Assembly: GCA_016617785.1 (NCBI GenBank) | Contig: JADILM010000010.1 | Coordinates: 310,001 to 374,000 of the forward strand | Direction of reading: 5' to 3' | DNA from: Sporobolomyces roseus | Lineage: Eukaryota; Basidiomycota; Microbotryomycetes; Sporidiobolales; Sporidiobolaceae | DNA: 64,000 bases | Part shown: in pieces, positions 1 to 64,000 of the stretch | How positions within the stretch are numbered: position 1 is the stretch's first letter | Layout: every line of letters starts with the position of its first letter | Notes under the pieces: model-generated | Told to the model about the DNA's origin: nothing | Databases searched by the model: none | What the model saw: only the letters and a program-made list of their open reading frames with translations | Made by a program: the position numbers and the translations under genes

Positions 1-2072
1 TTGTTGGGAGTAGATGTACCGTTTGTGGAAGGTTTGCCGTTTCCGTTTGACGATTCGAGAGCAGCGGCGATTTTCTTTTCGACGACAGCAACTCGTTCTT
101 TCGTTACTCGGTCCTGTGACAGACGACTCAGCGAATCAGTAAACTCAAAACAAGGTGATTAGCTAGAAGTGCGAGCTCACCTGGTTATCGACGAAATATT
201 TCTTCTTCCTTTCCAGGTTCTCGATAGATTGGGGCACATCCTTGCTTGTCAAAGGAGCAGTGATTCCCAATCCCATCAAAGCGGCGAGAGTTCCGAACGG
301 CAAGTTCAACATTTGATCCTCTTGCTTAGTTTCCTTCTTCTCCTGTTGTTGTTTGTTCGAACCCTTCTTCTTCTTTCCGCCTCCAACGGCACCCCACCCA
401 GTCGTATCCTCTTCAACAGCATCCCCCTTCTTCTTGAGTACAGTACCCTTTGGTGCTTCTCCCTCAACTTTCCTCAGTTCCAATTTGGGTACTCCGGCAA
501 CTTCAGGTCGAGAAAACAAGGATCCATTCGAGGAAGTCGATTGTTCGGATCCTCCTCCCGATTGTCCGATACGTTGTTGGAAGAACAGGATCAAGTTGCG
601 GCAATCCTCGATCTCTCGCTCGAATGCTGGTGCTTGAGCTTCTTCGAGGAGTTGTTGGTTGATCGCGTTGCGTTTCGAGGATTCAGCTTCTCGTCGTTCT
701 TCCCGTCGTCGCTCGTCTCGCTTGGCTCGATCAGCGTTCAATTTGTCGTCTGTACGCGGGATCGTCTAGCTTAGTCGATGATTAGGACAGTCTGAGGAAG
801 AAACACAGCTTACAGAATTTATTGTTTGCCTCACGGAAAGCATTAGCTGAAGCCTTCTTCTTCGTGAAAAGTTCATCGAGTTGTGCAGAGACTGTCAGAG
901 AATACGCTCACGTCAGCTCTCTGGCACAACAAGAGATGAAGCGAAGAATTCGACTGACTAGCGTTCCTCTCCTCGAAAAGCGCATCACGACCTTTACTCT
1001 GTTCGTCCATCTTCCTATTGACTTCGTCCAGTTCCTTCTTGACACTCCTGAACTGTTCATCGAGTTTCTTCTGTTCGGGATCATCCAACAATGCGCGAAT
1101 TTCATCAATCTTCTTCTTGTCGTTGTCGATCGAGGTTTGGAGCGTCGAGAACCCTTCGACCGTCTTGCGTGATTTGCGGAGGGACGAGATTTCGGAGAGT
1201 GCTTTCTTTTCGTCGACGAGTTTCATCGTTCCTGATTCAACTTGACGGTCGAGGTTCCTGTTAGAATCGGACAAACACGATTAATATTTAACGCGCTACT
1301 GCTGATCATCGACAGAGACCAACTTGATTTGGTTATCGACATCTTGAACAGTCTTGTAAGGTAACTTGGCTTTAGCAGTTTGTAACTCGTTAATCTGTTT
1401 CCCCTCTTTCACACGATCAGCATACTCCTCCCTCTCTCTGGCGTCCACTACGAGCTCACCTTTTTCTTGAGCGCCTCTTGCATAGTACCCAACTGTTCAA
1501 CCGTCTTTCCCCTTCCTCCTCGAATCTTTGATTGTTCGTTCCTCAAATCGTCCAATTGTTTCCTCAATTCAATCTTGCGTTCGTGGTTCGGTCCACCTTT
1601 GATAGAGGTATTGGAAATCTTGTTCTTCAAGTCGTTCTGCGAGAGAGAAAGGATGCGATCAGCGAAAGAAAGGAGGGGAGTGGGAAGAGGGAGGAGAGAG
1701 AGGGAGAACGAACGGCTTTCGCTTGGAGTGCATCGATTTGTTTACGTAACTCATCTTGCTCTGCAGTTCGCCGGGGTCGTTTCAGCTACACAGTCGTCAA
1801 GCTGAGAGTAAGAGCGTGAACTGACCTTGATCGTAACTCGCTTTATCGGGTCTACCACTTCCCTCATCCTGTGAGAGCCTCTTCCACCTAGATCAGCAAC
1901 AGCACTCTCTAGAATAGAGAACAGCAAAGCTCACCTTGTTCTTGGGGATCTCTACGACGGTAGCTGCAGGATCCTGACCTTTCTTGTTCAATGAAAGACT
2001 CGCTGCTTTCTTTTGAGCAGCCAACGCTTTCTTGGTAGGTTGAGGTTGAGGTCCTGCTCCGGGAATGGCCAT
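1..2072 (-). CDS. BFR1: Bfr1-like nuclear segregation / mRNP coiled-coil protein (3' end off window)
   Basis: The conceptual protein starts MAIPGAGPQPQPTKK and carries a Lys/Gln-rich head, then 'GSGRPDKASYDQDQLRKQID' and long Glu/Lys heptad stretches, as in fungal Bfr1. In yeast Bfr1 associates with polysomes and mRNP complexes at the ER and affects ploidy and secretion; this role is carried over from the family. The start at 2072 opens the conserved head. At least five exons are visible, with introns near 1274-1450, 1630-1780, 1825-1940 and 780-870, and a last clear one at 114-180 (donor CAG|GTGAGC, acceptor CACAG at 114) leading into 'DRVTKERVAVVEKKIAAALE'. The reading frame is still open at base 1, so the C-terminus is missing. 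A central Gly/Lys/Gln-rich linker ('GGGKKKKGSNKQQQEKK') is low complexity. The gene lies downstream of the Aurora gene on the same strand. Confidence 0.88.
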
Positions 2073-2524
2073 TATTCAAGCGGAAGTGAAGTTAGGGAGA
2101 ATGGGAGGAGGGAAGGGAGTCGAGCGGGGAGATTTTGGAGAGAGAGAGAAAAAACACGTTGAAGTCGTGTGAAACACTTCTCGAGTAGAACACACTGAGG
2201 CTAAGCTGTGGTTTGTGAGAGCATGCTATAGCTAAGTATCGAACGAGCAAAGAACTGGAATTTGCGCGAAATCGAAAGAGTACGTTTCTCGCAGAGAAGA
2301 ATGGAAAACGGAAGTTTGCAGTAGAAGTGGCATGACGAGGACAGCGTAAGGGGAGGTGCAACGATCAACTGGGATATGAGGATAAGGAGAACAAGTTGAA
2401 AGAAAGTTGATCTGAAACGATGAAGAGTAGAAGTGAGAGAAAGACGAAAAAGAAACGATAACTCAAGGTTGAGCCGAGTCGATGAATTGACGGGAGAGAG
2501 AATTGGTCGATAGGTGAAGAAGAT
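2073..2524. other. Intergenic: Aurora 3' end / BFR1 promoter
   Basis: No coding signal on either strand. It must hold the 3' UTR of the kinase gene and the promoter of the BFR1 homologue, both read leftward. The sequence is purine-rich near 2100-2160. I see no clear TATA box or repeat. Confidence 0.6.
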
Positions 2525-4329
2525 CTACGCTCCACTAACCCTCTTCTCGTACTTCTTGATCCAAGGGTGCATCGCGACCTCTTTCAACGGTAATCGATCC
2601 TTGGGTTCATACCTCAATAACTGTACACCTGGAACATCAGTACTCTACATAGCTATGAGTGAGTATTAAAGAAAGAGGGAGACGTACACGTTGAATCAAG
2701 TCTGCTGCTTCGGGAGAAACAGTCGCTGGAATCGTGTAATCCAATTTACAAATCTTCTTGTACGTAGCTATCATCCGTCCCTTCTCAACATCAGCAAGCT
2801 CTTCTATCGTACCGGGAAGATGATCAAAGTGAAAAGACGAACCAGCATGACCACTCAAATCTTCAAACGGAGGACTTCCAACCAAAAACTCATAAGTCAA
2901 AACTCCCAACGCCCAGAGATCGACAGCGTCCGTATGTTCCTTTGACTCGATCATCTCTGGTGGTAAATAATCCAACGTCCCACATAAGGTCGAACGTCGG
3001 TTGCCCGGTGCATGAACTGACCATCCGAAATCTCCAATTTTGAGTTCACCGTTGACACCGATCAGTAGGTTCTCGGGTTTGATATCTCGGTGAATTACGT
3101 GCTTTGCGTGGAGGTAGATGAGGGCGTCTGTCATTTGTGCGATGTACTGCCGTAATCGAAACGAACGAGATTGAGTCCACCAATCTTTGCGAAGTGAGAG
3201 AAAGGGAGGAAGAAGAGGTAAGAGAGAGATAGAGATGGGAAACTCACGCGTGATGATCGTTTCTCACTGAACCTATGAACCCTACTCAACTGTTTATACA
3301 ACTCTCCCTTTCCCGCAAACTCGAGAATCAAGAAAATCCTCTTCTCATCATGAAAGTAACCGTGTAACCTCAAGATATTCTCATGCCTACTCGAATCCCC
3401 TCTCATCAGTTCCCTTCCTTTTTGTCTTTGTACGAGGAAGAGGGGGAGAGAGGGATTTACTCACGCTAAATGGGATTGAATTTCGATTTCCCTCCTTACT
3501 TGTTTCTCTACTTTATTCTTGACAATCTCTTCCTTGAACAAACACTTCAAGGCAACGATATACTTTGGTTCCGTCTTTGTACGTGCCATGTAAACTCTTC
3601 CAAACTTTCCTTTACCCAAAGGTCTTCCAATTTCAAAGGAGGATAAAGTGAAGGGTGAAGTTGGTCGATGTCTACTCTCCCCAAAACATTCCACGTTAGC
3701 TTGACTTGGGGAAAGAGAAAGGGTGGAGAAGGCTTACAATCCAGAGACGGACGAGTCGAGTGCGAGTAACTTTGCGACGTCTCCAGTAGGTGCGGGAATT
3801 TGGTTCTTTGTATCCCTCTCGAACCCTCCATCGTACTGACCAATATCGTGCGAGGGTGCTAGGTTCGGTATCTTGTTTACTGATGATGAAGAGGAGGAAG
3901 CAGAGGAAGAAGGGACTGGTGCGCGTAAGGTTGAAGTTGAGGAGGAAGAGGAAGCGGAAGGTTGGAGAGGTGGACGCGTTGAGGTGGAACTGGGCTGGTA
4001 CTTTGATTGTAAGCCTGTTGAGGATGAGGTGGTAGCGGTAGAAGTACGCTGCGAGGTTGAGTTTGCGAGTTTGAAGGAGGGAGGTTGTTGAATGTTGGAT
4101 GATGAAGAATTGGCGATTGAAGACAACTACGGGGAAAGTGCAGGTCAGACTAGGTTATACAGTGTGAGAGAGAGTAGGTCGAGTATACCTTTGGTTGACC
4201 TAGTTGAGAGTGTTTGTTGTTTATAGTTGATAATCTCACCTTGGTCGATTCATCTGAACCTGTAGCGAGCGATAGTCGATCTAATTGATTCTCCAGAGTC
4301 GAACCATTGTTCAACACTCTTGAAGCCAT
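2525..4329 (-). CDS. IPL1: Aurora-family serine/threonine kinase
   Basis: Mitotic kinase of the chromosomal passenger complex (Ipl1/Ark1/Aurora), inferred from family. The disordered N-terminus is followed by a kinase domain: glycine loop [13 protein letters not shown] lysine, catalytic [13 protein letters not shown], and the Aurora-specific activation loop [18 protein letters not shown] with the phospho-acceptor Thr two residues before the Cys. The C-lobe ends '[20 protein letters not shown]'. The start at 4329 ([10 protein letters not shown]) was preferred over an in-frame ATG at 4446, because that one would overlap the neighbouring start codon. Introns: 4127-4188, one before 'HRPTSPF', one at 3410-3465, one near 3145-3260, a 75-nt stopless intron 2768-2842 with GTTCGT donor, and one near 2617-2690 (acceptor TACAG before LLRYEP). 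Read without the 75-nt intron the protein matches normal Aurora spacing ([16 protein letters not shown]). Confidence 0.95.
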
Positions 4330-4436
4330 CTCTCCTAGCTTGAGATTGAGTTGTCGAGATTGGTAAAAGTTGAAGGAAGGAAGGAAAGCGAGAGAGAAGG
4401 AAAACTCTCTCATCAACGACTCACTCAAATCACAAG
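4330..4436. promoter_or_regulatory. Short divergent promoter between Aurora kinase and heme lyase
   Basis: Only 107 bases separate the two divergent start codons, so both genes must share control sequence or have overlapping 5' UTRs. No TATA box is visible. Confidence 0.55.
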
Positions 4437-5429
4437 ATGTGGCCATTCACATCACCTACAACATCAAATCAAGATGCAGCACCACCTTCTGCATGTCCAG
4501 TAGATCACGATACGAGGCAAGAGTGGCTACAACAGAATAAATCTCAATCCTCTCCCTCCTCTCCTTCTCCTCCCAATCGACCTGAAATAGCTGCACCAAG
4601 ATTATCAGAACAACGAGAAGTTTCCTCAATCCCTCGATGGCTACCCGAATCAAACCAATCTCCTCCTACTCCCTCTTCTTCTTCCTCAAGTGAACCTCCC
4701 TCTGCCTGTCCCGCTCATGATCCCTCCTTCCAGCCCTCGACCCCACCTTTAAACTCTGCCGAAGCCGCAGCTATCCTCCCATCCGAATCCAACTGGGTCT
4801 ACCCCTCGCCTTCATCATTCTACCGAGCCTTATCCGCCAAAAACCGGAATCCAAATCCACAAGATATGGACATAGTCGTCCCAATTCACAATGCCGTCAA
4901 CGAGAGGGTTTGGCAGCAAGTATTGGAGTGGGAGAGACATGCGTTAGGATTGAAGGAAGGGGAGGATACTGGAGTTAAATTGGTCAGTTTCATGGGTAAA
5001 CCTAGGGAGATGAGTCCTAGAGCTAGGTGGAAGTCACTCATTGGGTCAGTCTCCGAGTACTGTTCGTTCTATAGAGAGCATCGCTCATCCAGGGATCTCG
5101 GGTTTGACAGTTACACGGCTCCTTTCGATCGACATGACTGGATTATCGACCGACCCCTTCCCTCCTCCTCTCCCACTTCCACCTCCTCTGAGCCCTCCTC
5201 GACTCGAGTTCGATACGTGATAGATTTCTACACTGGTCGAGGTGCGAACCTACTCTCACAACATCTCCCACCCCCTCAAAACGCGAAAGAAGCAGAACAA
5301 GATCGTCAAATGCAAGAGAATCCGATGCCGAACTTGGCGTTCTATATCGATTGTAGACCGGCGTTGGACGGATGGGAGGGAGTCAGGATGAGGTTTAGGA
5401 AATATTGGGGATTCGAGCAAGAGAGATGA
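4437..5429 (+). CDS. CYC3: Holocytochrome c synthase (cytochrome c heme lyase)
   Basis: Attaches heme covalently to apocytochrome c (or c1) in the mitochondrial intermembrane space. A single exon of 330 codons starts MWPFTSPTTS. The N-terminus holds two Cys-Pro heme-regulatory-type motifs (SACPVDH and SACPAHD) in a Ser/Pro-rich linker. The catalytic domain follows: SNWVYPSPSSFYRAL, the conserved IHNAVNERVW, the EWERHA segment carrying the heme-binding His, the SPRARW motif, APFDRHDWIIDR, and RYVIDFYTG. The C-terminus has FYIDCRPALDGWEGVRMR. The sequence cannot decide between c and c1 lyase; the Ser-rich insert before RVRYVIDFYTG is not diagnostic. Confidence 0.95.
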   Translation: MWPFTSPTTSNQDAAPPSACPVDHDTRQEWLQQNKSQSSPSSPSPPNRPEIAAPRLSEQREVSSIPRWLPESNQSPPTPSSSSSSEPPSACPAHDPSFQPSTPPLNSAEAAAILPSESNWVYPSPSSFYRALSAKNRNPNPQDMDIVVPIHNAVNERVWQQVLEWERHALGLKEGEDTGVKLVSFMGKPREMSPRARWKSLIGSVSEYCSFYREHRSSRDLGFDSYTAPFDRHDWIIDRPLPSSSPTSTSSEPSSTRVRYVIDFYTGRGANLLSQHLPPPQNAKEAEQDRQMQENPMPNLAFYIDCRPALDGWEGVRMRFRKYWGFEQER

Positions 5430-6011
5430 GGGGCTCGCGATTGAGGAGAAGGAGAGAGAGGTGAGGTTACATAGGAGTTATATAGTATTATTCGCATCGT
5501 TATGTCGTTCACCACTTTTCTCAATGCTTCGAATGGGTCATTGCGAGGGAGAGAAGGAGAATTTCGTTCAAATCGTTAGGAGGTAATATCTTGCAGTCTC
5601 GATGTACGACCTCTTTCCCTGCTTCATACTGTCGCTTCCTACTCTCGCTGACCCATTCTCTCGATTTCATCAATAGTGCTTCGTTCTTGCTTCGTCAAGA
5701 TTCAGCTCTTGATCGACCTTCATTTCCCCTCACTTCGCTATCCTCGTTTTCACAGTCTCTGGATTGTTTCGACCCTTCAGGCTTCTCCTTCCCGACTCTC
5801 CCTCGTGCTCACGTCGATCGTCTCTTTCCTCGAGAGCGATCGTCTTCAAGTGATGTGACCTCGTGGTCGAGCGGTTAGAGATTTTTTTCGAATCTCCATG
5901 AATGTTTCCTCCTGAAGCTCCGCGGTCTCCAAAGAGTTCTCCTGTTCTCGTTCGCTCGTCTCTCCTCTCTCTTTCCCTTCTTATCCTTCCTGGAGCCGAC
6001 TCACCACGAGT
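5430..6011. other. Intergenic: heme lyase 3' end / promoter of membrane gene A
   Basis: No convincing gene. At 5864-5897 lies a tRNA-like scrap: a perfect box-A consensus (TGGTCGAGCGG) followed after only about ten bases by a box-B-like TTCGAATC. The gap is too short for a tRNA anticodon arm. The rest is C/T-rich and resembles promoter sequence. Confidence 0.5.
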
Positions 6012-6932
6012 ATGCCGTTAACCCGTCAGGCGATACACTTCACCTTGTTGGCGTTCACTCCGCTAATCCCGATCTACGGACCAATGACTGTCATCTGGTG
6101 GACTGGATGGCTACGTCCTGTCCCCGTCAAGCTCGGGGTCGTAGTGGTCTTCATGATCGCGTGAGTGATCGAACGTTTCTATGATCTGTTTCTGTCGCTG
6201 ATTCGCCCGAACGCTAATCCTCCTATTCCTTGACGGGAGTAAAGCTTCTTCTCCGCCGCAGCTCTCGCTATAGCATTCGCCGGTCCACACCCTTCGTCTA
6301 CCTTCCCTTGGTTCGCATTCACCAATCGTGTGGCATTTTGGGTATGGTGGCTCGTTTCAACTATCGGTCAGTGCCTCTGTTTGACTATCTCGACCTAGCG
6401 GCTGAAGCATGATCGAAAGCGTTTCATAGTTGCTTATCTCTTCCTCTTCTTCGCTTGGAACAACGACCGCGTCACTCGTCGCTTGCGTGCTACACAAGGC
6501 AACAATGTCGAACTTGACGACATGCCGACAGAAGGAGCGGAAGAAGAAGGCAGGCGCTCTCGCGGGAGCAGCAGGAGAGGGTCGGGAAGAATTCGCTCTT
6601 CAAACGCGAGACGTTCTGCTTCCCTTCTCGCGGGACGAGAAGCTCCAGATCCTTTTTCCGGCGAGAGTGTGAGTTACCCTTTCCACGCTCTCTCAAAGTT
6701 GAACGCTCGCTCATCAGATCGATTGGAATGCGAACAGAGCGAAGACCCTACTCAGCATCATCACACGATCGCTGGGCCGTCTCGAAGCGCTAGCGATCGT
6801 CGCGTTCCATCGATCAGAATCCCTCAAGCAACATTCCATCCAGAACGAGGGGAGAGTTCCGCTACATCGAGCTCATCGCCCGAAGGATTCGAGCCTCAAG
6901 TTCATAGTCGCCCGACGCGAGGTGGGAGATGA
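6012..6932 (+). CDS. Three-span membrane protein, tandem family member A
   Basis: I do not recognise a named family. The ATG at 6012 opens MPLTRQAIHFTLLAF. Span 1 contains PLIPIYGPMTVIWW (P-x-x-G-P motif). Span 2 is KLGVVVVFMIAFFSAAALA and is interrupted by an intron at 6161-6244 in phase 2. Span 3 (AFWVWWLVSTIVAYLFLFF) is interrupted at 6367-6429 in phase 1. A charged tail follows: RRLRATQGNNVELDDMPTEG, then many Arg/Ser residues. A GTGAGT...CATCAG segment at about 6669-6717 could be a fourth intron, but reading through it gives a more natural tail, so I left it in. The two membrane-span introns have the same place and phase in B, C, E, F and G, which is the main evidence of common descent. 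Function unknown. Confidence 0.7.
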
Positions 6933-7361
6933 TCAGTGTAATGGGAAGTCGTCGAAGTATAGGAGATGGAAGCGCGGAAGAGCGGACACTGCCGATCTAG
7001 AAACTAGCAAATGAGTACGATTTTTGGAGCTCATCTGTTGGAACGCCGATTCAAATTCCTCACGTTCCTTCCAACTTCACCGTTCTCACCGCGATACTGC
7101 TCGTCCGATGCTCGTGTGGCGCGCTCTGGAAGGAAGCGGTAACAGACGGTTTCCAATCTCCTATTTTTCGCTTCGGGCTCCGCGGGTCTCGGTCAGAAGC
7201 CTCCAGTTTCCCTCTCTTCCCGCTGACAAAGTTCCACGACTTCGAGTCCACGAGTTCCGAAAGCGAAGAGAGCTATGTTCCCTCTTTTCCCTTTCTTCCT
7301 CCTTCTCTCTCCCGCTGCTGCGCCCTCCCGGATTCGCCTTACGACAGCCAGTGCTCTCGCT
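6933..7361. other. Intergenic between membrane genes A and B
   Basis: Holds the end of A and the promoter of B. An ATG at 7275 in frame with B would add a hydrophobic lead (MFPLFPFFLLL), but the pyrimidine-rich stretch looks like 5' UTR. No other feature seen. Confidence 0.5.
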
Positions 7362-8417
7362 ATGTCAAGCCGCGCTAGAGCAGTAACTCATCGACAATGG
7401 CACGGTACCGAAAGGAGAAGCAGGCAACAGACTTCAAGGGCAACTAGCTTTTTTTCTCAAACCTGGGTGCAAATCGCTGTGCGAGTGATCGGCTGTGTAC
7501 CGGTCCTCGGTACAGCACTCGCCGTCGTTCTCCTCTCGTTCACTCCTAATCGCCATGGGCCGCTAGCGGACGGTCAATTGGTCGGCTTCTTTCGCATCGC
7601 TTTCCCTTTCTTGTACAGTCTCAATCTCTTTCTCTCCATACCACTAGGAGAGAGCTGACGACGTCGGATTTTCACGAGTGTCTTGATCTGGAACATCTTG
7701 CTGTATGTCGTACTTTCCGTTGTACCGCACACCTTCGAGAACATAGGCTTCTTTCAAGGGGGCACGCTGCGAGGATGGCTTATCTTTGCCGCATTCGCCG
7801 TGACACAAGTTGCAGGTGAGCTTCATCTTGCGATCCTTTGTGATCCGAGTCGTTGACTTCTACTTTGTTTGTTTCCAATCAGCTTTTCAATTCGTATTCT
7901 GGTTTCTCATCGACAAAGACCATCATCACAATCATGCCGATCGCGAACAAGGAAATGAGCTCGGTGATCTCGGACACAATCCTACAGAAGTCGAGGGACA
8001 GATAGCCTCGTCTGCTCAGCATCGCTCTAGCTCCACCCGTCGAAGTGGTTCTGTCACCGGCCGGTCGAGGCGAATGCAAGGTCAGCCGATATCAAGCAGC
8101 TCAGATTGGGAAGAGACAACCGCAGTGCGTCACTATCTTCTTAGAGTATCAGGAAACAGAACCGTTAGCTCAGACTTTGCGCTGTGACCTAGCACGAGTC
8201 TTTGTCGGATGATGAGCTTGATCACGGAAGGAGGAGCATCTCTCGTGCGTCGAGCACACGTGCATTGATCAACCGGCATGCCCTTATCGCTCAACCCGAG
8301 GCTTCTCACGCTGGCGCTCGCGGCAACGTCGAGGACTCGGAGGAATCTGAGCGCCTGATGTCAGGGGTCCAACGGGTCCGTGCCAGGGCCAGCCGCCGAT
8401 ACAATTCCAGTCAGTAG
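7362..8417 (+). CDS. Three-span membrane protein, tandem family member B
   Basis: Same layout as its neighbours A and C; no named family recognised. The start at 7362 (MSSRARAVTHRQ) gives the short Arg-rich head typical of the family. Span 1 reads VRVIGCVPVLGTALAVVLL, so the P-x-x-G motif is kept but the second Pro is lost. Span 2 (FFRIAFPFL then FVLIWNILLYVVLSVV) is split by a phase-2 intron from about 7614 to 7675, whose acceptor is ACGAG after a GCTGAC branch site. Span 3 (GWLIFAAFAVTQVAAFQFVF) is split by a phase-1 intron at about 7815-7880. The tail carries a His-rich DKDHHHNH, then REQGNELGDLGHNPTE, and many Ser/Arg residues. One more phase-0 intron lies near 8125-8192 before HESLSDDELDHG. 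The stop is at 8417. Confidence 0.7.
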
Positions 8418-8849
8418 TCTCAACCCGTAGAGCAAGAAGTATCAAGTCTGATCAAGTATCAGCGCTCAACTCGTTTTCTGCTCATCTGTACTCTTTGACT
8501 TCCCCCTTGCGTTTGTTTGCCCTTCTGAAATTCTTATAGTTCTCTATCTGATGCCTTACTGCTATCCGTTATCGCTGAGCTGCCTTCCTTGCTCGCTGTT
8601 CGCGAACTTTGCAATCAGAAGTCGAGCTCAACCTCTACTTACGTTCCCACTATCGCCGTTCTGTTCGGCTGCTTGTCGATGTGACGTAGAGTGAGGGGAA
8701 AACGGTTCGCCGTCTTCATCGGGGTTAGAAAAAAAGTCTCATCGTCTCGAAAGACCGCGGGAAGGATCGGACTTTAGTTCCCAAAGCCTTTCTTCCTCTG
8801 TTCAGCTTTTCTTCCCTGCTCGTTCTTGATCTATAGCTTCTCGTTCATC
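8418..8849. other. Intergenic between membrane genes B and C
   Basis: Promoter of C and 3' end of B. A run of seven A's lies near 8731. No gene, no clear TATA box, no repeat seen. Confidence 0.5.
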
Positions 8850-10023
8850 ATGATGCCAAACCGAGCGAGAGGCGTCGAAGTTCTCGCTGCGACGCCTGAA
8901 CCAGGAGAACGGCGCTGGCCTGGTCACCACCTTCAGCCTCAAGATCAAGCTCACGAGAACGTTTCAAAACGCAAGCTCTACCTGAAGCTCGCTGGTCCTT
9001 TCCTCTTGACCTTATGCCCAATTTTCGGTCCACCAATAGTTTGCTGCTCGTTTTGCTTTTTGGTTGCAAAACATCCACACAGGTCAGGTCCTTCTTGTGG
9101 AGGAATTGGAGTAATCGTAGGATTAATGTACGTTCAATCTTCCAATCCGGCTGGCTTGAGAGGGGTGCAGAAGCTGATTCTGAAACGCGGTTATAGACTC
9201 GCGATCGTTTCAATCCTGACTTTCATCGTGACTGGATGGCCTATATATCATCGGGGTGGTTGGAAAATGAGTGGAAATATTCTCGAGAATTACATTGCTG
9301 TCGCTATTTTCTTGGGAATATGGACGGTTGAGGCGACGGGCAAGTCAATCTTTTTCTCCTCTCCTTGTCTCCTCTCAATTCTTTTCCTATCCGGAGAGAT
9401 ACTCACAAAGTTTCCACTTGATAGTCACCTACTTCTTGCTGTTCATGGCGGTCATTTGGCCGGAGTATCACCTTGAGGAAGATTTCGAAGACCCTCTCAC
9501 TGGAGCGCCGCCCGCCTATTCAGATCATCGTCGACACCCTCGACGTCTACCAAGCGCCGAGCCGCCTCTAGACTACATGCGTCGTAATAGGAGTCACGAT
9601 GGTTCGGTCGAAGAATCTTCGGATGACTTGCACCGTGTTCCTTCACGTCAAGCTCCCTCCTTCCATTCTGGACCACCACCTTCTTATGATGGAGGACACG
9701 AGCAGTATCTGGCTCGAGCGTTAGAAGCGCACCAAAACGTGAGTACACTCATCAGAGCAGAATTCGCAAGCTGATCAACCTCGAAACTCCTTTGCTAGGC
9801 TATTGAGATGCAACCTCTGCGTCGTGCGACTTCAGCGAGAACTAGAACTTCTTCCCGGATCGTCGGTCATGAGGTGCAGACGACGTCGGAAGAGGACGAA
9901 GGATTGAACTCGAGCGATTCGAATCGTGCTTCGCAACGACTCGAGGTACCAAGGAGACCTACCTCCCTCTTCTCTACTCATCGTACGAGCTTCAGGGATC
10001 TGGAGAGGCGTCAGTCGAGATAG
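8850..10023 (+). CDS. Three-span membrane protein, tandem family member C
   Basis: Third copy in the left cluster. The start MMPNRARG is at 8850. Span 1 is LLTLCPIFGPPIVCCSFCFL with the P-x-x-G-P motif. Span 2 is split by a 69-nt phase-2 intron (donor GTACGT, acceptor TTATAG at about 9198) and joins as GVIVGLI/LAIVSILTFIV. Span 3 is split by a phase-1 intron at 9340-9424 that begins with GC instead of GT (GGCAAGT), joining WTVEAT to VTYFLLFMAVIW. The tail is long and acidic/Ser-rich, with PPAYSD and PPPSYD Pro-Tyr motifs that resemble binding sites for WW-domain ubiquitin ligases. A last phase-0 intron (about 9740-9798) precedes AIEMQPLRRATSART. I know no function for this family. Confidence 0.7.
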
Positions 10024-10211
10024 GAGGGAGCAAACGGAAATGGATCGAGCCTTCGAAGGTCGAGACGGAAACAGCACGAGTTACAAAGAAGATAACTTTC
10101 TATTTCTAGTACATACCCTGACGAAAGTGAAGCTATTCTAGACAACCGAGAGAGAGGGAAGGGAGCGAGGGAAGAGAACGAGAGGGAGGTTCCTCGGAGA
10201 GACTGCTTGAT

Positions 10212-11427
10212 TTATAGGAGTTGTGGACCATAGAGCTTGGTGAGCTGAGGTGTCCATTCCTTGAAGGGAGCGCCAGAGAGAGTCGTGACCTCGATATCGG
10301 CTACCTTGCTGTTCAATGCAGTAAGCGAACTGTCAGTAAAGTATATGATAAGGGGAGCGCTGAAAAGCGCATGTCGTTCCGACTTCGAGCGGTTCGATGC
10401 AGAAAGTGAAGGAAACGATCCTTACCCAACGTCTAGTGCGTAGAGAGCCTTGAACGCTGCGATAGAAAGGTCTACATGAGGTACCTGAGGTGAGCAGCCC
10501 CCGCATGCATCGACTACTCTGACAATCACTGATTTGTTGTTCGAAGCTAGAGAAGAGGAAAGACGTCAGCACTTGTTCAGCAAGAATCGGCCACATCGGG
10601 TGAATGTGACGTACGAGCCTTCAGCTGGAGGAAGGCACCGCAAGCGGGTTTGCCCTTGCTCCATTCGAGAGTAACGGCAGCGATGAGCGAGTTGTCGGTC
10701 GGTGTCCATCCAGATTTATCGGCGCAGTAAGGTAGGTTCAAGTCGGCTCCAGTATACCAGGTGATGTTTGCGACTGTACGAGAGAAAGGAGATGTAAGAG
10801 GAGAGCCTTCGAAGTGTCGAACTCAGCATCAGGAGACTCACAGATTTTAGGAATCGACGCAGCGATTTTGACGAGTGACCTCTGAATTCCGTTCGTCGAG
10901 CTCGATTGCAAGTTACCGGAACCAGACTTGACGACCTTGTTCACCTTGACCTTCTTCGCTTTGTTTTCCTTCGAACCCTTCGACTTCTTCGATTTCGATT
11001 TCTTCGAAGGTCTCCTCCTATTCTGCTTCTTCTTTGCCCTCTTCTCCAACACTGAACCAGGCAAGATCACGTCCCCTCTCTTCGAGAACTCCAACTCGAC
11101 GACTTCACTCCCGATATCCCTCGATCGTTTCTCATCATCTCCATATTTCCGTTTCTGAAACTTGTTTGCTCGAGGATCTGAAGCTACGTCTCGTTCGAGC
11201 ATGAGACCGTAGGTGGCGGTAATAGTGTCGCGTTTGGTGAGGGAAGAGGAAGGGTTGTAATCGGTGAGGATACCGGATCGTTCGTCAAAGTGGTAGGAAG
11301 AGGTAGAGGGAGTTGACGTCGAAGGAGTTGTGAAGATGGAGGAAGAGTCGTCGGCTGGTAGAGAGAAGGCGAGAGATGGAGTCGCGACGAGAAGGAGAGA
11401 CGCGGCGAAAGCGGTGAGGGAACGCAT
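10212..11427 (-). CDS. Secreted double-psi beta-barrel (RlpA/expansin-like) protein with Lys-rich linker
   Basis: The protein begins with a signal peptide (MRSLTAFAASLLLVATPSLA). A Ser/Thr-rich propeptide-like part with several Lys-Arg pairs (SLTKRDT, EFSKRGD, LEKRAKK) follows; these could be Kex2 sites. A strongly basic linker near residues 125-165 is rich in KSK/KKS. The C-terminal domain, about 105 residues, reads ANITWYTGADLN, CGAFLQLKAS, then VIVRVVDACGGC and VDLSIAAFKAL. This is the double-psi beta-barrel fold of RlpA/expansin-like and plant-interaction proteins, with the usual DxC-G-GC core. Introns follow SIPKI, KA, SPQ and DVG; the one after DVG has donor GTAAGG. Such proteins act in the wall or outside the cell; expansin-type loosening is possible but not shown. 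The 3' end is close to that of membrane gene C, which is convergent. Confidence 0.82.
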
Positions 11428-12257
11428 GATTCGAAGACGAGTTTTAAGCGGGAGCTGAGGTTCGTCGACGAAGGTGAGGTGAAGGAGTGGAAGGGAGTAG
11501 AAGAGGCTGAGAATAGAGCAGAAAGAAGTCGACCTCCTTGCCTCCAGAAATAAACACCTCGAAAGTCGCGACGATTTCGATGCGAACTGGCTTCTTTCTG
11601 CAGGAGAAGCCTCCTTATTTCATCAAAGTAACATTCCGCCCTCCGGCTGTCGATCTCAATTGCCAATTAACTGCTGCTTCTTGCATCTGATCGAGGTCGT
11701 TCGCTGCGGTTTCGAGATTGTAGCGTGGTTGCGAAGATTCGAAAGGGAGGAAAAGTCAATCAATACACCCGCTCGCAAACATCGTCAAGCTGCGGTCTGT
11801 CCTACTCGATCACTAGCTAGATATTCCCTCAGCAAGCTGAGACCTTTAACCTTCCTCTGAGAAGCTGGAACGGAGTGTAAAATTGAGATGAAGATGTGGG
11901 AGAAGGAAGAGCGAAGATGTCCGGGCTGAAGGAGCTGAGTCGATCTATAGCATCAGAGTAGGATGTAGAGTGCTCCTGTACAGTTACTGAGGGTCTCTGA
12001 GGGTTGTAGCGAGAGTAGTCGCTGACCGAGGAGAATTGAGAAAGAAGTCGATTTTGCTTGATCGGTGATTTGCCGCCTTCAAGTGGAGAGATAGCAGAGC
12101 TATGCGACTCTTTGTGAGGCGTCCTAGTCAGCGCTAGAGGGGTGGAGGGAGAAGTTGGCTGATGTCTCTCGGTCTCGATTTCCCGAATCTTTTCTCCCTA
12201 TTTCTTCCTCCTACCACTTCTCTGCCTTGTCTAGAACTGCTCAGTAGCAGTAAAAAT
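11428..12257. other. Long divergent intergenic region (secreted DPBB gene / NADH dehydrogenase)
   Basis: Carries the promoters of two divergent genes. An 11-base perfect inverted repeat, GCAGAAAGAAG at 11518-11528 and CTTCTTTCTGC at 11591-11601, lies about 100 bases upstream of the secreted gene. No open frame looks real. Confidence 0.5.
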
Positions 12258-14174
12258 ATGCTTCGGTCAACTGGAGCTATCGCCTCTACTTCTTCCAAGC
12301 GACTCCCAACATCTCTCGCTCAACTTTCCTCAAAACGGATACCTTCTCCATTCAACTCGAGCTTGGCGGGAGTGAGAGGATTTGCATCGTCACAAAGCTG
12401 GGAGAAGCAAAGATTGGTCATTCTGGGAAGTGGATGGGGAGGATACGAGGTTCTTCGAAAGGTCGACAAAACTCGTTATGATGTGACAGTCGGTGAGTCT
12501 TGCAGTCTCTTATCTTTTGTACGAGTAGCTATCTAGCGTGAAATCTCTACGAGGGTCTCTCTGGTCTCATCGATCCATCTGACTGAAGTATGCCGTTCGA
12601 ATTCACAGTATCGCCCTCTTCGCATTTCGCCTTCACTCCTCTCCTCGCGGGCTGTGCCGTAGGTACTATCGAATACGACTGCGCTGTCGAACCTGTACGT
12701 GCCTACAACAACATCACCTACTATCAAGCATGGTGCGACCAAATCGACATCAAACGGAATCGACTTACCTGCATGCCTGCGATTGGGGTCAATGCGACGT
12801 CGAAGGAAGCGAAAAACTTACCTGGATCAGACAAGAGCTTCGAGTTGGGTTTCGACAAGCTTGTCATCTCGGTTGGATGTTATTCGCAGACATTCAACAC
12901 TCCCGGTGTCAAGGAGTACGCTACTTTCTTGAAGGAGACCAACGTGAGCTGACCTTCTCTTTTCTTGGATGTCGCTGCGCGCTGACCTTTCCGCGCCTGC
13001 GTGTTAATCGATTCGTACAGGACGCTCGCAAGATTCGAGCAAGAATTCTCGAATGTTTCGAACTCGCCGCACAACCCACTCTCACCGACGTCGAACGTCG
13101 TAATCTGCTCAATTTCGTCATCGTAGGAGGTGGACCAACCGGAGTCGAATTCGCAGGAGAACTTTCAGATTTCATCACTACGGATCTCGAACGAGCGTTC
13201 CCGAAACTCGCTCCTTTAGCTCGAATCACGATTTATGATGTAGCACCTGGGATCTTGGGGAGTTTCGATAAGAGTTTGCAGGAGTACGCGGAGAAGAAGT
13301 TTGATAGGGAGGGAATCAGTGTCAAGGGAAATCATCATGTCAAGGAAGTTAAAGAGGATCATCTCATCATTGAGGAGGAAGGAAAAGGTAAGCTCTCGCT
13401 ATCTCTCTGAACTAGCGACTCGTTGCTCACTCTCACGCTCGAGATAGTTCACTTTGGATTACTCGTTTGGTCAACTGGTCTCGCACCGAATCCTCTCATC
13501 GACAGCATCAAGGACCTCGAACACGACGAAAAGACACACTCTCTAAGAGTCAACAACAGCTTCAATCCGGTCGGAACAGATGGGAAAGTTCGAGACAACA
13601 TCTTCGTAATTGGAGATGCTTCTTCCCTCGAAGCCAAATTACCCGCTACTGCCCAAGGTATGCGCGAGCTCTCCTCTATCACAGCTCTTGTAACTGATGG
13701 CAGAAGGAGCTTTGATGTACAGTCGCATCGCAAGAAGCCTACTATTTGGCGAAACACCTCAACAAGCTTGCGAAAGGACAAAAGATTGATCCGGAAGCAG
13801 GTTTCACGTTCAACAACAAGGGTACGATGGCTTATCTGGGAGGATGGAGTGCAGTAATGGATAGGAGCAAAGCAGACCACGGTCCAAAGGGTGAACTCAA
13901 CGGAAAAGCTGCTTGTACGTCAACCTTTTTCGCTCGTCATCTTCTGTGGATACTTACTGACGCTATCGCTTCTGCTCGTAGGGCTTGTAAGTCTCATACT
14001 CTTGCCAGTTGTTACAGAAACCGCGAATTGTTCGCTGATCCTGCATTCTCTTCCCGTTCGCAGCTTTGGAGATCCGCTTACTGGTCGCAAGCGATGTCGT
14101 TACGGAATAAGATGCTACTAGCGTTCTACTGGATGATGACTTGGCTCTCAGGACGAAGGATTACGAGGGTGTAA
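12258..14174 (+). CDS. NDE1: Mitochondrial type II (alternative) NADH dehydrogenase
   Basis: Rotenone-insensitive oxidation of NADH by ubiquinone at the inner mitochondrial membrane. The start at 12258 (MLRSTGAIAS) gives a Ser/Arg-rich presequence; an earlier in-frame ATG at 12162 lacks that character. The FAD site is VILGSGWGGYE and the NADH site is VIVGGGPTGVEFAGEL. VWSTGLAPNP, NIFVIGDAS, and the C-terminal membrane-binding segment WLLWRSAYW follow. Introns: about 12493-12610 (acceptor TTCACAG), 12944-13020, about 13389-13446, about 13659-13703, then two introns (13915-13981 and 13987-14063) around a 5-nt micro-exon, GGCTT at 13982-13986. With it the reading is AA-WLLWRSAYW; without it the conserved segment is lost. 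Internal versus external facing cannot be told; no EF-hand insert is visible. Confidence 0.95.
13982..13986 (+). other. 5-nt micro-exon in NADH dehydrogenase gene
   Basis: The bases GGCTT sit between CTCGTAG (acceptor) and GTAAGT (donor). Inserted between exon end GCT GCT T (13914) and exon start CTT TGG AGA (14064) they complete codons Trp and Leu of the conserved WLLWRSAYW. Confidence 0.8.
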
Positions 14175-14581
14175 TCGAGGATGGACGATTCGATACTGCG
14201 TGAGTAGAGGTTCTTCTCTCTAGCTCGGAAGTGACGTGAGCTGACTCACTGTGCCGAGACTAGTCGGAGTGTATCTGAGTGATCGGGAGCTGGAGTGGGA
14301 ACAGAGAATTAGACGATCAGGATCCTTTCGAGCGATTTCGTTTCTCGCTTGAATTTCACCAAAATATCATTACTCTTTAATCTGTAGCATTTCACTCCGT
14401 ACATAGAAAGATCTTGTAACGAATATGACTACAATACCTCTCCTTAAGTTGCGATCGAATGAAATGCTCGCTTATCTTGCAGTTCTATAACCGATAAAGG
14501 TACGTCAGCGAGAATAAACCTCCAAATCGCCCCACTTCATCTTCCTCTCCTTCCTCCACTTCACAATACGAATCAACTAAC
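14175..14581. other. Intergenic: NADH dehydrogenase 3' end / promoter of small disordered protein
   Basis: AT-richer than its surroundings. It would hold the terminator of the dehydrogenase and a promoter. No coding potential seen. Confidence 0.5.
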
Positions 14582-15217
14582 ATGCCTTCCGACGATCCAT
14601 CACACAAATTCACGCCTACACCACCATCTCAGAACGAGTACGGTAACGACCAGACCCATACAATGGCAGGTTCCGTTGACAGACCCGGAACTCAAGACGC
14701 ATTGAGAGGACAAGGGAACTCTCACGCACGTACCGAGATTCCTAGAGATCAAGTAGCGCCAGCTCAAGGTGCTAGTCAGAATGGAAAGGAGAGCTATAGT
14801 AAGGAGGATAGGAGCAATGTAGCGGGTCAGCCCTTGAACAACCAAGAGCGAGAAATTCCTAATTACATCACGACTGGGAAGGACGAGAGTGAGGCTGGAA
14901 GTACAGGTGGACCAACGGAAGGAAAAGTGAGTTCGGGAAATCGAACCTCGATTCGTTCGAAACTGATTTTTGTATTCGTTGCGAGTCACAGGTCAAGCAA
15001 CCTCCCAAAGATAACAAAGCGAACTTGGTAGAAGCAGGAACGACGATGTCTGGAGACGCTGACGCCTACGGAGGTGTGAGTTCCCCTTTTTCTTTTTGCC
15101 CTCGCAAACCTTTTTCGAAACAGTTGGAATGACCTGACTCTGATACTCGTCAGTTACGTAACACAGCTTGAAGAGAAACACAAGCAGGACAAGACGAAGA
15201 GGAACTCCCATCTCTGA
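14582..15217 (+). CDS. Small hydrophilic, probably disordered protein
   Basis: Not recognised. Three exons encode about 155 residues rich in Gly, Asn, Gln, Lys and Glu, without any hydrophobic segment or Cys. The head is MPSDDPSHKFTPTPPSQNEY. The second exon starts VKQPPKDNKANLVEAGTTM and ends GDADAYGG. The last exon (acceptor AACACAG at about 15169) gives LEEKHKQDKTKRNSHL and a stop at 15217. Introns lie at about 14925-14991 and 15079-15169. The composition resembles stress-related hydrophilin-like fungal proteins, but that is only a resemblance. Confidence 0.65.
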
Positions 15218-15781
15218 GCGGGAGAATCTAGCGAATGAATCAATTAATCTCTTTTCGCCCTGTCAGCTTCTTATTCTCTGTCTCCACACTGCTGTTCCAT
15301 TCTATCTTGTCGTACTCCCAATCGATCAGCTTCAAGCTGAATGTGTTGAAACAGAATCAATCAGTACCCGATTCCATTCGACGAACTAGAATTCTCGAGT
15401 TGCAAGGATTGCGAGAAGAACTCGCAATCTGCCCGTATACGTAGATCATCAAGCCCACGTCTCTCAGGAGGGAACAGAGGTCGCGCTATAGGAAGAGCCT
15501 GTAGGTGTCGTGGTTGCAGATTCCGACGGGAGGAATGGCACGAAAAACAGGACAAAGGGGAACGAGGCGGATTGGGAATGTGACAGGGGATGAATGGTCT
15601 AGCTAACTTGTGAGTTGCGAGTTGGGCATAAGGGTAGGTTCGGGGGAATGGGTAAAGCGAGAGAGGGTCGAGAGCAAAGAATCGTCGGTTTGCATTCGAG
15701 AGTTTAGCACACGACGCTACTAGCCACCAATCGCATTCGTGGTTCAATACTCAAGAAGCTCGACGATGAAGAGAGGGAAAT
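15218..15781. other. Convergent intergenic region
   Basis: Lies between two 3' ends. Open frames exist on both strands but lack splice-supported continuation and known motifs; I see nothing functional beyond terminators. Confidence 0.5.
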
Positions 15782-16442
15782 TCAGACGTACTTCTTGTGG
15801 TTCTTCTGGAACTTGAGACAAGCTTTCTTTCCCATAGGTTCTTGGAAAATCCTTGCATTCATATACTTCTCGACGACTGCCTCGGTCTGTACATCGATCA
15901 TCGACTCTTACTGATCAGCACGATAGAAAGTGAGTGAAGAGAGATATTCGAAATGTACCTGATCGATAACTTTCGAATCATCGTTAGTCCACGAACCATC
16001 AGGATTCTTAGGTAATCCACCACAGAACGCATGGATCTTGGGCTGTACGCTTGCTTGAACGTCGAATCAGTCTCCTTGATCAGAGGAGAGATGCGAGTGA
16101 AGTGAAACGTACGCCTTTCTGAGTGACTTTACCATTATCGAAAACGCAATCCAATTGATGGTGTTGACCCAAAGGACCAACATAATCGACACAAGCACTC
16201 CTGAATTTCTTACAGAAGACCTCGGTGTTCGAGTAAGATGATTGATCATACTGCGCTCACTTACCTCAATTAGCTTGCGAGCGGAGAGAGAGGAAGGGGG
16301 AAAGAGAACGTACTCTGATGATCCAATCACGAGTGAAGTTCATGTCGCCTTGAGCCATTGCTGCGTTAGCGATTTGGAGGGTCGAGGCGAGAGCGACGAG
16401 GAGGAACGCGAGGAATGAGGAAGAGGAGGAACGAGCGAACAT
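15782..16442 (-). CDS. Small secreted cysteine-containing protein
   Basis: Signal peptide MFARSSSSSFLAFLLVALAS followed by TLQIANA. The mature part is about 120 residues in four exons: MNFTRDWIIR, then YDQSSYSNTEVFCKKFRSAC, a block with HHQLDCVFDNGKVTQKG, then PKIHAFCGGLPKNPDGSW, and the last exon TEAVVEKYMNARIF...KKACLKFQKNHKKYV. There are about five cysteines in the mature chain. Introns use GTACGT, GTACGT and GTACAT donors. I know no family name; size, signal peptide and Cys content fit small secreted proteins of basidiomycetes, some of which are effectors, but nothing here shows such a role. Confidence 0.75.
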
Positions 16443-16937
16443 TCTGAATAGATTTGAACGAGTGTTGTAGAACGAGCGTGAAGAGGCGATTTGAGGTGAG
16501 AATTGAAAAGAGAGTCGGGTGGAAAGTGAGAAGAAGGAGAAAGAGAGAGGAAGAAAGGGAGAATTTCGAGGTTTTGCTCTTGGAGGCTCGTGAGATTTCA
16601 TGGAGATGCCGATCGAAAGGGTAGGAGCGAGATTGTTGCTATTTTCGCGATGTCGGCAGTGGAGCACCTTGAGCTGCAGCTGAGATACGAAGGGAGAGGT
16701 CGGGGCAGGGAGCGCGACCGTAGACGGGGAGAGTAGATATCGAAAAGTGTCGCCTCTTCCTTGATTGCGGCAGAAGTGGCCACGACGCTGGTCAAGGAAG
16801 ACTCGTTACGTGAGTGTCCACCTTTCTAGAACAGGCGAAACGAGGAGCGTCGTGCGAACCTTTTTCGTTTCGTAAATCGAGTAAACGACCAAATCCATCC
16901 CTGTAAATCTACGTCAATGCCCCGACAGTAACCCTCT
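16443..16937. other. Intergenic: promoter of the secreted protein / 3' end of HD gene
   Basis: Both flanking genes are on the minus strand. The proximal part is rich in GAGAGA/AGAAGG purine runs. No coding signal. Confidence 0.5.
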
Positions 16938-17772
16938 TCAAAACCCTCTACCTTCCTCCACTTCCCTCGCTTCCTCCTCTGTCCACTTCATGAATTCCCT
17001 CAATCTCTCTGTCCGAACCCTCGCCATTTCCCTCCCTTTCTCAGTCTTCATCATCCCTTCCAACTTGACCAACTTGTCCTCGAAATGCGAGATTGCGTCT
17101 CCTCCTGGTTCTCCTGGCGGTGGGAAAGAGCTGGAGGTAGAGGAGGAGGAGGAGGGAAGGTGGAGTGGTCGATTCGTCGCGGCTGAATAGGCACAACATC
17201 TCATGATACCGAACGAACCAATCGCATCCAACTTGTCGGCATCCTGAACGCTGTACGAGTACCTCGATCTAGCTCAGCTACGCGATTTCCAAAGGTTGCT
17301 GAGAGAGGCGAGTCGAGACGTACCAATGTAATTCCCTCGAGCTCTCCCACCATTCCTGTTCCTCCTTCTCCTCTTCGGTTCTCTCTCTATCTCTCATCTC
17401 CTCTATCCTTTTCCCCCTCTTGACCTCCTTCGAATAACTAACATTCTCCACGATCCTCTCTACTAACCTTTTCCTCTCTTGCTCAAACTCGACCTCTCTA
17501 TTCTCCCCCCAGAACGCCTCTAGTCGCTCTTTTGGAGTTTGTGAATGAGTAAGATATTTCTTATCTAGTAAATCATGGAATAGAGCTGCTAGATTGATCA
17601 CTAAGAGATCGAGAGGAGGAGTCGAGGGGAGAGAGTGAGCGATGACGAGTGAGAGGGATGTTACGCGTGATACGTGGTAGATATCATGGGAGGGATCGTA
17701 GGGTGCGTGGTGGGATGTTGCGAGTCGTTGTGCCGAGAGAATGAGCGGGTGAGAGGAAAGTGAAGAAGCCAT
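16938..17772 (-). CDS. HD-domain metal-dependent phosphohydrolase
   Basis: HD-superfamily protein of the YedJ type. The metal ligands are visible: His in SHDIYHVSRV, the HD pair in AALFHDLLD, and the late Asp in CVQDADKLDAIGSFGIMR. Substrate is unknown; the family includes nucleotidases and phosphodiesterases. The start at 17772 (MASSLSSHPLIL) fits the helix that leads into the domain. A single intron (about 17255-17333, donor GTACGT, acceptor GTACAG) joins ELH to CVQDADKLD. A Ser-rich loop (PSSSSSTSSSFPPPG) interrupts the C-terminal helices. The gene is divergent from the RhoGAP gene. Confidence 0.88.
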
Positions 17773-18116
17773 GAGATGGGATCGAGTTGAGCGGAATCAA
17801 CTTGAGTTCGAGTGGGTTCTTGGTAGTTTCGAGTAGCTGTGGAGCCCAAGAATGGCTTTGATACAAGTGAGAAGTGCGGAAAAGAGAAGAGAAGTAAAGG
17901 TTTCGGATTTCTAGCGCGACGACAAGGACCAACTTGCTCTCTTACTGCATCTCTACCTCTTCGACCCTCCAGTTCAGCCAGTGATAATACCCTAGACACG
18001 CGTCAACCGATCTTCAAGAGTTAACACCTAGGGTCTCATCCTCTCTCATTTAATCTGCACCTTCCTCTTCCCTTTCCCCTTTCATCCCCTTTGATCCGAG
18101 ACTACGATACAGTCGT
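17773..18116. promoter_or_regulatory. Divergent promoter: HD hydrolase / RhoGAP
   Basis: 344 bases between divergent start codons. The right part is a long C/T run (18040-18100) typical of start regions in this window. No TATA box seen. Confidence 0.5.
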
Positions 18117-20589
18117 ATGGAGACACTACCGATCTACTACAACGCATCCGACTCGAGCAATTCTTCCTCGTCTCCTTCGACTTCAACTTCAACATCGCCT
18201 CGGACGCAATCGAGGCTCTCGTTCCCAGTTTCAGTCCACTCCTTAGCTTACTCGGAACCATCTACATCAGAGAATGTACCTCCACCGCCTCTACCGACGA
18301 GACCCAGAGGAGGAGAGAGTTCATCTAGACAGAGTAAGAGGGGAAGTGTAATGTTGTTGAACAACGGAGGATGGGGTGGGAACCAACAGGATTGGATGAA
18401 AGGACAATACAACCTTGATCAGCTGAGGGAGGAAGATTCAGATGACGAGGGAGAAGGTTCAAAACGAAAGAACGATAATGCGACTCCATCAAGTTTATTC
18501 CCTGAATCGACTATCAACCTCTCTCAAATCCCACCACGTTCCTCTTCACGTTCTCCCGTACCCCGTCTGGCCCCCTCCTTGCCTCCGAGACCAACGAAAC
18601 TATCCTCTCCCATCTTGACGTCGAACCTCCCTACAACTTCACAAAAGCAACCTCTCGTTTCCCCTTCCTCATGTCCTCCCGCTCTCTCTCCATTCTCAAC
18701 CATGTCATCCCAATCCCTCTCTCACCCTCAACCACGCTCCACAATGGCTCCACCTCCTCTTCCCGTCCGCTCGAAATCTCCTAGATTCCGACCCTCAACC
18801 TCTTCTTCCTCGAATCCCTCTCAAACCTCGACTCTCCCTACCTCTTCCTCTTCCTCTTCACTCAATTTTGGAACCTCGGCACTGTCAGCACTCAATAGAG
18901 GGTTCCGTCAAACTGGATTAAAAGATCGATTTGCTGCTGGAGCCGGATTCGCTCGTGAATGGGGAGGAAAAGGTAAAGGACGATTACAAGAAGGGTTCAA
19001 CACCAATAATGGAAGTACGAGACCAAGTACATCATCGGGAAGAGGAGGAGATTGGGACGGTTCATCAACTTCGACGAGTCGATCCTCGATGTCAACATCA
19101 GCTAGTTCACCGCAACTCGACTCGTTCCCCTCACATCAACTCGCCCCTCCCTCCTCTACCTCCTCTACCTCTCCCTCCTCTCGACAACCAACCATAATCC
19201 TCGGGATCAGAGTACCCTCCCAATCAGGTCTCGCATTCGGAGTACCCCTCTCCCCTCTCGTAGCATCCACCAACATCTCCTCCTCTCGTCCGCACGTCCC
19301 TTACTCCTCAGACCCTATAACTGGAACTCAATCACAACGTTACCTCCCAGCCATCGCTTATCGATGTTTGGAGTACTTGAGCGAGTGGGGTGTCCATGAA
19401 GAAGGGATTTATAGGATTCCTGGTAGAAGTGGCATGGTAGAGATGTTGAAGAGGTTGTTTGATGCGGGATTGGGGAGTGGGATGGAATGTGATTTGAGAG
19501 AGTTTCAACCGGACGAATTGGACCCGAATGCTGTCGCTAGTTGTTTCAAGAATTGGTTGAGATCTCGTAAGAGTCGCCCCTTGTCTCCTGTCTTGAGTGA
19601 GAAGCTGTACTAATGAATACTAGGGAGCAAACAGTACCCGAGAGTTTGTTGGGGAATGATTTGGAACCAGTAGTGGATCAAATCACTCTGAATTATTTAG
19701 GTTACACTGCTTCGTCGACTCAATTCCTCTCTTCCTCTTCAAACACTCCTACGACGTCTCCCAATCCCGATTCGACGAGTGGAAGTAGGAGTGATTATCT
19801 CTCTGAGCTATCTCGGGTGTTCGAGAGAGAGATGAAGGCTGAGAATTACTATTTATTAAGAGCTATCTCGTACGCACTCTGTCTCTCTCTCTTTCTCTCT
19901 GGAATCGGAATTGGGACTGATGGGAGGGAAGGAAGTAGATATCATTTATATATGCTCTCTTCGAATTCCGAGAAGAACAAAATGAACTTGACGAATTTGA
20001 GGTTGATTTTGAGTCCGACTTTGAGGTTGACTCCTGGGTTCTTGATGATCTTGGTTGAGGAGAGGGAGAGGATCTTTAGTGGTGATTGTCTAGGTACGTC
20101 GAATCATTCTCTTCAGTCGCTCGGAACATTATGTGGCTGATAAAAGACTGGCTTTGTACAGACGCGAAGAGAAGAGAAGGAATAGAATCCGAATTAGTTT
20201 CTCCCAACCTCCCTTCCTCTCCAACCTTCAAATCCACCCCCTCCTCCTCCCAACCACAACCACTCTCCCCCGTTCGTCCAATCCCACGATCAATCCCGGC
20301 TCTTCCTCCTCGCCCATCAACAGACGACCCCCGTCCTTCCCTCGATTCAACTCTATCCTCCCCTACTTCACACGAGGATTTATCGACCACTCAGATCTTA
20401 CCCTTTACGAGAGTGCAAAGGGAGGAAGACGAGGTGGTGAGGGAGAGGGAGAGGATTAGGAGTGTCGATCTGAAGTTGAGGTTGCCCGAGGGAGTCGGGG
20501 AGGGATTGGGTTTGGGTTTGGGAGGGATCGAGGGAGTACTCGAGGGGGCTGATCGGAGGGATGGAGAGTTGAATGGGACGAGAAGATGA
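18117..20589 (+). CDS. RhoGAP-domain protein with long Ser/Pro-rich N-terminus
   Basis: GTPase-activating protein for a Rho-type GTPase. The first roughly 360 residues are Ser/Pro/Thr-rich and disordered with PPPLPTRP and PPPLPVRSK proline motifs. The RhoGAP domain begins IILGIRVPSQSGLAFGVPL. It has the arginine finger in GIYRIPGRSG, then FKNWLRSLPESLL and LRAISRYHLYMLSSNSEKNK. MNLTNLRLILSPTL is the usual late helix. Introns: about 19571-19621, about 19871-19931 and 20091-20160. A disordered, Pro-rich tail ends GELNGTRR. The exact Rho partner cannot be told. Its antagonist type, a RhoGEF, lies in the same window at 58.7-64 kb, without evident linkage. Confidence 0.9.
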
Positions 20590-21088
20590 GGGAATTTCAT
20601 ATATCGATCTTCGATCTCGCAAGTCAACCTGAATCACGTAGTCTCTCGACTCTGCACCTCTGCCACAGTCTTGTTCCGCCACTGCTATCCTCCCGCCTCG
20701 CCCACCTTCCGACCTTTCCCCCCTTTCGACAATTTCGCCGTAACCAGTCTTCGACTTTTCTTCCTCGCCTCGCCATACACTTTACGACTCTACAGCCCGG
20801 ATTCCCCTTGTTTATACCCTGTCGATATCACCAGCTTACCTTCCTCTTACCTTAACCTTACCTTTAACAACCTTGTCATCATTTTTAGCTTAGTAGTAGG
20901 AATTTCTAGCAGTTTTCTCTTCATATTGATAGTATATTTCTCCTCCCACATGATTCTTGTCTTCTAGCGTCCTTCTTTCGTTGCGCACTCCCGTCTAACA
21001 GCTGTCTCGAAATGGGGTTGAAACAACATCTCTTTCTTTTCTGCTGCATTGTCGTCTCTCTTCACTCTCTTCACTCCTCACTTCGCTC
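20590..21088. other. Intergenic, pyrimidine-rich
   Basis: C/T-rich throughout. Several frames stay open because of the base composition, but none has motifs or splice support. It should hold the RhoGAP 3' end and the LOG promoter. Confidence 0.5.
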
Positions 21089-22092
21089 ATGTCTCCTTCA
21101 GCTTCTACCACAATGCAACCAGATGATATTACCGTGTTTTGCGGCTCTTCTCCCGGTAACGATGAGGTTTACCTTGAAGTTGCATCATCACTCGCTAAAG
21201 CGATCGCGAGAAGTGGAAAGACTCTCATATAGTATGTCAAACTTCTCTCTACTTACCTCACCGCGCTGAAATGACAATAGAGCTTTCTGAAGAGAGAGAG
21301 AGAGAGACTGATTCTTGTTTGATGATGGAATTGACAGTGGAGGAGGAACGAAAGGCCTAATGGGACAAGTCTCTCGAGTAGCTCTAGAAAATGGTGGCAA
21401 AGTACATGGTATCATTCCTTCAGCCGTACGTCGTCCTCCTGCTCTTCCAGCCTCAAATTCGCTAACTTTCGCTTCCTCCCGCTTTTGTGACTAGTTCCTT
21501 TCGATGGAAGCTCCCGATCGAGCGTCGAGACTGCATCCGAATGAGCAGGAGACGGTGTGTGAATCAATGCATGAGAGGAAGAAGATGTTTGCGGATCTAT
21601 CGAATGCTTTCGTAGGATTGCCCGGGGGATATGGAACGTTGGAAGAATGCATGGAAATGGTTACTTGGACTCAACTACAGATTCAATCAAAGCGTGAGTC
21701 TACAATTCTCGACGAATGGGTGAGGAGAATGGGGTTTTTGACGATTTTGTCGATGGGTTCAGCTGTGGTGCTTTTGAATGTCAACAACTTCTATTCCCCT
21801 CTGCGGCAATTCATTGAAGGGTAAGACTTGACCCTCTCTTCCAATTCCCGTCACTCGAATTGCTGACTCATCCTTCGTTGCACACAGAGCTATTTCATCC
21901 GGATTCATTGCTCCCTCGAATCGGCACTTCCTCCTCTTCGTCGAACCACCGAATGATACAGATGCTTCGACATTCGATTGGGGAGAAGCAGCACTAGAAG
22001 CTATCAGAGAATGGTTTGAGAAAGGTACGGGAGGAGGAGATCAGTTCAAGCTGGATTGGAAGAATGGGGTAAAGAGGAGCGATCTCACCTAA
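21089..22092 (+). CDS. LOG-family nucleoside 5'-monophosphate phosphoribohydrolase
   Basis: Member of the lysine-decarboxylase-like/LOG family. In plants and some microbes these release free cytokinin from its riboside 5'-monophosphate; in many microbes the true substrate is an ordinary nucleotide. Motifs: VFCGSSPG near the start, GKTLIYGGGTKGLMGQ, then the hallmark LPGGYGTLEE. R-K preceding it (HERKKMFADLSNAFVGLPGG) supplies the catalytic Arg. The start at 21089 (MSPSASTTMQ) leaves a short head before the first strand. Introns: about 21231-21340, 21427-21494, about 21694-21759 and about 21823-21887. The stop is at 22092. A GTGAGT...CTACAG pair at about 22184-22260 could be an intron in the 3' UTR. 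It sits at the left border of the second membrane-family cluster. Confidence 0.92.
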
Positions 22093-22329
22093 ATAAAGGG
22101 ACCGACTAGAGCTGGAGGGTGTATATAGATGGATGAGTATTGTGTAGATTGAGGGTCTCAGGCTTAATGTGGGTTGCGAAACAGGTGAGTTCAGTTTCTG
22201 CTTGTTCCTGGTCCTTTCATCCTTTCATCTCGCTTAGCTGACTCAAATGACCGTCTACAGAGATGTAACTTCGAGACGATTCCTCAAGCTCACCCACTTT
22301 ACTCAGTATTCGGCTTTAGACTAGCGAAT

Positions 22330-22637
22330 CTGCCTATTCCCGAGAGACGCCTTGACTCTCTTCTCGCACCTCTTGCTTCTGCTCTTGCTCTTTCTTCTCA
22401 CTTCTTCACTCTGGTTGACACCAAGTATGCCTCCTTTCGACGCGAATCGGTACGAGAATCATCAAGACAATCAGGTACGTCTGACATGGTCTTGCTCTAC
22501 TCCTACGAGGTCAGATCTGATTCGCGTACGAGTCATAGGAGGCCATCATGCTGAATGATTTCGGACATTCAAGTGCAGAAGAATCCGATTCTGGAGAGTA
22601 TCCACTTCGTCAGCCATCAAGTCGACCAGGCCGCTAG
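22330..22637 (+). pseudogene. Relic or truncated copy of the three-span membrane family (D)
   Basis: Only the end of a family gene is visible: an in-frame hydrophobic stretch (LLLLLLLFLLTSSLWL), then MPPFDANRYENHQDNQ, a phase-0 intron at 22475-22538 and the tail EAIMLNDFGHSSAEES, stopping at 22637. The phase-0 intron directly before A-I-x-[ML] is where gene C also has one (HQN/AIEM). No P-x-x-G-P first span or second span was found upstream. It may be a degenerate copy, or a short protein starting at the ATG at 22427; the hydrophobic part could also be just C/T-rich promoter sequence. Confidence 0.4.
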
Positions 22638-23113
22638 CAGGACAACGTACTCTTGAGGGCTTGAGCCAAGACGGATCGAGAGGACAGAGGGGAAAGGATC
22701 GGAGGACCATTGGATTCTTATCGAAACTCGCAATTTTCGGTTGACTACACTTTTTCACCTTCGACACTGCTTCCTGCTTGGGAACGGGTACGCTCAGGAA
22801 GCTTCTCTGGTGCGTTGGTATCTTTGATGGGCTTCACGAGTGCTGCTCTATCCTTCCCGAGTTGTCGTTGAGGGAGATTCGCAAGATTTCGTTCAAGAGT
22901 CAGGTTCGTTCGCTTCGTCTCTCGATGTTACCTTGCTACTCTACTGACCAGCTCTCTCTCGATGGGCTATGATAGAGCCACACGTGACTGCGCTCATCGG
23001 CTAACGGCGAGTCTCCTATTCATTTGGCCCGCGGAGAACAGCGGAGTCTTCCCAATTCCGCTCCCTGACAATCCAGCTCTTCCTTCTCCCTCTCACACTC
23101 ACATTTGACAAGA
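22638..23113. other. Intergenic between relic D and gene E
   Basis: Open frames are short and none shows the family motifs. It probably contains decayed sequence of D plus the promoter of E. Confidence 0.45.
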
Positions 23114-24174
23114 ATGCCGACTCGAGTGATCCCTGCTGCGACTAGGCAATGGTACGGACGAACTCGGGAGCGACGTTCGACTCGCCGCAACCGTGGGAAT
23201 CAGATCACTCGCCGAGATGCGATCAGGTGAGCCTCCTTTGAGCCTATCCTCCGTCAAAAGCCTTACTTCCGAGTCACAACTGACATCATTGTAACCGAGT
23301 AGAGCAGAACACAGCATTTTCCTAACTTCCGCGATTATTCTCTTGCCATTCGCTGGACCGACGCTCGCGTGTTTTTGCACCATATTGATAGCCCATCACT
23401 TCAGACTTTGCACAGAGCTTCGTGACAAGTTCTGCTACGTCATCACCACTGTGCTGTGAGTTCTTTATTCCTTCGTAACCTTGCGAAACTTCCCTCGCTC
23501 ATGGTTCGGTTCTTTCCCATTCTTCAGCGCAATTGGTTTCACAGCTCTGGCTTTCATTGTATCGCAGCTCTATATCGGTGACGACGGCTTCAAGTTTCAT
23601 ACTTCGGATTACCCGGTGCTCAAATTCTTGTCTCTTTACTTTGGCGCAATGATGAGTGAGTCCATCCGCCTCGCAAGCTTGAGCATTCGATCATCATCTG
23701 ACTGACCCCCGAAACACTACAGTGTCGGCTTACAGTCTCTATCGCATGTACAAATCCGAAGCATACCGTCGGAATCATTGGCCTCGAATTCGGGATCAAA
23801 CAGCAGCTCGTCCACCTCCCGATTCGATGGCCGCCGAGGAGGGCGGAGGAGATAGAGCTATAACGTCTCCTCCGTCGATTCCTCAGCCTCGTCACTCTTC
23901 AGGTCGCCCCGCTTCTCAGCATTCGAATGGAGGAGAAGGACCTTCGAATTGGCATCAGAGACCCGTCAATCAAACAATTCCTGCTCATTCAGTGAGTCGT
24001 CTCCTACGTATCGCTCTTAACTCGCGCGTGTTGACAATCCTCGCGGCTCAGGGAAACAACGACTTTGAGATGACGGATTTGGGATTGTCGAGTGAACACG
24101 AATCATCGAATCTCGAAGCTCGTCCAGTCCATCGCTCGCGATTGCTGTTACAGGGCGTGTTGAAGGACGTGTGA
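23114..24174 (+). CDS. Three-span membrane protein, tandem family member E
   Basis: The start at 23114 opens MPTRVIPAATRQWYGRTRER, a basic head. A first intron (about 23227-23306) is an extra one, before the spans. Span 1 is AIILLPFAGPTLACFCTILI with P-x-x-G-P. Span 2, YVITTVLAIGFTALAFIVS, is split by a phase-2 intron at about 23457-23527. Span 3, FLSLYFGAMMMSAYSLYRMY, is split by a phase-1 intron at about 23652-23722. The tail is Pro/Ser-rich; a phase-0 intron (about 23992-24051) precedes GNNDFEMTDLGLSSEHESS, which echoes GNNVELDDM of gene A. No known family; function unknown. Confidence 0.7.
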
Positions 24175-24421
24175 ACGAGGAGGTGTACCTCGCTTCGACC
24201 GGCGATATCCTGACAATGCTAGCCCGACACCCCTAACTTTTTCATCGATAACAAAATCATGGAAACATCTCGGCCCTCTAAGACTGCAAACTTCGTCTGT
24301 CGATCTCTGTCCGTGATCCGTGGAACTTTCCATCTATCTCGACTCGATTTCCGCTTCGTCTTTCTCTTTCTCCCTCTTCACTTTCTATTACCGACACACT
24401 TAAAGAGTTACCTCGAACTAT

Positions 24422-25362
24422 ATGTCTGCTACTCGTCACTCCCGTGGCAATGCTCACACGGAGCTTCCGACCCCAATCACCCCGACAACGCCTCTTCGCG
24501 CGGGAATCGAATACGCTCTCCTCACTGTAGCCCTTTTAGTTTCGTGGATTCCGATTGCGGGACCCATAGCGATGCTAATTCTCCTTATCTTCGTCCGTCC
24601 ATTCAGGCTTTGGTCCAATCACAATTTTTATCTTTTCCTCGGTCTTCTCGCATCGTTCGTAAACTCCTCCTAGTCACAAACTTCGTGATGCGTTACTGAC
24701 GTAGAAGGTCCCGATCCACAGTGTTGCAGCTTTCACTCTCGCCACACCTCTCGAATCAAAGTTTCAAAAGCAAAGGCAAATTGACGGTTCTGAACATTGG
24801 ATTTTTGGCAGAGAGGACGGAGTGGGATACTTCGTTTGCTTTCACATTGCAAATGTACTCTGTAAGTTTGCACTCATATCATATGATGAGGGAGCTCACG
24901 ATCGCTGACTCCTCCTGAAAAGCCGCATGGGCACTCTTCGCATTTGCGGTCAGAGCGGTCATATTAGCGCGTCGTCAGGTCGTCCATTTGCCTCAGGAGC
25001 ACGATTCGATTCCTCTCCAGCCGATTCGTCCGTCACATCAGCAGTCTCACGGCCTATCTCGTCGCGATCCGGTTCGCTTTCGAAGGAGTTCAAGTCTCGC
25101 CCACCGTACTCATGACTATTCGGACGACGAGATGAACTCGGCGTCACTTGATTCGGGCTCTGAAGTCTCGGAGGATCGTTGGTTGCGTTGGGCCCGTCAA
25201 CCGCACGGAACTATTCGAGTGAGCGAAAAAGTTTTTCCCGCTAGTAGCTTTTGCATTCCCTTCGTTCTGACTGATCCCTTCCGGCTTACTGCAACACTCA
25301 TCAGGATCTACCATCCGAAACCATCAGTGGCTCACCTCGTCAAACGGCTTGACGGGTATTGA
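24422..25362 (+). CDS. Three-span membrane protein, tandem family member F
   Basis: The start at 24422 gives MSATRHSRGNAHTELPTP. Span 1 is VSWIPIAGPIAMLILLIF. Span 2 (FYLFLGLLAS/VAAFTLATPL) is split by a phase-2 intron at 24655-24721 with the unusual donor GTTCGT. Span 3 (YFVCFHIANVL/SAWALFAFAVRAVILA) is split by a phase-1 intron at about 24859-24922. The tail has HDSIPLQPIRPSHQQSHG, then Arg/Ser-rich sequence and YSDDEMNSASLDSGSEVSE; a phase-0 intron (about 25219-25304) precedes the short end DLPSETISGSPRQTA. Unknown function. Confidence 0.68.
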
Positions 25363-25709
25363 CTCGAATTATTTCGAAGGAAATAGTAGCTGGAAAAATG
25401 ATGTGGGATTGGCGGGACGAAGCGATTCATGCGTTGTGGTGAATGTTGCAGGAGTAGGAGCTCTGTAGTGGTTTGGCTGCAAAAGATAGGGTTGTAGCAA
25501 TGAAGATGTCGATTTTTGGGAGGTCGGCTAAAGACAATTATCGATTCCGCCTCGATCCACAGCGGGACATTGCCTCTCACAGCCTCCTCGTGGTCGTACG
25601 ATCCCCTGTCTACTGATCCGCGGAAAGAATGATACCGATGAAAGTTTCGCCAAAGTCTGTAACCTTTTGCTTTCTGATTTGTTCCCAATTTCGTGTATCT
25701 GACGGCGAG
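25363..25709. other. Intergenic between membrane genes F and G
   Basis: Promoter of G and 3' end of F. The minus-strand frames over it have no motif and overlap gene G, so I treat them as chance. Confidence 0.5.
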
Positions 25710-26757
25710 ATGCCGCGCCAGAATCACGAAGAATGGTACGGTCAGAGACACTCAGACGTTCAGCATAGTCGAACGAATATACCCATTCGACGAAAGAAGG
25801 GAGCGTTGATCGCTGCTTTCGCGATCGCCCTCTTGATACCATTCTTTGGACCGTTGATGTCAGCACTCATTCTTCGCCCCACGCAAGCTTGGAGTAAGAC
25901 GCTACGTCGATTACACATTTTTGCCTTCATTCTGTTCGTACTTTCGTCCTTTTTCTGAATGTTGACTCGCGAAACTGATGCGGCAGCTGACGGACAGGTT
26001 CGCATGTTGCACGACTGGTACCGTGATCCTCGCTGGGTACAAGCTGTACGAGACTGGTGTTCTCCTCTGGATCTTCACGACCAGAACGGGTCTCACTGTT
26101 TTCCTTGTTCAACATGCGATCTGCGTTTGCTGTAAGCCTTGATCAAAACACGCCTCTACTTCTCGGGACCATGAACCTAACGAGTGAATGAGTAAACAAA
26201 CAGGTGCATGGTTCTTCGGAGTCGCTGAGTGGAGAGCAAATCGGCAAACGGGACGACTTCGAGACTCTCGCTCTCAGCAAGGCAGAGACGCTATCCCCCT
26301 TGAAGAATTTTCATCGTCCGGACATCAGAGGTCGAACAACAGGTCCCGCCATAGCTCGACTCGTACTCCTTCTCGTAGAGATTTGGAGGACTCCGAGGAT
26401 CTAGAGGAGGCAGCGACTTCTTCTTCAGGGTCTGAGATCGAAGCGCTTCATCAACGACGCTCGCTCTCGGGTTATCGTCGACCTGGGGATCGTCCAGCTG
26501 TACGTCCTTTAGCCGATTTCACCTGAATCGACAGAGAGAGGACTCATAGCCTCGAACAAAATCAACAGACTGGAGCTGGAAACGCTCGCTCGGAGTCGCG
26601 CATGTCCCGTTCGCACAGCAGGAGTACCACATCGTCGAACCGAAACCCCTTCGAGGAGTACCCACAAGTCGACTCACCTCCAGGGTCGTCAATTCGATCC
26701 AGTCGAGGCGATCGAGATGGCTCCGGTCGACTCGTCAACCCGACGGAGTTCGTGTAG
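25710..26757 (+). CDS. Three-span membrane protein, tandem family member G
   Basis: The start at 25710 gives MPRQNHEEWYGQRHSDVQ and a basic head. Span 1 is FAIALLIPFFGPLMSALIL. Span 2 (LHIFAFIL/FACCTTGTVILAGY) is split by a phase-2 intron starting at 25934 with donor GTTCGT and acceptor CGGACAG. Span 3 (GLTVFLVQHAICVC/AWFFGVAEW) is split by a phase-1 intron at about 26131-26202. The tail has GRDAIPLEEFSSSGHQRS, matching the IPLQPI block of F, then Arg/Ser-rich and acidic parts. A phase-0 intron (about 26502-26567) joins GDRPA to TGAGNARSESRMSRSHS. The stop is at 26757. Last recognisable member of the right cluster. Confidence 0.7.
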
Positions 26758-27046
26758 GCACGTTGTCTCCGTGGAGCATCGTAGTTCGACTGGGGAACGA
26801 GGTGGAAGAGCTTTGGTAGGAGCAAGACGATATCGAGAGACGGAGTTGAGCGAGAAAAACGAGAACGAATAGTTTGTCGGAATTTATGAGAGATTCGCGT
26901 TATGCATTGAGTTCCAAGCCTAGGCACAAGCTCCTGAGCGTGCCCGAGAGAAATCGGAAGCTAACAGTGAAGAGAGAGAAGCCAAAAAAAAAGGAACGCG
27001 ATTTGTTTTGAACTCTCCACTTTCACCGACTCACGAGATAGCTTCA

Positions 27047-29474
27047 ATGGGATCCTCATCCGATTTGGAGATAGTCTCACAACCTTCAGCAAAGTTACCC
27101 TCACCAGTCAAGCCACGCAAGAGCGGGAGAGAACGGAGAAAGCCTTTAGGGAAAGATGAGATTGCTCGTCCAGCAGCACCGCTCCTCGTGAGAGATACGG
27201 CTATAAAGACAGCTAGAAAGAGTGCTAGACCCAAACCAGCTGTTCAGGAGGAAGAGGAGGAAGATGAAGAGGCTCCTCCAACTATTGTTCGACCAACAAC
27301 AACAACTACTCATCGAGCCTCTCTAGATTCAGCCCCAATCCCTTCGACATCCAAAGCTACTCTCCCACCGGTCCTCCCCCGCTCAAACATTCCCGCTTCT
27401 TCATCGGCTCCTTCCCTCCTCTCTCAAAAAGCCAAATCCTCTGCCAGTCCCGCTCCCCTACCTCGTGCAGCTTCGACAGAATCCACTTCCACTCGTCCAC
27501 TATCGAAAGGTCGCTCAGCCACTCCTAAACTCCCCGCGAAGAAACCTTATGTCCCTCCGAAAAACAACTCTTCATCGGATGAGGCAGACGACTTCTTCAA
27601 CATGGGCAAGCCGAAAGTGACGAGACCGATTACCAAGACAACTGCGGCTCCGAAGGGAAGAGTACCTGGAGGAGGGGGAGGAGGAAGAGTACCGAAAGTC
27701 GCAGGAGGAGTTCCGAATAGTTCGAGAAGTTCTGCAACTCCTGGCGTTTCAAGTCCTCGTACGTCCTATACGTCTCTGCTATCACTTCTACACTGCAGAT
27801 GCTGACACCAACTCTCGAGAACTTTTAGCGAAAACGAAGGCTCGCAAATTCGTTCCTTCCTCATCTTCAGACTCTGATGATTCTATGGCATCTCCTCAAA
27901 AGAAGACGACCTATTCTTCGGACGGCGAACCAATGACGAAAGGGCTTACTCTACCTTCCTGGACTCGAGGGGCTGGAAGTAAAGGAGGAGCGAGACCAGG
28001 GATGTCAGGAGCGGATCTGGCGAAACTCAAGAATGGATTCAAAGCGAATCGAAAGAGGAGGAGATTGAGTGAGGAGACGGAAGATGAGAAGGACAAGGGG
28101 AAGGGGAAGATGAAGGATGTTAGTGAAGAGGAAGGAGAGGATTCGGATGATAGTTTGGACATTCAGATCGGAACTCCCAAGGCGAAAGTACAGAAGGAGG
28201 TTCGACCGAAGAGACCGGGACTTGTCGTATCACTCAACGATGACGATGATGACGACGATGATAACGACGATGAAGACACTCCTGATGCAGCACCTCGACA
28301 GAAACCGAAACCACCCTCTCCCAAGAAACTCTCAGTCGCTCAAGAACTGCTGCAAATAGCTCGGTGCGTCTCACACCTGATCCTGCTATCAAAGCTGTTG
28401 CTTTGACTGACTCATGCTTGCGAATCGTAGTGAATTACAAGTCAAGTCGCCCGGACATTCGCCTCCGATGAGACAACCTTCCGCCTTGAATTCGATAACG
28501 ATCGGTTCGTCCTCCGACGGCGAAGACGCATCAGAACAACTCGATCCTGCTCTACGAAATATTCGATCTGGTCTCTCGAGGAAAGACTCGGATTTCGAAA
28601 TTGTCAGCGATTCGAGACGGAATGGAGGTTTGAAAGAAAGAGGAATGGTTACTGTGGTGATCAGAATGGTATTCGATCCGACTCAGGAAGTGAGTCCGAT
28701 GGTCAAGAAGATATTCGAGAAGGAGGAAAGGTTCGAAATTGGCATCGTGAGTTTCCCTGTCCTTCGATTACTGGAAATAACCTAGATCACTGACTCGCCC
28801 ATTGCGTTCGTCTGTAGAACGAATCCTTCGCATCTCTGTTCCACGGACTCGCCATGAGACGGTTCTTCGATCGCAGCAAACTCGTCATCGTTCACGAAAA
28901 GTCGACACTTTACGAATTTGGAACCCCTAAAGCACTTCGACTCACGAACGGAAGTATCGCTCACATGCGAGGCTATACTCAAGAAGTCTGGAACAAGGTG
29001 AAAGAGCTAGAAGCGAGGGAACGGATGAAATTGGCAGAGGGAAGACGAGAGAATGAGGATGCCGCGAACGATGAGGACGCAGACGACTTGTCGACGACTC
29101 AGCAAGCTCGACAACTTTCGAGAGACGCTTCTTTACAACCTCCTCCTTCTGCGACTATCGAAAGATCGAAATCCCCTCTCGCTCGAGCACCTTCTTCGAA
29201 TCCTCCTTCACCCGACAAGAATCTGTTCCGTCTCACCGTTCGAGGTTCGAAGACACAATCGATCGATCTCGCCGTCAAATCCACTACGACGATGCAGTCT
29301 TTGATCAAAGCTTACTCGAAGCAGTTTGGCATCACGGACAAGACGAGAATAGCGAAGATGTTTATCGAAATCGAGGGAGACAAAGTGGAATCGACTCAGA
29401 CGATTCAGGATATCAAGGACGAGTTTGATCTCGAGGGAGAAGAGACTGTAGATTTGAGGGATCCAGGTGCTTAA
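27047..29474 (+). CDS. Rad60/Esc2-like protein with C-terminal SUMO-like domain
   Basis: Genome-stability protein type. The start at 27047 gives MGSSSDLEIVSQPSAK. A long disordered N-terminal half follows, with poly-Ser, an acidic run of Asp near residue 380, and SIM-like patches such as DLEIVS and DFEIVS, candidate SUMO-interaction motifs. The middle block MVTVVIRMVFDP...ESFASLFHGLAMRRFF resembles a first diverged SUMO-like fold. The C-terminal block FRLTVRGSKTQSIDLAVK, then MQSLIKAYSKQFGITDKT and FDLEGEETVDLRDPGA is a typical Rad60 SLD. Introns: about 27758-27830, about 28361-28430 and 28747-28818. There is no C-terminal Gly-Gly, so it is not conjugated as a modifier. Confidence 0.85.
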
Positions 29475-29655
29475 GACGAATGAAATGGTTTTGATCTTGT
29501 TGGCTTTTTACACTACTCTGTAATTCTCTACTCTCGCTATTTGTACTCGCTTGTTCCTATAGTACTGAGTAATCGAATTGATATGCAACAAGGGAGATAA
29601 TAATGATCGAGAGAACTATACAAGAGCGAAGGAAGACAAAAGAGAAAGGAGAGAT

Positions 29656-32600
29656 CTATCGCCAACCTTCGTCGTCTGTACTCAAACTTCCGTTTCTAGG
29701 TCTACCTCCTCCTCCTCCGACACTTCCCATACTGTATCTCCTCCTTCTTAGTCCTCGTCCACAGTTTTCACTCCCCAGGTTACCGATCGAACCCGCACTC
29801 TCTCCTCCACTTTCCGCTGTAAAGTCACTGTCCCCATCCCTTCCTGCACTACCTTCTCCCCATCTTCTCCTTCCTCCTCTGTCTCCGCCGTTCTGTTCAT
29901 TCTGTTCAGAAGAAGAAACACCTTTCAACCCTAGTCTCGCCAAAATCGCTTTCCTCCTCTGAGCAGCACCACCATTCTCACTATCTCCATCTTCCCTCTG
30001 TCCCGCCGCGGATGAAGAGGAAGAAGTTGAATAAATAGGAGTATGATCCCTCTCTTCCCTTCTCGCGTCCTCTGCCTCTTCCTCTTCCTGAGCCATTTCG
30101 ATGTAATCTTCATCCTGAGTCGGCAAATCTTGGTCTCGCGTACGAGTGTTGCGGAGGTGATGGGGAGAGTGAGATCGCGAGACCGGGACGGAGGAACCGG
30201 AATCGAGGAAATCGGAGGAACCTCGGTGATGCATCATTGGAGGGAGAGGGAGCGAATGATCTTTGCCTGAACGAGATGATAAAGCAACACGTAGCTCTTC
30301 TCGTCCGAGATCGATTTGGCGCTCGATTCTATGAGGAAAGAGAAAGATCAGTCTCTAGTTCTGGAGGAGAAGACGAAAAGCGGGAAAAGGCTCACTTTAA
30401 TCGATTCTCAATCATTTTGATCTGTACAGCCGTTCACCAAAGAATCGTCAGTCTAAGCAGAGGTAGAGCGATACTTTGAAATAGACGACGCACCTTTGGC
30501 CAAGTAACCTGTTGTCCAACCCTAATCATTCTCGCCAATTCATCCCGATCAGGATCCGTCAACAATCTGAACCAATCCTTGACTGTGAGTCCAAGCATCT
30601 AGTACCATCAGTAGACGAACGAGTCGATGGGAGGATACGATTCAGCTCACGTCGAGATTTTGGCCAAATAGTAACTGATCCCTCAAACTTTTGTAAGAAA
30701 ACAGCAGACCAATTCTGACCTCCAAACTCGGGTAACAATTCTAAATCTCGAATGACCTGTAAGCGCCAGACTCCTCAAATTAGCATCTGCATCGATTCCG
30801 AACCGTTGGAGAGAAATTTAAGGCGACTCACTCTGAAATTCTTCATTAGTTCAATCTTGAGGTATTGTTCCGCAGCACTCAACAAGAAGCCACCTCTCCA
30901 TCCTTTCCCAGATCGATGAGCTACTGGTCGACCAGGAGCGCCTCGTGGGGAGAACGCGAAGAGGTGGACATGAGGGTTGACTTGTGAAACGAGAGAGAAA
31001 TTGACATTGTAGAGCAGATTGAGCGAGTCTGCTTGGAAAGAGAGGGTGAGCAAGGTGGTTGTGAGGTGTGAGAGGAGGAAGGTGCTTACGGAGGGGAATG
31101 TCGACTCGTAGAGATCCATCTTTGTGTCGTCCTTGGAATTCCCATCTGTAGGTCTCGGAATCTTCAGCTCATCTCACGCTTACTCGGCTGACACGAGGAG
31201 CGAGACTCACGGATGAAGTTTCCCTTGTTTGTCTTTCGTCAATAATACAACAGGATTGATGATTCCAGGAACGGCAGCAGAAGCGATGACTGTGCGATCC
31301 TGACCGCTTCAGCATCCTGAAGCGAAGAGAGAGCTGAGTGAAGAGAAGGAGCGTACCAGCAGTGAAGATAACACAATCAGGGGAATTGAGGTAGTTGAGG
31401 AGTTTAGTCGGAGAGTGAGTATCGTAAGGAATAACTGCACGCCCAGAGGATCAGATCAGCTTGTCATCAATTGGAAAAGCTAACCGATAATTGAGCGTAC
31501 CTGATACATTCAAGATCCTCCCGGTCCTTTCGAAAGCTTCTTTGAAAGTCATAGTTCCCAAAGTGAACCAACTCGCCTTCTTCGCCCACTCGACCGTATC
31601 GAACCTAGCACCAGTTTTCCACACTCGTTTCATCCATACCGTCATGGGTTCCGAACAGGCCGTGATATTATCCGCGAGTTCCGGGGTCAAGAGTTGAGAA
31701 ATCTCTGAATCGGTTCGACAACAGATGAATGCGGCGACTATGTTTTTCAACACACTCGTAAAATCAGTTACAGTGGATACATTGAGAAGGGAGAAAGTTG
31801 CTTACCTAGAGCTCCTGCACTAGTACCAGTAACAACTCTGGGTAATAATCCTTGATCCAACAATGCCCTAATCACTCCAAAATGATAGTACCCAAAACTC
31901 GCACCTCCACTCAAACACAATGCCGAGGATCCCAAGTTCTTCGAAGACGAACGAAAGAAATCTAGTTTGTCTGATAGAGGAAGAATCGAAGGAGGGAGGG
32001 ATCGAATATAAATAAGGGATTCCGTTACTATCTCGACCCTCAAAGAATCACATCAGTATACGAGCTCATGAGAAATGGGCTAGAAGGAGAAAAAAGAGAA
32101 GTACCTTCATCTATAAACTCTTGTACCAATTCTTTCGTCCCATAATAACTCTCACTATACAACCTGAAACTCTCAGTCCCAGCGAAATTACTTTTCAACA
32201 CTGCATGCAACACTGCGCAAACTCCTTCGGCATCTTGTTTCTCTAGTCGAAGTTCTCGGAGAGTTTTCAACACTCGTCGAACTAATGGTGCGTCGTAGTA
32301 GGCGTTTGGGGGAGATTTCTTCCAGTTTGAAAGACCTAGGTGATCGTCGAGCGCTAGAGCTCCTGCTTTCCACTGTTGGACAGTAACGGATGTGAGCGAG
32401 AGGGGGCTGAGGAGAGTGAAGGAGAAGTGAGAACTTCCTTACCTCTTCGAAGTTTTCTGCTTTTCGTAAAGCTTTTCGTAGTTTCCCTCTTTCGCCTCTC
32501 CCTGTTTTTTTTTCGAGTCGTGACTGTCAATGAGCTTCTGAGGGAGATTGGATGGGAGGAGTGAGATGTCGCTTACATGCAGAACAGAACTCTATAATGT

Positions 32601-33108
32601 TTACGATTTGCCTCACGAGCAAATAACCCAAGAATTCAAAGAAGATGATCATAAAGATCAAACCCTGTGCGCTCAACTTCGTCTACATCAGCTGATGACG
32701 AATGTAGAGTTCGTCGTAGTTACTTACGAGTAGAGGCCACCTCGAAACATGATAAGCGAAGCCTTCCCTCGTTACATCTTTCCTCCTCTTACTAACTTTA
32801 CCATTCGTTCCTGTCCCTTTGCCTTTCCCTTTCCTCCTCGTGACCCTCTCCTTGATCGGCGCAAAGTCTGACACACTGGATATCTTTTCAATCGGAGGTT
32901 CTCCATTCGAGTTTAAATCTTCATCCGAGAGTGCTTTGCGGAATACTTGCATTCCTTGTACGTCTATCCAGGAGTGGGTCATTGAGGTTGCGAGTGAGTT
33001 CCATTGGTCCCATTGAGAGGGAGAGGAGCTAGAGGGGAGGGGAGATGAAGATGAATCGGCTGGTTGAGACTGAGAGGGAACGTCTCGTTTGGTAGGTGGT
33101 CGCTTCAT
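29656..33108 (-). CDS. Patatin-like phospholipase / triacylglycerol lipase (Tgl3/4/5 type)
   Basis: Lipid-droplet-type lipase. The start at 33108 (MKRPPTKRDVPSQ) leads to a basic head. A single membrane span (GLIFMIIFFEFLGYLLVRQI) follows, then WKAGALALDDHLGLSNW and the DUF3336-like helix region. The patatin core is CLSGGASFGYYHFGV, the nucleophile elbow GTSAG, and the catalytic Asp in KDGSLRVDIP. Further conserved parts are SAAVPGIINPVVLL, FSLVSQVNPHVHLFAFSPRG and LLSAAEQYLKIELMKNF. The C-terminal tail is acidic and Gly/Arg-rich, ending STDDEGWR. About ten introns are visible. Family members hydrolyse triacylglycerol and some also act as acyltransferases; the sequence does not decide which. 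Confidence 0.92.
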
Positions 33109-33562
33109 CTCTATTATTTTGTAGAGTATTCGGGTATAGTGGTAAAGTAGAGCGTGAATAGGAGAGAGGAAGAGAGAGGAGAGAAGAAGAAAAGGTTCCC
33201 GCCAACGATGTCATCAAAGCCATCGCTTTCTCTCTCTCTCCATTCATTCAGACACCCAGAACTCCAGCTAGGCAATCAAATCAATGCTATATAAATAGAT
33301 CAGTATCCAACAATCCCTCTCCCATTAGACGACATCTTCTTATTCTTATCGACCTTGTACCTCAACAAGACCTCTAGAGTCGACAAGGGAGAGCTAAGAA
33401 AGGCCACTGGTGTATTCGTAAGCTCCTCTTTCACTCTCTCAAGCGTACCTTGAAACCCAAAATGAGCTGATCCGTCTTTTACTTCCTCCGTTTGACCCTC
33501 ACTCGAACTCTTCGCGAATCCCAGCGTGCACTTGCATCGCCCTTCCCTCAAAACCACGCAAA
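33109..33562. promoter_or_regulatory. Divergent promoter with TATA-like element (lipase / mannosyltransferase)
   Basis: 454 bases between divergent start codons. A TATATAAATA sequence lies at about 33289-33298. It reads as a TATA box in either direction and is about 180 bases from the lipase start and 265 bases from the mannosyltransferase start. Confidence 0.5.
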
Positions 33563-35278
33563 ATGATCCCTCTCCGTCGTTCAATCAGTCCCAAACGTTC
33601 TCCCCTCCCTCCCTTACCTCCCACTCCGATCCCCTTCCTCGCTCGAATCGCTCCCTTTTTCATCCTCTTGATCTTCTTCGTTCTCCTCTCGACCTCCCTC
33701 CACCCCTCTCCCTGGACCTCCACCTCCCTCCCCCTCTTCCTTCACCCTCCATCTCTCTACACTTCCTCCTCGCCCAATTCTCACTCAGTTCAAGGTTGTT
33801 CCTCCCTCTCCCTAACCACCCTCGAACCACGTGAATCCTCCGTAATTCTAATTCTCTTGCGTGAATCAGATCTCTCCGAACTCCTACCGACGTTGAAGAA
33901 TTTCGAAGAGAAATTCAATCAAAATTTCAATTATCCATATCTAATCATTTCCTCCCCTGATGATCCACCTCTACCTCCCGAATTCCGATCCTCCATCCTC
34001 TCCATTCTCCCCTCAAATCGATTAGTCGAATATAGTGTGATTCCTCCCGAGTATTGGAAGATCCCTGAATGGTTAGATGCGAGAAGAGTGAGAGAAGGAT
34101 TCAAGAGACAAGAGAAGGAGGGAGTCATGTATAGTGGGAGGGAAGGTTATCATCATATGATACGATTTTATAGTGGTTTGTTCGCGAGGTTGAGAGAGTT
34201 GGAGAAATATAAATGGTTTTGGAGGTTAGAACCTGGTGGTCAGTTTTTCCTTTCCTCCCTTTTTCTCTCGAGAGAATGAGTGCTGATGAGTGAGGGTTAT
34301 ATAGTCAAGTATTTTTGTGAGATTACTTATGATCCATTCCGTTACTTATCTATACAAGGCAAGGATTATGGATTCTCGATTTCTGTAGTTGAGGATAAGA
34401 AAACTATTCCTACTCTCTTCGAGACGGTCAGGGAGTATGGGAACCTGAAAGGGTTCGAGATGGATAGGGGAATGAAAAGTTTCTTGGTTAATGAGAAACG
34501 AGTGGATGGGAGGGAAAGAGAAGAGTTTACTGGGTTTCATTTTTGGACAAATTTCGAGGTGAGCCTTTCTCTCTACTCTCTCTCTCTCTCTCTCTCTCTC
34601 GTATCCTTCTTCCTCTTCAAAAGAGTCGTTCTCGCTCATCATGCTCGATCACCGTCACGTAGATTGGGAATTTGGATTTCTTTAGATCGAGAGAGTATCA
34701 AGATTATTTTGATCATCTCGATAAAGCTGGTGGATTCTACACTGAGCGAGTGAGTCACCTAGTCCTCTCACAAACTCTCCTCTCGCTTGCTGATTCGCTC
34801 GATCGTTCTCAGTGGGGTGATGCACCAGTTCGAGCATTAGGATTAGGACTCTTAAGCTCAATCGACAAAATTCACTAGTTCGCTCGTATTCCCTCTCTAT
34901 CCCCCTGCCTCATTCGTTCACGAAGTTAACTCCCTTCATGAAACGTGTATGTAGCTTCGAAGATTTCGGTTATCAACATGATTGGTTCTTTCATTGTCCC
35001 TCGAAATCTCAATCGAAAGTAGGATCTCTCACTTGTCACAAATCACTCGGAGATGGATCGGTGGGATGTAGGTGTGAATGTCCAAAAGCGGGTGATCTCC
35101 AGGGAAGGAAGAAAGGCAGGGAATTGAGAGATATGGGTGAGTACTCATTTTTCTTTCGAAAGTTTTTCAGTTTTGATAGGGACTGATACTTCAGAGAGAG
35201 ATGACGCGAGTAGATACGGATTGGGAGTATAGTTCGATCGATTTCTGGAAGAAAGCAGTGAGGGAGTACGGTCAATAG
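33563..35278 (+). CDS. GT15 alpha-1,2-mannosyltransferase (Kre2/Mnt1 family)
   Basis: Golgi type II membrane enzyme that adds alpha-1,2-mannose to O- and N-glycans. The start at 33563 gives a basic head MIPLRRSISPKRS and a signal anchor (IAPFFILLIFFVLLS). The catalytic part has ESSVILILLRESDLSELL, YPYLIISSPDDPPLP, GYHHMIRFYSGLFARL, FWRLEPGVKYFCEITYDPF, the YGFSI block and FHFWTNFEIGNLDFFRS, then GGFYTERWGDAPVRALGLGL with the usual R-W-G-D. It ends FEDFGYQHDWFFHCP and CRCECPK. Introns: 34239-34304 (about), 34559-34662, about 34750-34811, 34878-34959 (donor GTTCGC) and a last one near 35134-35199. For the last I chose acceptor CAGAGAG, which gives the end TDWEYSSIDFWKKAVREYGQ. Confidence 0.92.
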
Positions 35279-35336
35279 AGGTATCATATCATTCGTTCAA
35301 AACTGTATTCTTTTGCATTGTCGTAACACTACTTTT

Positions 35337-36706
35337 TCACTTCCTCGCAAGCTCTTTCCTCTCCCATTCGTCCAATTCCTCGACTGTCCTTTCCCGATCA
35401 AGTTCAAACCACCAATCCCATCTCTCTTCTCCTTGTTCTCCATCTCCATCTCCATAATCAAACATCAACTCCCACCTCCTGTTCCCACTTGACGGTTCTT
35501 CGAGCCAATTGATGAGGACTCTGGCACGTTGCGAGCGAGGTGAAAGGGAAGGAGTATGATTGAGATACAGGAGGAAGCGAGTTTGGGCGTGTCGAACAGC
35601 TTGGAAGAATCGGAAGAGCGAGACGTATTCCAAGACTGCGGGTTAGGCACGTTCAAGAATCAGCGGGTATAGTCACAGAGAAGGAAACAAGATCAAGCTG
35701 AGGACGTACAGATTGCGAAGAGAGGAAGAGGAGATTGTTCGACAACCCACCTCAACTCGTTCGTGCTAGATGTGCCACCCCATATCCATTGCAGGACTTG
35801 TTTCGAGATCGCAGTGTTACCAAACACGCTATCGTCCTCGGCCTTGTACGGTCGCTTGTAGAATCGAAGTTTCTTCAGAGGATGGTATTGTCGAATGTAG
35901 CTCAAATTGGGACGACGAGTCAGGATCTGGTTCGTCATTGAATTGACGTACCTCCCTTCGAAGAGTCGTACGTTGCGAGAACTTTCCCAGCTTGAAGGGG
36001 TTTCAATGGACGCCATGAATTGAAGAATCCTGGAAAAGAACTGATGGGAATATGAGAGGGGCATAGGGTCGGAAGTGAGGTAAGGCTCGATGTCGGATTC
36101 CGTGAGGAGGTGCTGGAGCGTCGTGATTCCAGTGTCGATCTGACGTTGAAAGGGGAGAATGGGATCGGGGTTTGGGACGCCTTCGTACGAAGGACTTGGT
36201 CGAGAGTTACGTCGCGTGGGTCGTTCAACGTCGATCCTTTCTGCTCCTTCACTACCATATCCCTCGTCTTCTACCTTCTCACTTCTGATCCTCTTGTCGT
36301 ACCTTCCCTCTCCTTCGTCCTCTCGAATCGACCTTGTTTCGCTCTCTTCTCGTTTCCTCTTCCTCCCACTCTGCCTCTCCGACTCGTCCATTCCCCTGCT
36401 CGCTCTCCTCTCTCCCCTCCCTCCCTCTCTCCCCTCCCTCCCTCCTAATCCAATCGCATCTCGAATAAACTCTTCCGCCTTATCTCCCTCCTCCGAGTCT
36501 TTTCCTCCCCAAACCCCTTCATCCAACTCTACGATCCCCACCCTAGTCCTATTCGCTGGTTCTTCCGAATAGAAGTAGCTAGCAGTTGGTGTTGAGATGG
36601 GAGCGTAGAAAGTGAATGAGAATGGGAGAGGAGGAAGAGAGGAAGAGGGGATGAAGGGGGAACAACAACGAGTTGGTAACGAGGGAGAGAGTTGGGAGGG
36701 TAGCAT
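35337..36706 (-). CDS. Conserved-looking protein, not recognised
   Basis: Two exons, joined as SPLPLFAI/FLEYVSLFRFFQ across an intron at about 35635-35708 (GTACGT...CGCAG). The middle is charged and low complexity (RESETRSIREDEGEGRYDKR). The second half is well structured: FQRQIDTGITTLQHLLTESD, HQFFSRILQFMASIETP, YHPLKKLRFYKRPYKAEDDS and VFGNTAISKQVLQWIWGG, then many aromatic residues to the end WERKELARK. No signal peptide, span or catalytic motif was seen. The start at 36706 is uncertain because the first 50 residues are Pro/Ser-rich. The 3' end is only about 60 bases from that of the convergent mannosyltransferase. Confidence 0.65.
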
Positions 36707-37448
36707 GCGAGTGTCAAGGGCGGAGGAGACACCAAGAGGATGAGCGAGGAGGGGAGAAGGGATCGGGTGTCGGAAAGAGACCAGAGAGGTTCGAGTCTCG
36801 GAGCTGCGATGGACAACTCAAAAATTCGCTATTCTTTAGCCCCCTCGAAATCAACCTCTCTCACTCGGACTGAACATGATGAGGTGAAGGTCTTTCGATA
36901 CCTACCAGGGGGAAAATCGAAAGTTACTTTAATTTCTTCACTAATTTTGGAGTGTTGGTACTGAATCGGGAATGTGCTACAAAGGTTTCCTCCATTCCAG
37001 TAGAAGTCCTTGAGACGAGTGCGAGGAGGCAAGGAGAATTGAGAGGGGTACGAATTTCGAAGAAAGAGAGAGAGTATGGGACGAAAGACAACAGGTTTTG
37101 AGAGGGAGAGCGAGGAGAAAGGGAACGAGGGAAGGGCACTGATTGTTGCGAGGGGATATACAGATGATAAGGTGCGGGGTGAGAGACGACGTGAGTACGG
37201 TGAGACAAGTTGGGGAGTAGGGAGGGAAGGGGAGGAGGAAGTATTGGTTTGAGGTGGAAGTCGAGAAAGAGGATCAAGGAAGATGAAGCGAGGGGAGAGG
37301 ATGAAGATGGAGGCGTGGAGTACAGTAGTCGAAGTGAAGGTGGAAAGGTAGTCCTTGTAGTCCTTTAAGAAGATACCATTTTCTCGAATTCCTTCAACCA
37401 TTTCCTCCGATTTCCTTCTCCGCCCGCCTGTATTGTTATCCCGCACCT
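36707..37448. other. Intergenic with one doubtful minus-strand open frame
   Basis: A 207-codon minus-strand frame spans 36829-37452. Its ATG overlaps the stop of the gene to its right (ATGA arrangement) and it has no recognised motif, only a Ser/Pro/Leu-rich composition. It is more likely 3' UTR and promoter sequence than a gene, but it is long for chance. Confidence 0.35.
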
Positions 37449-38243
37449 TCATACCAAGTGACCACCAAGCGCAAAGTTGTTACTCTGCCTCGGATAATCC
37501 CAACCGTACTGTGGCTGCTGCTGTTGTTTGGCTTGAGCGTTTGCCCATGCTTGAGCAACGAATCCGTTCGAGATGGGCTGATCTTGTGCGAGAGCGGGAG
37601 CGGGAGAGTCGTGGAAATGAATAGTGTTGCCGTGCATGTCGGTGAAAGAAGTAGGGTTGGTTCGGGAAGGGTAATTGGTCGAGGGGATGGAGGAGGAAGA
37701 GGTCGTGTAGTTGAATTGACCATCGAGTGGAGTAGTGGGCATCGAGGAAGCTGCAGATGAGTTTGAAAGACTGTTCGAGGAGGCTGTACAAAATCTTGCG
37801 GTCAGCGAAACAGGTAGAATGAGCTAAAAGGAGAGACGTCAAATTTACTTTGATGAGCCATTGCTGGTGCGCTTACCACATTCCAAGGATGCCTCGGGTT
37901 ACTCGCTGAACTGCTATCACTCGCATTTCCTCCATCCATCTCACAATCCATCTCGCAATCCTCTCTCTCGGCCGCACCGAACTCCATCCTCTCCAAAGCT
38001 TGTTGACGCTGCTGAGCGAGGGTCGTAGTGAAGTTTGAGGTTGGTGGTGCACTTTGAGGTTGCTCTACTGGTTCTACGAGCTTGAACGTCTGTGTAGAGA
38101 GCTAATTTAGATGAGAACCCTCAAAATTTCAACTAGGTGGAGAAGGGCTAAAGACTCACTCTGACTCGCTTGCCTGAAGGTGATACCTCTTCATCATCTC
38201 TGGTACGCTTCGAAAGGGTGAAAGGTGAAGAGGCGGAGGACAT
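37449..38243 (-). CDS. Small Ser/Gln-rich protein with basic head, not recognised
   Basis: About 220 residues in three exons. The head MSSASSPFTLSKRTRDDEEV then SPSGKRVR is a bipartite-like nuclear signal. The second exon starts TFKLVEPVEQPQ and contains LAQQRQQALERME, an acidic EDCEMDCEMDGG with repeated E/D-C-E-M-D, and PRHPWNV. The last exon, joined in phase 1 after AMAHQ across a GTAAAT...TGTACAG intron, is Ser/Thr/Asn-rich with HGNTIHFHDSPAPALAQDQ and a poly-Gln. No enzyme motif. Head and composition suggest a nuclear regulatory protein, which is only inference. Confidence 0.65.
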
Positions 38244-39037
38244 CTTGGGAGCGCGACTTGAAGTTTGTTTGTGATTTCGCTGGTGAGGCGTGAAAGAGTT
38301 CTGATTATAGGCGTGATGAAGAGTAAAGTCGAGTTGATTTCGTTGAGGGTGAGAGAGTCGAGTCTAGAGTGAAGGTGACGAAGAGTGAAGAAAGAGGAAG
38401 AAGTGTTTCAGGGGTGAACCAGCCTCTTCTCTTCCTCCTCCTCACTCCTCGTTCTCCTCTCTCGCCGAAGTCATACTCAGCAGCTCTGGATAATTGACAC
38501 GCGGAGCAGCGCTGGGTCGAAACGCGCTCTGAACACGGGAAAGCTTGATCTGTCATTCGACACTGCTTCGAAAGGAGACTACACGCTGGAAGGGAGCAGG
38601 TGCAATTAGACCGTTGCAAAAAGGGGAAAAAGAAAAGGAGGAATTCCCCAGAGGCATTTTCAACACTTTTAGCGAAATCTTCTCGCGGTCGTTTCGCCTT
38701 ACGAACGAGGCAATTTTGTCTCTTTCTCCGCGAGGTCGTTTCAAACTGCCTCATTTCCAACATTCGTGCAGAAATAGCACAGCCCTCTCATACAGCAGGA
38801 GGATCTCCAGATTTCGAGGGGGAGGGAGATTCTCTCTCTACAGTATTCTCTCTCTATTCTCCTCTCTGCTTCAAGAACGTCTTCTTGCTTCTCGCTCAGT
38901 TCACCTCTCTCTCTCTTTCTCTTCTTCTTTCTTTCGCCAAGCTGGATCCTCAAGACGCTCCTCGATCAACCTCTCCTCGTCGCTCTCGTCGCGGTACTTC
39001 TTCCTTTCGACCACTCGGAAACCTCACTCCTTCCGAC
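38244..39037. promoter_or_regulatory. Divergent promoter region upstream of the HAK transporter
   Basis: Dense C/T runs at 38850-38940 just before the transporter start, similar to the run before the methionine synthase gene. A frame in phase with the transporter stays open upstream to about 38600, so a longer N-terminus cannot be excluded, but its content is low complexity. Confidence 0.5.
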
Positions 39038-41981
39038 ATGACCTCTTCAGAGACGACTAACAAAGATCAATCCGCCTCTCGACTAGAAGGACAACAGGTC
39101 CCGACGAAAGCTGGAAAGGTCAAGGGATTCTTAGGGTTGTCTTGCGTAACTTTGGGAGTCATCTATGGGTGAGTTTCGCCTCCTTCTCTCTCCCGAATCA
39201 TGGCGACTTCGATGCTGACCTCAGCTCTACTCAATAGTGATCTCGGAACAAGTCCTCTCTACACCCTCAACGGAATCTTCCCTTCTTCGAAACCTGCTCC
39301 CTCTGCTGAAGATACGATAGGAGCCGTCAGTTGCATCCTTTGGGCGCTGACCATCGTCGTTCTCCTCAAATATGCCTTGTTCGCTCTCGAGTTCGGTACG
39401 ATCGAAGGAGAAGGAGGACCCTTTGCTGTTTACACTGCTTGTTGTGAGTCTCTCTTTCCTTGCTCCTTTTTTCAAACGCTTCAACTGAACAAGCACTTTT
39501 CCATCAGATCCTCCCAAAGAATCAAAACGCGACAATCGAGCTCTCACAACCTACACTACCGCCAGTATCGCCCAATCCCTCTCCGACCGCGTCTCGTTCT
39601 TCCAACGAAAAGCGATCAAAACAGCACTCTTCGTTCTCGCACTCTTCGGAGTCTCCCTCACCATGGCAGATGGTCTCTTGACTCCCGCAGTATCCGTCAC
39701 TTCCGCCGTTGGAGGTATCGCCGTACCTTTCCCATCAGTTCAATCCAAAGTCGTCGGCATCTCATGTGCTTTCCTCGTTCTCCTCTTCTTCCTTCAAACC
39801 GCCGGTACCAAGAGGATCGGTAGTCTCTTCGCTCCTATCATGATCATTTGGTTCTGCCTCAATCTCGTCAGTGGGGCTATCAACGTTACTCATTATCCCG
39901 GAATCTTCAGAGGTGAGTTCACTCTTACTCTTGCTCTTTCGTTTCTCGGATCGAGCTAACTCTTCCCTCGTGTTCTAGCTTTCGACCCCTCTCGCGCTGT
40001 TCTCCTATTCGTTCGGACCAAGAACTACGATCTTCTCAGCGGTGTCATCCTCTGCGTCACTGGAACTGAGGCTCTCTTCGCGTTCGCACCTTTCTCTTAT
40101 CTTCTATCGAATCCAACTGACTCTGGCCTCGCCACTCCTCTCTCTTTACTACTCATTCGCACGCTTCAATGCTACAGCAAGTAAGCTAAAGCTCTTCGAT
40201 TCTTTTCGCGTTCTCGCGAGCTCACTGACAATCTTTGCTTTCCTCAGTCTCGGTCAATTCAACAAGTACTCGATTCGTTTCTCCTACACCTGTTTCGTCT
40301 ACCCCTGCCTCCTCCTCGCCTACCTCGGACAAGGTGCACGACTCGTCAAAGACCCCGAGCGAGTCATTCAGAACGTCTTCTTCCAATCGATTCCGGGAGG
40401 TTCCAACACGGCCTACTTCTGGGTCACTTGGATCGCCGCCATCCTAGCTTCGATCATCGCTTCTCAAGCTATGATGACTGCCGCTTTCTCCCTCATTCAA
40501 CAACTTACGACTCTCGGTTCAATCCCCGCTCTCAAGATTGTTCATACCGACGACGCAAACAGCCATCGTATCTTCGTTCCTGTCGTCAATTTCCTCATTC
40601 TCGTCGGTACTATCGGACTAGTAGTCGGATTCGGAACTGATGTTGGATTGACAAACGCATAGTGAGATCCTTCGTTCCTCGAAGCTTATAACCTGCACTG
40701 GAACTGATCACCTCTTTCATACTATCTCGCAGCGGGTTCTCGGTCGCAAGCGTCATGATTATCACGACTATCATGCTTTCAGTCGCTATCATTCAGCTCA
40801 AACGCCTCAACTTCCTCTTCGCAATCGCATTCTTCCTATTCTTTGGGTTCTTTGATTGCCTCTTCTGGGGTGCAACACTCAAGAAGGTTCCTCATGGTGA
40901 GTTCACCTTCCCTGATTTAGTGTTCCCTCTGAACTTCGACTCATGCGAATTCCCCTCGATCAGGTGCTTGGTTCACCCTCACTCTCGGTCTCGTTCTCCT
41001 CATCCTCATTCTCTCCTGGACCTGGGTCAAGCGCCTCGAAGATCGATTCGACGAATCCCACCGATACCGCCTCACCGAAGTCATGCGAATTGCAAGCGAT
41101 CGGGACGGAGATGTCGATATCAAACCTGTTCAACCTGGTGTCGCTTTGGGCGATCTCTCGACTTTGCGAATCGATGGAGCGGAAGAACACGGGGTCTCGA
41201 TGGGTCACAAGGAGAGGCAACTCGAGGCTTCGACCGGAACTACTTTGCCTCGTTTACCCATCTTCGCTTTGTGAGCTTTGATCCTTCGCGTTTCGATGTC
41301 TTTTGATACTGACTTCGACTCGCTCTCTAGCTTCCACAACTCGTCGGCGATTCAGCATGATGGTGTCCCTCATTCATTCTCTGCTTTCCTTCGTTCTTAC
41401 CCTTCTCTCCCGAGTGTCATCGTGAGTTTCGTCCCTCGCAATTACTCAATTGTCGTCCACTGACCATTGCTCTGAGTGTAGGTCTTCCTCACTGTTCGCA
41501 CCGTCGGAGTACCTCACGTTTCGGAGGAAGATCGTTACCTCGTCGATCGAGTTCGAACATTCAGCGGTCTATACATCTGCACGCTTCGTTTTGGTTACCG
41601 GGATGTCAAGTCACTCGAGAACATTGTTCACCCTCTTCGAAGTCGAATTGTCGCTCTCGAGGCTCGAAGCGATCCAGCGAACCTCGACAAGAAAGTTCGA
41701 ATCATCGACGAAGCGATTGAGACTGCCGTAACCCATATCGTGAGTCTCTCTCCCCTCTCTCTTTCCTTGCGCTTAAGCTGATGACTCTCCAACGATAGCT
41801 CCCCAACTTCTACGTCGTCGCGGATCCTTCTTCGACTCGACCTAAGATCGTTCGATACATTCGCAAATTCTTCATCGAAGAAGTTTACCGTCGCATCAAG
41901 GTCAACTTTGATGAGTACGAACAGTATCAATTCGGGGATGATCAAGACGTTCTTCGCATGTTTGTAGTCGCCCCTCTTTAG
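39038..41981 (+). CDS. HAK1: HAK/KUP-family high-affinity potassium transporter
   Basis: K+ uptake protein of the plasma membrane (HAK/KUP/KT family). The start at 39038 gives MTSSETTNKDQ. The diagnostic blocks are YGDLGTSPLYTLNGIF, GEGGPFAVYTA, FGVSLTMADGLLTPAVSVTS, IMIIWFCLN, TGTEALFANLGQFNK and SIPGGSNTAYFWVTW. Next come ASIIASQAMMTAAFSLIQQ, GYDFSV-like YGFSVA, and a long C-terminal cytosolic part with FHNSSAIQHDGVPHSF and GVPHVSEEDRYLVDRV. About twelve spans are evident. Many short introns; one pair (40082-40177 with donor GTTCGC, and 40181-40247) surrounds a 3-nt micro-exon CAA at 40178-40180. Fungi carry HAK genes in scattered fashion. Regulation by external potassium is known for the family, not seen here. 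Confidence 0.96.
40178..40180 (+). other. 3-nt micro-exon in HAK transporter gene
   Basis: CAA lies between GCTACAG (acceptor) and GTAAGC (donor). Placed between exon end GC (40081) and exon start TCTCGGT (40248) it yields Ala-Asn-Leu-Gly, restoring the Asp/Asn found in the A-[DN]-[LM]-G block across the family. Skipping it deletes that residue without shifting the frame. Confidence 0.72.
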
Positions 41982-42978
41982 AAAACACTTCTTTTACATC
42001 TTTCATTCCTTAGATTCTCGTTTCCCTCTGCAGGATTTCCATCTCTCCCTCCCAGAGTTAGAATACTTAGTACCCTTTGTATGACTACTAGCGACCTTGC
42101 ATCTGTAACACTCGTTGTTCCTTTCTTCACACTGCGGCGAGATGCGAGATTCAGTAATCTGATCGGGAGGAGATGGGAGAGCTGGACAGTGGGGCGTCGC
42201 GAAGAGATACTGCTGCCAATGGAGTTTAGCAGGAGTTGCAGAGGGCAATATGCAAGGAGAATAGAGAAGAAAAGATCTATATCCGACGATGCCTTCCTAA
42301 CCCAAATCGTTAACAATCTCGATAACAAAGATTGAATGTACAATGCTCGAATCGTACGTTGAAGCTTCCTTTGTTCCGTCAGCATCGCGACCAAAGCTTC
42401 GCAGCGTGAAAGAGCGCAATCGACCTCCAATCGAATTATCCACCCCTCGTTTTGAGCGAAGAGCCCAACGGCGTGAATCGTCGAGCATCTTGAGCTGTGT
42501 TCCCTGGTCAGATGGGCTGCTTCGTCTCGAGGATAGGCGACTCGCGTGCTCGTGGGAGAGCTGGGAAAGAGGTCGGCTTCCGAAAGTAGCGTGGTTCAAG
42601 CGATCGTCCGCAAAAGTTGCAGAGTGAACTGACAGCATTGACGAGCTTCCAGAACGCAGCGAAATTGCAGTGAGGAAAAAACCCTATGACGTACGGTTGA
42701 TTTTTTGCGCGATGGATCGACCTGAAATTCGACCAAGGCCTCTCTTTTCTCTCTTCTTTCTCCTTCTTCCTCACTTTGCCATACCTCAATCGGCACTTTT
42801 ATATCACTACACATACCTAGCACACCTCTCTACCTAGTCTGTTCAGTTACCTAATACCCTTAATAGTCGTGAGTTCTCCCTCTCACCCTCTCTTCGAAAG
42901 TGGGGGAAAATCAGACGCTAAACTCTTTCCCTTCCTCTCTTTTCCCTTACGACCACTTTCATTAGATCTAAATTCAAT
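41982..42978. other. Intergenic: HAK 3' end / promoter of HAM1-like gene
   Basis: About 1 kb. Overlapping open frames on both strands at 41978-42630 have no motif and no consistent splice sites. The right 200 bases (TATATCACTACACATACC, C/T runs) look like a strong promoter and 5' UTR. I see no gene. Confidence 0.5.
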
Positions 42979-45900
42979 ATGCCTTCTACCGGTACTCACG
43001 TTCGTGAGATCAGCGAGAACCCCTCAAAGAAGTAAGTCCTTTTTGTTATTATCTCGCTGACGTCGCAAATCGAAATTAGAAAGCTAACCTACTTTCCTCT
43101 TTCTTCTCACAGCGCTGTCACTTCTCCCACTGACGCTAAGGTCAAGGCCGTCGATATCGACCGAAAACTCAAGCTCTATGGTGTCATCGAAGCTTTCCGA
43201 CAGGGAAAGATGCCCAACAACGAGTGAGTTTTACCCGCCATCTCCACTACCCTCTAACAGAGACTGATCTCGTTTGTGAACTTGTTCTTTTCAGGCAATG
43301 CGTTCGTGCTCTCGATTACGCTCTTGGTCACTCTCCCATCCACGAGAACAAACTCTCAAAGGACGGAAAGGGTCTCGTGGAGGACTTCCGAGAGATCATT
43401 CGTACCGCCAAACAAATCGTTACCGAGAAGAACGACGATGAGCTCCTCCAAAACTTCATGTGAGTTAGCGCTTCTCTTTGAAGGGTCGAATCTGTTTTCA
43501 CGAGCTGACGAATTCTCTGTTCTGATTCGATTAGCTACCACACCACCAAGGTTCAAACTCCTTCCGCTGATCAAGTCAAGAACGTCAACACTGCTACTTC
43601 CCAACAAGATATGCAACAAGATGGAGAGCAAGCCGTCGAACACCTTCGAACTCTCGGTAAACTCATCTTCACCAACTCCGAGTTCCGAAAGCTCTTGAAG
43701 GATGTCGGTATCCTCGGCCGCGACGTTGCTGCTGATGCTGCTGCCAAGGCCGCCGACGCTGCTCGACCTAGCGAGGAGCAACTCAACCAAGTTGACGAGA
43801 CTGCCCCCTCAAACCAAGTAAGTCGACCTTGCCCTCGTTCTCGGTCTCCCCTACTCTTGCTGACTCTCCGCTTCTCTCTCATCAATAGTGGGTTGGCCCT
43901 AACGGAGAAGTTCGTGACCACACTTCCGACGTTCCCGATACTGGACTCGCTGCCAAGCGTGAACAAGCGAAGAACGCAAAGGAGGAGGCTCAACGAAAGA
44001 AGGAGGAGATCAAGGACGAGGCCAAGAGTCGTGGTGAGAACGTCGCCAACGCTGCCGACAACGCTCAACAACAACAAGCTGGTCCCGCTACTTCGAACAT
44101 CGGAACTGGTTCTTCCTCGTACGATCAATCTTCCTCGACTGGATCTACTCTCGCTGGGGGATCTGCCTACAACGGTCAACCTCCTTACTACGGTGGAGCT
44201 AGTCAAGGTTCGACTTCCAACACCAGCGATTACCCTCTCTCCCAATCTTCCGGTGGATTCGCTTCCGCTGGTGGAAACTCTTCGGGTCTCACCGACGAGC
44301 AAAAGCAGGAGGGCAAGGAACGCGCTCAAGCTGGTGCGAACGCTGGACAAGGTCAAGCTAAGCAAGAGGCTCGCGATGTCAAGAACAAGGTTCTCTCTGC
44401 TATCCCCGACAAGCACAAGGACCGTGCCAACGAGCAATTGGATCGTACCCGAGTGAGCACCATCTCGCTACCTTTGTTTCCTCTTCGTTCTTTGACTGAT
44501 TTTCTCTCGCTCGTCTTTCGCAGGAGTACATCGACGAGAAGTTCCCCGAGGAACGTCGCGACCGATTCATCTACCGATTGAAGAAGGTTGTCGTTGAGAA
44601 CCAGGTTAGTCCTCATTCCTTTCTTGACTCGACGCTGTTTTCGATTGATCACTGACTTTTTCGTCCTTCGACTCGAAATAGCGCCACAAGGATTACCAAC
44701 AAGCTATCGAGTTCTTCATGGACAAGGCTGAACACTACCAAGTTCAAGCTAAGGAGGCCGGCAAGCAATCCGGAGGATCCGTTGCTTCGGTTCGTCACGA
44801 CACCAACTACCAACGCGCTCAACACGAGCTCCGAACTCTCCTCGAGCGATTCGCCAACGGTGCCTCCATGGACGGTATCTTCGACGCTGTTGACCAACTC
44901 TACACCGATTCGAAGAACGATTCCGAACTTCGTCACTGGTTCCACGAACTCAACGGCTACATTCGTCAATGCCTCCAAGAACCTGGATACATCATGAAGG
45001 ATGAGTGTGACCGTCGTGGAAAGGAACTCAAGGACTCGAGCAAGAAGTTCTGGGATCCCAAGAACGGCAAATACGCTGGACACAAGGATCGATTCTTCGA
45101 CGAGATTCAAAACTTCTTCACTCAATACGCCGACGATGGACTCAACCAACGTCTCGGAGAATCCGTCAAGACTCTCTTCTCCGACCTCCTCTTCAACTCT
45201 GAAGGTAACCTCGAGTACAAGTCTCACCTCTGGAAGGATATCCGAACCGTCATTCTCCCCGAACTCTTCCAACAAATCGGTTACGTTCCCATTCCTCGTG
45301 CCGAGTACACCTCTCCCGACGTCGACCTCGTCATCGAGAACCTTACCCTCGAGACTGCCAACCTCCTCCCCAACTTGTTCGAGATCGAGGCTCGCAACTA
45401 CTTCAAGCTCTCTCCCTACGACAACCTCGGTGACGTTTCGAAGCACTCGTTCTGGGTCAGCTTCTCCCAGATCCAAACTGGTAAGCTCAACCTCCTCCCA
45501 AATCATGAGAGAGCGATGCTGACGTTGTTTCGATCCCGGAACAGACTTGAAGGACGTAGCGTTCTACATCAAGAAGAAGACCGGTTTCCCCAAGTTGACC
45601 GACTCCGGATACGCAGACGTCTTGTAAGCCTTCACTCATCGTCGTCGATGACTTGTACCGCCGACTGACTTTTCTCTCGTTTTCGAATTACAGCCTCGGA
45701 GGAAAGGGTCTCTCTGGAAAGATTCACCTCGAATCGACTGGTCGACGTGATCACGCTTTCAAGGTTATCGAGGTCAAGGTGAGCTTACCTCTTCTCTTCC
45801 CTTTCGTTGTTGTTGTCGGAAGCTGATTCTCTTTTACTTTCTCGGTCCTCAGATCAAGATCGACAAACTCAAGTTTGCCGTTCGCGAATCGAAGCACTCC

Positions 45901-46678
45901 TTCCTGTACGTCCTGCTTCCTTCCCTTCCTGAGTCTCTCCCGCACTTAGCTGATAAGTCTCGAAATCGCACAGTATCAACACTCTTCGTCCTCTCGCTAC
46001 CGGTCTCATCAAGGGAGCTCTCACCAAGGCTATCGAGGCTGCTATCCGATCTGGTCTCGAGCAAGTCGACATGCAAGTCGCCGATATCCGGGAGCGTCTC
46101 GACCACGCGAAGAACCAAGAAGGTACTTCCAAGATCGACAGCTTGAAGGCTTCTTTCAACCAAAAGAAGGCTGAAGGTGAACGAGCAAAGGCAAAGGCTC
46201 AAGACAAGGAACCTTCGGGCAAATTCTCCCTCACTCTCGAACCCGATCAAAAGCTCGTCAACTGGTCTGCACGTGATTCGATGGTCGAGAAGATCGCTCA
46301 CCACCAAGAAGGTGCTACCAAGACTGGATCAAAGGAATGGGAGGTGAGTCTAGGATCTCTTTTCCCTCGAAAGTGAATCGGACGATACTGATTTTCGTTC
46401 TTCTTCTCATCTAGTCCGAGAACTTCACCCTCGCTGGAAAGCCCAACGCTACCTCCTCCTCAAACACCCACGGCTCCTCTTCCCACGGTACTCACGGTGT
46501 CGCCGGTCAAGCTTCCCAAATCGCTCACGGTCAAGTTCCTCACGGACAGACTAGCCAAGTTCCTCACGGTCAACTCGCTACTGGACCCACCACTCAGGAG
46601 CACTACCCTCTCGGTCAAATGCACCCTGCTCAAGTTCCTGAAGGTCAAGTTCCTCTCGGTACCGCTCGTCAAGTCTAA
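42979..46678 (+). CDS. HAM1-like (DUF4449/DUF5923-type) protein
   Basis: Large fungal protein of the HAM1-like group, thought to hold lipid-binding (TULIP-like) domains; Cryptococcus HAM1 affects mating and cell fusion. That comes from memory of the family. The start at 42979 gives MPSTGTHVREISENPSK. The N-terminal helical part has RKLKLYGVIEAFRQGKMP, YALGHSPIHENKLSKDG and QAVEHLRTLGKLIFTNSEFR. A Gln/Ser/Asn-rich linker follows (DNAQQQQAGPATSN, then DYPLSQSSGGF). The central conserved domain has EYIDEKFPEERRDRFIYRLK, DLVIENLTLETANLLPNLFE and HSFWVSFSQIQTDLKDVAFY. The C-terminal part has INTLRPLATGLIKGALTKAI. The tail carries GQVPHGQ-type repeats and ends GTARQV. Codon choice is very biased (for example CAA for Gln almost throughout), like the methionine synthase gene, suggesting high expression. 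Confidence 0.9.
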
Positions 46679-48108
46679 GCTGCCTCATCTCGTCTCTCAA
46701 GTTTCGAATGAATCGTTTGTTCTTTCTTTCTTTGTTGTCGACGTGCTGCTGTTCGTTACCCCTTGGTCGGTTTCCTAATCTCCCACCCTTCTCCGTCTAT
46801 ACTCGTCTCTCGATTTGGAGTAGTTTTGTACATATATAGTTGACCAAATATAAACGCTGTTCTCTCTCTCCTCTTCTCTTGCCTGTTTCTCTCCTCGAGC
46901 CGCTAGCACCGTCACCCTCTCGGGCTTGATTTACAGATGCTAATCCGAATTGTACATTCGAGACGATCTGCGAAACGAGGGAAAGACTGTGATTCATCGA
47001 CGACTGCTACAGCGTCCGTCCAGTTGTCCAATCCATTCTCTTCTGATTAAATCGAGGACGACAGGGTGTAAGGGAGAGCTACGTTGCAGATCTCGACGAA
47101 AGGAGCTGTCTGCCTCGACATGAGGTTTGCTCTTTCGCGCTTGAGAGTGAAGATCCGACCGCAAGCTTCGTCGCTGACACTTCACAGTCTCGGTCCTCAA
47201 TATGAAAATTCGCTCCATTACAGAGAGACGTTGAGAATCCAATCAACGAGAGTAGCTCTTTCGACCCGAGCTTGAATTCCTCGAAGTCTGCCTCGGACCC
47301 GTTTCTAGAGTCCCGCGGGTGACATCGAAGCGTATAAATCGAACGACATCTAGCCCAGGGCGAGGGTAACGTCGACAAGTGCCGGCTGACTCGTCAAACA
47401 AAGACGTTTTGACGAAATCGTCGAAAAAAGGGGCCGAGTGCTGAGCTTCCATTCATGGTTCTAATCGTATCGTTGGTACAGCGAGCTCGTTCACCGCGTG
47501 CTTTCAACACGTTTCGGAAGATGGACGAAAAGCTGCACCATGATCGCAAGCAGTCTTTCGTTTTAATTTATCCTCTGTTTCGACTTTTCGCTCTCTTCTG
47601 TCGTTTATTCGCGGCGATCCCAGCTCCGACTCACGTGTCCGATCTCTTCACACACTCCCCGTCTCGTATAGCTTCTTTCGTAGTTCCCGAGGGCGATGTC
47701 AAGCGGTCGAACTGTTCAGCCGTCTCGGTTTTTCTTTTCTCTACCCCGCTCATTTCGACTTCTATCGTTGACATTCGACTTCGAATGTGGTGCTTCTACT
47801 CTCGCAAGGTTCGATTCTTGCGTCGCTTCTCTCGCGAAACTAGCTCGAAGGATGCTTCAAGTTCATAGCTCAGACCGGCAATTGAATTTGACTCTTGTGA
47901 AAATTCTTGCACTTGCCCCAGAAAAAAAAGATTGGATTGGAGCAATCACGCAAGTCCACAAAATTCTCCCACTTCCCACATTTTTTCCTCCCCTCTCTCT
48001 CTCTCTCTCTTGCTCTTCACTTTTTCATTACCACTTCACATTGTTAGTCACTCGACATTGCTCTTCTCCTACTCTTTACTCAAACGCTCAACCACTCTAC
48101 CCAAACAG
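46679..48108. promoter_or_regulatory. Long intergenic region; methionine synthase promoter at right
   Basis: 1.4 kb without a supported gene. A plus-strand frame at 47455-47868 and several minus frames lack motifs. The last 130 bases before the start hold a CT repeat (about 47993-48012) and further C/T-rich sequence, as expected for a strongly expressed gene. Its unusual length for this dense genome may leave room for a non-coding RNA, which I cannot show. Confidence 0.5.
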
Positions 48109-50927
48109 ATGGCACGATCAGCAGTTTTAGGATTCCCCCGTATCGGTGCTAAGCGAGAAGTTAAAAAAGCTACCGAGGCTTACTGGGCTGGCAAGATCTC
48201 AGCTGAGGAACTTCAAAAGGTAGCCAAGGAGCAACGTATCGCCCGATGGCAACTCATCAAGGACGCTGGTGTCGAGGTTATCCCTTCGTGAGTTTTTTCA
48301 TTCATCTCCCTCTCTTTGTCTCGCTTTCTTCTCTGTTCGTTACGGGGGAGATTCTACGAGGCAGGTCGAGCAGTACGGAACTGGGGAGAAGCGTCGGAGG
48401 AGCAAAAGAGACCCCACGTTCGAGACAACCTTTACTGACACGTTGTGTCTCTTCCCCTCTCTTTTCAGCGGTGATTTCACTCTCTACGATCACGTTCTCG
48501 ACTTCAACTACACCTTCAACATCATCCCTTCCCGTTTCGCCGATGCCAAGGTCTCTGATCTCGACCGATACTTCGCTATGGGTCGTGGTCGTCAAGTTGA
48601 CGGAGTCGACCTCGAGGCTCAAGAGATGCAAAAGTGGTTCGATTCAAACTAGTGAGTTGCAAACGATCTACTGCTATATCCCTTGTAATCAGGACTGACC
48701 CGCTGCTTCTCTTTTTACAGCCATTACATCAAGTCTGAGGTTAGCTCCTCAACCGAGTTCAAACTCAACAACACCAAGCCCGTCGACGAGTTCCTCGAGG
48801 CCAAGGAGGCTGGTATCACTACTCGTCCCGTCCTCGTCGGTCCTATCACCGCTCTTCTCCTCGGAAAGACCGGTCGTGACGAGAAGTCCGACTCCTTCGA
48901 ACCCATTCAAGCTCTCGACAAGCTCATTCCCGTTTACGGTGAGCTCCTCAAGAAGCTCGAGGAGGCTGGTGCCACCGAAGTTCAAATCGATGAGCCCTCC
49001 CTCGTCATGGACTCGACCGCTCAACTCGGAGACAAGTACCAATCTACTTTCGAAGCTCTCGCCAAGGCCGCCCCTGGTCTCAAGATCACCCTCGCTACCT
49101 ACTTCGGACGTCTCGACTCGAACGTGGAGTTCATCGCCAAGCTCCCCATCCACGCCCTTCACATCGATCTCGACCGTGCCCCTAAGCAACTCGACTCTGT
49201 CGTAGCTGCCATCAAGCCTACCAAGCTCTCCCTCTCCCTCGGTCTCGTTTCCGGTCGAAACATCTGGAAGAACGACATCGCCGCTTCTATCGAAATCGCA
49301 AAGAAGGTTGTCGACTCTCTCGGTGCCGACCGTGTCATCGTCGCTTCCTCTTCCTCCCTCCTTCACACTCCCGTCACCCTCGCCAACGAGTCCCGTCTCA
49401 AGCCCGAGGAGAAGGATTGGTTCTCGTTCGCCGCCGAAAAGGTTGCTGAAGTTGCCGTTATCGCCAAGGCCCTCGACAACGCTGAATCCGTCAAGAGTGA
49501 ACTCGAGAAGAACGCTACTTCCATCAAGGCTCGTCGTGACTTTGAGAAGAACTCTGATGCCGCCGTTCGTGAGCGCCTCTCGAACGTCACTCCTGAGATG
49601 TACAACCGCAAGTCTCCCTTCCCCGAACGTATCGCCGCTCAAGACAAGGTTTACCAGCTTCCCGCTTTCCGTGAGTCGCCCATCCTTCCTTTCTTCACTC
49701 TTTACTTTGACACTGACTCCTTTTCGCGCATTCTTTAGCTACTACCACCATCGGTTCCTTCCCTCAAACCAAGGAGATTCGTCTCGCTCGTTCCAAGCAC
49801 ACCAAGGGTGACATCTCTACCAAGGAGTACGAGTCGTTCATCGAGAACGAGATCAAGACCGTTGTCGAATTCCAAGAGAAGATCGACATGGATCTCCTCG
49901 TCCACGGAGAGGTGCGTTTTTGCTTCTTCTAATCTTTCACCTCGGAATTCTCGACTGATCATGTTCGTCTCGACAGGCTGAGCGAAACGACATGTCCCAA
50001 TACTTCGGAGAGCACTTCTCTGGATTCGTCTTCACCGAGAACGCCTGGGTTCAATCTTACGGATCCCGATACGTTCGACCTCCTATCGTCGTTTCCGACG
50101 TCTCCCGACCTGCTCCTATCACTGTCCGATGGTCATCCTACGCTCAATCCCTCACTAAGCGACCCATGAAGGGTATGCTTACCGGTCCCGTCACCATTCT
50201 CAATTGGTCGTTCCCCCGTGCCGATGTCACCAAGGAGGTCCAATGCAAGCAACTCGCTCTCGCTCTTCGTGATGAGGTTGTCGACCTCGAGAAGGCTGGT
50301 ATCTTCGCTATCCAAGTCGACGAGCCTGCGATCCGAGAGGGTCTCCCTTTGAGGCAATCCGAATGGAACGAGTACCTTACCTGGGCTGTCGACTCTTTCC
50401 GTCTCGCTACCGCCGGTGTCGAGGACAAGACTCAAACTCACTCTCACTTCTGCTACTCTGACTTCAACCGTGAGTTTCCCTCATCGTTGTTCGACTTTCT
50501 CTTCTTCTTTTCGCTGACTTCCTTCTTTTCTTTTAGTTATCTTCGACTCGATCGCTCGTCTCGACGCCGACGTTATCTCAATTGAAGCCTCGAAATCGGT
50601 TAGTCTCATCATCTGATGACCTGCGTCGTTGATGTCTCACTGACTCGATGTCGTTTTTAGGACTTGAAACTTCTCGACGCTTTCCGCAAGTTCGGTTACT
50701 CCAACTTGATTGGTCCTGGACTCTACGACATCCACTCTCCTCGTGTCCCCTCCGTCGACGAGATGAAGCAACGTTTGTCCGCCTTCATGAAGGCGATCCC
50801 TCAAGCTAAGCACCTTTACATCAACCCTGACTGCGGACTCAAGACCCGAGGATGGGCTGAAGTCGAGTCTTCATTGAAGAACTTGGTTGAGGTCGCTAAA
50901 TGGGCCCGAACTGAGTACGCTCAATAA
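48109..50927 (+). CDS. MET6: Cobalamin-independent methionine synthase
   Basis: Transfers a methyl group from 5-methyltetrahydropteroyl-polyglutamate to homocysteine, the last step of methionine synthesis. The start at 48109 gives [20 protein letters not shown]. The N-terminal folate half includes [15 protein letters not shown] and [15 protein letters not shown]. The C-terminal catalytic half has [29 protein letters not shown] and [16 protein letters not shown]. The zinc ligands appear as His and Cys in [11 protein letters not shown], Glu in SIEASKS, and Cys in [13 protein letters not shown]. It ends WARTEYAQ. Introns: about 48289-48468, about 48651-48720, about 49672-49738, about 49913-49977, about 50471-50538 and about 50600-50660. 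Length, about 760 residues, is normal for the family. Codon bias is strong. Confidence 0.97.
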
Positions 50928-51786
50928 GCTACTCGCTACCCCCGCCTTCTCTTCACTGTACAATCCCTCGCATCTCAACCTGCATTTACCCGAACCAACA
51001 CTTTCGACGAACTTCGCTTCAACGGCATCGTCCCCCTTCCTTGCCCTACTCTCTCGGTCTAAACACAATCAGGTTTTATTACCCAGCTTCGATTCCTCTC
51101 GTCGCAACCCAACATACCCCCTTTATCGTTTTATCGCAGTCAATTCTCTCCTAACAAAAAGCAGTTTCTGCATCAGTACCTGTAGCCTCTTCCCCTTCAG
51201 TTCCTCGATGTTGAAACTAGTCGTGAAGGAGCTCAACACTCCTCGGTTTCCACCTACCTATTCTTTCTGTCGTGATTCCGTTCGAGAGTAGTGCCCATTC
51301 TCCTCGCGATCTCGACCAGTCCCTCTTTGTTTGGAAAGCACATGGTGTGGTTATGTTCCTGTATTCGAAGGAAAAGAAAGTTGAGAAGAGGTTCGCACTT
51401 TCGCCTTCTTCCGATTGAGCTCTTCCTCGAGGCTTCATCTCATCCAAGTGCGACTGTACTGCATGCATTGGTATAGTTCACTTCTATAGCGTCCCTTCTC
51501 GTCTTGATCTAGCCAATGAGGTGAAAGCAAGCATTTCCTACTGAGCTTTGTTACTCTCAAACTTCGAAAGCGCTGAACTCGTGCGAGTTTCAATTGATCC
51601 GCTTCGGCTTGTGGATTTCCTACCGTCCGAATCTCAAATACTGAGACCCTTCTGATTGGCCCGGAGTTGCGAGCGAAACCTTAAATTCCAATTTCTTGAT
51701 CTCGGATGTGTTTTGCTCCCTTTCATTCACTCTCTTCCTTCTTCTTTCACCTCTCGCGACGACTAGTACGACACTCAGTACTCACC
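50928..51786. other. Intergenic: MET6 3' end / Ppo promoter
   Basis: No supported gene. The region before 51787 has TTGATCTCGGATGTG and C/T-rich sequence. An ATG at 51706-range frames reads into the Ppo frame but adds only low-complexity sequence. Confidence 0.5.
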
Positions 51787-54700
51787 ATGCTTGTCTCGTC
51801 AAGCTCGGCGATACCAGACCGACCTCCTCAACAGCGACAAACTTCTTTCAAGTTCCTCGCCGGCAAGATCAAGACAAGGACGAATGAAGTCCTACAACGC
51901 GGCAAAGTAGGTGTGAATTCAGCTTCCGCGATGGTTGAGGCTATCGCTGCCCACCCGCCCAACACCGGGGACGGTCTGACGGAACGTGAAGCGAAAGCTC
52001 TTTCGGATAAACCTCTGCAGCAGCAAGGTCTCCTTGGAACGATGATGGCACAAGCACAGAATGGAACGTTAGCCAGCGATGCTTCGACGCTGCTCGCCGT
52101 GTTGAAGAGCGCAACAGGGAGGGAGATCGACGATAGAGAAATGCTTCTCGAAAGAATCGTTACTATGCTTCAGTCGCTTCCCGCAGACTCCAAGCTGCAA
52201 AGCACGATGACTGAAGGCCTCCTCGAGATGCTTTGGAATGATCTCCCTCACCCAGTGCGTTATATCGATCTCTATCTCTAGCTCAATTATCAGAGTTTCA
52301 GCTGAATTTCTCGACAACAGCCAGAATCTTTCCTCCCTGCCTCGATACCCGCCAATCCGAAGGGCAAAGGTGATATTTCTGGTTCGTCTAGTGCCTTCAA
52401 CAATCATCGCAAAGCGGACGGCAGCGGGAACAATCCTCTTCTTCCGACTCTCGGTGCCGCCAACACTCCTTACGCTCGATCGGTCCCTCCCCTTCACCCT
52501 GCGAATCCCAACCGTCCCGATCCCTCTGTCGTTTTCGACGCACTTCTCAAGCGCGACACCTTCAAACCTCACCCGAGCGGAATCAGCTCTCTCCTGTTCT
52601 CCTTCGCAACGATCATCATTCATTCCTGTTTTCAAACGAGTCGAAGTGATCCTGTATGTCGTTGACTTCTCCTCACGATGCTCTTATGCGCGACACTGAT
52701 GAGTCTACATGAATCAGAACATTAACGAAGCTTCCTCCTATCTAGACCTTAGTCCTCTCTACGTGAGCTTCTTCCTCCATTCTTTAGGAAGATGAGCTAA
52801 TTCGACACTCGACATCAGGGAAACAATCTAGACGAGCAGAGAACCGTTCGAACGTTTTCGCAAGGTCAGCTTCACCCCGACGTTATCGCTTCCTCTCGAC
52901 TCTTCTTCATGCCTCCATCCGTCGTCGCTTTACTCGTCATGTTCAGTCGTAATCACAACTTCATCTGCGAAAAGCTGTACAAGATCAACGAGAAGGGGAA
53001 ATTCAAACCGCTCGATTCGCTGACTTCGGAGGAGAAAACAAAGCAAGACGAGGATCTCTTCAATACCGCAAGGCTCATCAATTGCGGCTATTTCCTCGAG
53101 ATCATCGTACAAGATTACATTCGGTGAGCTGTCTCGAGCATCCGTCGAAAACGGATTTTGCTGAATGGAATTGATCGTTGTCTCGCAGAGTCATCCTCAA
53201 CATCAACCGGACCGAATCTACCTGGAGCTTGAATCCGAACCTCCCTATTCGACAATCAAGTAGGGGAACTGGAAATGCGGTTTCAGCCGAATTCAATCGT
53301 GAGCTTTCTTACTTCAACTCCGCTTGCTTTCTACTGACTTTTCCGCTTTCGTAGTCGTCTACCGATGGCATTCTGCTATTAGTGAGAAGGATGAGAAATG
53401 GATCGAGGGGTTGTTCAAGCAGTACTGTGAAGATAAACCGATCGACGAGGTGAGTTTGAGTCCTTCCCCTTCTTCGAACATCGCAAGCTGATGAGATATT
53501 CGATTCGTCGCAGCTTACTGAGAAGGACTTCATGACTGCTCTTGCCGGACTTGCGAAAACTCAAGGCAAAGATCCAAAAACTTGGACTATACCTGGTATC
53601 CAACGCTCGCAAACAGGCAGATTCGATGATCAAGACCTCGCAAAGATCCTGAGCGACGCTACCGAAGAAGTCGCTGGAGCTTTCGGAGCAAACGGCTCTC
53701 CGGCGGTGATGCGAGTAATCGATGTTTTGGGAATGGCAGCCGTGAGTGGCTCTCTTTCCTCGACGTTGGAGTCGTGCTCACATTGACGTGCTCTCGTAGG
53801 CTCGCAACAACTGGAACGTCTGTACGATGAACGAATTTCGACGATTCTTAAACCTCAAGCCTTTCAGTTCTTTCGAGGGTACGCACAGACCTTCACGATA
53901 TTCCGTTCGAAACTAATCTCACTCTCACTCATTCTACAGAATGGAACCCGGATCCAAAAGTCGCCAACGCTGCTCGAATGCTATACGGGCACACCGAGAA
54001 CCTTGAGCTTTTCCCGGGTTTGCACGCCGAAGCTGCTAAATCGTCGAGGAGCGGCAGCGGACTCGCAACTGGATACACCATCTCTCGAGCTATCCTTTCT
54101 GATGCTGGTGAGTCCCTCACTCTCCTCCATAAGCTTTCGATGGCGTAAGCTCATCTCGACTAATGTTGCTGTTAGTCGCGCTCGTTCGAGGCGATCGATT
54201 CTACACCGTCGACTACAACTCTGCTACTTTGACAAATTGGGGCTACCAAGACGTACAGCCAGATGTGGAAGGCGGATCTTACGGTGGTATGATTGGAAAG
54301 GTGAGCGAAGAAGCGGAGAAGCGGAGAAGCGAAGAAGCGAAGAAGCGAAGAAGCGAAGAAGCGAAGAAGCGAAGAAGTTTATCATAGCTGACAATCCTGC
54401 TCTCTTCGATAGCTTCTGATGCGGAACCTGCCCAACATCTACACTCCCAACTCAACTTACGCTCTCTTCCCCTTCACCATCCCATCGAGAATGAACGGCT
54501 ACCTCGCAGGTAACGGCGTTCTCGACAAATACGATACTCGCCGACCAACTCGTATTCCTCCAATTCACGGCATCTTCACTCACAAAGCATGTCTCGACGT
54601 TCTCGCCGATCCGAGAAAATATGGAGTGATCTACGAACAATCGATCAAAAGCTGTTCGAACGACTATGGGTGAGCAGCTTTTCTACAAACTTTATTCGAG

Positions 54701-56342
54701 CTGCTTACTCACGCTCGAGCGCTCTTTTTAGCTACTTTATCTCCTTCGACGACACTGAGCGACACAAGGCCGATCGAATGATCCAAGAGAAAGCTTTGTT
54801 CAGCCCGGGTTGGCAAGATGGGCTCAAATCGTTCTACTCGTTAACGACCTCGAACCTGATCAAGGAGAAGTCCTGGTCCTACGACAACAACAAGACTTTC
54901 AACCTCGACGTCGTGCGGGACGTCACGAATGTAAGCGCTCTCTTGACCTCTCGTGACATCGCTCATCGTTCGATTTTTCGGCTCCAGCTCGCAAGCGTCT
55001 ACTGGGTCTCTCATCAGTTCGGCATGCCCATCAAAGACTCCTCGAAAAGCCCTCATGGTCTCTTCACGCCACAAGAGCTCTACCTCATTCTCTCTGCTTT
55101 CTTCATCTCAGTCTTCATGAACTTCGACTCGACTGCAGGATTCAAACTCTCACAAGCAGCTCAAAAAGCAGCTCCGACTCTGCTCGCAATCATCAAGGGA
55201 AGACTGGTTCAGGCTAAAGGTGTACCGACGGCAGTCGACGATCTCGCTCGATCGCTTCAAGATTTCTTCGTTGGCCAGAACGTTGAAGGCCTAGTGATGG
55301 GGAAGACTGCTCATGAATACTACACTCGACTGCTCGAATCAGGAAGACCATTCGATCAGCTCGAAGCGAGTGTTCAGTCGACCATGACTGCTTCAGTCTC
55401 GAATCAAGGTCAAGGTTTGCTATTTCGCTTGCACTTTCGAAAACAAGTAGAGCTCATCGAGATCCTTCTATAGCCGCTGCTCACGTTATCAACTTCTTCC
55501 TCGACGATGAGAACTCTCTACACAAGGAAGAGCTCGTTGCACTCATTCGACTCGACACTCTCGAAGCTGATCAGAAGATTCTCGTGCGCTGCTGCACCTC
55601 ACTCCTCTCGACGAATCTGAGCTGACTTTTTCTCTACTCTACAGTCTCTCGTTAGCGAAGCGATGCGACTCGACCCTCAAGTCCCTCTGATTCCGAGAGT
55701 AGCTCGCGAAGACACTACAATCGTAGACGGCGGTGAGCTTATCTGCGATACTTGATTTCGTTCAACCCGGCTCAACGCTCGCTTTTTCCATAGATCGCAC
55801 TGTGAACGTCAAGAAGGGAGACTTTGTCTTTCCCTCGATGTTATCCGCAGGGATGGTGAGCTTTCTGTTAACCGGAGCTATCGAATTTGGGCTGAATTTA
55901 TTCGTTGTTCAGGATCCGACTGTGTTCGGGCCTGATCCTGCTGAAGTTCGGGCTCGAGATCCTTCTCTCTATCGTCTATTTGGTTCAGGAATGCACACTT
56001 GCCTGGTAAGTCTTCGATCGACTCGCTAGCATGAGCAACTTGCGACTGATCTTTTGACGTTTCGTAGGGTGCTCGCATCGTCAACATCTCGCTCATCGCC
56101 ATGATCAAAGAGGTGAGCTTGCATCGATCTCTCCTACTATTAACCTCACTCACGGCAAGATCTTGTCGCGACTGCACCAGGTTTTCTCACTTCCAAACAT
56201 TCGTCGCGCCCCCGGTGCCGCAGGTCAACTTCGTCGCTTCCATCAAGATGTAGGTGGCACGGAATGCCCTGTCTACCTGGACGCAAAGAGCTCCATCTGG
56301 CCTCTCCCAGTCTCCCTCTCTGTTGTTTACGACTCTGAGTAA
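51787..56342 (+). CDS. ppo: Psi-producing oxygenase (linoleate dioxygenase / diol synthase, heme peroxidase-P450 fusion)
   Basis: Makes oxylipins from oleic or linoleic acid: an N-terminal heme dioxygenase forms a hydroperoxide and a C-terminal P450-type domain rearranges it. The start at 51787 gives MLVSSSSAIPDRPPQQRQTS. Dioxygenase: IIIHSCFQTSR with the likely distal His, NINEASSYLDLSPLYG, NHNFICEKL, EIIVQDYIRVILNINRT, and YRWHSAIS with the catalytic Tyr and proximal His. P450-like part: YFISFDDTERHKADRMIQ, SEAMRLDPQVPLIPRVARED, and the heme-thiolate motif LFGSGMHTCLGARIVN. Since Cys and Tyr-His are both present, both activities look intact. Roughly twenty introns. One (54301-54412) is filled by a short tandem repeat. 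In other fungi Ppo products control sporulation and host signalling. Confidence 0.95.
54305..54377 (+). repeat. Intronic tandem repeat, 8-base unit (GCGAAGAA)
   Basis: About nine near-perfect copies of an 8-base purine-rich unit, with GCGGAGAA variants at the left end, fill most of the 112-base intron 54301-54412. The donor GTGAGC directly precedes it; branch site GCTGAC and acceptor GATAG follow it. Copy number probably varies between strains. Confidence 0.9.
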
Positions 56343-56446
56343 TCGGTGTTTATGTTTTGCTGTCTTCGTCGTAATTCTAAGGGCCCTATTGCATTCACTT
56401 CTATACCTCTACCCGAATGAATGATACTACAGCCGAGGACAAGCAG

Positions 56447-58065
56447 CTACACCTCGATTCCCGCTGCTCTCGCCTGCGAGATGGTCCCTTGAGCTTGCAG
56501 AAGCTGTTCACAATCCTCGCGAGTCAGTACAGCCTCAAGCTCAATCTTGGGGATAAGACGTACCATAGGTGCATCAATCATGCTCGTACTACCGTCTGCA
56601 TTCAGCAGACCGTACGCTCCAGCTCCCGTCGAAGATGCGAGACTTTCGTAATTCGCCAGAATCGCCAGAGCTCGTTCAATCTCTGTTCAACGAGGCAAGA
56701 CGGATCGATCAGTTATGACAAATCAGATATAGAGCTCTGCCTCGAGCTCATGCGCTTCCATCGAAGAAACGAGGAACGAGGACTCACCAGAATCAGAGGG
56801 AGTGAAAGCGGCTTGAATCGTTTCGACTTGAGCCGGATGGATCGCTTGCTGTGCACCAGAAGAGGTAATCAGTATCGATGAAGTATCGTCGAATGGAGAC
56901 TCTGCAGCTCACCTTTCCGTCAAAACCGAGTTCTCTGCCTTCTCGACTCTCCTCCCCCAATGCCTCGATAGCTCCCTCGCCCTTGTACTGTGTACAGACC
57001 AGATCTACAGCCTTCAATCCATACGCTTTCGCGACTGTCGCGACTGAACTCCGAGCGAACAGCATCTCTCTTCTCGACGGTGTACGGATGAGGTTTGAGG
57101 AGGCGCAGTAATCTTCTGCCGCGAACTGTAAACAACGCCATGAGGAGTCAGTCGAAGAGATAGGTATTGAAGAATATAAGTAAGACTGACAAGAAGTGAC
57201 GAGATTCTGGGGGAGCTTGTTGCGATCTGCGAGAAAGAAGACTTTCGCTGATCAGCTCTCGCTCGGGAAAGAGACAACGAGGCAGGGCTCACTTCTCTCA
57301 AATTCAGGAGAGCCATGGGACTCTCTATACTAGCGATTATACGCAGGCTCCGCTTCGTAGGTCGAGTCCATACTTCTCTACGAATTGGTCGACGATCCGA
57401 ACGTCTTTCGCCGAGTCGACTTTCGGCATCACGATACCGTCGAGATGCGGACACGTCAGCTGTGTCCTTCAAGGGAGAGATCAGCTTGCGAAGTAGGGTG
57501 AAAGTGAGGAGGTTGACGAACGAGAGCTTCGAGATCATCTAAACCAAGCTGCTTCGAGTTGATACGAACGAATCTCTGGCTGTGACCTTCTGTCCGAGCC
57601 TATACAAGAGCTCTGCGATGAGTTTCAGATTCGAGGGGGTGCAGAGAAGTCGAGCAGACCTGCAGAGCGCTGCGAAATCAGAACGATCATAAGCATTCCT
57701 TCGATAGAAAGGCCCCGAAACTTCCCGACTCACTCGAGAACGTTTCTTCTAGCTTCACCCTTCTTCTCCTGCCTGACCGAGTCCTCGAGGTCCAAGATCA
57801 GAGTATCGGGAATGGCATTTCTATCTTTCCCTGATAATCCACCTCCTAAAGCTTTACTGAGCTGCTTCGGATTTGATCCCGGTACATATAAGAGTGATCT
57901 TTGTGCTCTTGAGGCTTGACTGGACGAAGGAACGGCTGAGTAGCTACGTTGCAAAGTTGTTGGAGAGTGGGGGAGTTTGAAGAGCGAGGAACGAGAAGGA
58001 ACGGCGAGTGAACGTCTCAGAGTAGTCTTGACTATGCTCGAATTGGATTGTAAGGGACTGAGCAT
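56447..58065 (-). CDS. Citrate lyase beta-like protein (CLYBL type), frame problem in the middle
   Basis: HpcH/HpaI-aldolase-fold lyase; mammalian CLYBL is a mitochondrial citramalyl-CoA lyase. The start at 58065 gives MLSPLQSNSSIVKTTLRRSL, a mitochondrial-type presequence. Core: RSLLYVPGSNPKQLSKAL, DTLILDLEDSV, RFVRINSKQLGLDDLEAL, LTCPHLDGIVMPKVDSAKDV, RIIASIESPMALLNLRE, LLFAAEDYCASSN, LVCTQYKGEGAIEALGEE and QAIHPAQVETIQAAF. It ends ISQARAAGIEV. A 10-nt micro-exon (57660-57669) is needed to join NVL to DALQ. Between FVEKYGL and RSLRIIAS (about 57330-57375) the frame changes without a normal intron: either a 29-nt GT...AG intron, a sequence error, or a real one-base lesion. Last intron donor GTACGT follows IDAPM. 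Confidence 0.85.
57660..57669 (-). other. 10-nt micro-exon in the CLYBL-type gene
   Basis: On the minus strand CGCTCTGCAG follows a TTCTGATTTCGCAG acceptor and precedes a GTCTGC donor. It joins CTC GA (exon 1) to GCT CGG ACA (exon 3), giving L-D-A-L-Q-A-R, in frame with the next conserved block. Confidence 0.6.
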
Positions 58066-58655
58066 CTGCTGAAGTGATCGTTGGAGTGGTAGAGCAAGAA
58101 AGAGATCAAGTTTCGACTTGGCCTGTCGCGGTTCGGAATAGGAGTCATTTCCTACGCTGAAATGATCCAGGCAGCCTGAGGATAAGTCGGCGAGCAGGAG
58201 GGAGTGAAAGTAGAAATGAACAAACTGCTCGCGAACTTTCGTAATCTAGCAACTTTCGCACTTTCGCACTTTCGCAACTTTGGATTACGCATACAAGAGC
58301 TGACTTAGCCTATTCAGGAACTACTCCTCGTCGAGTCTCGTCACCGCCGACTGCATCGATAGTCTTGAAGCTTGAGTGCCTCTCTCGTCAACGCTCGAAA
58401 CTCGGATTCTTCGAGTGTGTTCAAGAGATCGTTCGAACCACTCTCATCCGTCTGCTACTCTAGCTGACTTCAGCTAGCGTCACATCATCGGGCAACGAGG
58501 AATGTACATCGCTGAAGGTGGTATTGTAACTGCTACGGATTGGGAAATCAAGGGTATTTGGGAATAGTTCTTGAGCGACGTGAATCTGCGAGAGGTGCGA
58601 CATCAGCTCGGCAGACTCGACTGACTTGAGGTTTACAGGTTTTATGCTCACAGTC
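58066..58655. other. Intergenic with short tandem and inverted repeats
   Basis: Holds the promoter of the CLYBL-type gene and the 3' end of the intersectin gene. At 58240-58289 a 7-base inverted repeat (CGTAATC / GATTACG) flanks a run of CTTTCGCA units. A short minus-strand frame at 58460-58651 starts just after the intersectin stop and could be a missed last exon, but has no motif. Confidence 0.5.
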
Positions 58656-61600
58656 TTAGACTCTGGAATCTGCTCTGAGCCTTCGCGAGCTGTTGACCGC
58701 GGCGAGACAAGTCTTTCTCGCCGATTCGATATCCTTCATCCAGGAGAGAGCGAGTCGAGCACTGTCGACTCGTACATTGATCGACTCTCCTCGATAGGTC
58801 ACGACGAAGGAGAGAGCGTCTCGAGCTCGCTCTCGTATCGAAGACTCCTCCAGAGGAATTGGCTAGAGAATAGACAGGTTCGTCAATACTCTGTGGGGAA
58901 AACCAGCGAGCGAGACTCACCAAACGATAGACGACCTCGGTAGTCCCTCCAGGTTTCGACTCGGTGAACACGAGTAGATCGTTGAAGAGGTAAAGGTTGA
59001 GGTTGCGTCCTGATTTCGCTTTCTCGACTTTGCCCTCTCGCAATAGTTTTCGAGGTCCGAGTAGTCGAGTAGGTGCAGTAAGATCGAGTCGCTGTCGTGT
59101 TTGACGAGTCAGTGAGTAGTTCATGGGAGCATCAGATAGAACAAACTCACGGCATCGAGAACACCTTGGAATTCAATGTTATCCGACAAGTAAGCCAACT
59201 TTTGCTCATTCTCGTTCGATCGGACTGCTTCGTTGACGATACTAAGAGTCCTCTCGGCGATCTCGAGGGAGCCAACGAGTGCATCACGATCAGGTCGATC
59301 CTCTTCGCTGTACCGAATGATCTGCACAAAACGATCGGGCTCTGTCAGCTCAAGAAACCTCGGAAGACTTGAGCAGTCATAGGTAGCTTACCTGATTGAT
59401 CAGGAGAGGGTAGCGAGTGAGCCGTTGCATAGGTTCGAGGAGGAAGTGTTCAAGCTCGAGGTTCTTGACGCGAAGTCCCTAGAAAAAGAGATGGCTCAGC
59501 CGGAGTTCTGATGTAGCGAGCGAGAGACAGGTACGTACATCGAGAAGAGTACGGAGTGACCGATCAGAGAGTTTGAGGTCGGCGAGAGTTCGGGCAGCGT
59601 TCGCTTGATTGACACAATAACCTCGATAAATGTCGAGACCTCGCATGTGCTGCTTGATGATGTCTCCAATCTCATTGATGTACAGTCGAGATTGTCGTTG
59701 TCGATCTTCTAGCTCGGAAAGGAAGACCTAGACGCACAAAGGTTCGTTAGTTTCCGGAGATGATTGCGAGAGTCGAAACTCACGGTATTGAACATGAGGA
59801 TATCGTCGATGTTGGCAAAGATGACCTCAAGTGCCTTGGCAGGTACGACAGGCTGTAACGCCGAATAGAAAGTTTCGATCACCATCTGAAGGCCTTGAAC
59901 GTAGGATTGCTCGGTTGCGATGAATTCGAAACAAGCTTCTTGACGTTTTCGTTCGTTCGTTGGTAGGTTCTCGAGTGCTGAAGGGTCAATCAATGAAGCC
60001 CAAGACTGCAAGAAAGTCCAAAAGGTTCAGTCTTCTGCAACTGGACGAGATCAAAAAGGAGAAGGGCTACTCACGGTTCCGAATACTGCACTACTTCTGT
60101 TGTTCGAGTCTTTACCGTCCTGCGAGAATACCGGAGAGCTGATCACAGGCTTGGGTCGTTCGTTGGCCCCGACCGTATTCGCTCGAGTCCTCGCACCGGC
60201 GCTCACTCTCGAGAAGAACGAACTGGTAGTCGATTGAAAAGCTTCTTTGACGACTGAAGCTGTCGAAGTCGAAGGAGCTCCGGAAGGCGAGGGAGATGGA
60301 GGGGGCGAGATCGAGTCGAGGGTAGGAGTAGAAACATCAAGCGAGGAACGATTTCGGTCGGCAGCTTGCTCTCGCATCGCACGTTGATACAGCTAGACAT
60401 AGCGATACTGCGATCAGCTTCTTACTCAGTCGGAGGAGAGTAGATAAGACTCACATCGTAAGCATCCTCCATCCTTTCCTCTTGCTCTTCTTCGTTCTCC
60501 GGAACTTCTTCCTCTTGATCAGCGACTTCGAGAGGCGCGGCGATAGCTTCCTCCAGATTCGTAGATTCACGATATCGACGTTGAGGTCGAGGCGGAGGAG
60601 GTCGACGTCTCCGCTTTGGAGTAGCACGCGAAGATCGCCTGCGGAGCAAACCTGCAGCTTCGAGAACTCGTAATCGCTCAGCTTCTCGAGCTTCAGGACT
60701 TTGGGTGGCTACTGGCGATTCGACATCACTATCGTCGTCATCGTCTTCGTTTTCCGAGTCTACTTGAGGAAGTGGTGGAGTCGGCGAACGAACGCGAGGC
60801 GAAGGAGCTTTCGACTCGGAATGATCTGTTCTCGTCGGAAGAAATGGGACACAGAATTGGATTCGATATTGCGACAAGATTCGAGAAGGGGTAGAGAGAA
60901 GGAGAACAAGACAAAGACTCAGTGGCTGATCGAGGAAAATATAGGAACGAAAGGGGAGAGAGAGAGGGGACGCAGCCGACTTCATCTCCCTCACCATTCG
61001 TTCCTCGTCACCCCTTGCAGCTCCACACAAAAGACATGATCGACTAACTCAGTTCGACATAAGTCGAGGGTACGAGACCAATAACTCCGTCTTTCTCAGC
61101 CTTGTACCAACTTTCGTCGGAAGTGTCAACGATCGTCAGCGATTCCTCCTCTTCGAACGAGATTTCATCTTCGGAAGTAGCGGTGTAGGCATAGAGTGCT
61201 TTGGCGGGTTGAGCTACGAATCACGAGAGGAATAGGGATTAGTCTCGCTCAATTAGAAATGATCGACGAGACGACTCACCATTGATCTCTTCGAGATAAG
61301 CTTTCGGGATCCATCCCTTAGCTCCAGTCTCAGCTAGTTCTCCATGCCACCAGTCTCCTCCATCTTTCGAGGGATGTGCGATAATGACTCGGTTCTCGGG
61401 GAAGCTGAGATCTTCGTCTCGTTGTCCTTCGTAGGTGAAGACGGATCGCATGCGAAGAGCTGCAAAGACGAGCGAATACAGTGAGCAAAGAGTACAGGAG
61501 GATGAGAAATTGTGATTGAAAGACGTACTCTTTGTGAGATCGACAGCAGCGAGAGGATCCTCATCTACGATAGCCGGGAGAGTTTCAGGGGTAGCGTCTT

Positions 61601-64000
61601 CCTCAGTAGCGGTAGGCTCTGGTACTGATTCGGGTTCTTGAAGTTGCTCGTAGGCTTCGGGCTCGGAAGGAGGAGGGGGAGTTGCCTCTCTTGGAGGGGG
61701 ACTGGGTTGTCTCGGAGGACTAGGAGGAGGTACGTAAGTCTGAACTGGAGGAGAAGCGTCTCCGATGACGGCACCGCTGACAGCTGGTCCACTCTTGTCG
61801 ACTGTCTGAGTTTTGCGAAGTCGGAGTCCACCTGCGATTTGACCCAAAAGTGCTCCTCGATCTGAAGGATCTCCTCCTCCGAGATTCGGTAGAGGTGCGC
61901 GAGGAGCTGCGGGTGGTGGAGGTGGTCCAGGAGGAGGAGGTGGGGGAGGAATACCGCCTGAAGAAGAAGCTCCAAGAGCAGGAGAAGCGACAGCTGAACG
62001 AGTGGGAGGAGTAGTCGTGGTCGATGAAGGTCGTCCTGATCCCATTCCCAGTCCAGAGAAGAGGTTCTGAGCTAATGCAGCGTGTTTCGCTCGAGCTCCA
62101 CCGATCGAAGGTTCGTCGTCGGATGAATCACTTTCATCGGCATCCTTTTCGAGACCTCCTGGTGCATCCCAATCGTCATCATCTGAAGGAGGGGGACGGA
62201 AAGCTTTAGGAGCGGGAGGAGGAGTCGGAGCAGGAGGTGCGGCAGAAGGTGCTGCGCCAGCGAAGAAAGGATTCGGTTTGTTGGTCGATGGAGAAGCGGT
62301 CGAATTGGCTGCGGGAGAAGCTACACCTTGTAATCGATGGAAAGGGTTCGTACTGGGACTCTTGGCGGGAGAGGATGTCGAGTTTCCGTTGCTGAGACCG
62401 TTGGTAGGAGGGGACAGTGCTTGAGGTGCGGGAGGAGGAGAGACGATAGCTGATCGAGGAATGGGAGCGGAGAATTCGTCGTCTTTTGCGGTTTGAGGTT
62501 TCGGGGCAGGAGGGACGGCGACCTTGGCTCGAGAAGGAGGAGGAACAGGTTTCGCTCGAGAAGCGGGAGGTGGAGGAGCAGCTTTGGGTTTCGAGAATGC
62601 AGCTTTTGATCTTGCGAAATTCTCCTCAGCTTCTTTCGCCTCTCGTTCAAGTTGTTCGATCCTTGCCATTCGTTCCGCCCTTTCCTTCTTCAGTTTCTCT
62701 TCCCTTTCCAACAAAGCCTTCTCTTCGACATCGAGTTGATCGTCGGCAGCTTGTCTTGCGTGTTTCGCAGATGAATCGTTGATAGTCGTATCCTCGATTT
62801 CTTGACGAACTTGTTCGATCGCCTTCTCCTCCTGTTGAGTTTCCTGAAGAGCCTGTTCGACTGCTGCACCCTTCTGACGTTCTCGATCAAGTTTCGCTTG
62901 ACGTTCAATCTCCTTCGCTTTCAATTGTTCGTCCGCTTGAGCTGCCTTGCGAGCCGCCTCTGCCTTTTCCGCTTCGAGGCGATCTTGAACCGAAGTATCG
63001 GGAGATGCGGAAGGTGCGGCGACACCTAAGGCTCGAAGTCGATCCTGGATTCGTCGTTGAGCTTCAGCACGAATGAAGGCTTGTCGTTCAGCGGGTGACA
63101 TCGATTTAGGATCTGGAGTCGAAGCTTGAGCGGATGCTGAAGGAGCGGAAGTTGGTGGAGGCGCACTAGGAGGGGGAGGAGGGGGAGTTGAATCGGTCTT
63201 TGCTGGAGGGGGAGGTGGTGGAGGGGTTCGAGAACGGGGAGGAGAGGATCGACGAGGACGGTCATACTTGTCGAAAGTTCCAGTTTGATAGCCACGTTCG
63301 GGAGATTCTCGACGAGAAGATGAGCGGTAGTCGTCCTCGGAAGAACGGTAACGTTCACGGTCCTCCGAACGGTAACGATCTCGATCCCTATCTCCTCCAT
63401 AACGACCGGAGGTAGCGTTTCGATCGTCTCGTTCGATAGCGTACTTCTTGCGATCCAATCGCTTCTCCCTTTCCTTCTCTTCGAGGCGTTTCTCCAATCG
63501 AGGCAAATCATCATGTTCAAGTTTGAGGAGTTCTCGTTCGAGTAGGCGACGTTCTTCATCTTTTGCGGCAGTCCTCCTTCCGCTTCGTCGATTATCGTCG
63601 AGGTCGTCCTGGACTCGCTGAATCTTGCGATTGATCCTCCTCAATTCCTCCTTGAGATCTTCCTCTTCATCGTCATCTTCTCGACCTCTGTCCGCCTCTC
63701 GTTGAGCCTCCTTCAACCTTCGCTTGACATCGTCCAATTCACTGTTCGAGTCGCCTCTCGAAGGTCCCCTGACATCTTCCCGGTTCAAATGACGAGATGA
63801 GCTTTTGTAAACGGGAGTAGCATCGTCGTCGTTTCTGAAGACGGTAGCATCCTTACGAGTAGCGTTGGGAGCTTGGTCGTGGAGAGAGCGAAGTTTCGCT
63901 CGAGATTGTGGACTGTCGACATCGGAAGCGCTCGTTGCTCTTCGGTTCGTGTCGTTTTTGAGGAGATGAGTGAGGAAGTTTGCGGAATCTTCGAGATCGC
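58656..64000 (-). CDS. CIN1: Intersectin-like Pan1 protein with WH2, two SH3, RhoGEF and PH domains (5' part off window)
   Basis: Endocytic scaffold that also activates a Rho-type GTPase. It enters at base 64000 in open frame with DLEDSANFLTHLLKND. A long coiled coil follows (DVKRRLKEAQREADRGRE onward), then RDRYRSEDR repeats, poly-Pro blocks, a WH2-like actin motif (ALLGQIAGGLRLRKTQTVDK), SH3-1 (RSVFTYEGQRDEDLSF to DWWHGELAETGAKGWIP) and SH3-2 (KALYAYTATSEDEISFEEEE to GLVPSTYVEL). After a 223-nt intron (60826-61048) come an acidic/Arg-rich linker, the DH domain (CFEFIATEQSYVQGLQMVI, LLEPMQRLTRYPLLINQ) and the PH domain (LNLYLFNDLLVFTE), ending SSRRLRADSRV. EH domains, usual for Pan1/intersectin, would lie to the right. 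The basidiomycete Cin1 protein of Cryptococcus has this same order. If the 223-nt intron is kept, the protein stops after SH3-2. Confidence 0.88.

Follow-up and report, generated by a model that had tools for sequence, protein, structure and literature searches.

Reticulons and caveolins are hairpin-anchored membrane proteins. Another described system is the Pdr1/Pdr3 regulon of Saccharomyces, in which CCGCGG, given in an excerpt of PMC3091778 as the core recognised by yeast Pdr1p and Pdr3p, lies upstream of membrane-protein genes. In Schizosaccharomyces, the wtf genes have five or six exons. Excerpts of the literature describe them as encoding multi-span proteins, with more than one gene at several places and often with LTRs nearby (PMC5478263), and report that their exons and introns keep remarkably similar sizes across species despite differing sequences (PMC9562144).

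The gene family described here comes from a window of 64,000 nt (the whole stretch of DNA that was analysed). By description only, it resembles wtf in having multi-span, strongly diverged paralogues, several per locus, with a conserved exon-intron layout. Unlike wtf, it has four exons (five in gene E) and three hydrophobic segments, no start codon at the head of the exon that follows intron 1, and no LTRs. With reticulons and caveolins it shares a hydrophobic stretch with basic flanks and a proline-glycine break near the middle, but it has two more spans, carries a long R-x-x-S/T tail and lacks a Pfam match to them. With the Pdr1/Pdr3 regulon it shares the CCGCGG core, but here the element also precedes other genes, and no ABC transporter or Pfam match over the cut-off was found.

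Gene models and the shared intron series

Six genes on a 1.10 Mb scaffold of Sporobolomyces roseus CGMCC 2.4355 (an assembly of 15 scaffolds, with gene models predicted from DNA alone) form two blocks, ABC and EFG, each of three same-strand genes and separated by about 13 kb that holds other genes. A heme lyase gene and a RhoGAP gene lie beside the cluster genes. A seventh gene, H, was recovered outside the window by sequence search.

6012..6932, plus strand: gene A, exons 6012-6160, 6245-6366, 6430-6668 and 6738-6932, intron phases 2, 1, 0, 234 aa
7362..8417, plus strand: gene B, exons 7362-7612, 7679-7815, 7883-8124 and 8193-8417, intron phases 2, 1, 0, 284 aa
8853..10023, plus strand: gene C, exons 8853-9127, 9197-9339, 9425-9738 and 9799-10023, intron phases 2, 1 (a GC-AG intron), 0, 318 aa
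23114..24174, plus strand: gene E, exons 23114-23226, 23303-23455, 23528-23655, 23723-23991 and 24052-24174, an extra head intron of phase 2, then phases 2, 1, 0, 261 aa
24422..25352, plus strand: gene F, exons 24422-24654, 24722-24861, 24923-25218 and 25305-25352, intron phases 2 (weak donor gttcgt), 1, 0, 238 aa
25710..26757, plus strand: gene G, exons 25710-25933, 25998-26131, 26204-26499 and 26569-26757, intron phases 2 (weak donor gttcgt), 1, 0, 280 aa
C1:1914071-1913043, minus strand: gene H, same phases 2, 1, 0

A sequence-only reading had given these starts for the six cluster genes, and only that of gene C was moved, to the second of its two in-frame ATGs (8853; the other is at 8850). 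Gene B has an alternative in-frame start at 7275. Once spliced, all six give open frames with a stop codon at the end, and the copies are intact. The phase-2 intron in span 2 and the phase-1 intron in span 3, already described for the cluster, are present in the preferred models of all six genes. A third common intron, of phase 0 and located in the tail, had been missed and occurs in 6/6 cluster genes; with H included, the series 2, 1, 0 is found in seven of seven preferred models. Only gene E carries an additional phase-2 intron in its head (23227-23302). Intron 1 measures 48-84 nt across the seven genes.

A GTRNGY donor is present in 15 of the 21 shared introns (three in each of seven genes), and all 15 have the expected phase. 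The chance of such agreement is about 3^-12 (2e-6) by rough arithmetic that assumes equal phases; note that the phases of introns 2 and 3 depend on the frame chosen for the preceding exon, which in gene G was picked by hydrophobicity, a second frame being also open. In an intron census that included the family's own introns, a strict filter was passed by 8-19% for the seven GTRNGY hexamers tried and by 0-5% for eleven other GT hexamers and GCAAGT. Gene E uses gtgagt at all three shared introns, and the six non-canonical donors are gtcagt (A intron 2), gtacag (B intron 1), gcaagt (C intron 2), gttcgt (F and G intron 1) and gttctc (H intron 1).

An enumeration of all frame-keeping introns, ranked by a crude splice score, covered 13 of these 21. 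The expected phase was top-ranked in 11 of these 13, the exceptions being A intron 2 and H intron 1. F intron 2 gave a tie, and the top-ranked solution for G intron 1 has phase 2 but is another intron, with a GC donor. A single frame-keeping solution was obtained only for A intron 1 (phase 2) and B intron 1, and solutions in another phase exist for 10 of the 13:

Gene A: intron 2, 6 of 9 solutions
Gene C: intron 1, 8 of 11; intron 2, 3 of 7
Gene E: intron 1, 3 of 5; intron 2, 2 of 4
Gene F: intron 1, 7 of 11; intron 2, 2 of 5
Gene G: intron 1, 3 of 6; intron 2, 2 of 5
Gene H: intron 1, 9 of 10

For A intron 2 there are phase-0 alternatives, one of them with a higher score than the preferred solution. 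The higher-scoring alternatives in A, G and H would cut into a membrane span.

Protein similarity and the search for relatives

As previously noticed, segment 1 contains P-x-x-G-P in five cluster proteins and P-x-x-G in B (P-V-L-G-T). With segments drawn by eye, P-x-x-G lies near the middle of segment 1 in all seven proteins (offset 11-14 in 25-31 aa). Under an automatic segment rule this holds for six, A being missed, and P-x-x-G stands mid-segment in 2 of 380 other segments.

Identity between the membrane parts is 9-33%. According to the sequence-only reading, the family can be recognised by where its introns lie and not by its sequence. This was too strong, as sequence profiles recover most members: membrane-part profiles recover C, E, F, G and H, although they miss A and B, and C fails at full length. 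With the membrane part alone, the true score was reached by 133 of 500 shuffles for A and 391 of 500 for B; at full length, by 7 of 500 for B and 19 of 500 for C. For full-length A the best shuffle scored 33.4 bits against 34.1 for the true sequence, a gap of 0.7 bits, which indicates that tail composition supplies part of the signal of A. Since the shuffle results are weak for A, B and C, the membership of these three leans on gene structure and the motif. The genes show weak codon bias (0.02-0.08 per codon), with synonymous choice alone close to zero (-0.014 to 0.034). RR-x-S, RRS and CK2-like motifs are mildly enriched, and S/T-x-x-D/E is not.

Own-genome searches with each of the seven proteins connected G to H (E 5e-5) and H to G (0.0275) and detected no pair beyond these; because this search is insensitive, the family comprises at least seven genes. 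Within the cluster G is nearest to H. For five cluster genes the nearest relative is H, which ranks second for C. Introns 2 and 3 of H have canonical donors and the expected phases; the gene was spliced by hand with the family pattern already known.

A match of F on scaffold C9 (E 0.096) reads by eye as an oxidoreductase. The family consensus found four new weak places in the genome, on C6 (E 0.02), C5 (0.06), C9 (0.18) and C3 (0.8), and those on C6 and C5 were rejected, since they combine a '(N)DSIPL' stretch with a single hydrophobic segment and lack the three-segment layout. When 264 kb around the cluster were scanned with the profile, all six genes were recovered; among the matches listed, no other frame scored better than E 0.18, neither additional nor decayed copies appeared, and a possible decayed copy at 22184-22640 was absent.

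None of the seven proteins scored above the curated cut-off in a Pfam scan, in keeping with the earlier remark that no named family of this kind was known to the reader. The best sub-threshold match joins residues 42-160 of H to DUF4153 (PF13687; E 5e-4, 19.8 bits against a cut-off of 27). DUF4153 could be a distant relation of H, but at E<=1 the six cluster proteins have no match to it. The gene E protein gave a sub-threshold match to 7tm_3 (E 0.011, 15.9 of 33.5 bits). The PF00001 profile, a poor choice of probe, matched nothing anywhere, controls included. A PDB search returned weak matches only (best E 0.29). No matching protein was found in a word-based protein database search, which can miss diverged or mis-modelled proteins, and H had none at E<=10. 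In the literature we found no paper on lineage-specific transmembrane genes in Sporobolomyces, nor on rapidly evolving tandem fungal transmembrane genes with conserved intron positions. To date the family is known from this assembly alone, and on the word-based searches we consider lineage restriction somewhat more likely than not.

Predicted topology and the upstream element

Each protein has three hydrophobic segments, with limits read from hydropathy and charge. These had been described as three membrane spans behind a short basic head. The three segments stand, but the charge pattern would better fit a hairpin followed by two spans; the basic head is accepted except in gene A, where it has 6 aa with one positive charge. 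From hydropathy and charge we put the hairpin topology of segment 1 at about even chances. The segment would bend at P-x-x-G-P near its middle, the basic head, the basic first loop and the long tail would all lie in the cytosol, and spans 2 and 3 would flank a short aromatic loop, luminal or outside. Basophilic kinases acting on R-x-x-S/T are of the PKA/AGC type, and the tail, rich in such sites, may be switched by them. As the likeliest job we tentatively suggest, on sequence features, a membrane-anchored, phosphorylation-regulated scaffold or sensor, with the copies specialised.

CCGCGG (listed without strand) is found upstream of five genes:

Gene A: 5920..5925, 92 nt upstream of the ATG
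Gene B: 7180..7185, 182 nt upstream of the ATG and 95 nt from the alternative start at 7275
Gene C: 8755..8760, 98 nt upstream of the ATG at 8853 and 95 nt from 8850
Gene E: 23029..23034, 85 nt upstream of the ATG
Gene G: 25618..25623, within TCCGCGGA, 92 nt upstream of the ATG

Thus 5/7 genes carry it within 350 nt upstream, compared with 1.7% of 727 windows; in A, C, E and G its position is -85 to -98. In the same 350 nt it is absent from F and H. A genome-wide search for CCGCGG followed after 76-98 bases by ATGCC gave 37 places (four of them A, C, E and G), compared with 19 for the reversed control, so CCGCGG looks like a promoter element of wider use.

Origin of the family and alternative explanations

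A, B, C, E, F, G and H very likely constitute one paralogous family of common origin, because of their gene structure (with its splice doubts), profile similarity and P-x-x-G(-P) core. The same evidence supports well the tandem duplication with strong divergence proposed by the sequence-only reading. One ancestral gene with three introns of phases 2, 1 and 0 would have been copied to or from C1 and would have undergone tandem duplication on the 1.10 Mb scaffold; the protein sequences would have drifted to their present low identity, the intron positions staying fixed. Taken whole, with family, divergence, topology and function together, this is the explanation that we favour on balance.

It is possible, though we think it the lesser prospect, that the family merely looks fast, being very old or weakly constrained, with topology and splicing kept under relaxed selection in partly redundant membrane anchors. 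The closeness of H to the cluster genes, as if it kept ancestral features, would fit, as would the six intact copies and the presence of the upstream element before other genes. Against this, H has no database relative at E<=10 despite a heme lyase being present under nine Sporobolomyces names, a coverage that may be partial.

A selfish or recognition family, diverging in an arms race like the wtf poison-antidote meiotic drivers or allorecognition factors, is unlikely. The sequence-only reading had likened the divergence to that of proteins under conflict or recognition. Its outward pattern of fixed layout and diverged multi-span copies resembles wtf as excerpted above, the copies are intact with low mutual identity, and database searches yielded no relatives. 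However, the exon after intron 1 never starts with Met (7/7), and in none of the seven proteins does a Met occur before residue 8 of this exon; in four the exon has none, and in C, E and H one stands at residues 24, 41 and 8. Intron 1 was judged too short for a wtf-type internal promoter, and the STE3 receptor gene lies elsewhere, on scaffold C11. LTRs total only 930 bp in this assembly according to an excerpt of PMC8643702, only short repeats were found at window positions 4000-30000, and the 264 kb profile scan listed no further or decayed copies. That the genes form a Sporobolomyces-specific family diversifying under conflict or self-recognition, a counterpart of wtf in logic and not in sequence with H as an ancestral, perhaps non-selfish member, seems improbable.

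We also give little credence to a drug or stress response family, in which a Pdr1/Pdr3-like zinc-cluster regulator would act at CCGCGG and the proteins would protect the membrane from xenobiotics. The enrichment and spacing of the element and its identity with the excerpted Pdr1p/Pdr3p core argue for it; F and H, which lack the element, and its occurrence before other genes argue against it. Finally, chance or over-reading, with unrelated three-span genes and introns hand-placed to match, draws on the weak donors, the other-phase solutions (nine of ten for H intron 1) and the splicing of H with the pattern known, but is most improbable, as had been argued, given the 15 canonical donors agreeing in phase, the third common intron, the profile similarity, the P..G core, and a gene outside the window found by sequence search with introns 2 and 3 canonical and in the expected phases.

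For the family of common origin, gene structure reveals ancestry at least as well as protein sequence does. This matters for judging what share of 'orphan' genes may be diverged relatives overlooked by ordinary searches. The intron phase series together with a small motif could help to spot similar families elsewhere, and seven genes in one yeast provide a tractable set for studying divergence by conflict, relaxed constraint or new functions.

Shared introns of the gene family

We spliced the gene models of the six window genes (A, B, C, E, F and G; 6012-26757) by hand and then checked the final exons. After splicing, the frames of all six were intact. The sequence-only reading had placed a phase-2 intron in span 2 and a phase-1 intron in span 3 of each gene, and both were present in all six models. 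Moreover, the six genes share a third intron, of phase 0, in the tail, which that reading had not included, and E carries one additional phase-2 intron in the head. Introns 1 and 2 are separated by an exon of 122-143 nt in every case. The codon score was higher in frame than in both other frames in 6/6 genes, weakly, and its synonymous part was near zero.

A strict census of the 264 kb around the cluster (C10:200001-464000), which by definition admitted GTRNGY donors alone and included the family's own introns, yielded 105 unambiguous introns with a median of 66 nt; seven GTRNGY hexamers passed the filter at 8-19% and twelve other hexamers at 0-5%. The seven genes (the seventh, H, lies on scaffold C1) have 21 shared introns, 15 of which carry such donors, all 15 in the expected phase, given the chosen exon frames. 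For 13 of the 21 introns we enumerated every GT/GC-AG pair that keeps the frame open between fixed anchors. Intron 1 of A and of B had a single solution each, in phase 2, and all six solutions for B intron 2 were in phase 1; for the remaining ten, other-phase solutions exist. A crude splice score ranked the expected phase top in 11/13. The exceptions were intron 2 of A and intron 1 of H, where the family-like solution is the one leaving a membrane span whole.

Non-canonical donors were seen at intron 1 of four of the seven genes, those of F, G and H with the unusual start gttc in common:
7613-7678, intron 1 of B, donor gtacag
24655-24721, intron 1 of F, donor gttcgt
25934-25997, intron 1 of G, donor gttcgt
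scaffold C1, intron 1 of H, donor gttctc

Regulated retention of intron 1, inside span 2, is conceivable. Note that intron 1 of C (9128-9196) is 69 nt long and in frame without a stop. Intron 2 of C (9340-9424) is of the GC-AG type (donor gcaagt), where the donors of its relatives are GT.

A seventh gene and the relatedness of the proteins

The genome searched has 22,396,975 bases in 15 contigs (C1, 4,742,556; C10, with the window at 310001-374000, 1,104,580). Table 1 of the Sporobolomyces roseus CGMCC 2.4355 assembly paper agrees in total size, longest scaffold and N90, and its abstract gives 21.4 Mb (PMC8643702). Protein G matched a C1 locus at E 5e-5. This gene, H, was spliced with the family pattern already known (phases 2, 1, 0; 286 aa):
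C1:1914071-1913815, minus strand, exon 1 of H
C1:1913766-1913636, minus strand, exon 2 of H
C1:1913583-1913309, minus strand, exon 3 of H
C1:1913240-1913043, minus strand, exon 4 of H

Introns 2 and 3 of H have canonical donors and the expected phases. The placement of intron 1 is uncertain: an alternative has the canonical donor gtaagc, also in phase 2, but the intron would be just ~34 nt (by eye). Further queries of the genome, using a consensus and the remaining members, brought up no other true member; this kind of search is insensitive. Two very similar stretches, intron included and with one hydrophobic segment (C6:352501-353100 and C5:1655851-1656350), probably represent a duplicated gene. 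The DSIPL stretch they contain is also present in F, and G and H have similar ones.

The very low pairwise identity suspected earlier was borne out, the membrane parts of the seven proteins being 9-33% identical. By this measure H is the nearest relative of A, B, E, F and G and the second nearest of C. Using phmmer (database size set to 5000), the pairs G-H, F-G, F-H, A-G, A-H and A-B fell below 1e-3; E and H were linked at 2e-3, and the link of C to E reached just 0.22. Leave-one-out profiles of the full-length proteins gave as E values H 3e-26, G 1e-22, F 1e-12, A 6e-9, E 8e-6, B 1e-3 and C 0.55. Of 500 local shuffles, none reached the true score for H, G, F, A and E (A's best fell 0.7 bits short), 7 did for B and 19 for C. 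When the profile was restricted to the membrane part, it recovered C, E, F, G and H (6e-4 to 1e-9, 0/500 shuffles); A and B were not recovered by this profile, shuffles reaching the true score in 133/500 and 391/500. Two trees conflicted and were weakly supported.

By one automatic rule, six of the seven proteins have a central P..G in a hydrophobic segment, compared with 2/380 segments of the other six-frame reading frames of the 264 kb (at least 60 aa; many not genes). A also carries the motif, slightly below the hydropathy limit.

Surroundings of the cluster and the upstream CCGCGG

Near the cluster we found:
2637-3263, minus strand, protein kinase (Pfam match)
4437-5429, heme lyase beside the cluster (protein comparison)
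17278-17796, minus strand, HD-domain match slightly below its Pfam cut-off
18054-20140, plus strand, RhoGAP Pfam match spanning two reading frames

In database protein searches the heme lyase was 78% identical to the S. roseus JCM5353 protein and 54-67% identical to proteins of eight other Sporobolomyces names; it was 99% identical to an ENA protein. Because the two heme lyases are just 78% identical, this assembly's strain and JCM5353, both named S. roseus, may be different species. The STE3 receptor gene sits on C11; therefore, the pheromone-receptor locus is elsewhere in the genome and not at this cluster. Directly upstream of E, an S/R-rich reading frame with intron-like signals (22184-22640) might be a decayed family member; it was not among the matches listed for the profile scan of the 264 kb, and 22189-22554 had no Pfam match.

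CCGCGG lies within 350 nt upstream of A, B, C, E and G, and is absent from that interval in F and H (background, 1.7% of 727 windows; p 3e-8, uncorrected for about 1200 hexamers). Its distance to the ATG is 85-98 nt in A, C, E and G, and 182 nt in B; measured to an upstream in-frame ATG of B, it is 95 nt. In C10:200001-464000 it is about half as frequent as the first-order expectation (18 sites vs 37.5). Genome-wide, CCGCGG followed after 76-98 bases by ATGCC occurs at 37 places, often accompanied by a pyrimidine tract (by eye), vs 19 for the reversed pattern. Just four of these places belong to the family (those of A, C, E and G), so the element is not confined to it. CCGCGG upstream of ATGCC may act as a promoter element in this yeast; a passage of PMC3091778 has CCGCGG recognised by yeast Pdr1p/Pdr3p.

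Known families, topology and tails

That the family has no known name, as had been supposed, agrees with our searches: none of the seven proteins had a Pfam match over the cut-off. Residues 42-160 of H (gene C1:1914071-1913043) matched DUF4153 below threshold (E 5e-4, 19.8 of 27 bits), which is a lead to a possible distant relation; the other six proteins did not share the match. No PDB chain scored below E 0.29. In the protein database, which does include Sporobolomyces proteins, the six-protein alignment found nothing at E<=1 among the 7990 candidates sharing most words, and H nothing at E<=10 among 6579.

The wtf genes, killer meiotic drivers of fission yeast, are described in passages of two papers as keeping their exon layout constant while sequences diverge (PMC9562144) and as encoding multi-span proteins (PMC5478263). 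The family is like wtf in these respects; however, the testable marks of wtf were not found in it.

The net charge of the head is positive in all seven proteins, and loop 1 carries more positive charge than loop 2 in six, B being tied. At the start of the tail (first 20 residues), A, E, G and H are positive and B and C acidic, with F neutral. A hairpin at hydrophobic segment 1 would put head, loop 1 and tail on the same side, and appears to suit the charge pattern more than three straight spans, except for the tails of B and C. In the tails R-x-x-S/T is in excess (43 vs 28.8 expected, 0/1000 shuffles); RR-x-S, RRS, CK2-like and S/T-x-x-D/E motifs are barely or not enriched (66, 35, 33 and 147 of 1000 shuffles). 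We infer membrane-anchored proteins whose cytosolic tail would be regulated by kinases. That they act as scaffold or sensor is a guess, and a doubtful one.

Taken together, the six-gene observation was confirmed, and extended by the third shared intron and by H. We consider common descent of the family very probable, and the divergence between its paralogues is clear and strong. This is a real gene family, nameless so far, with an instructive structure.
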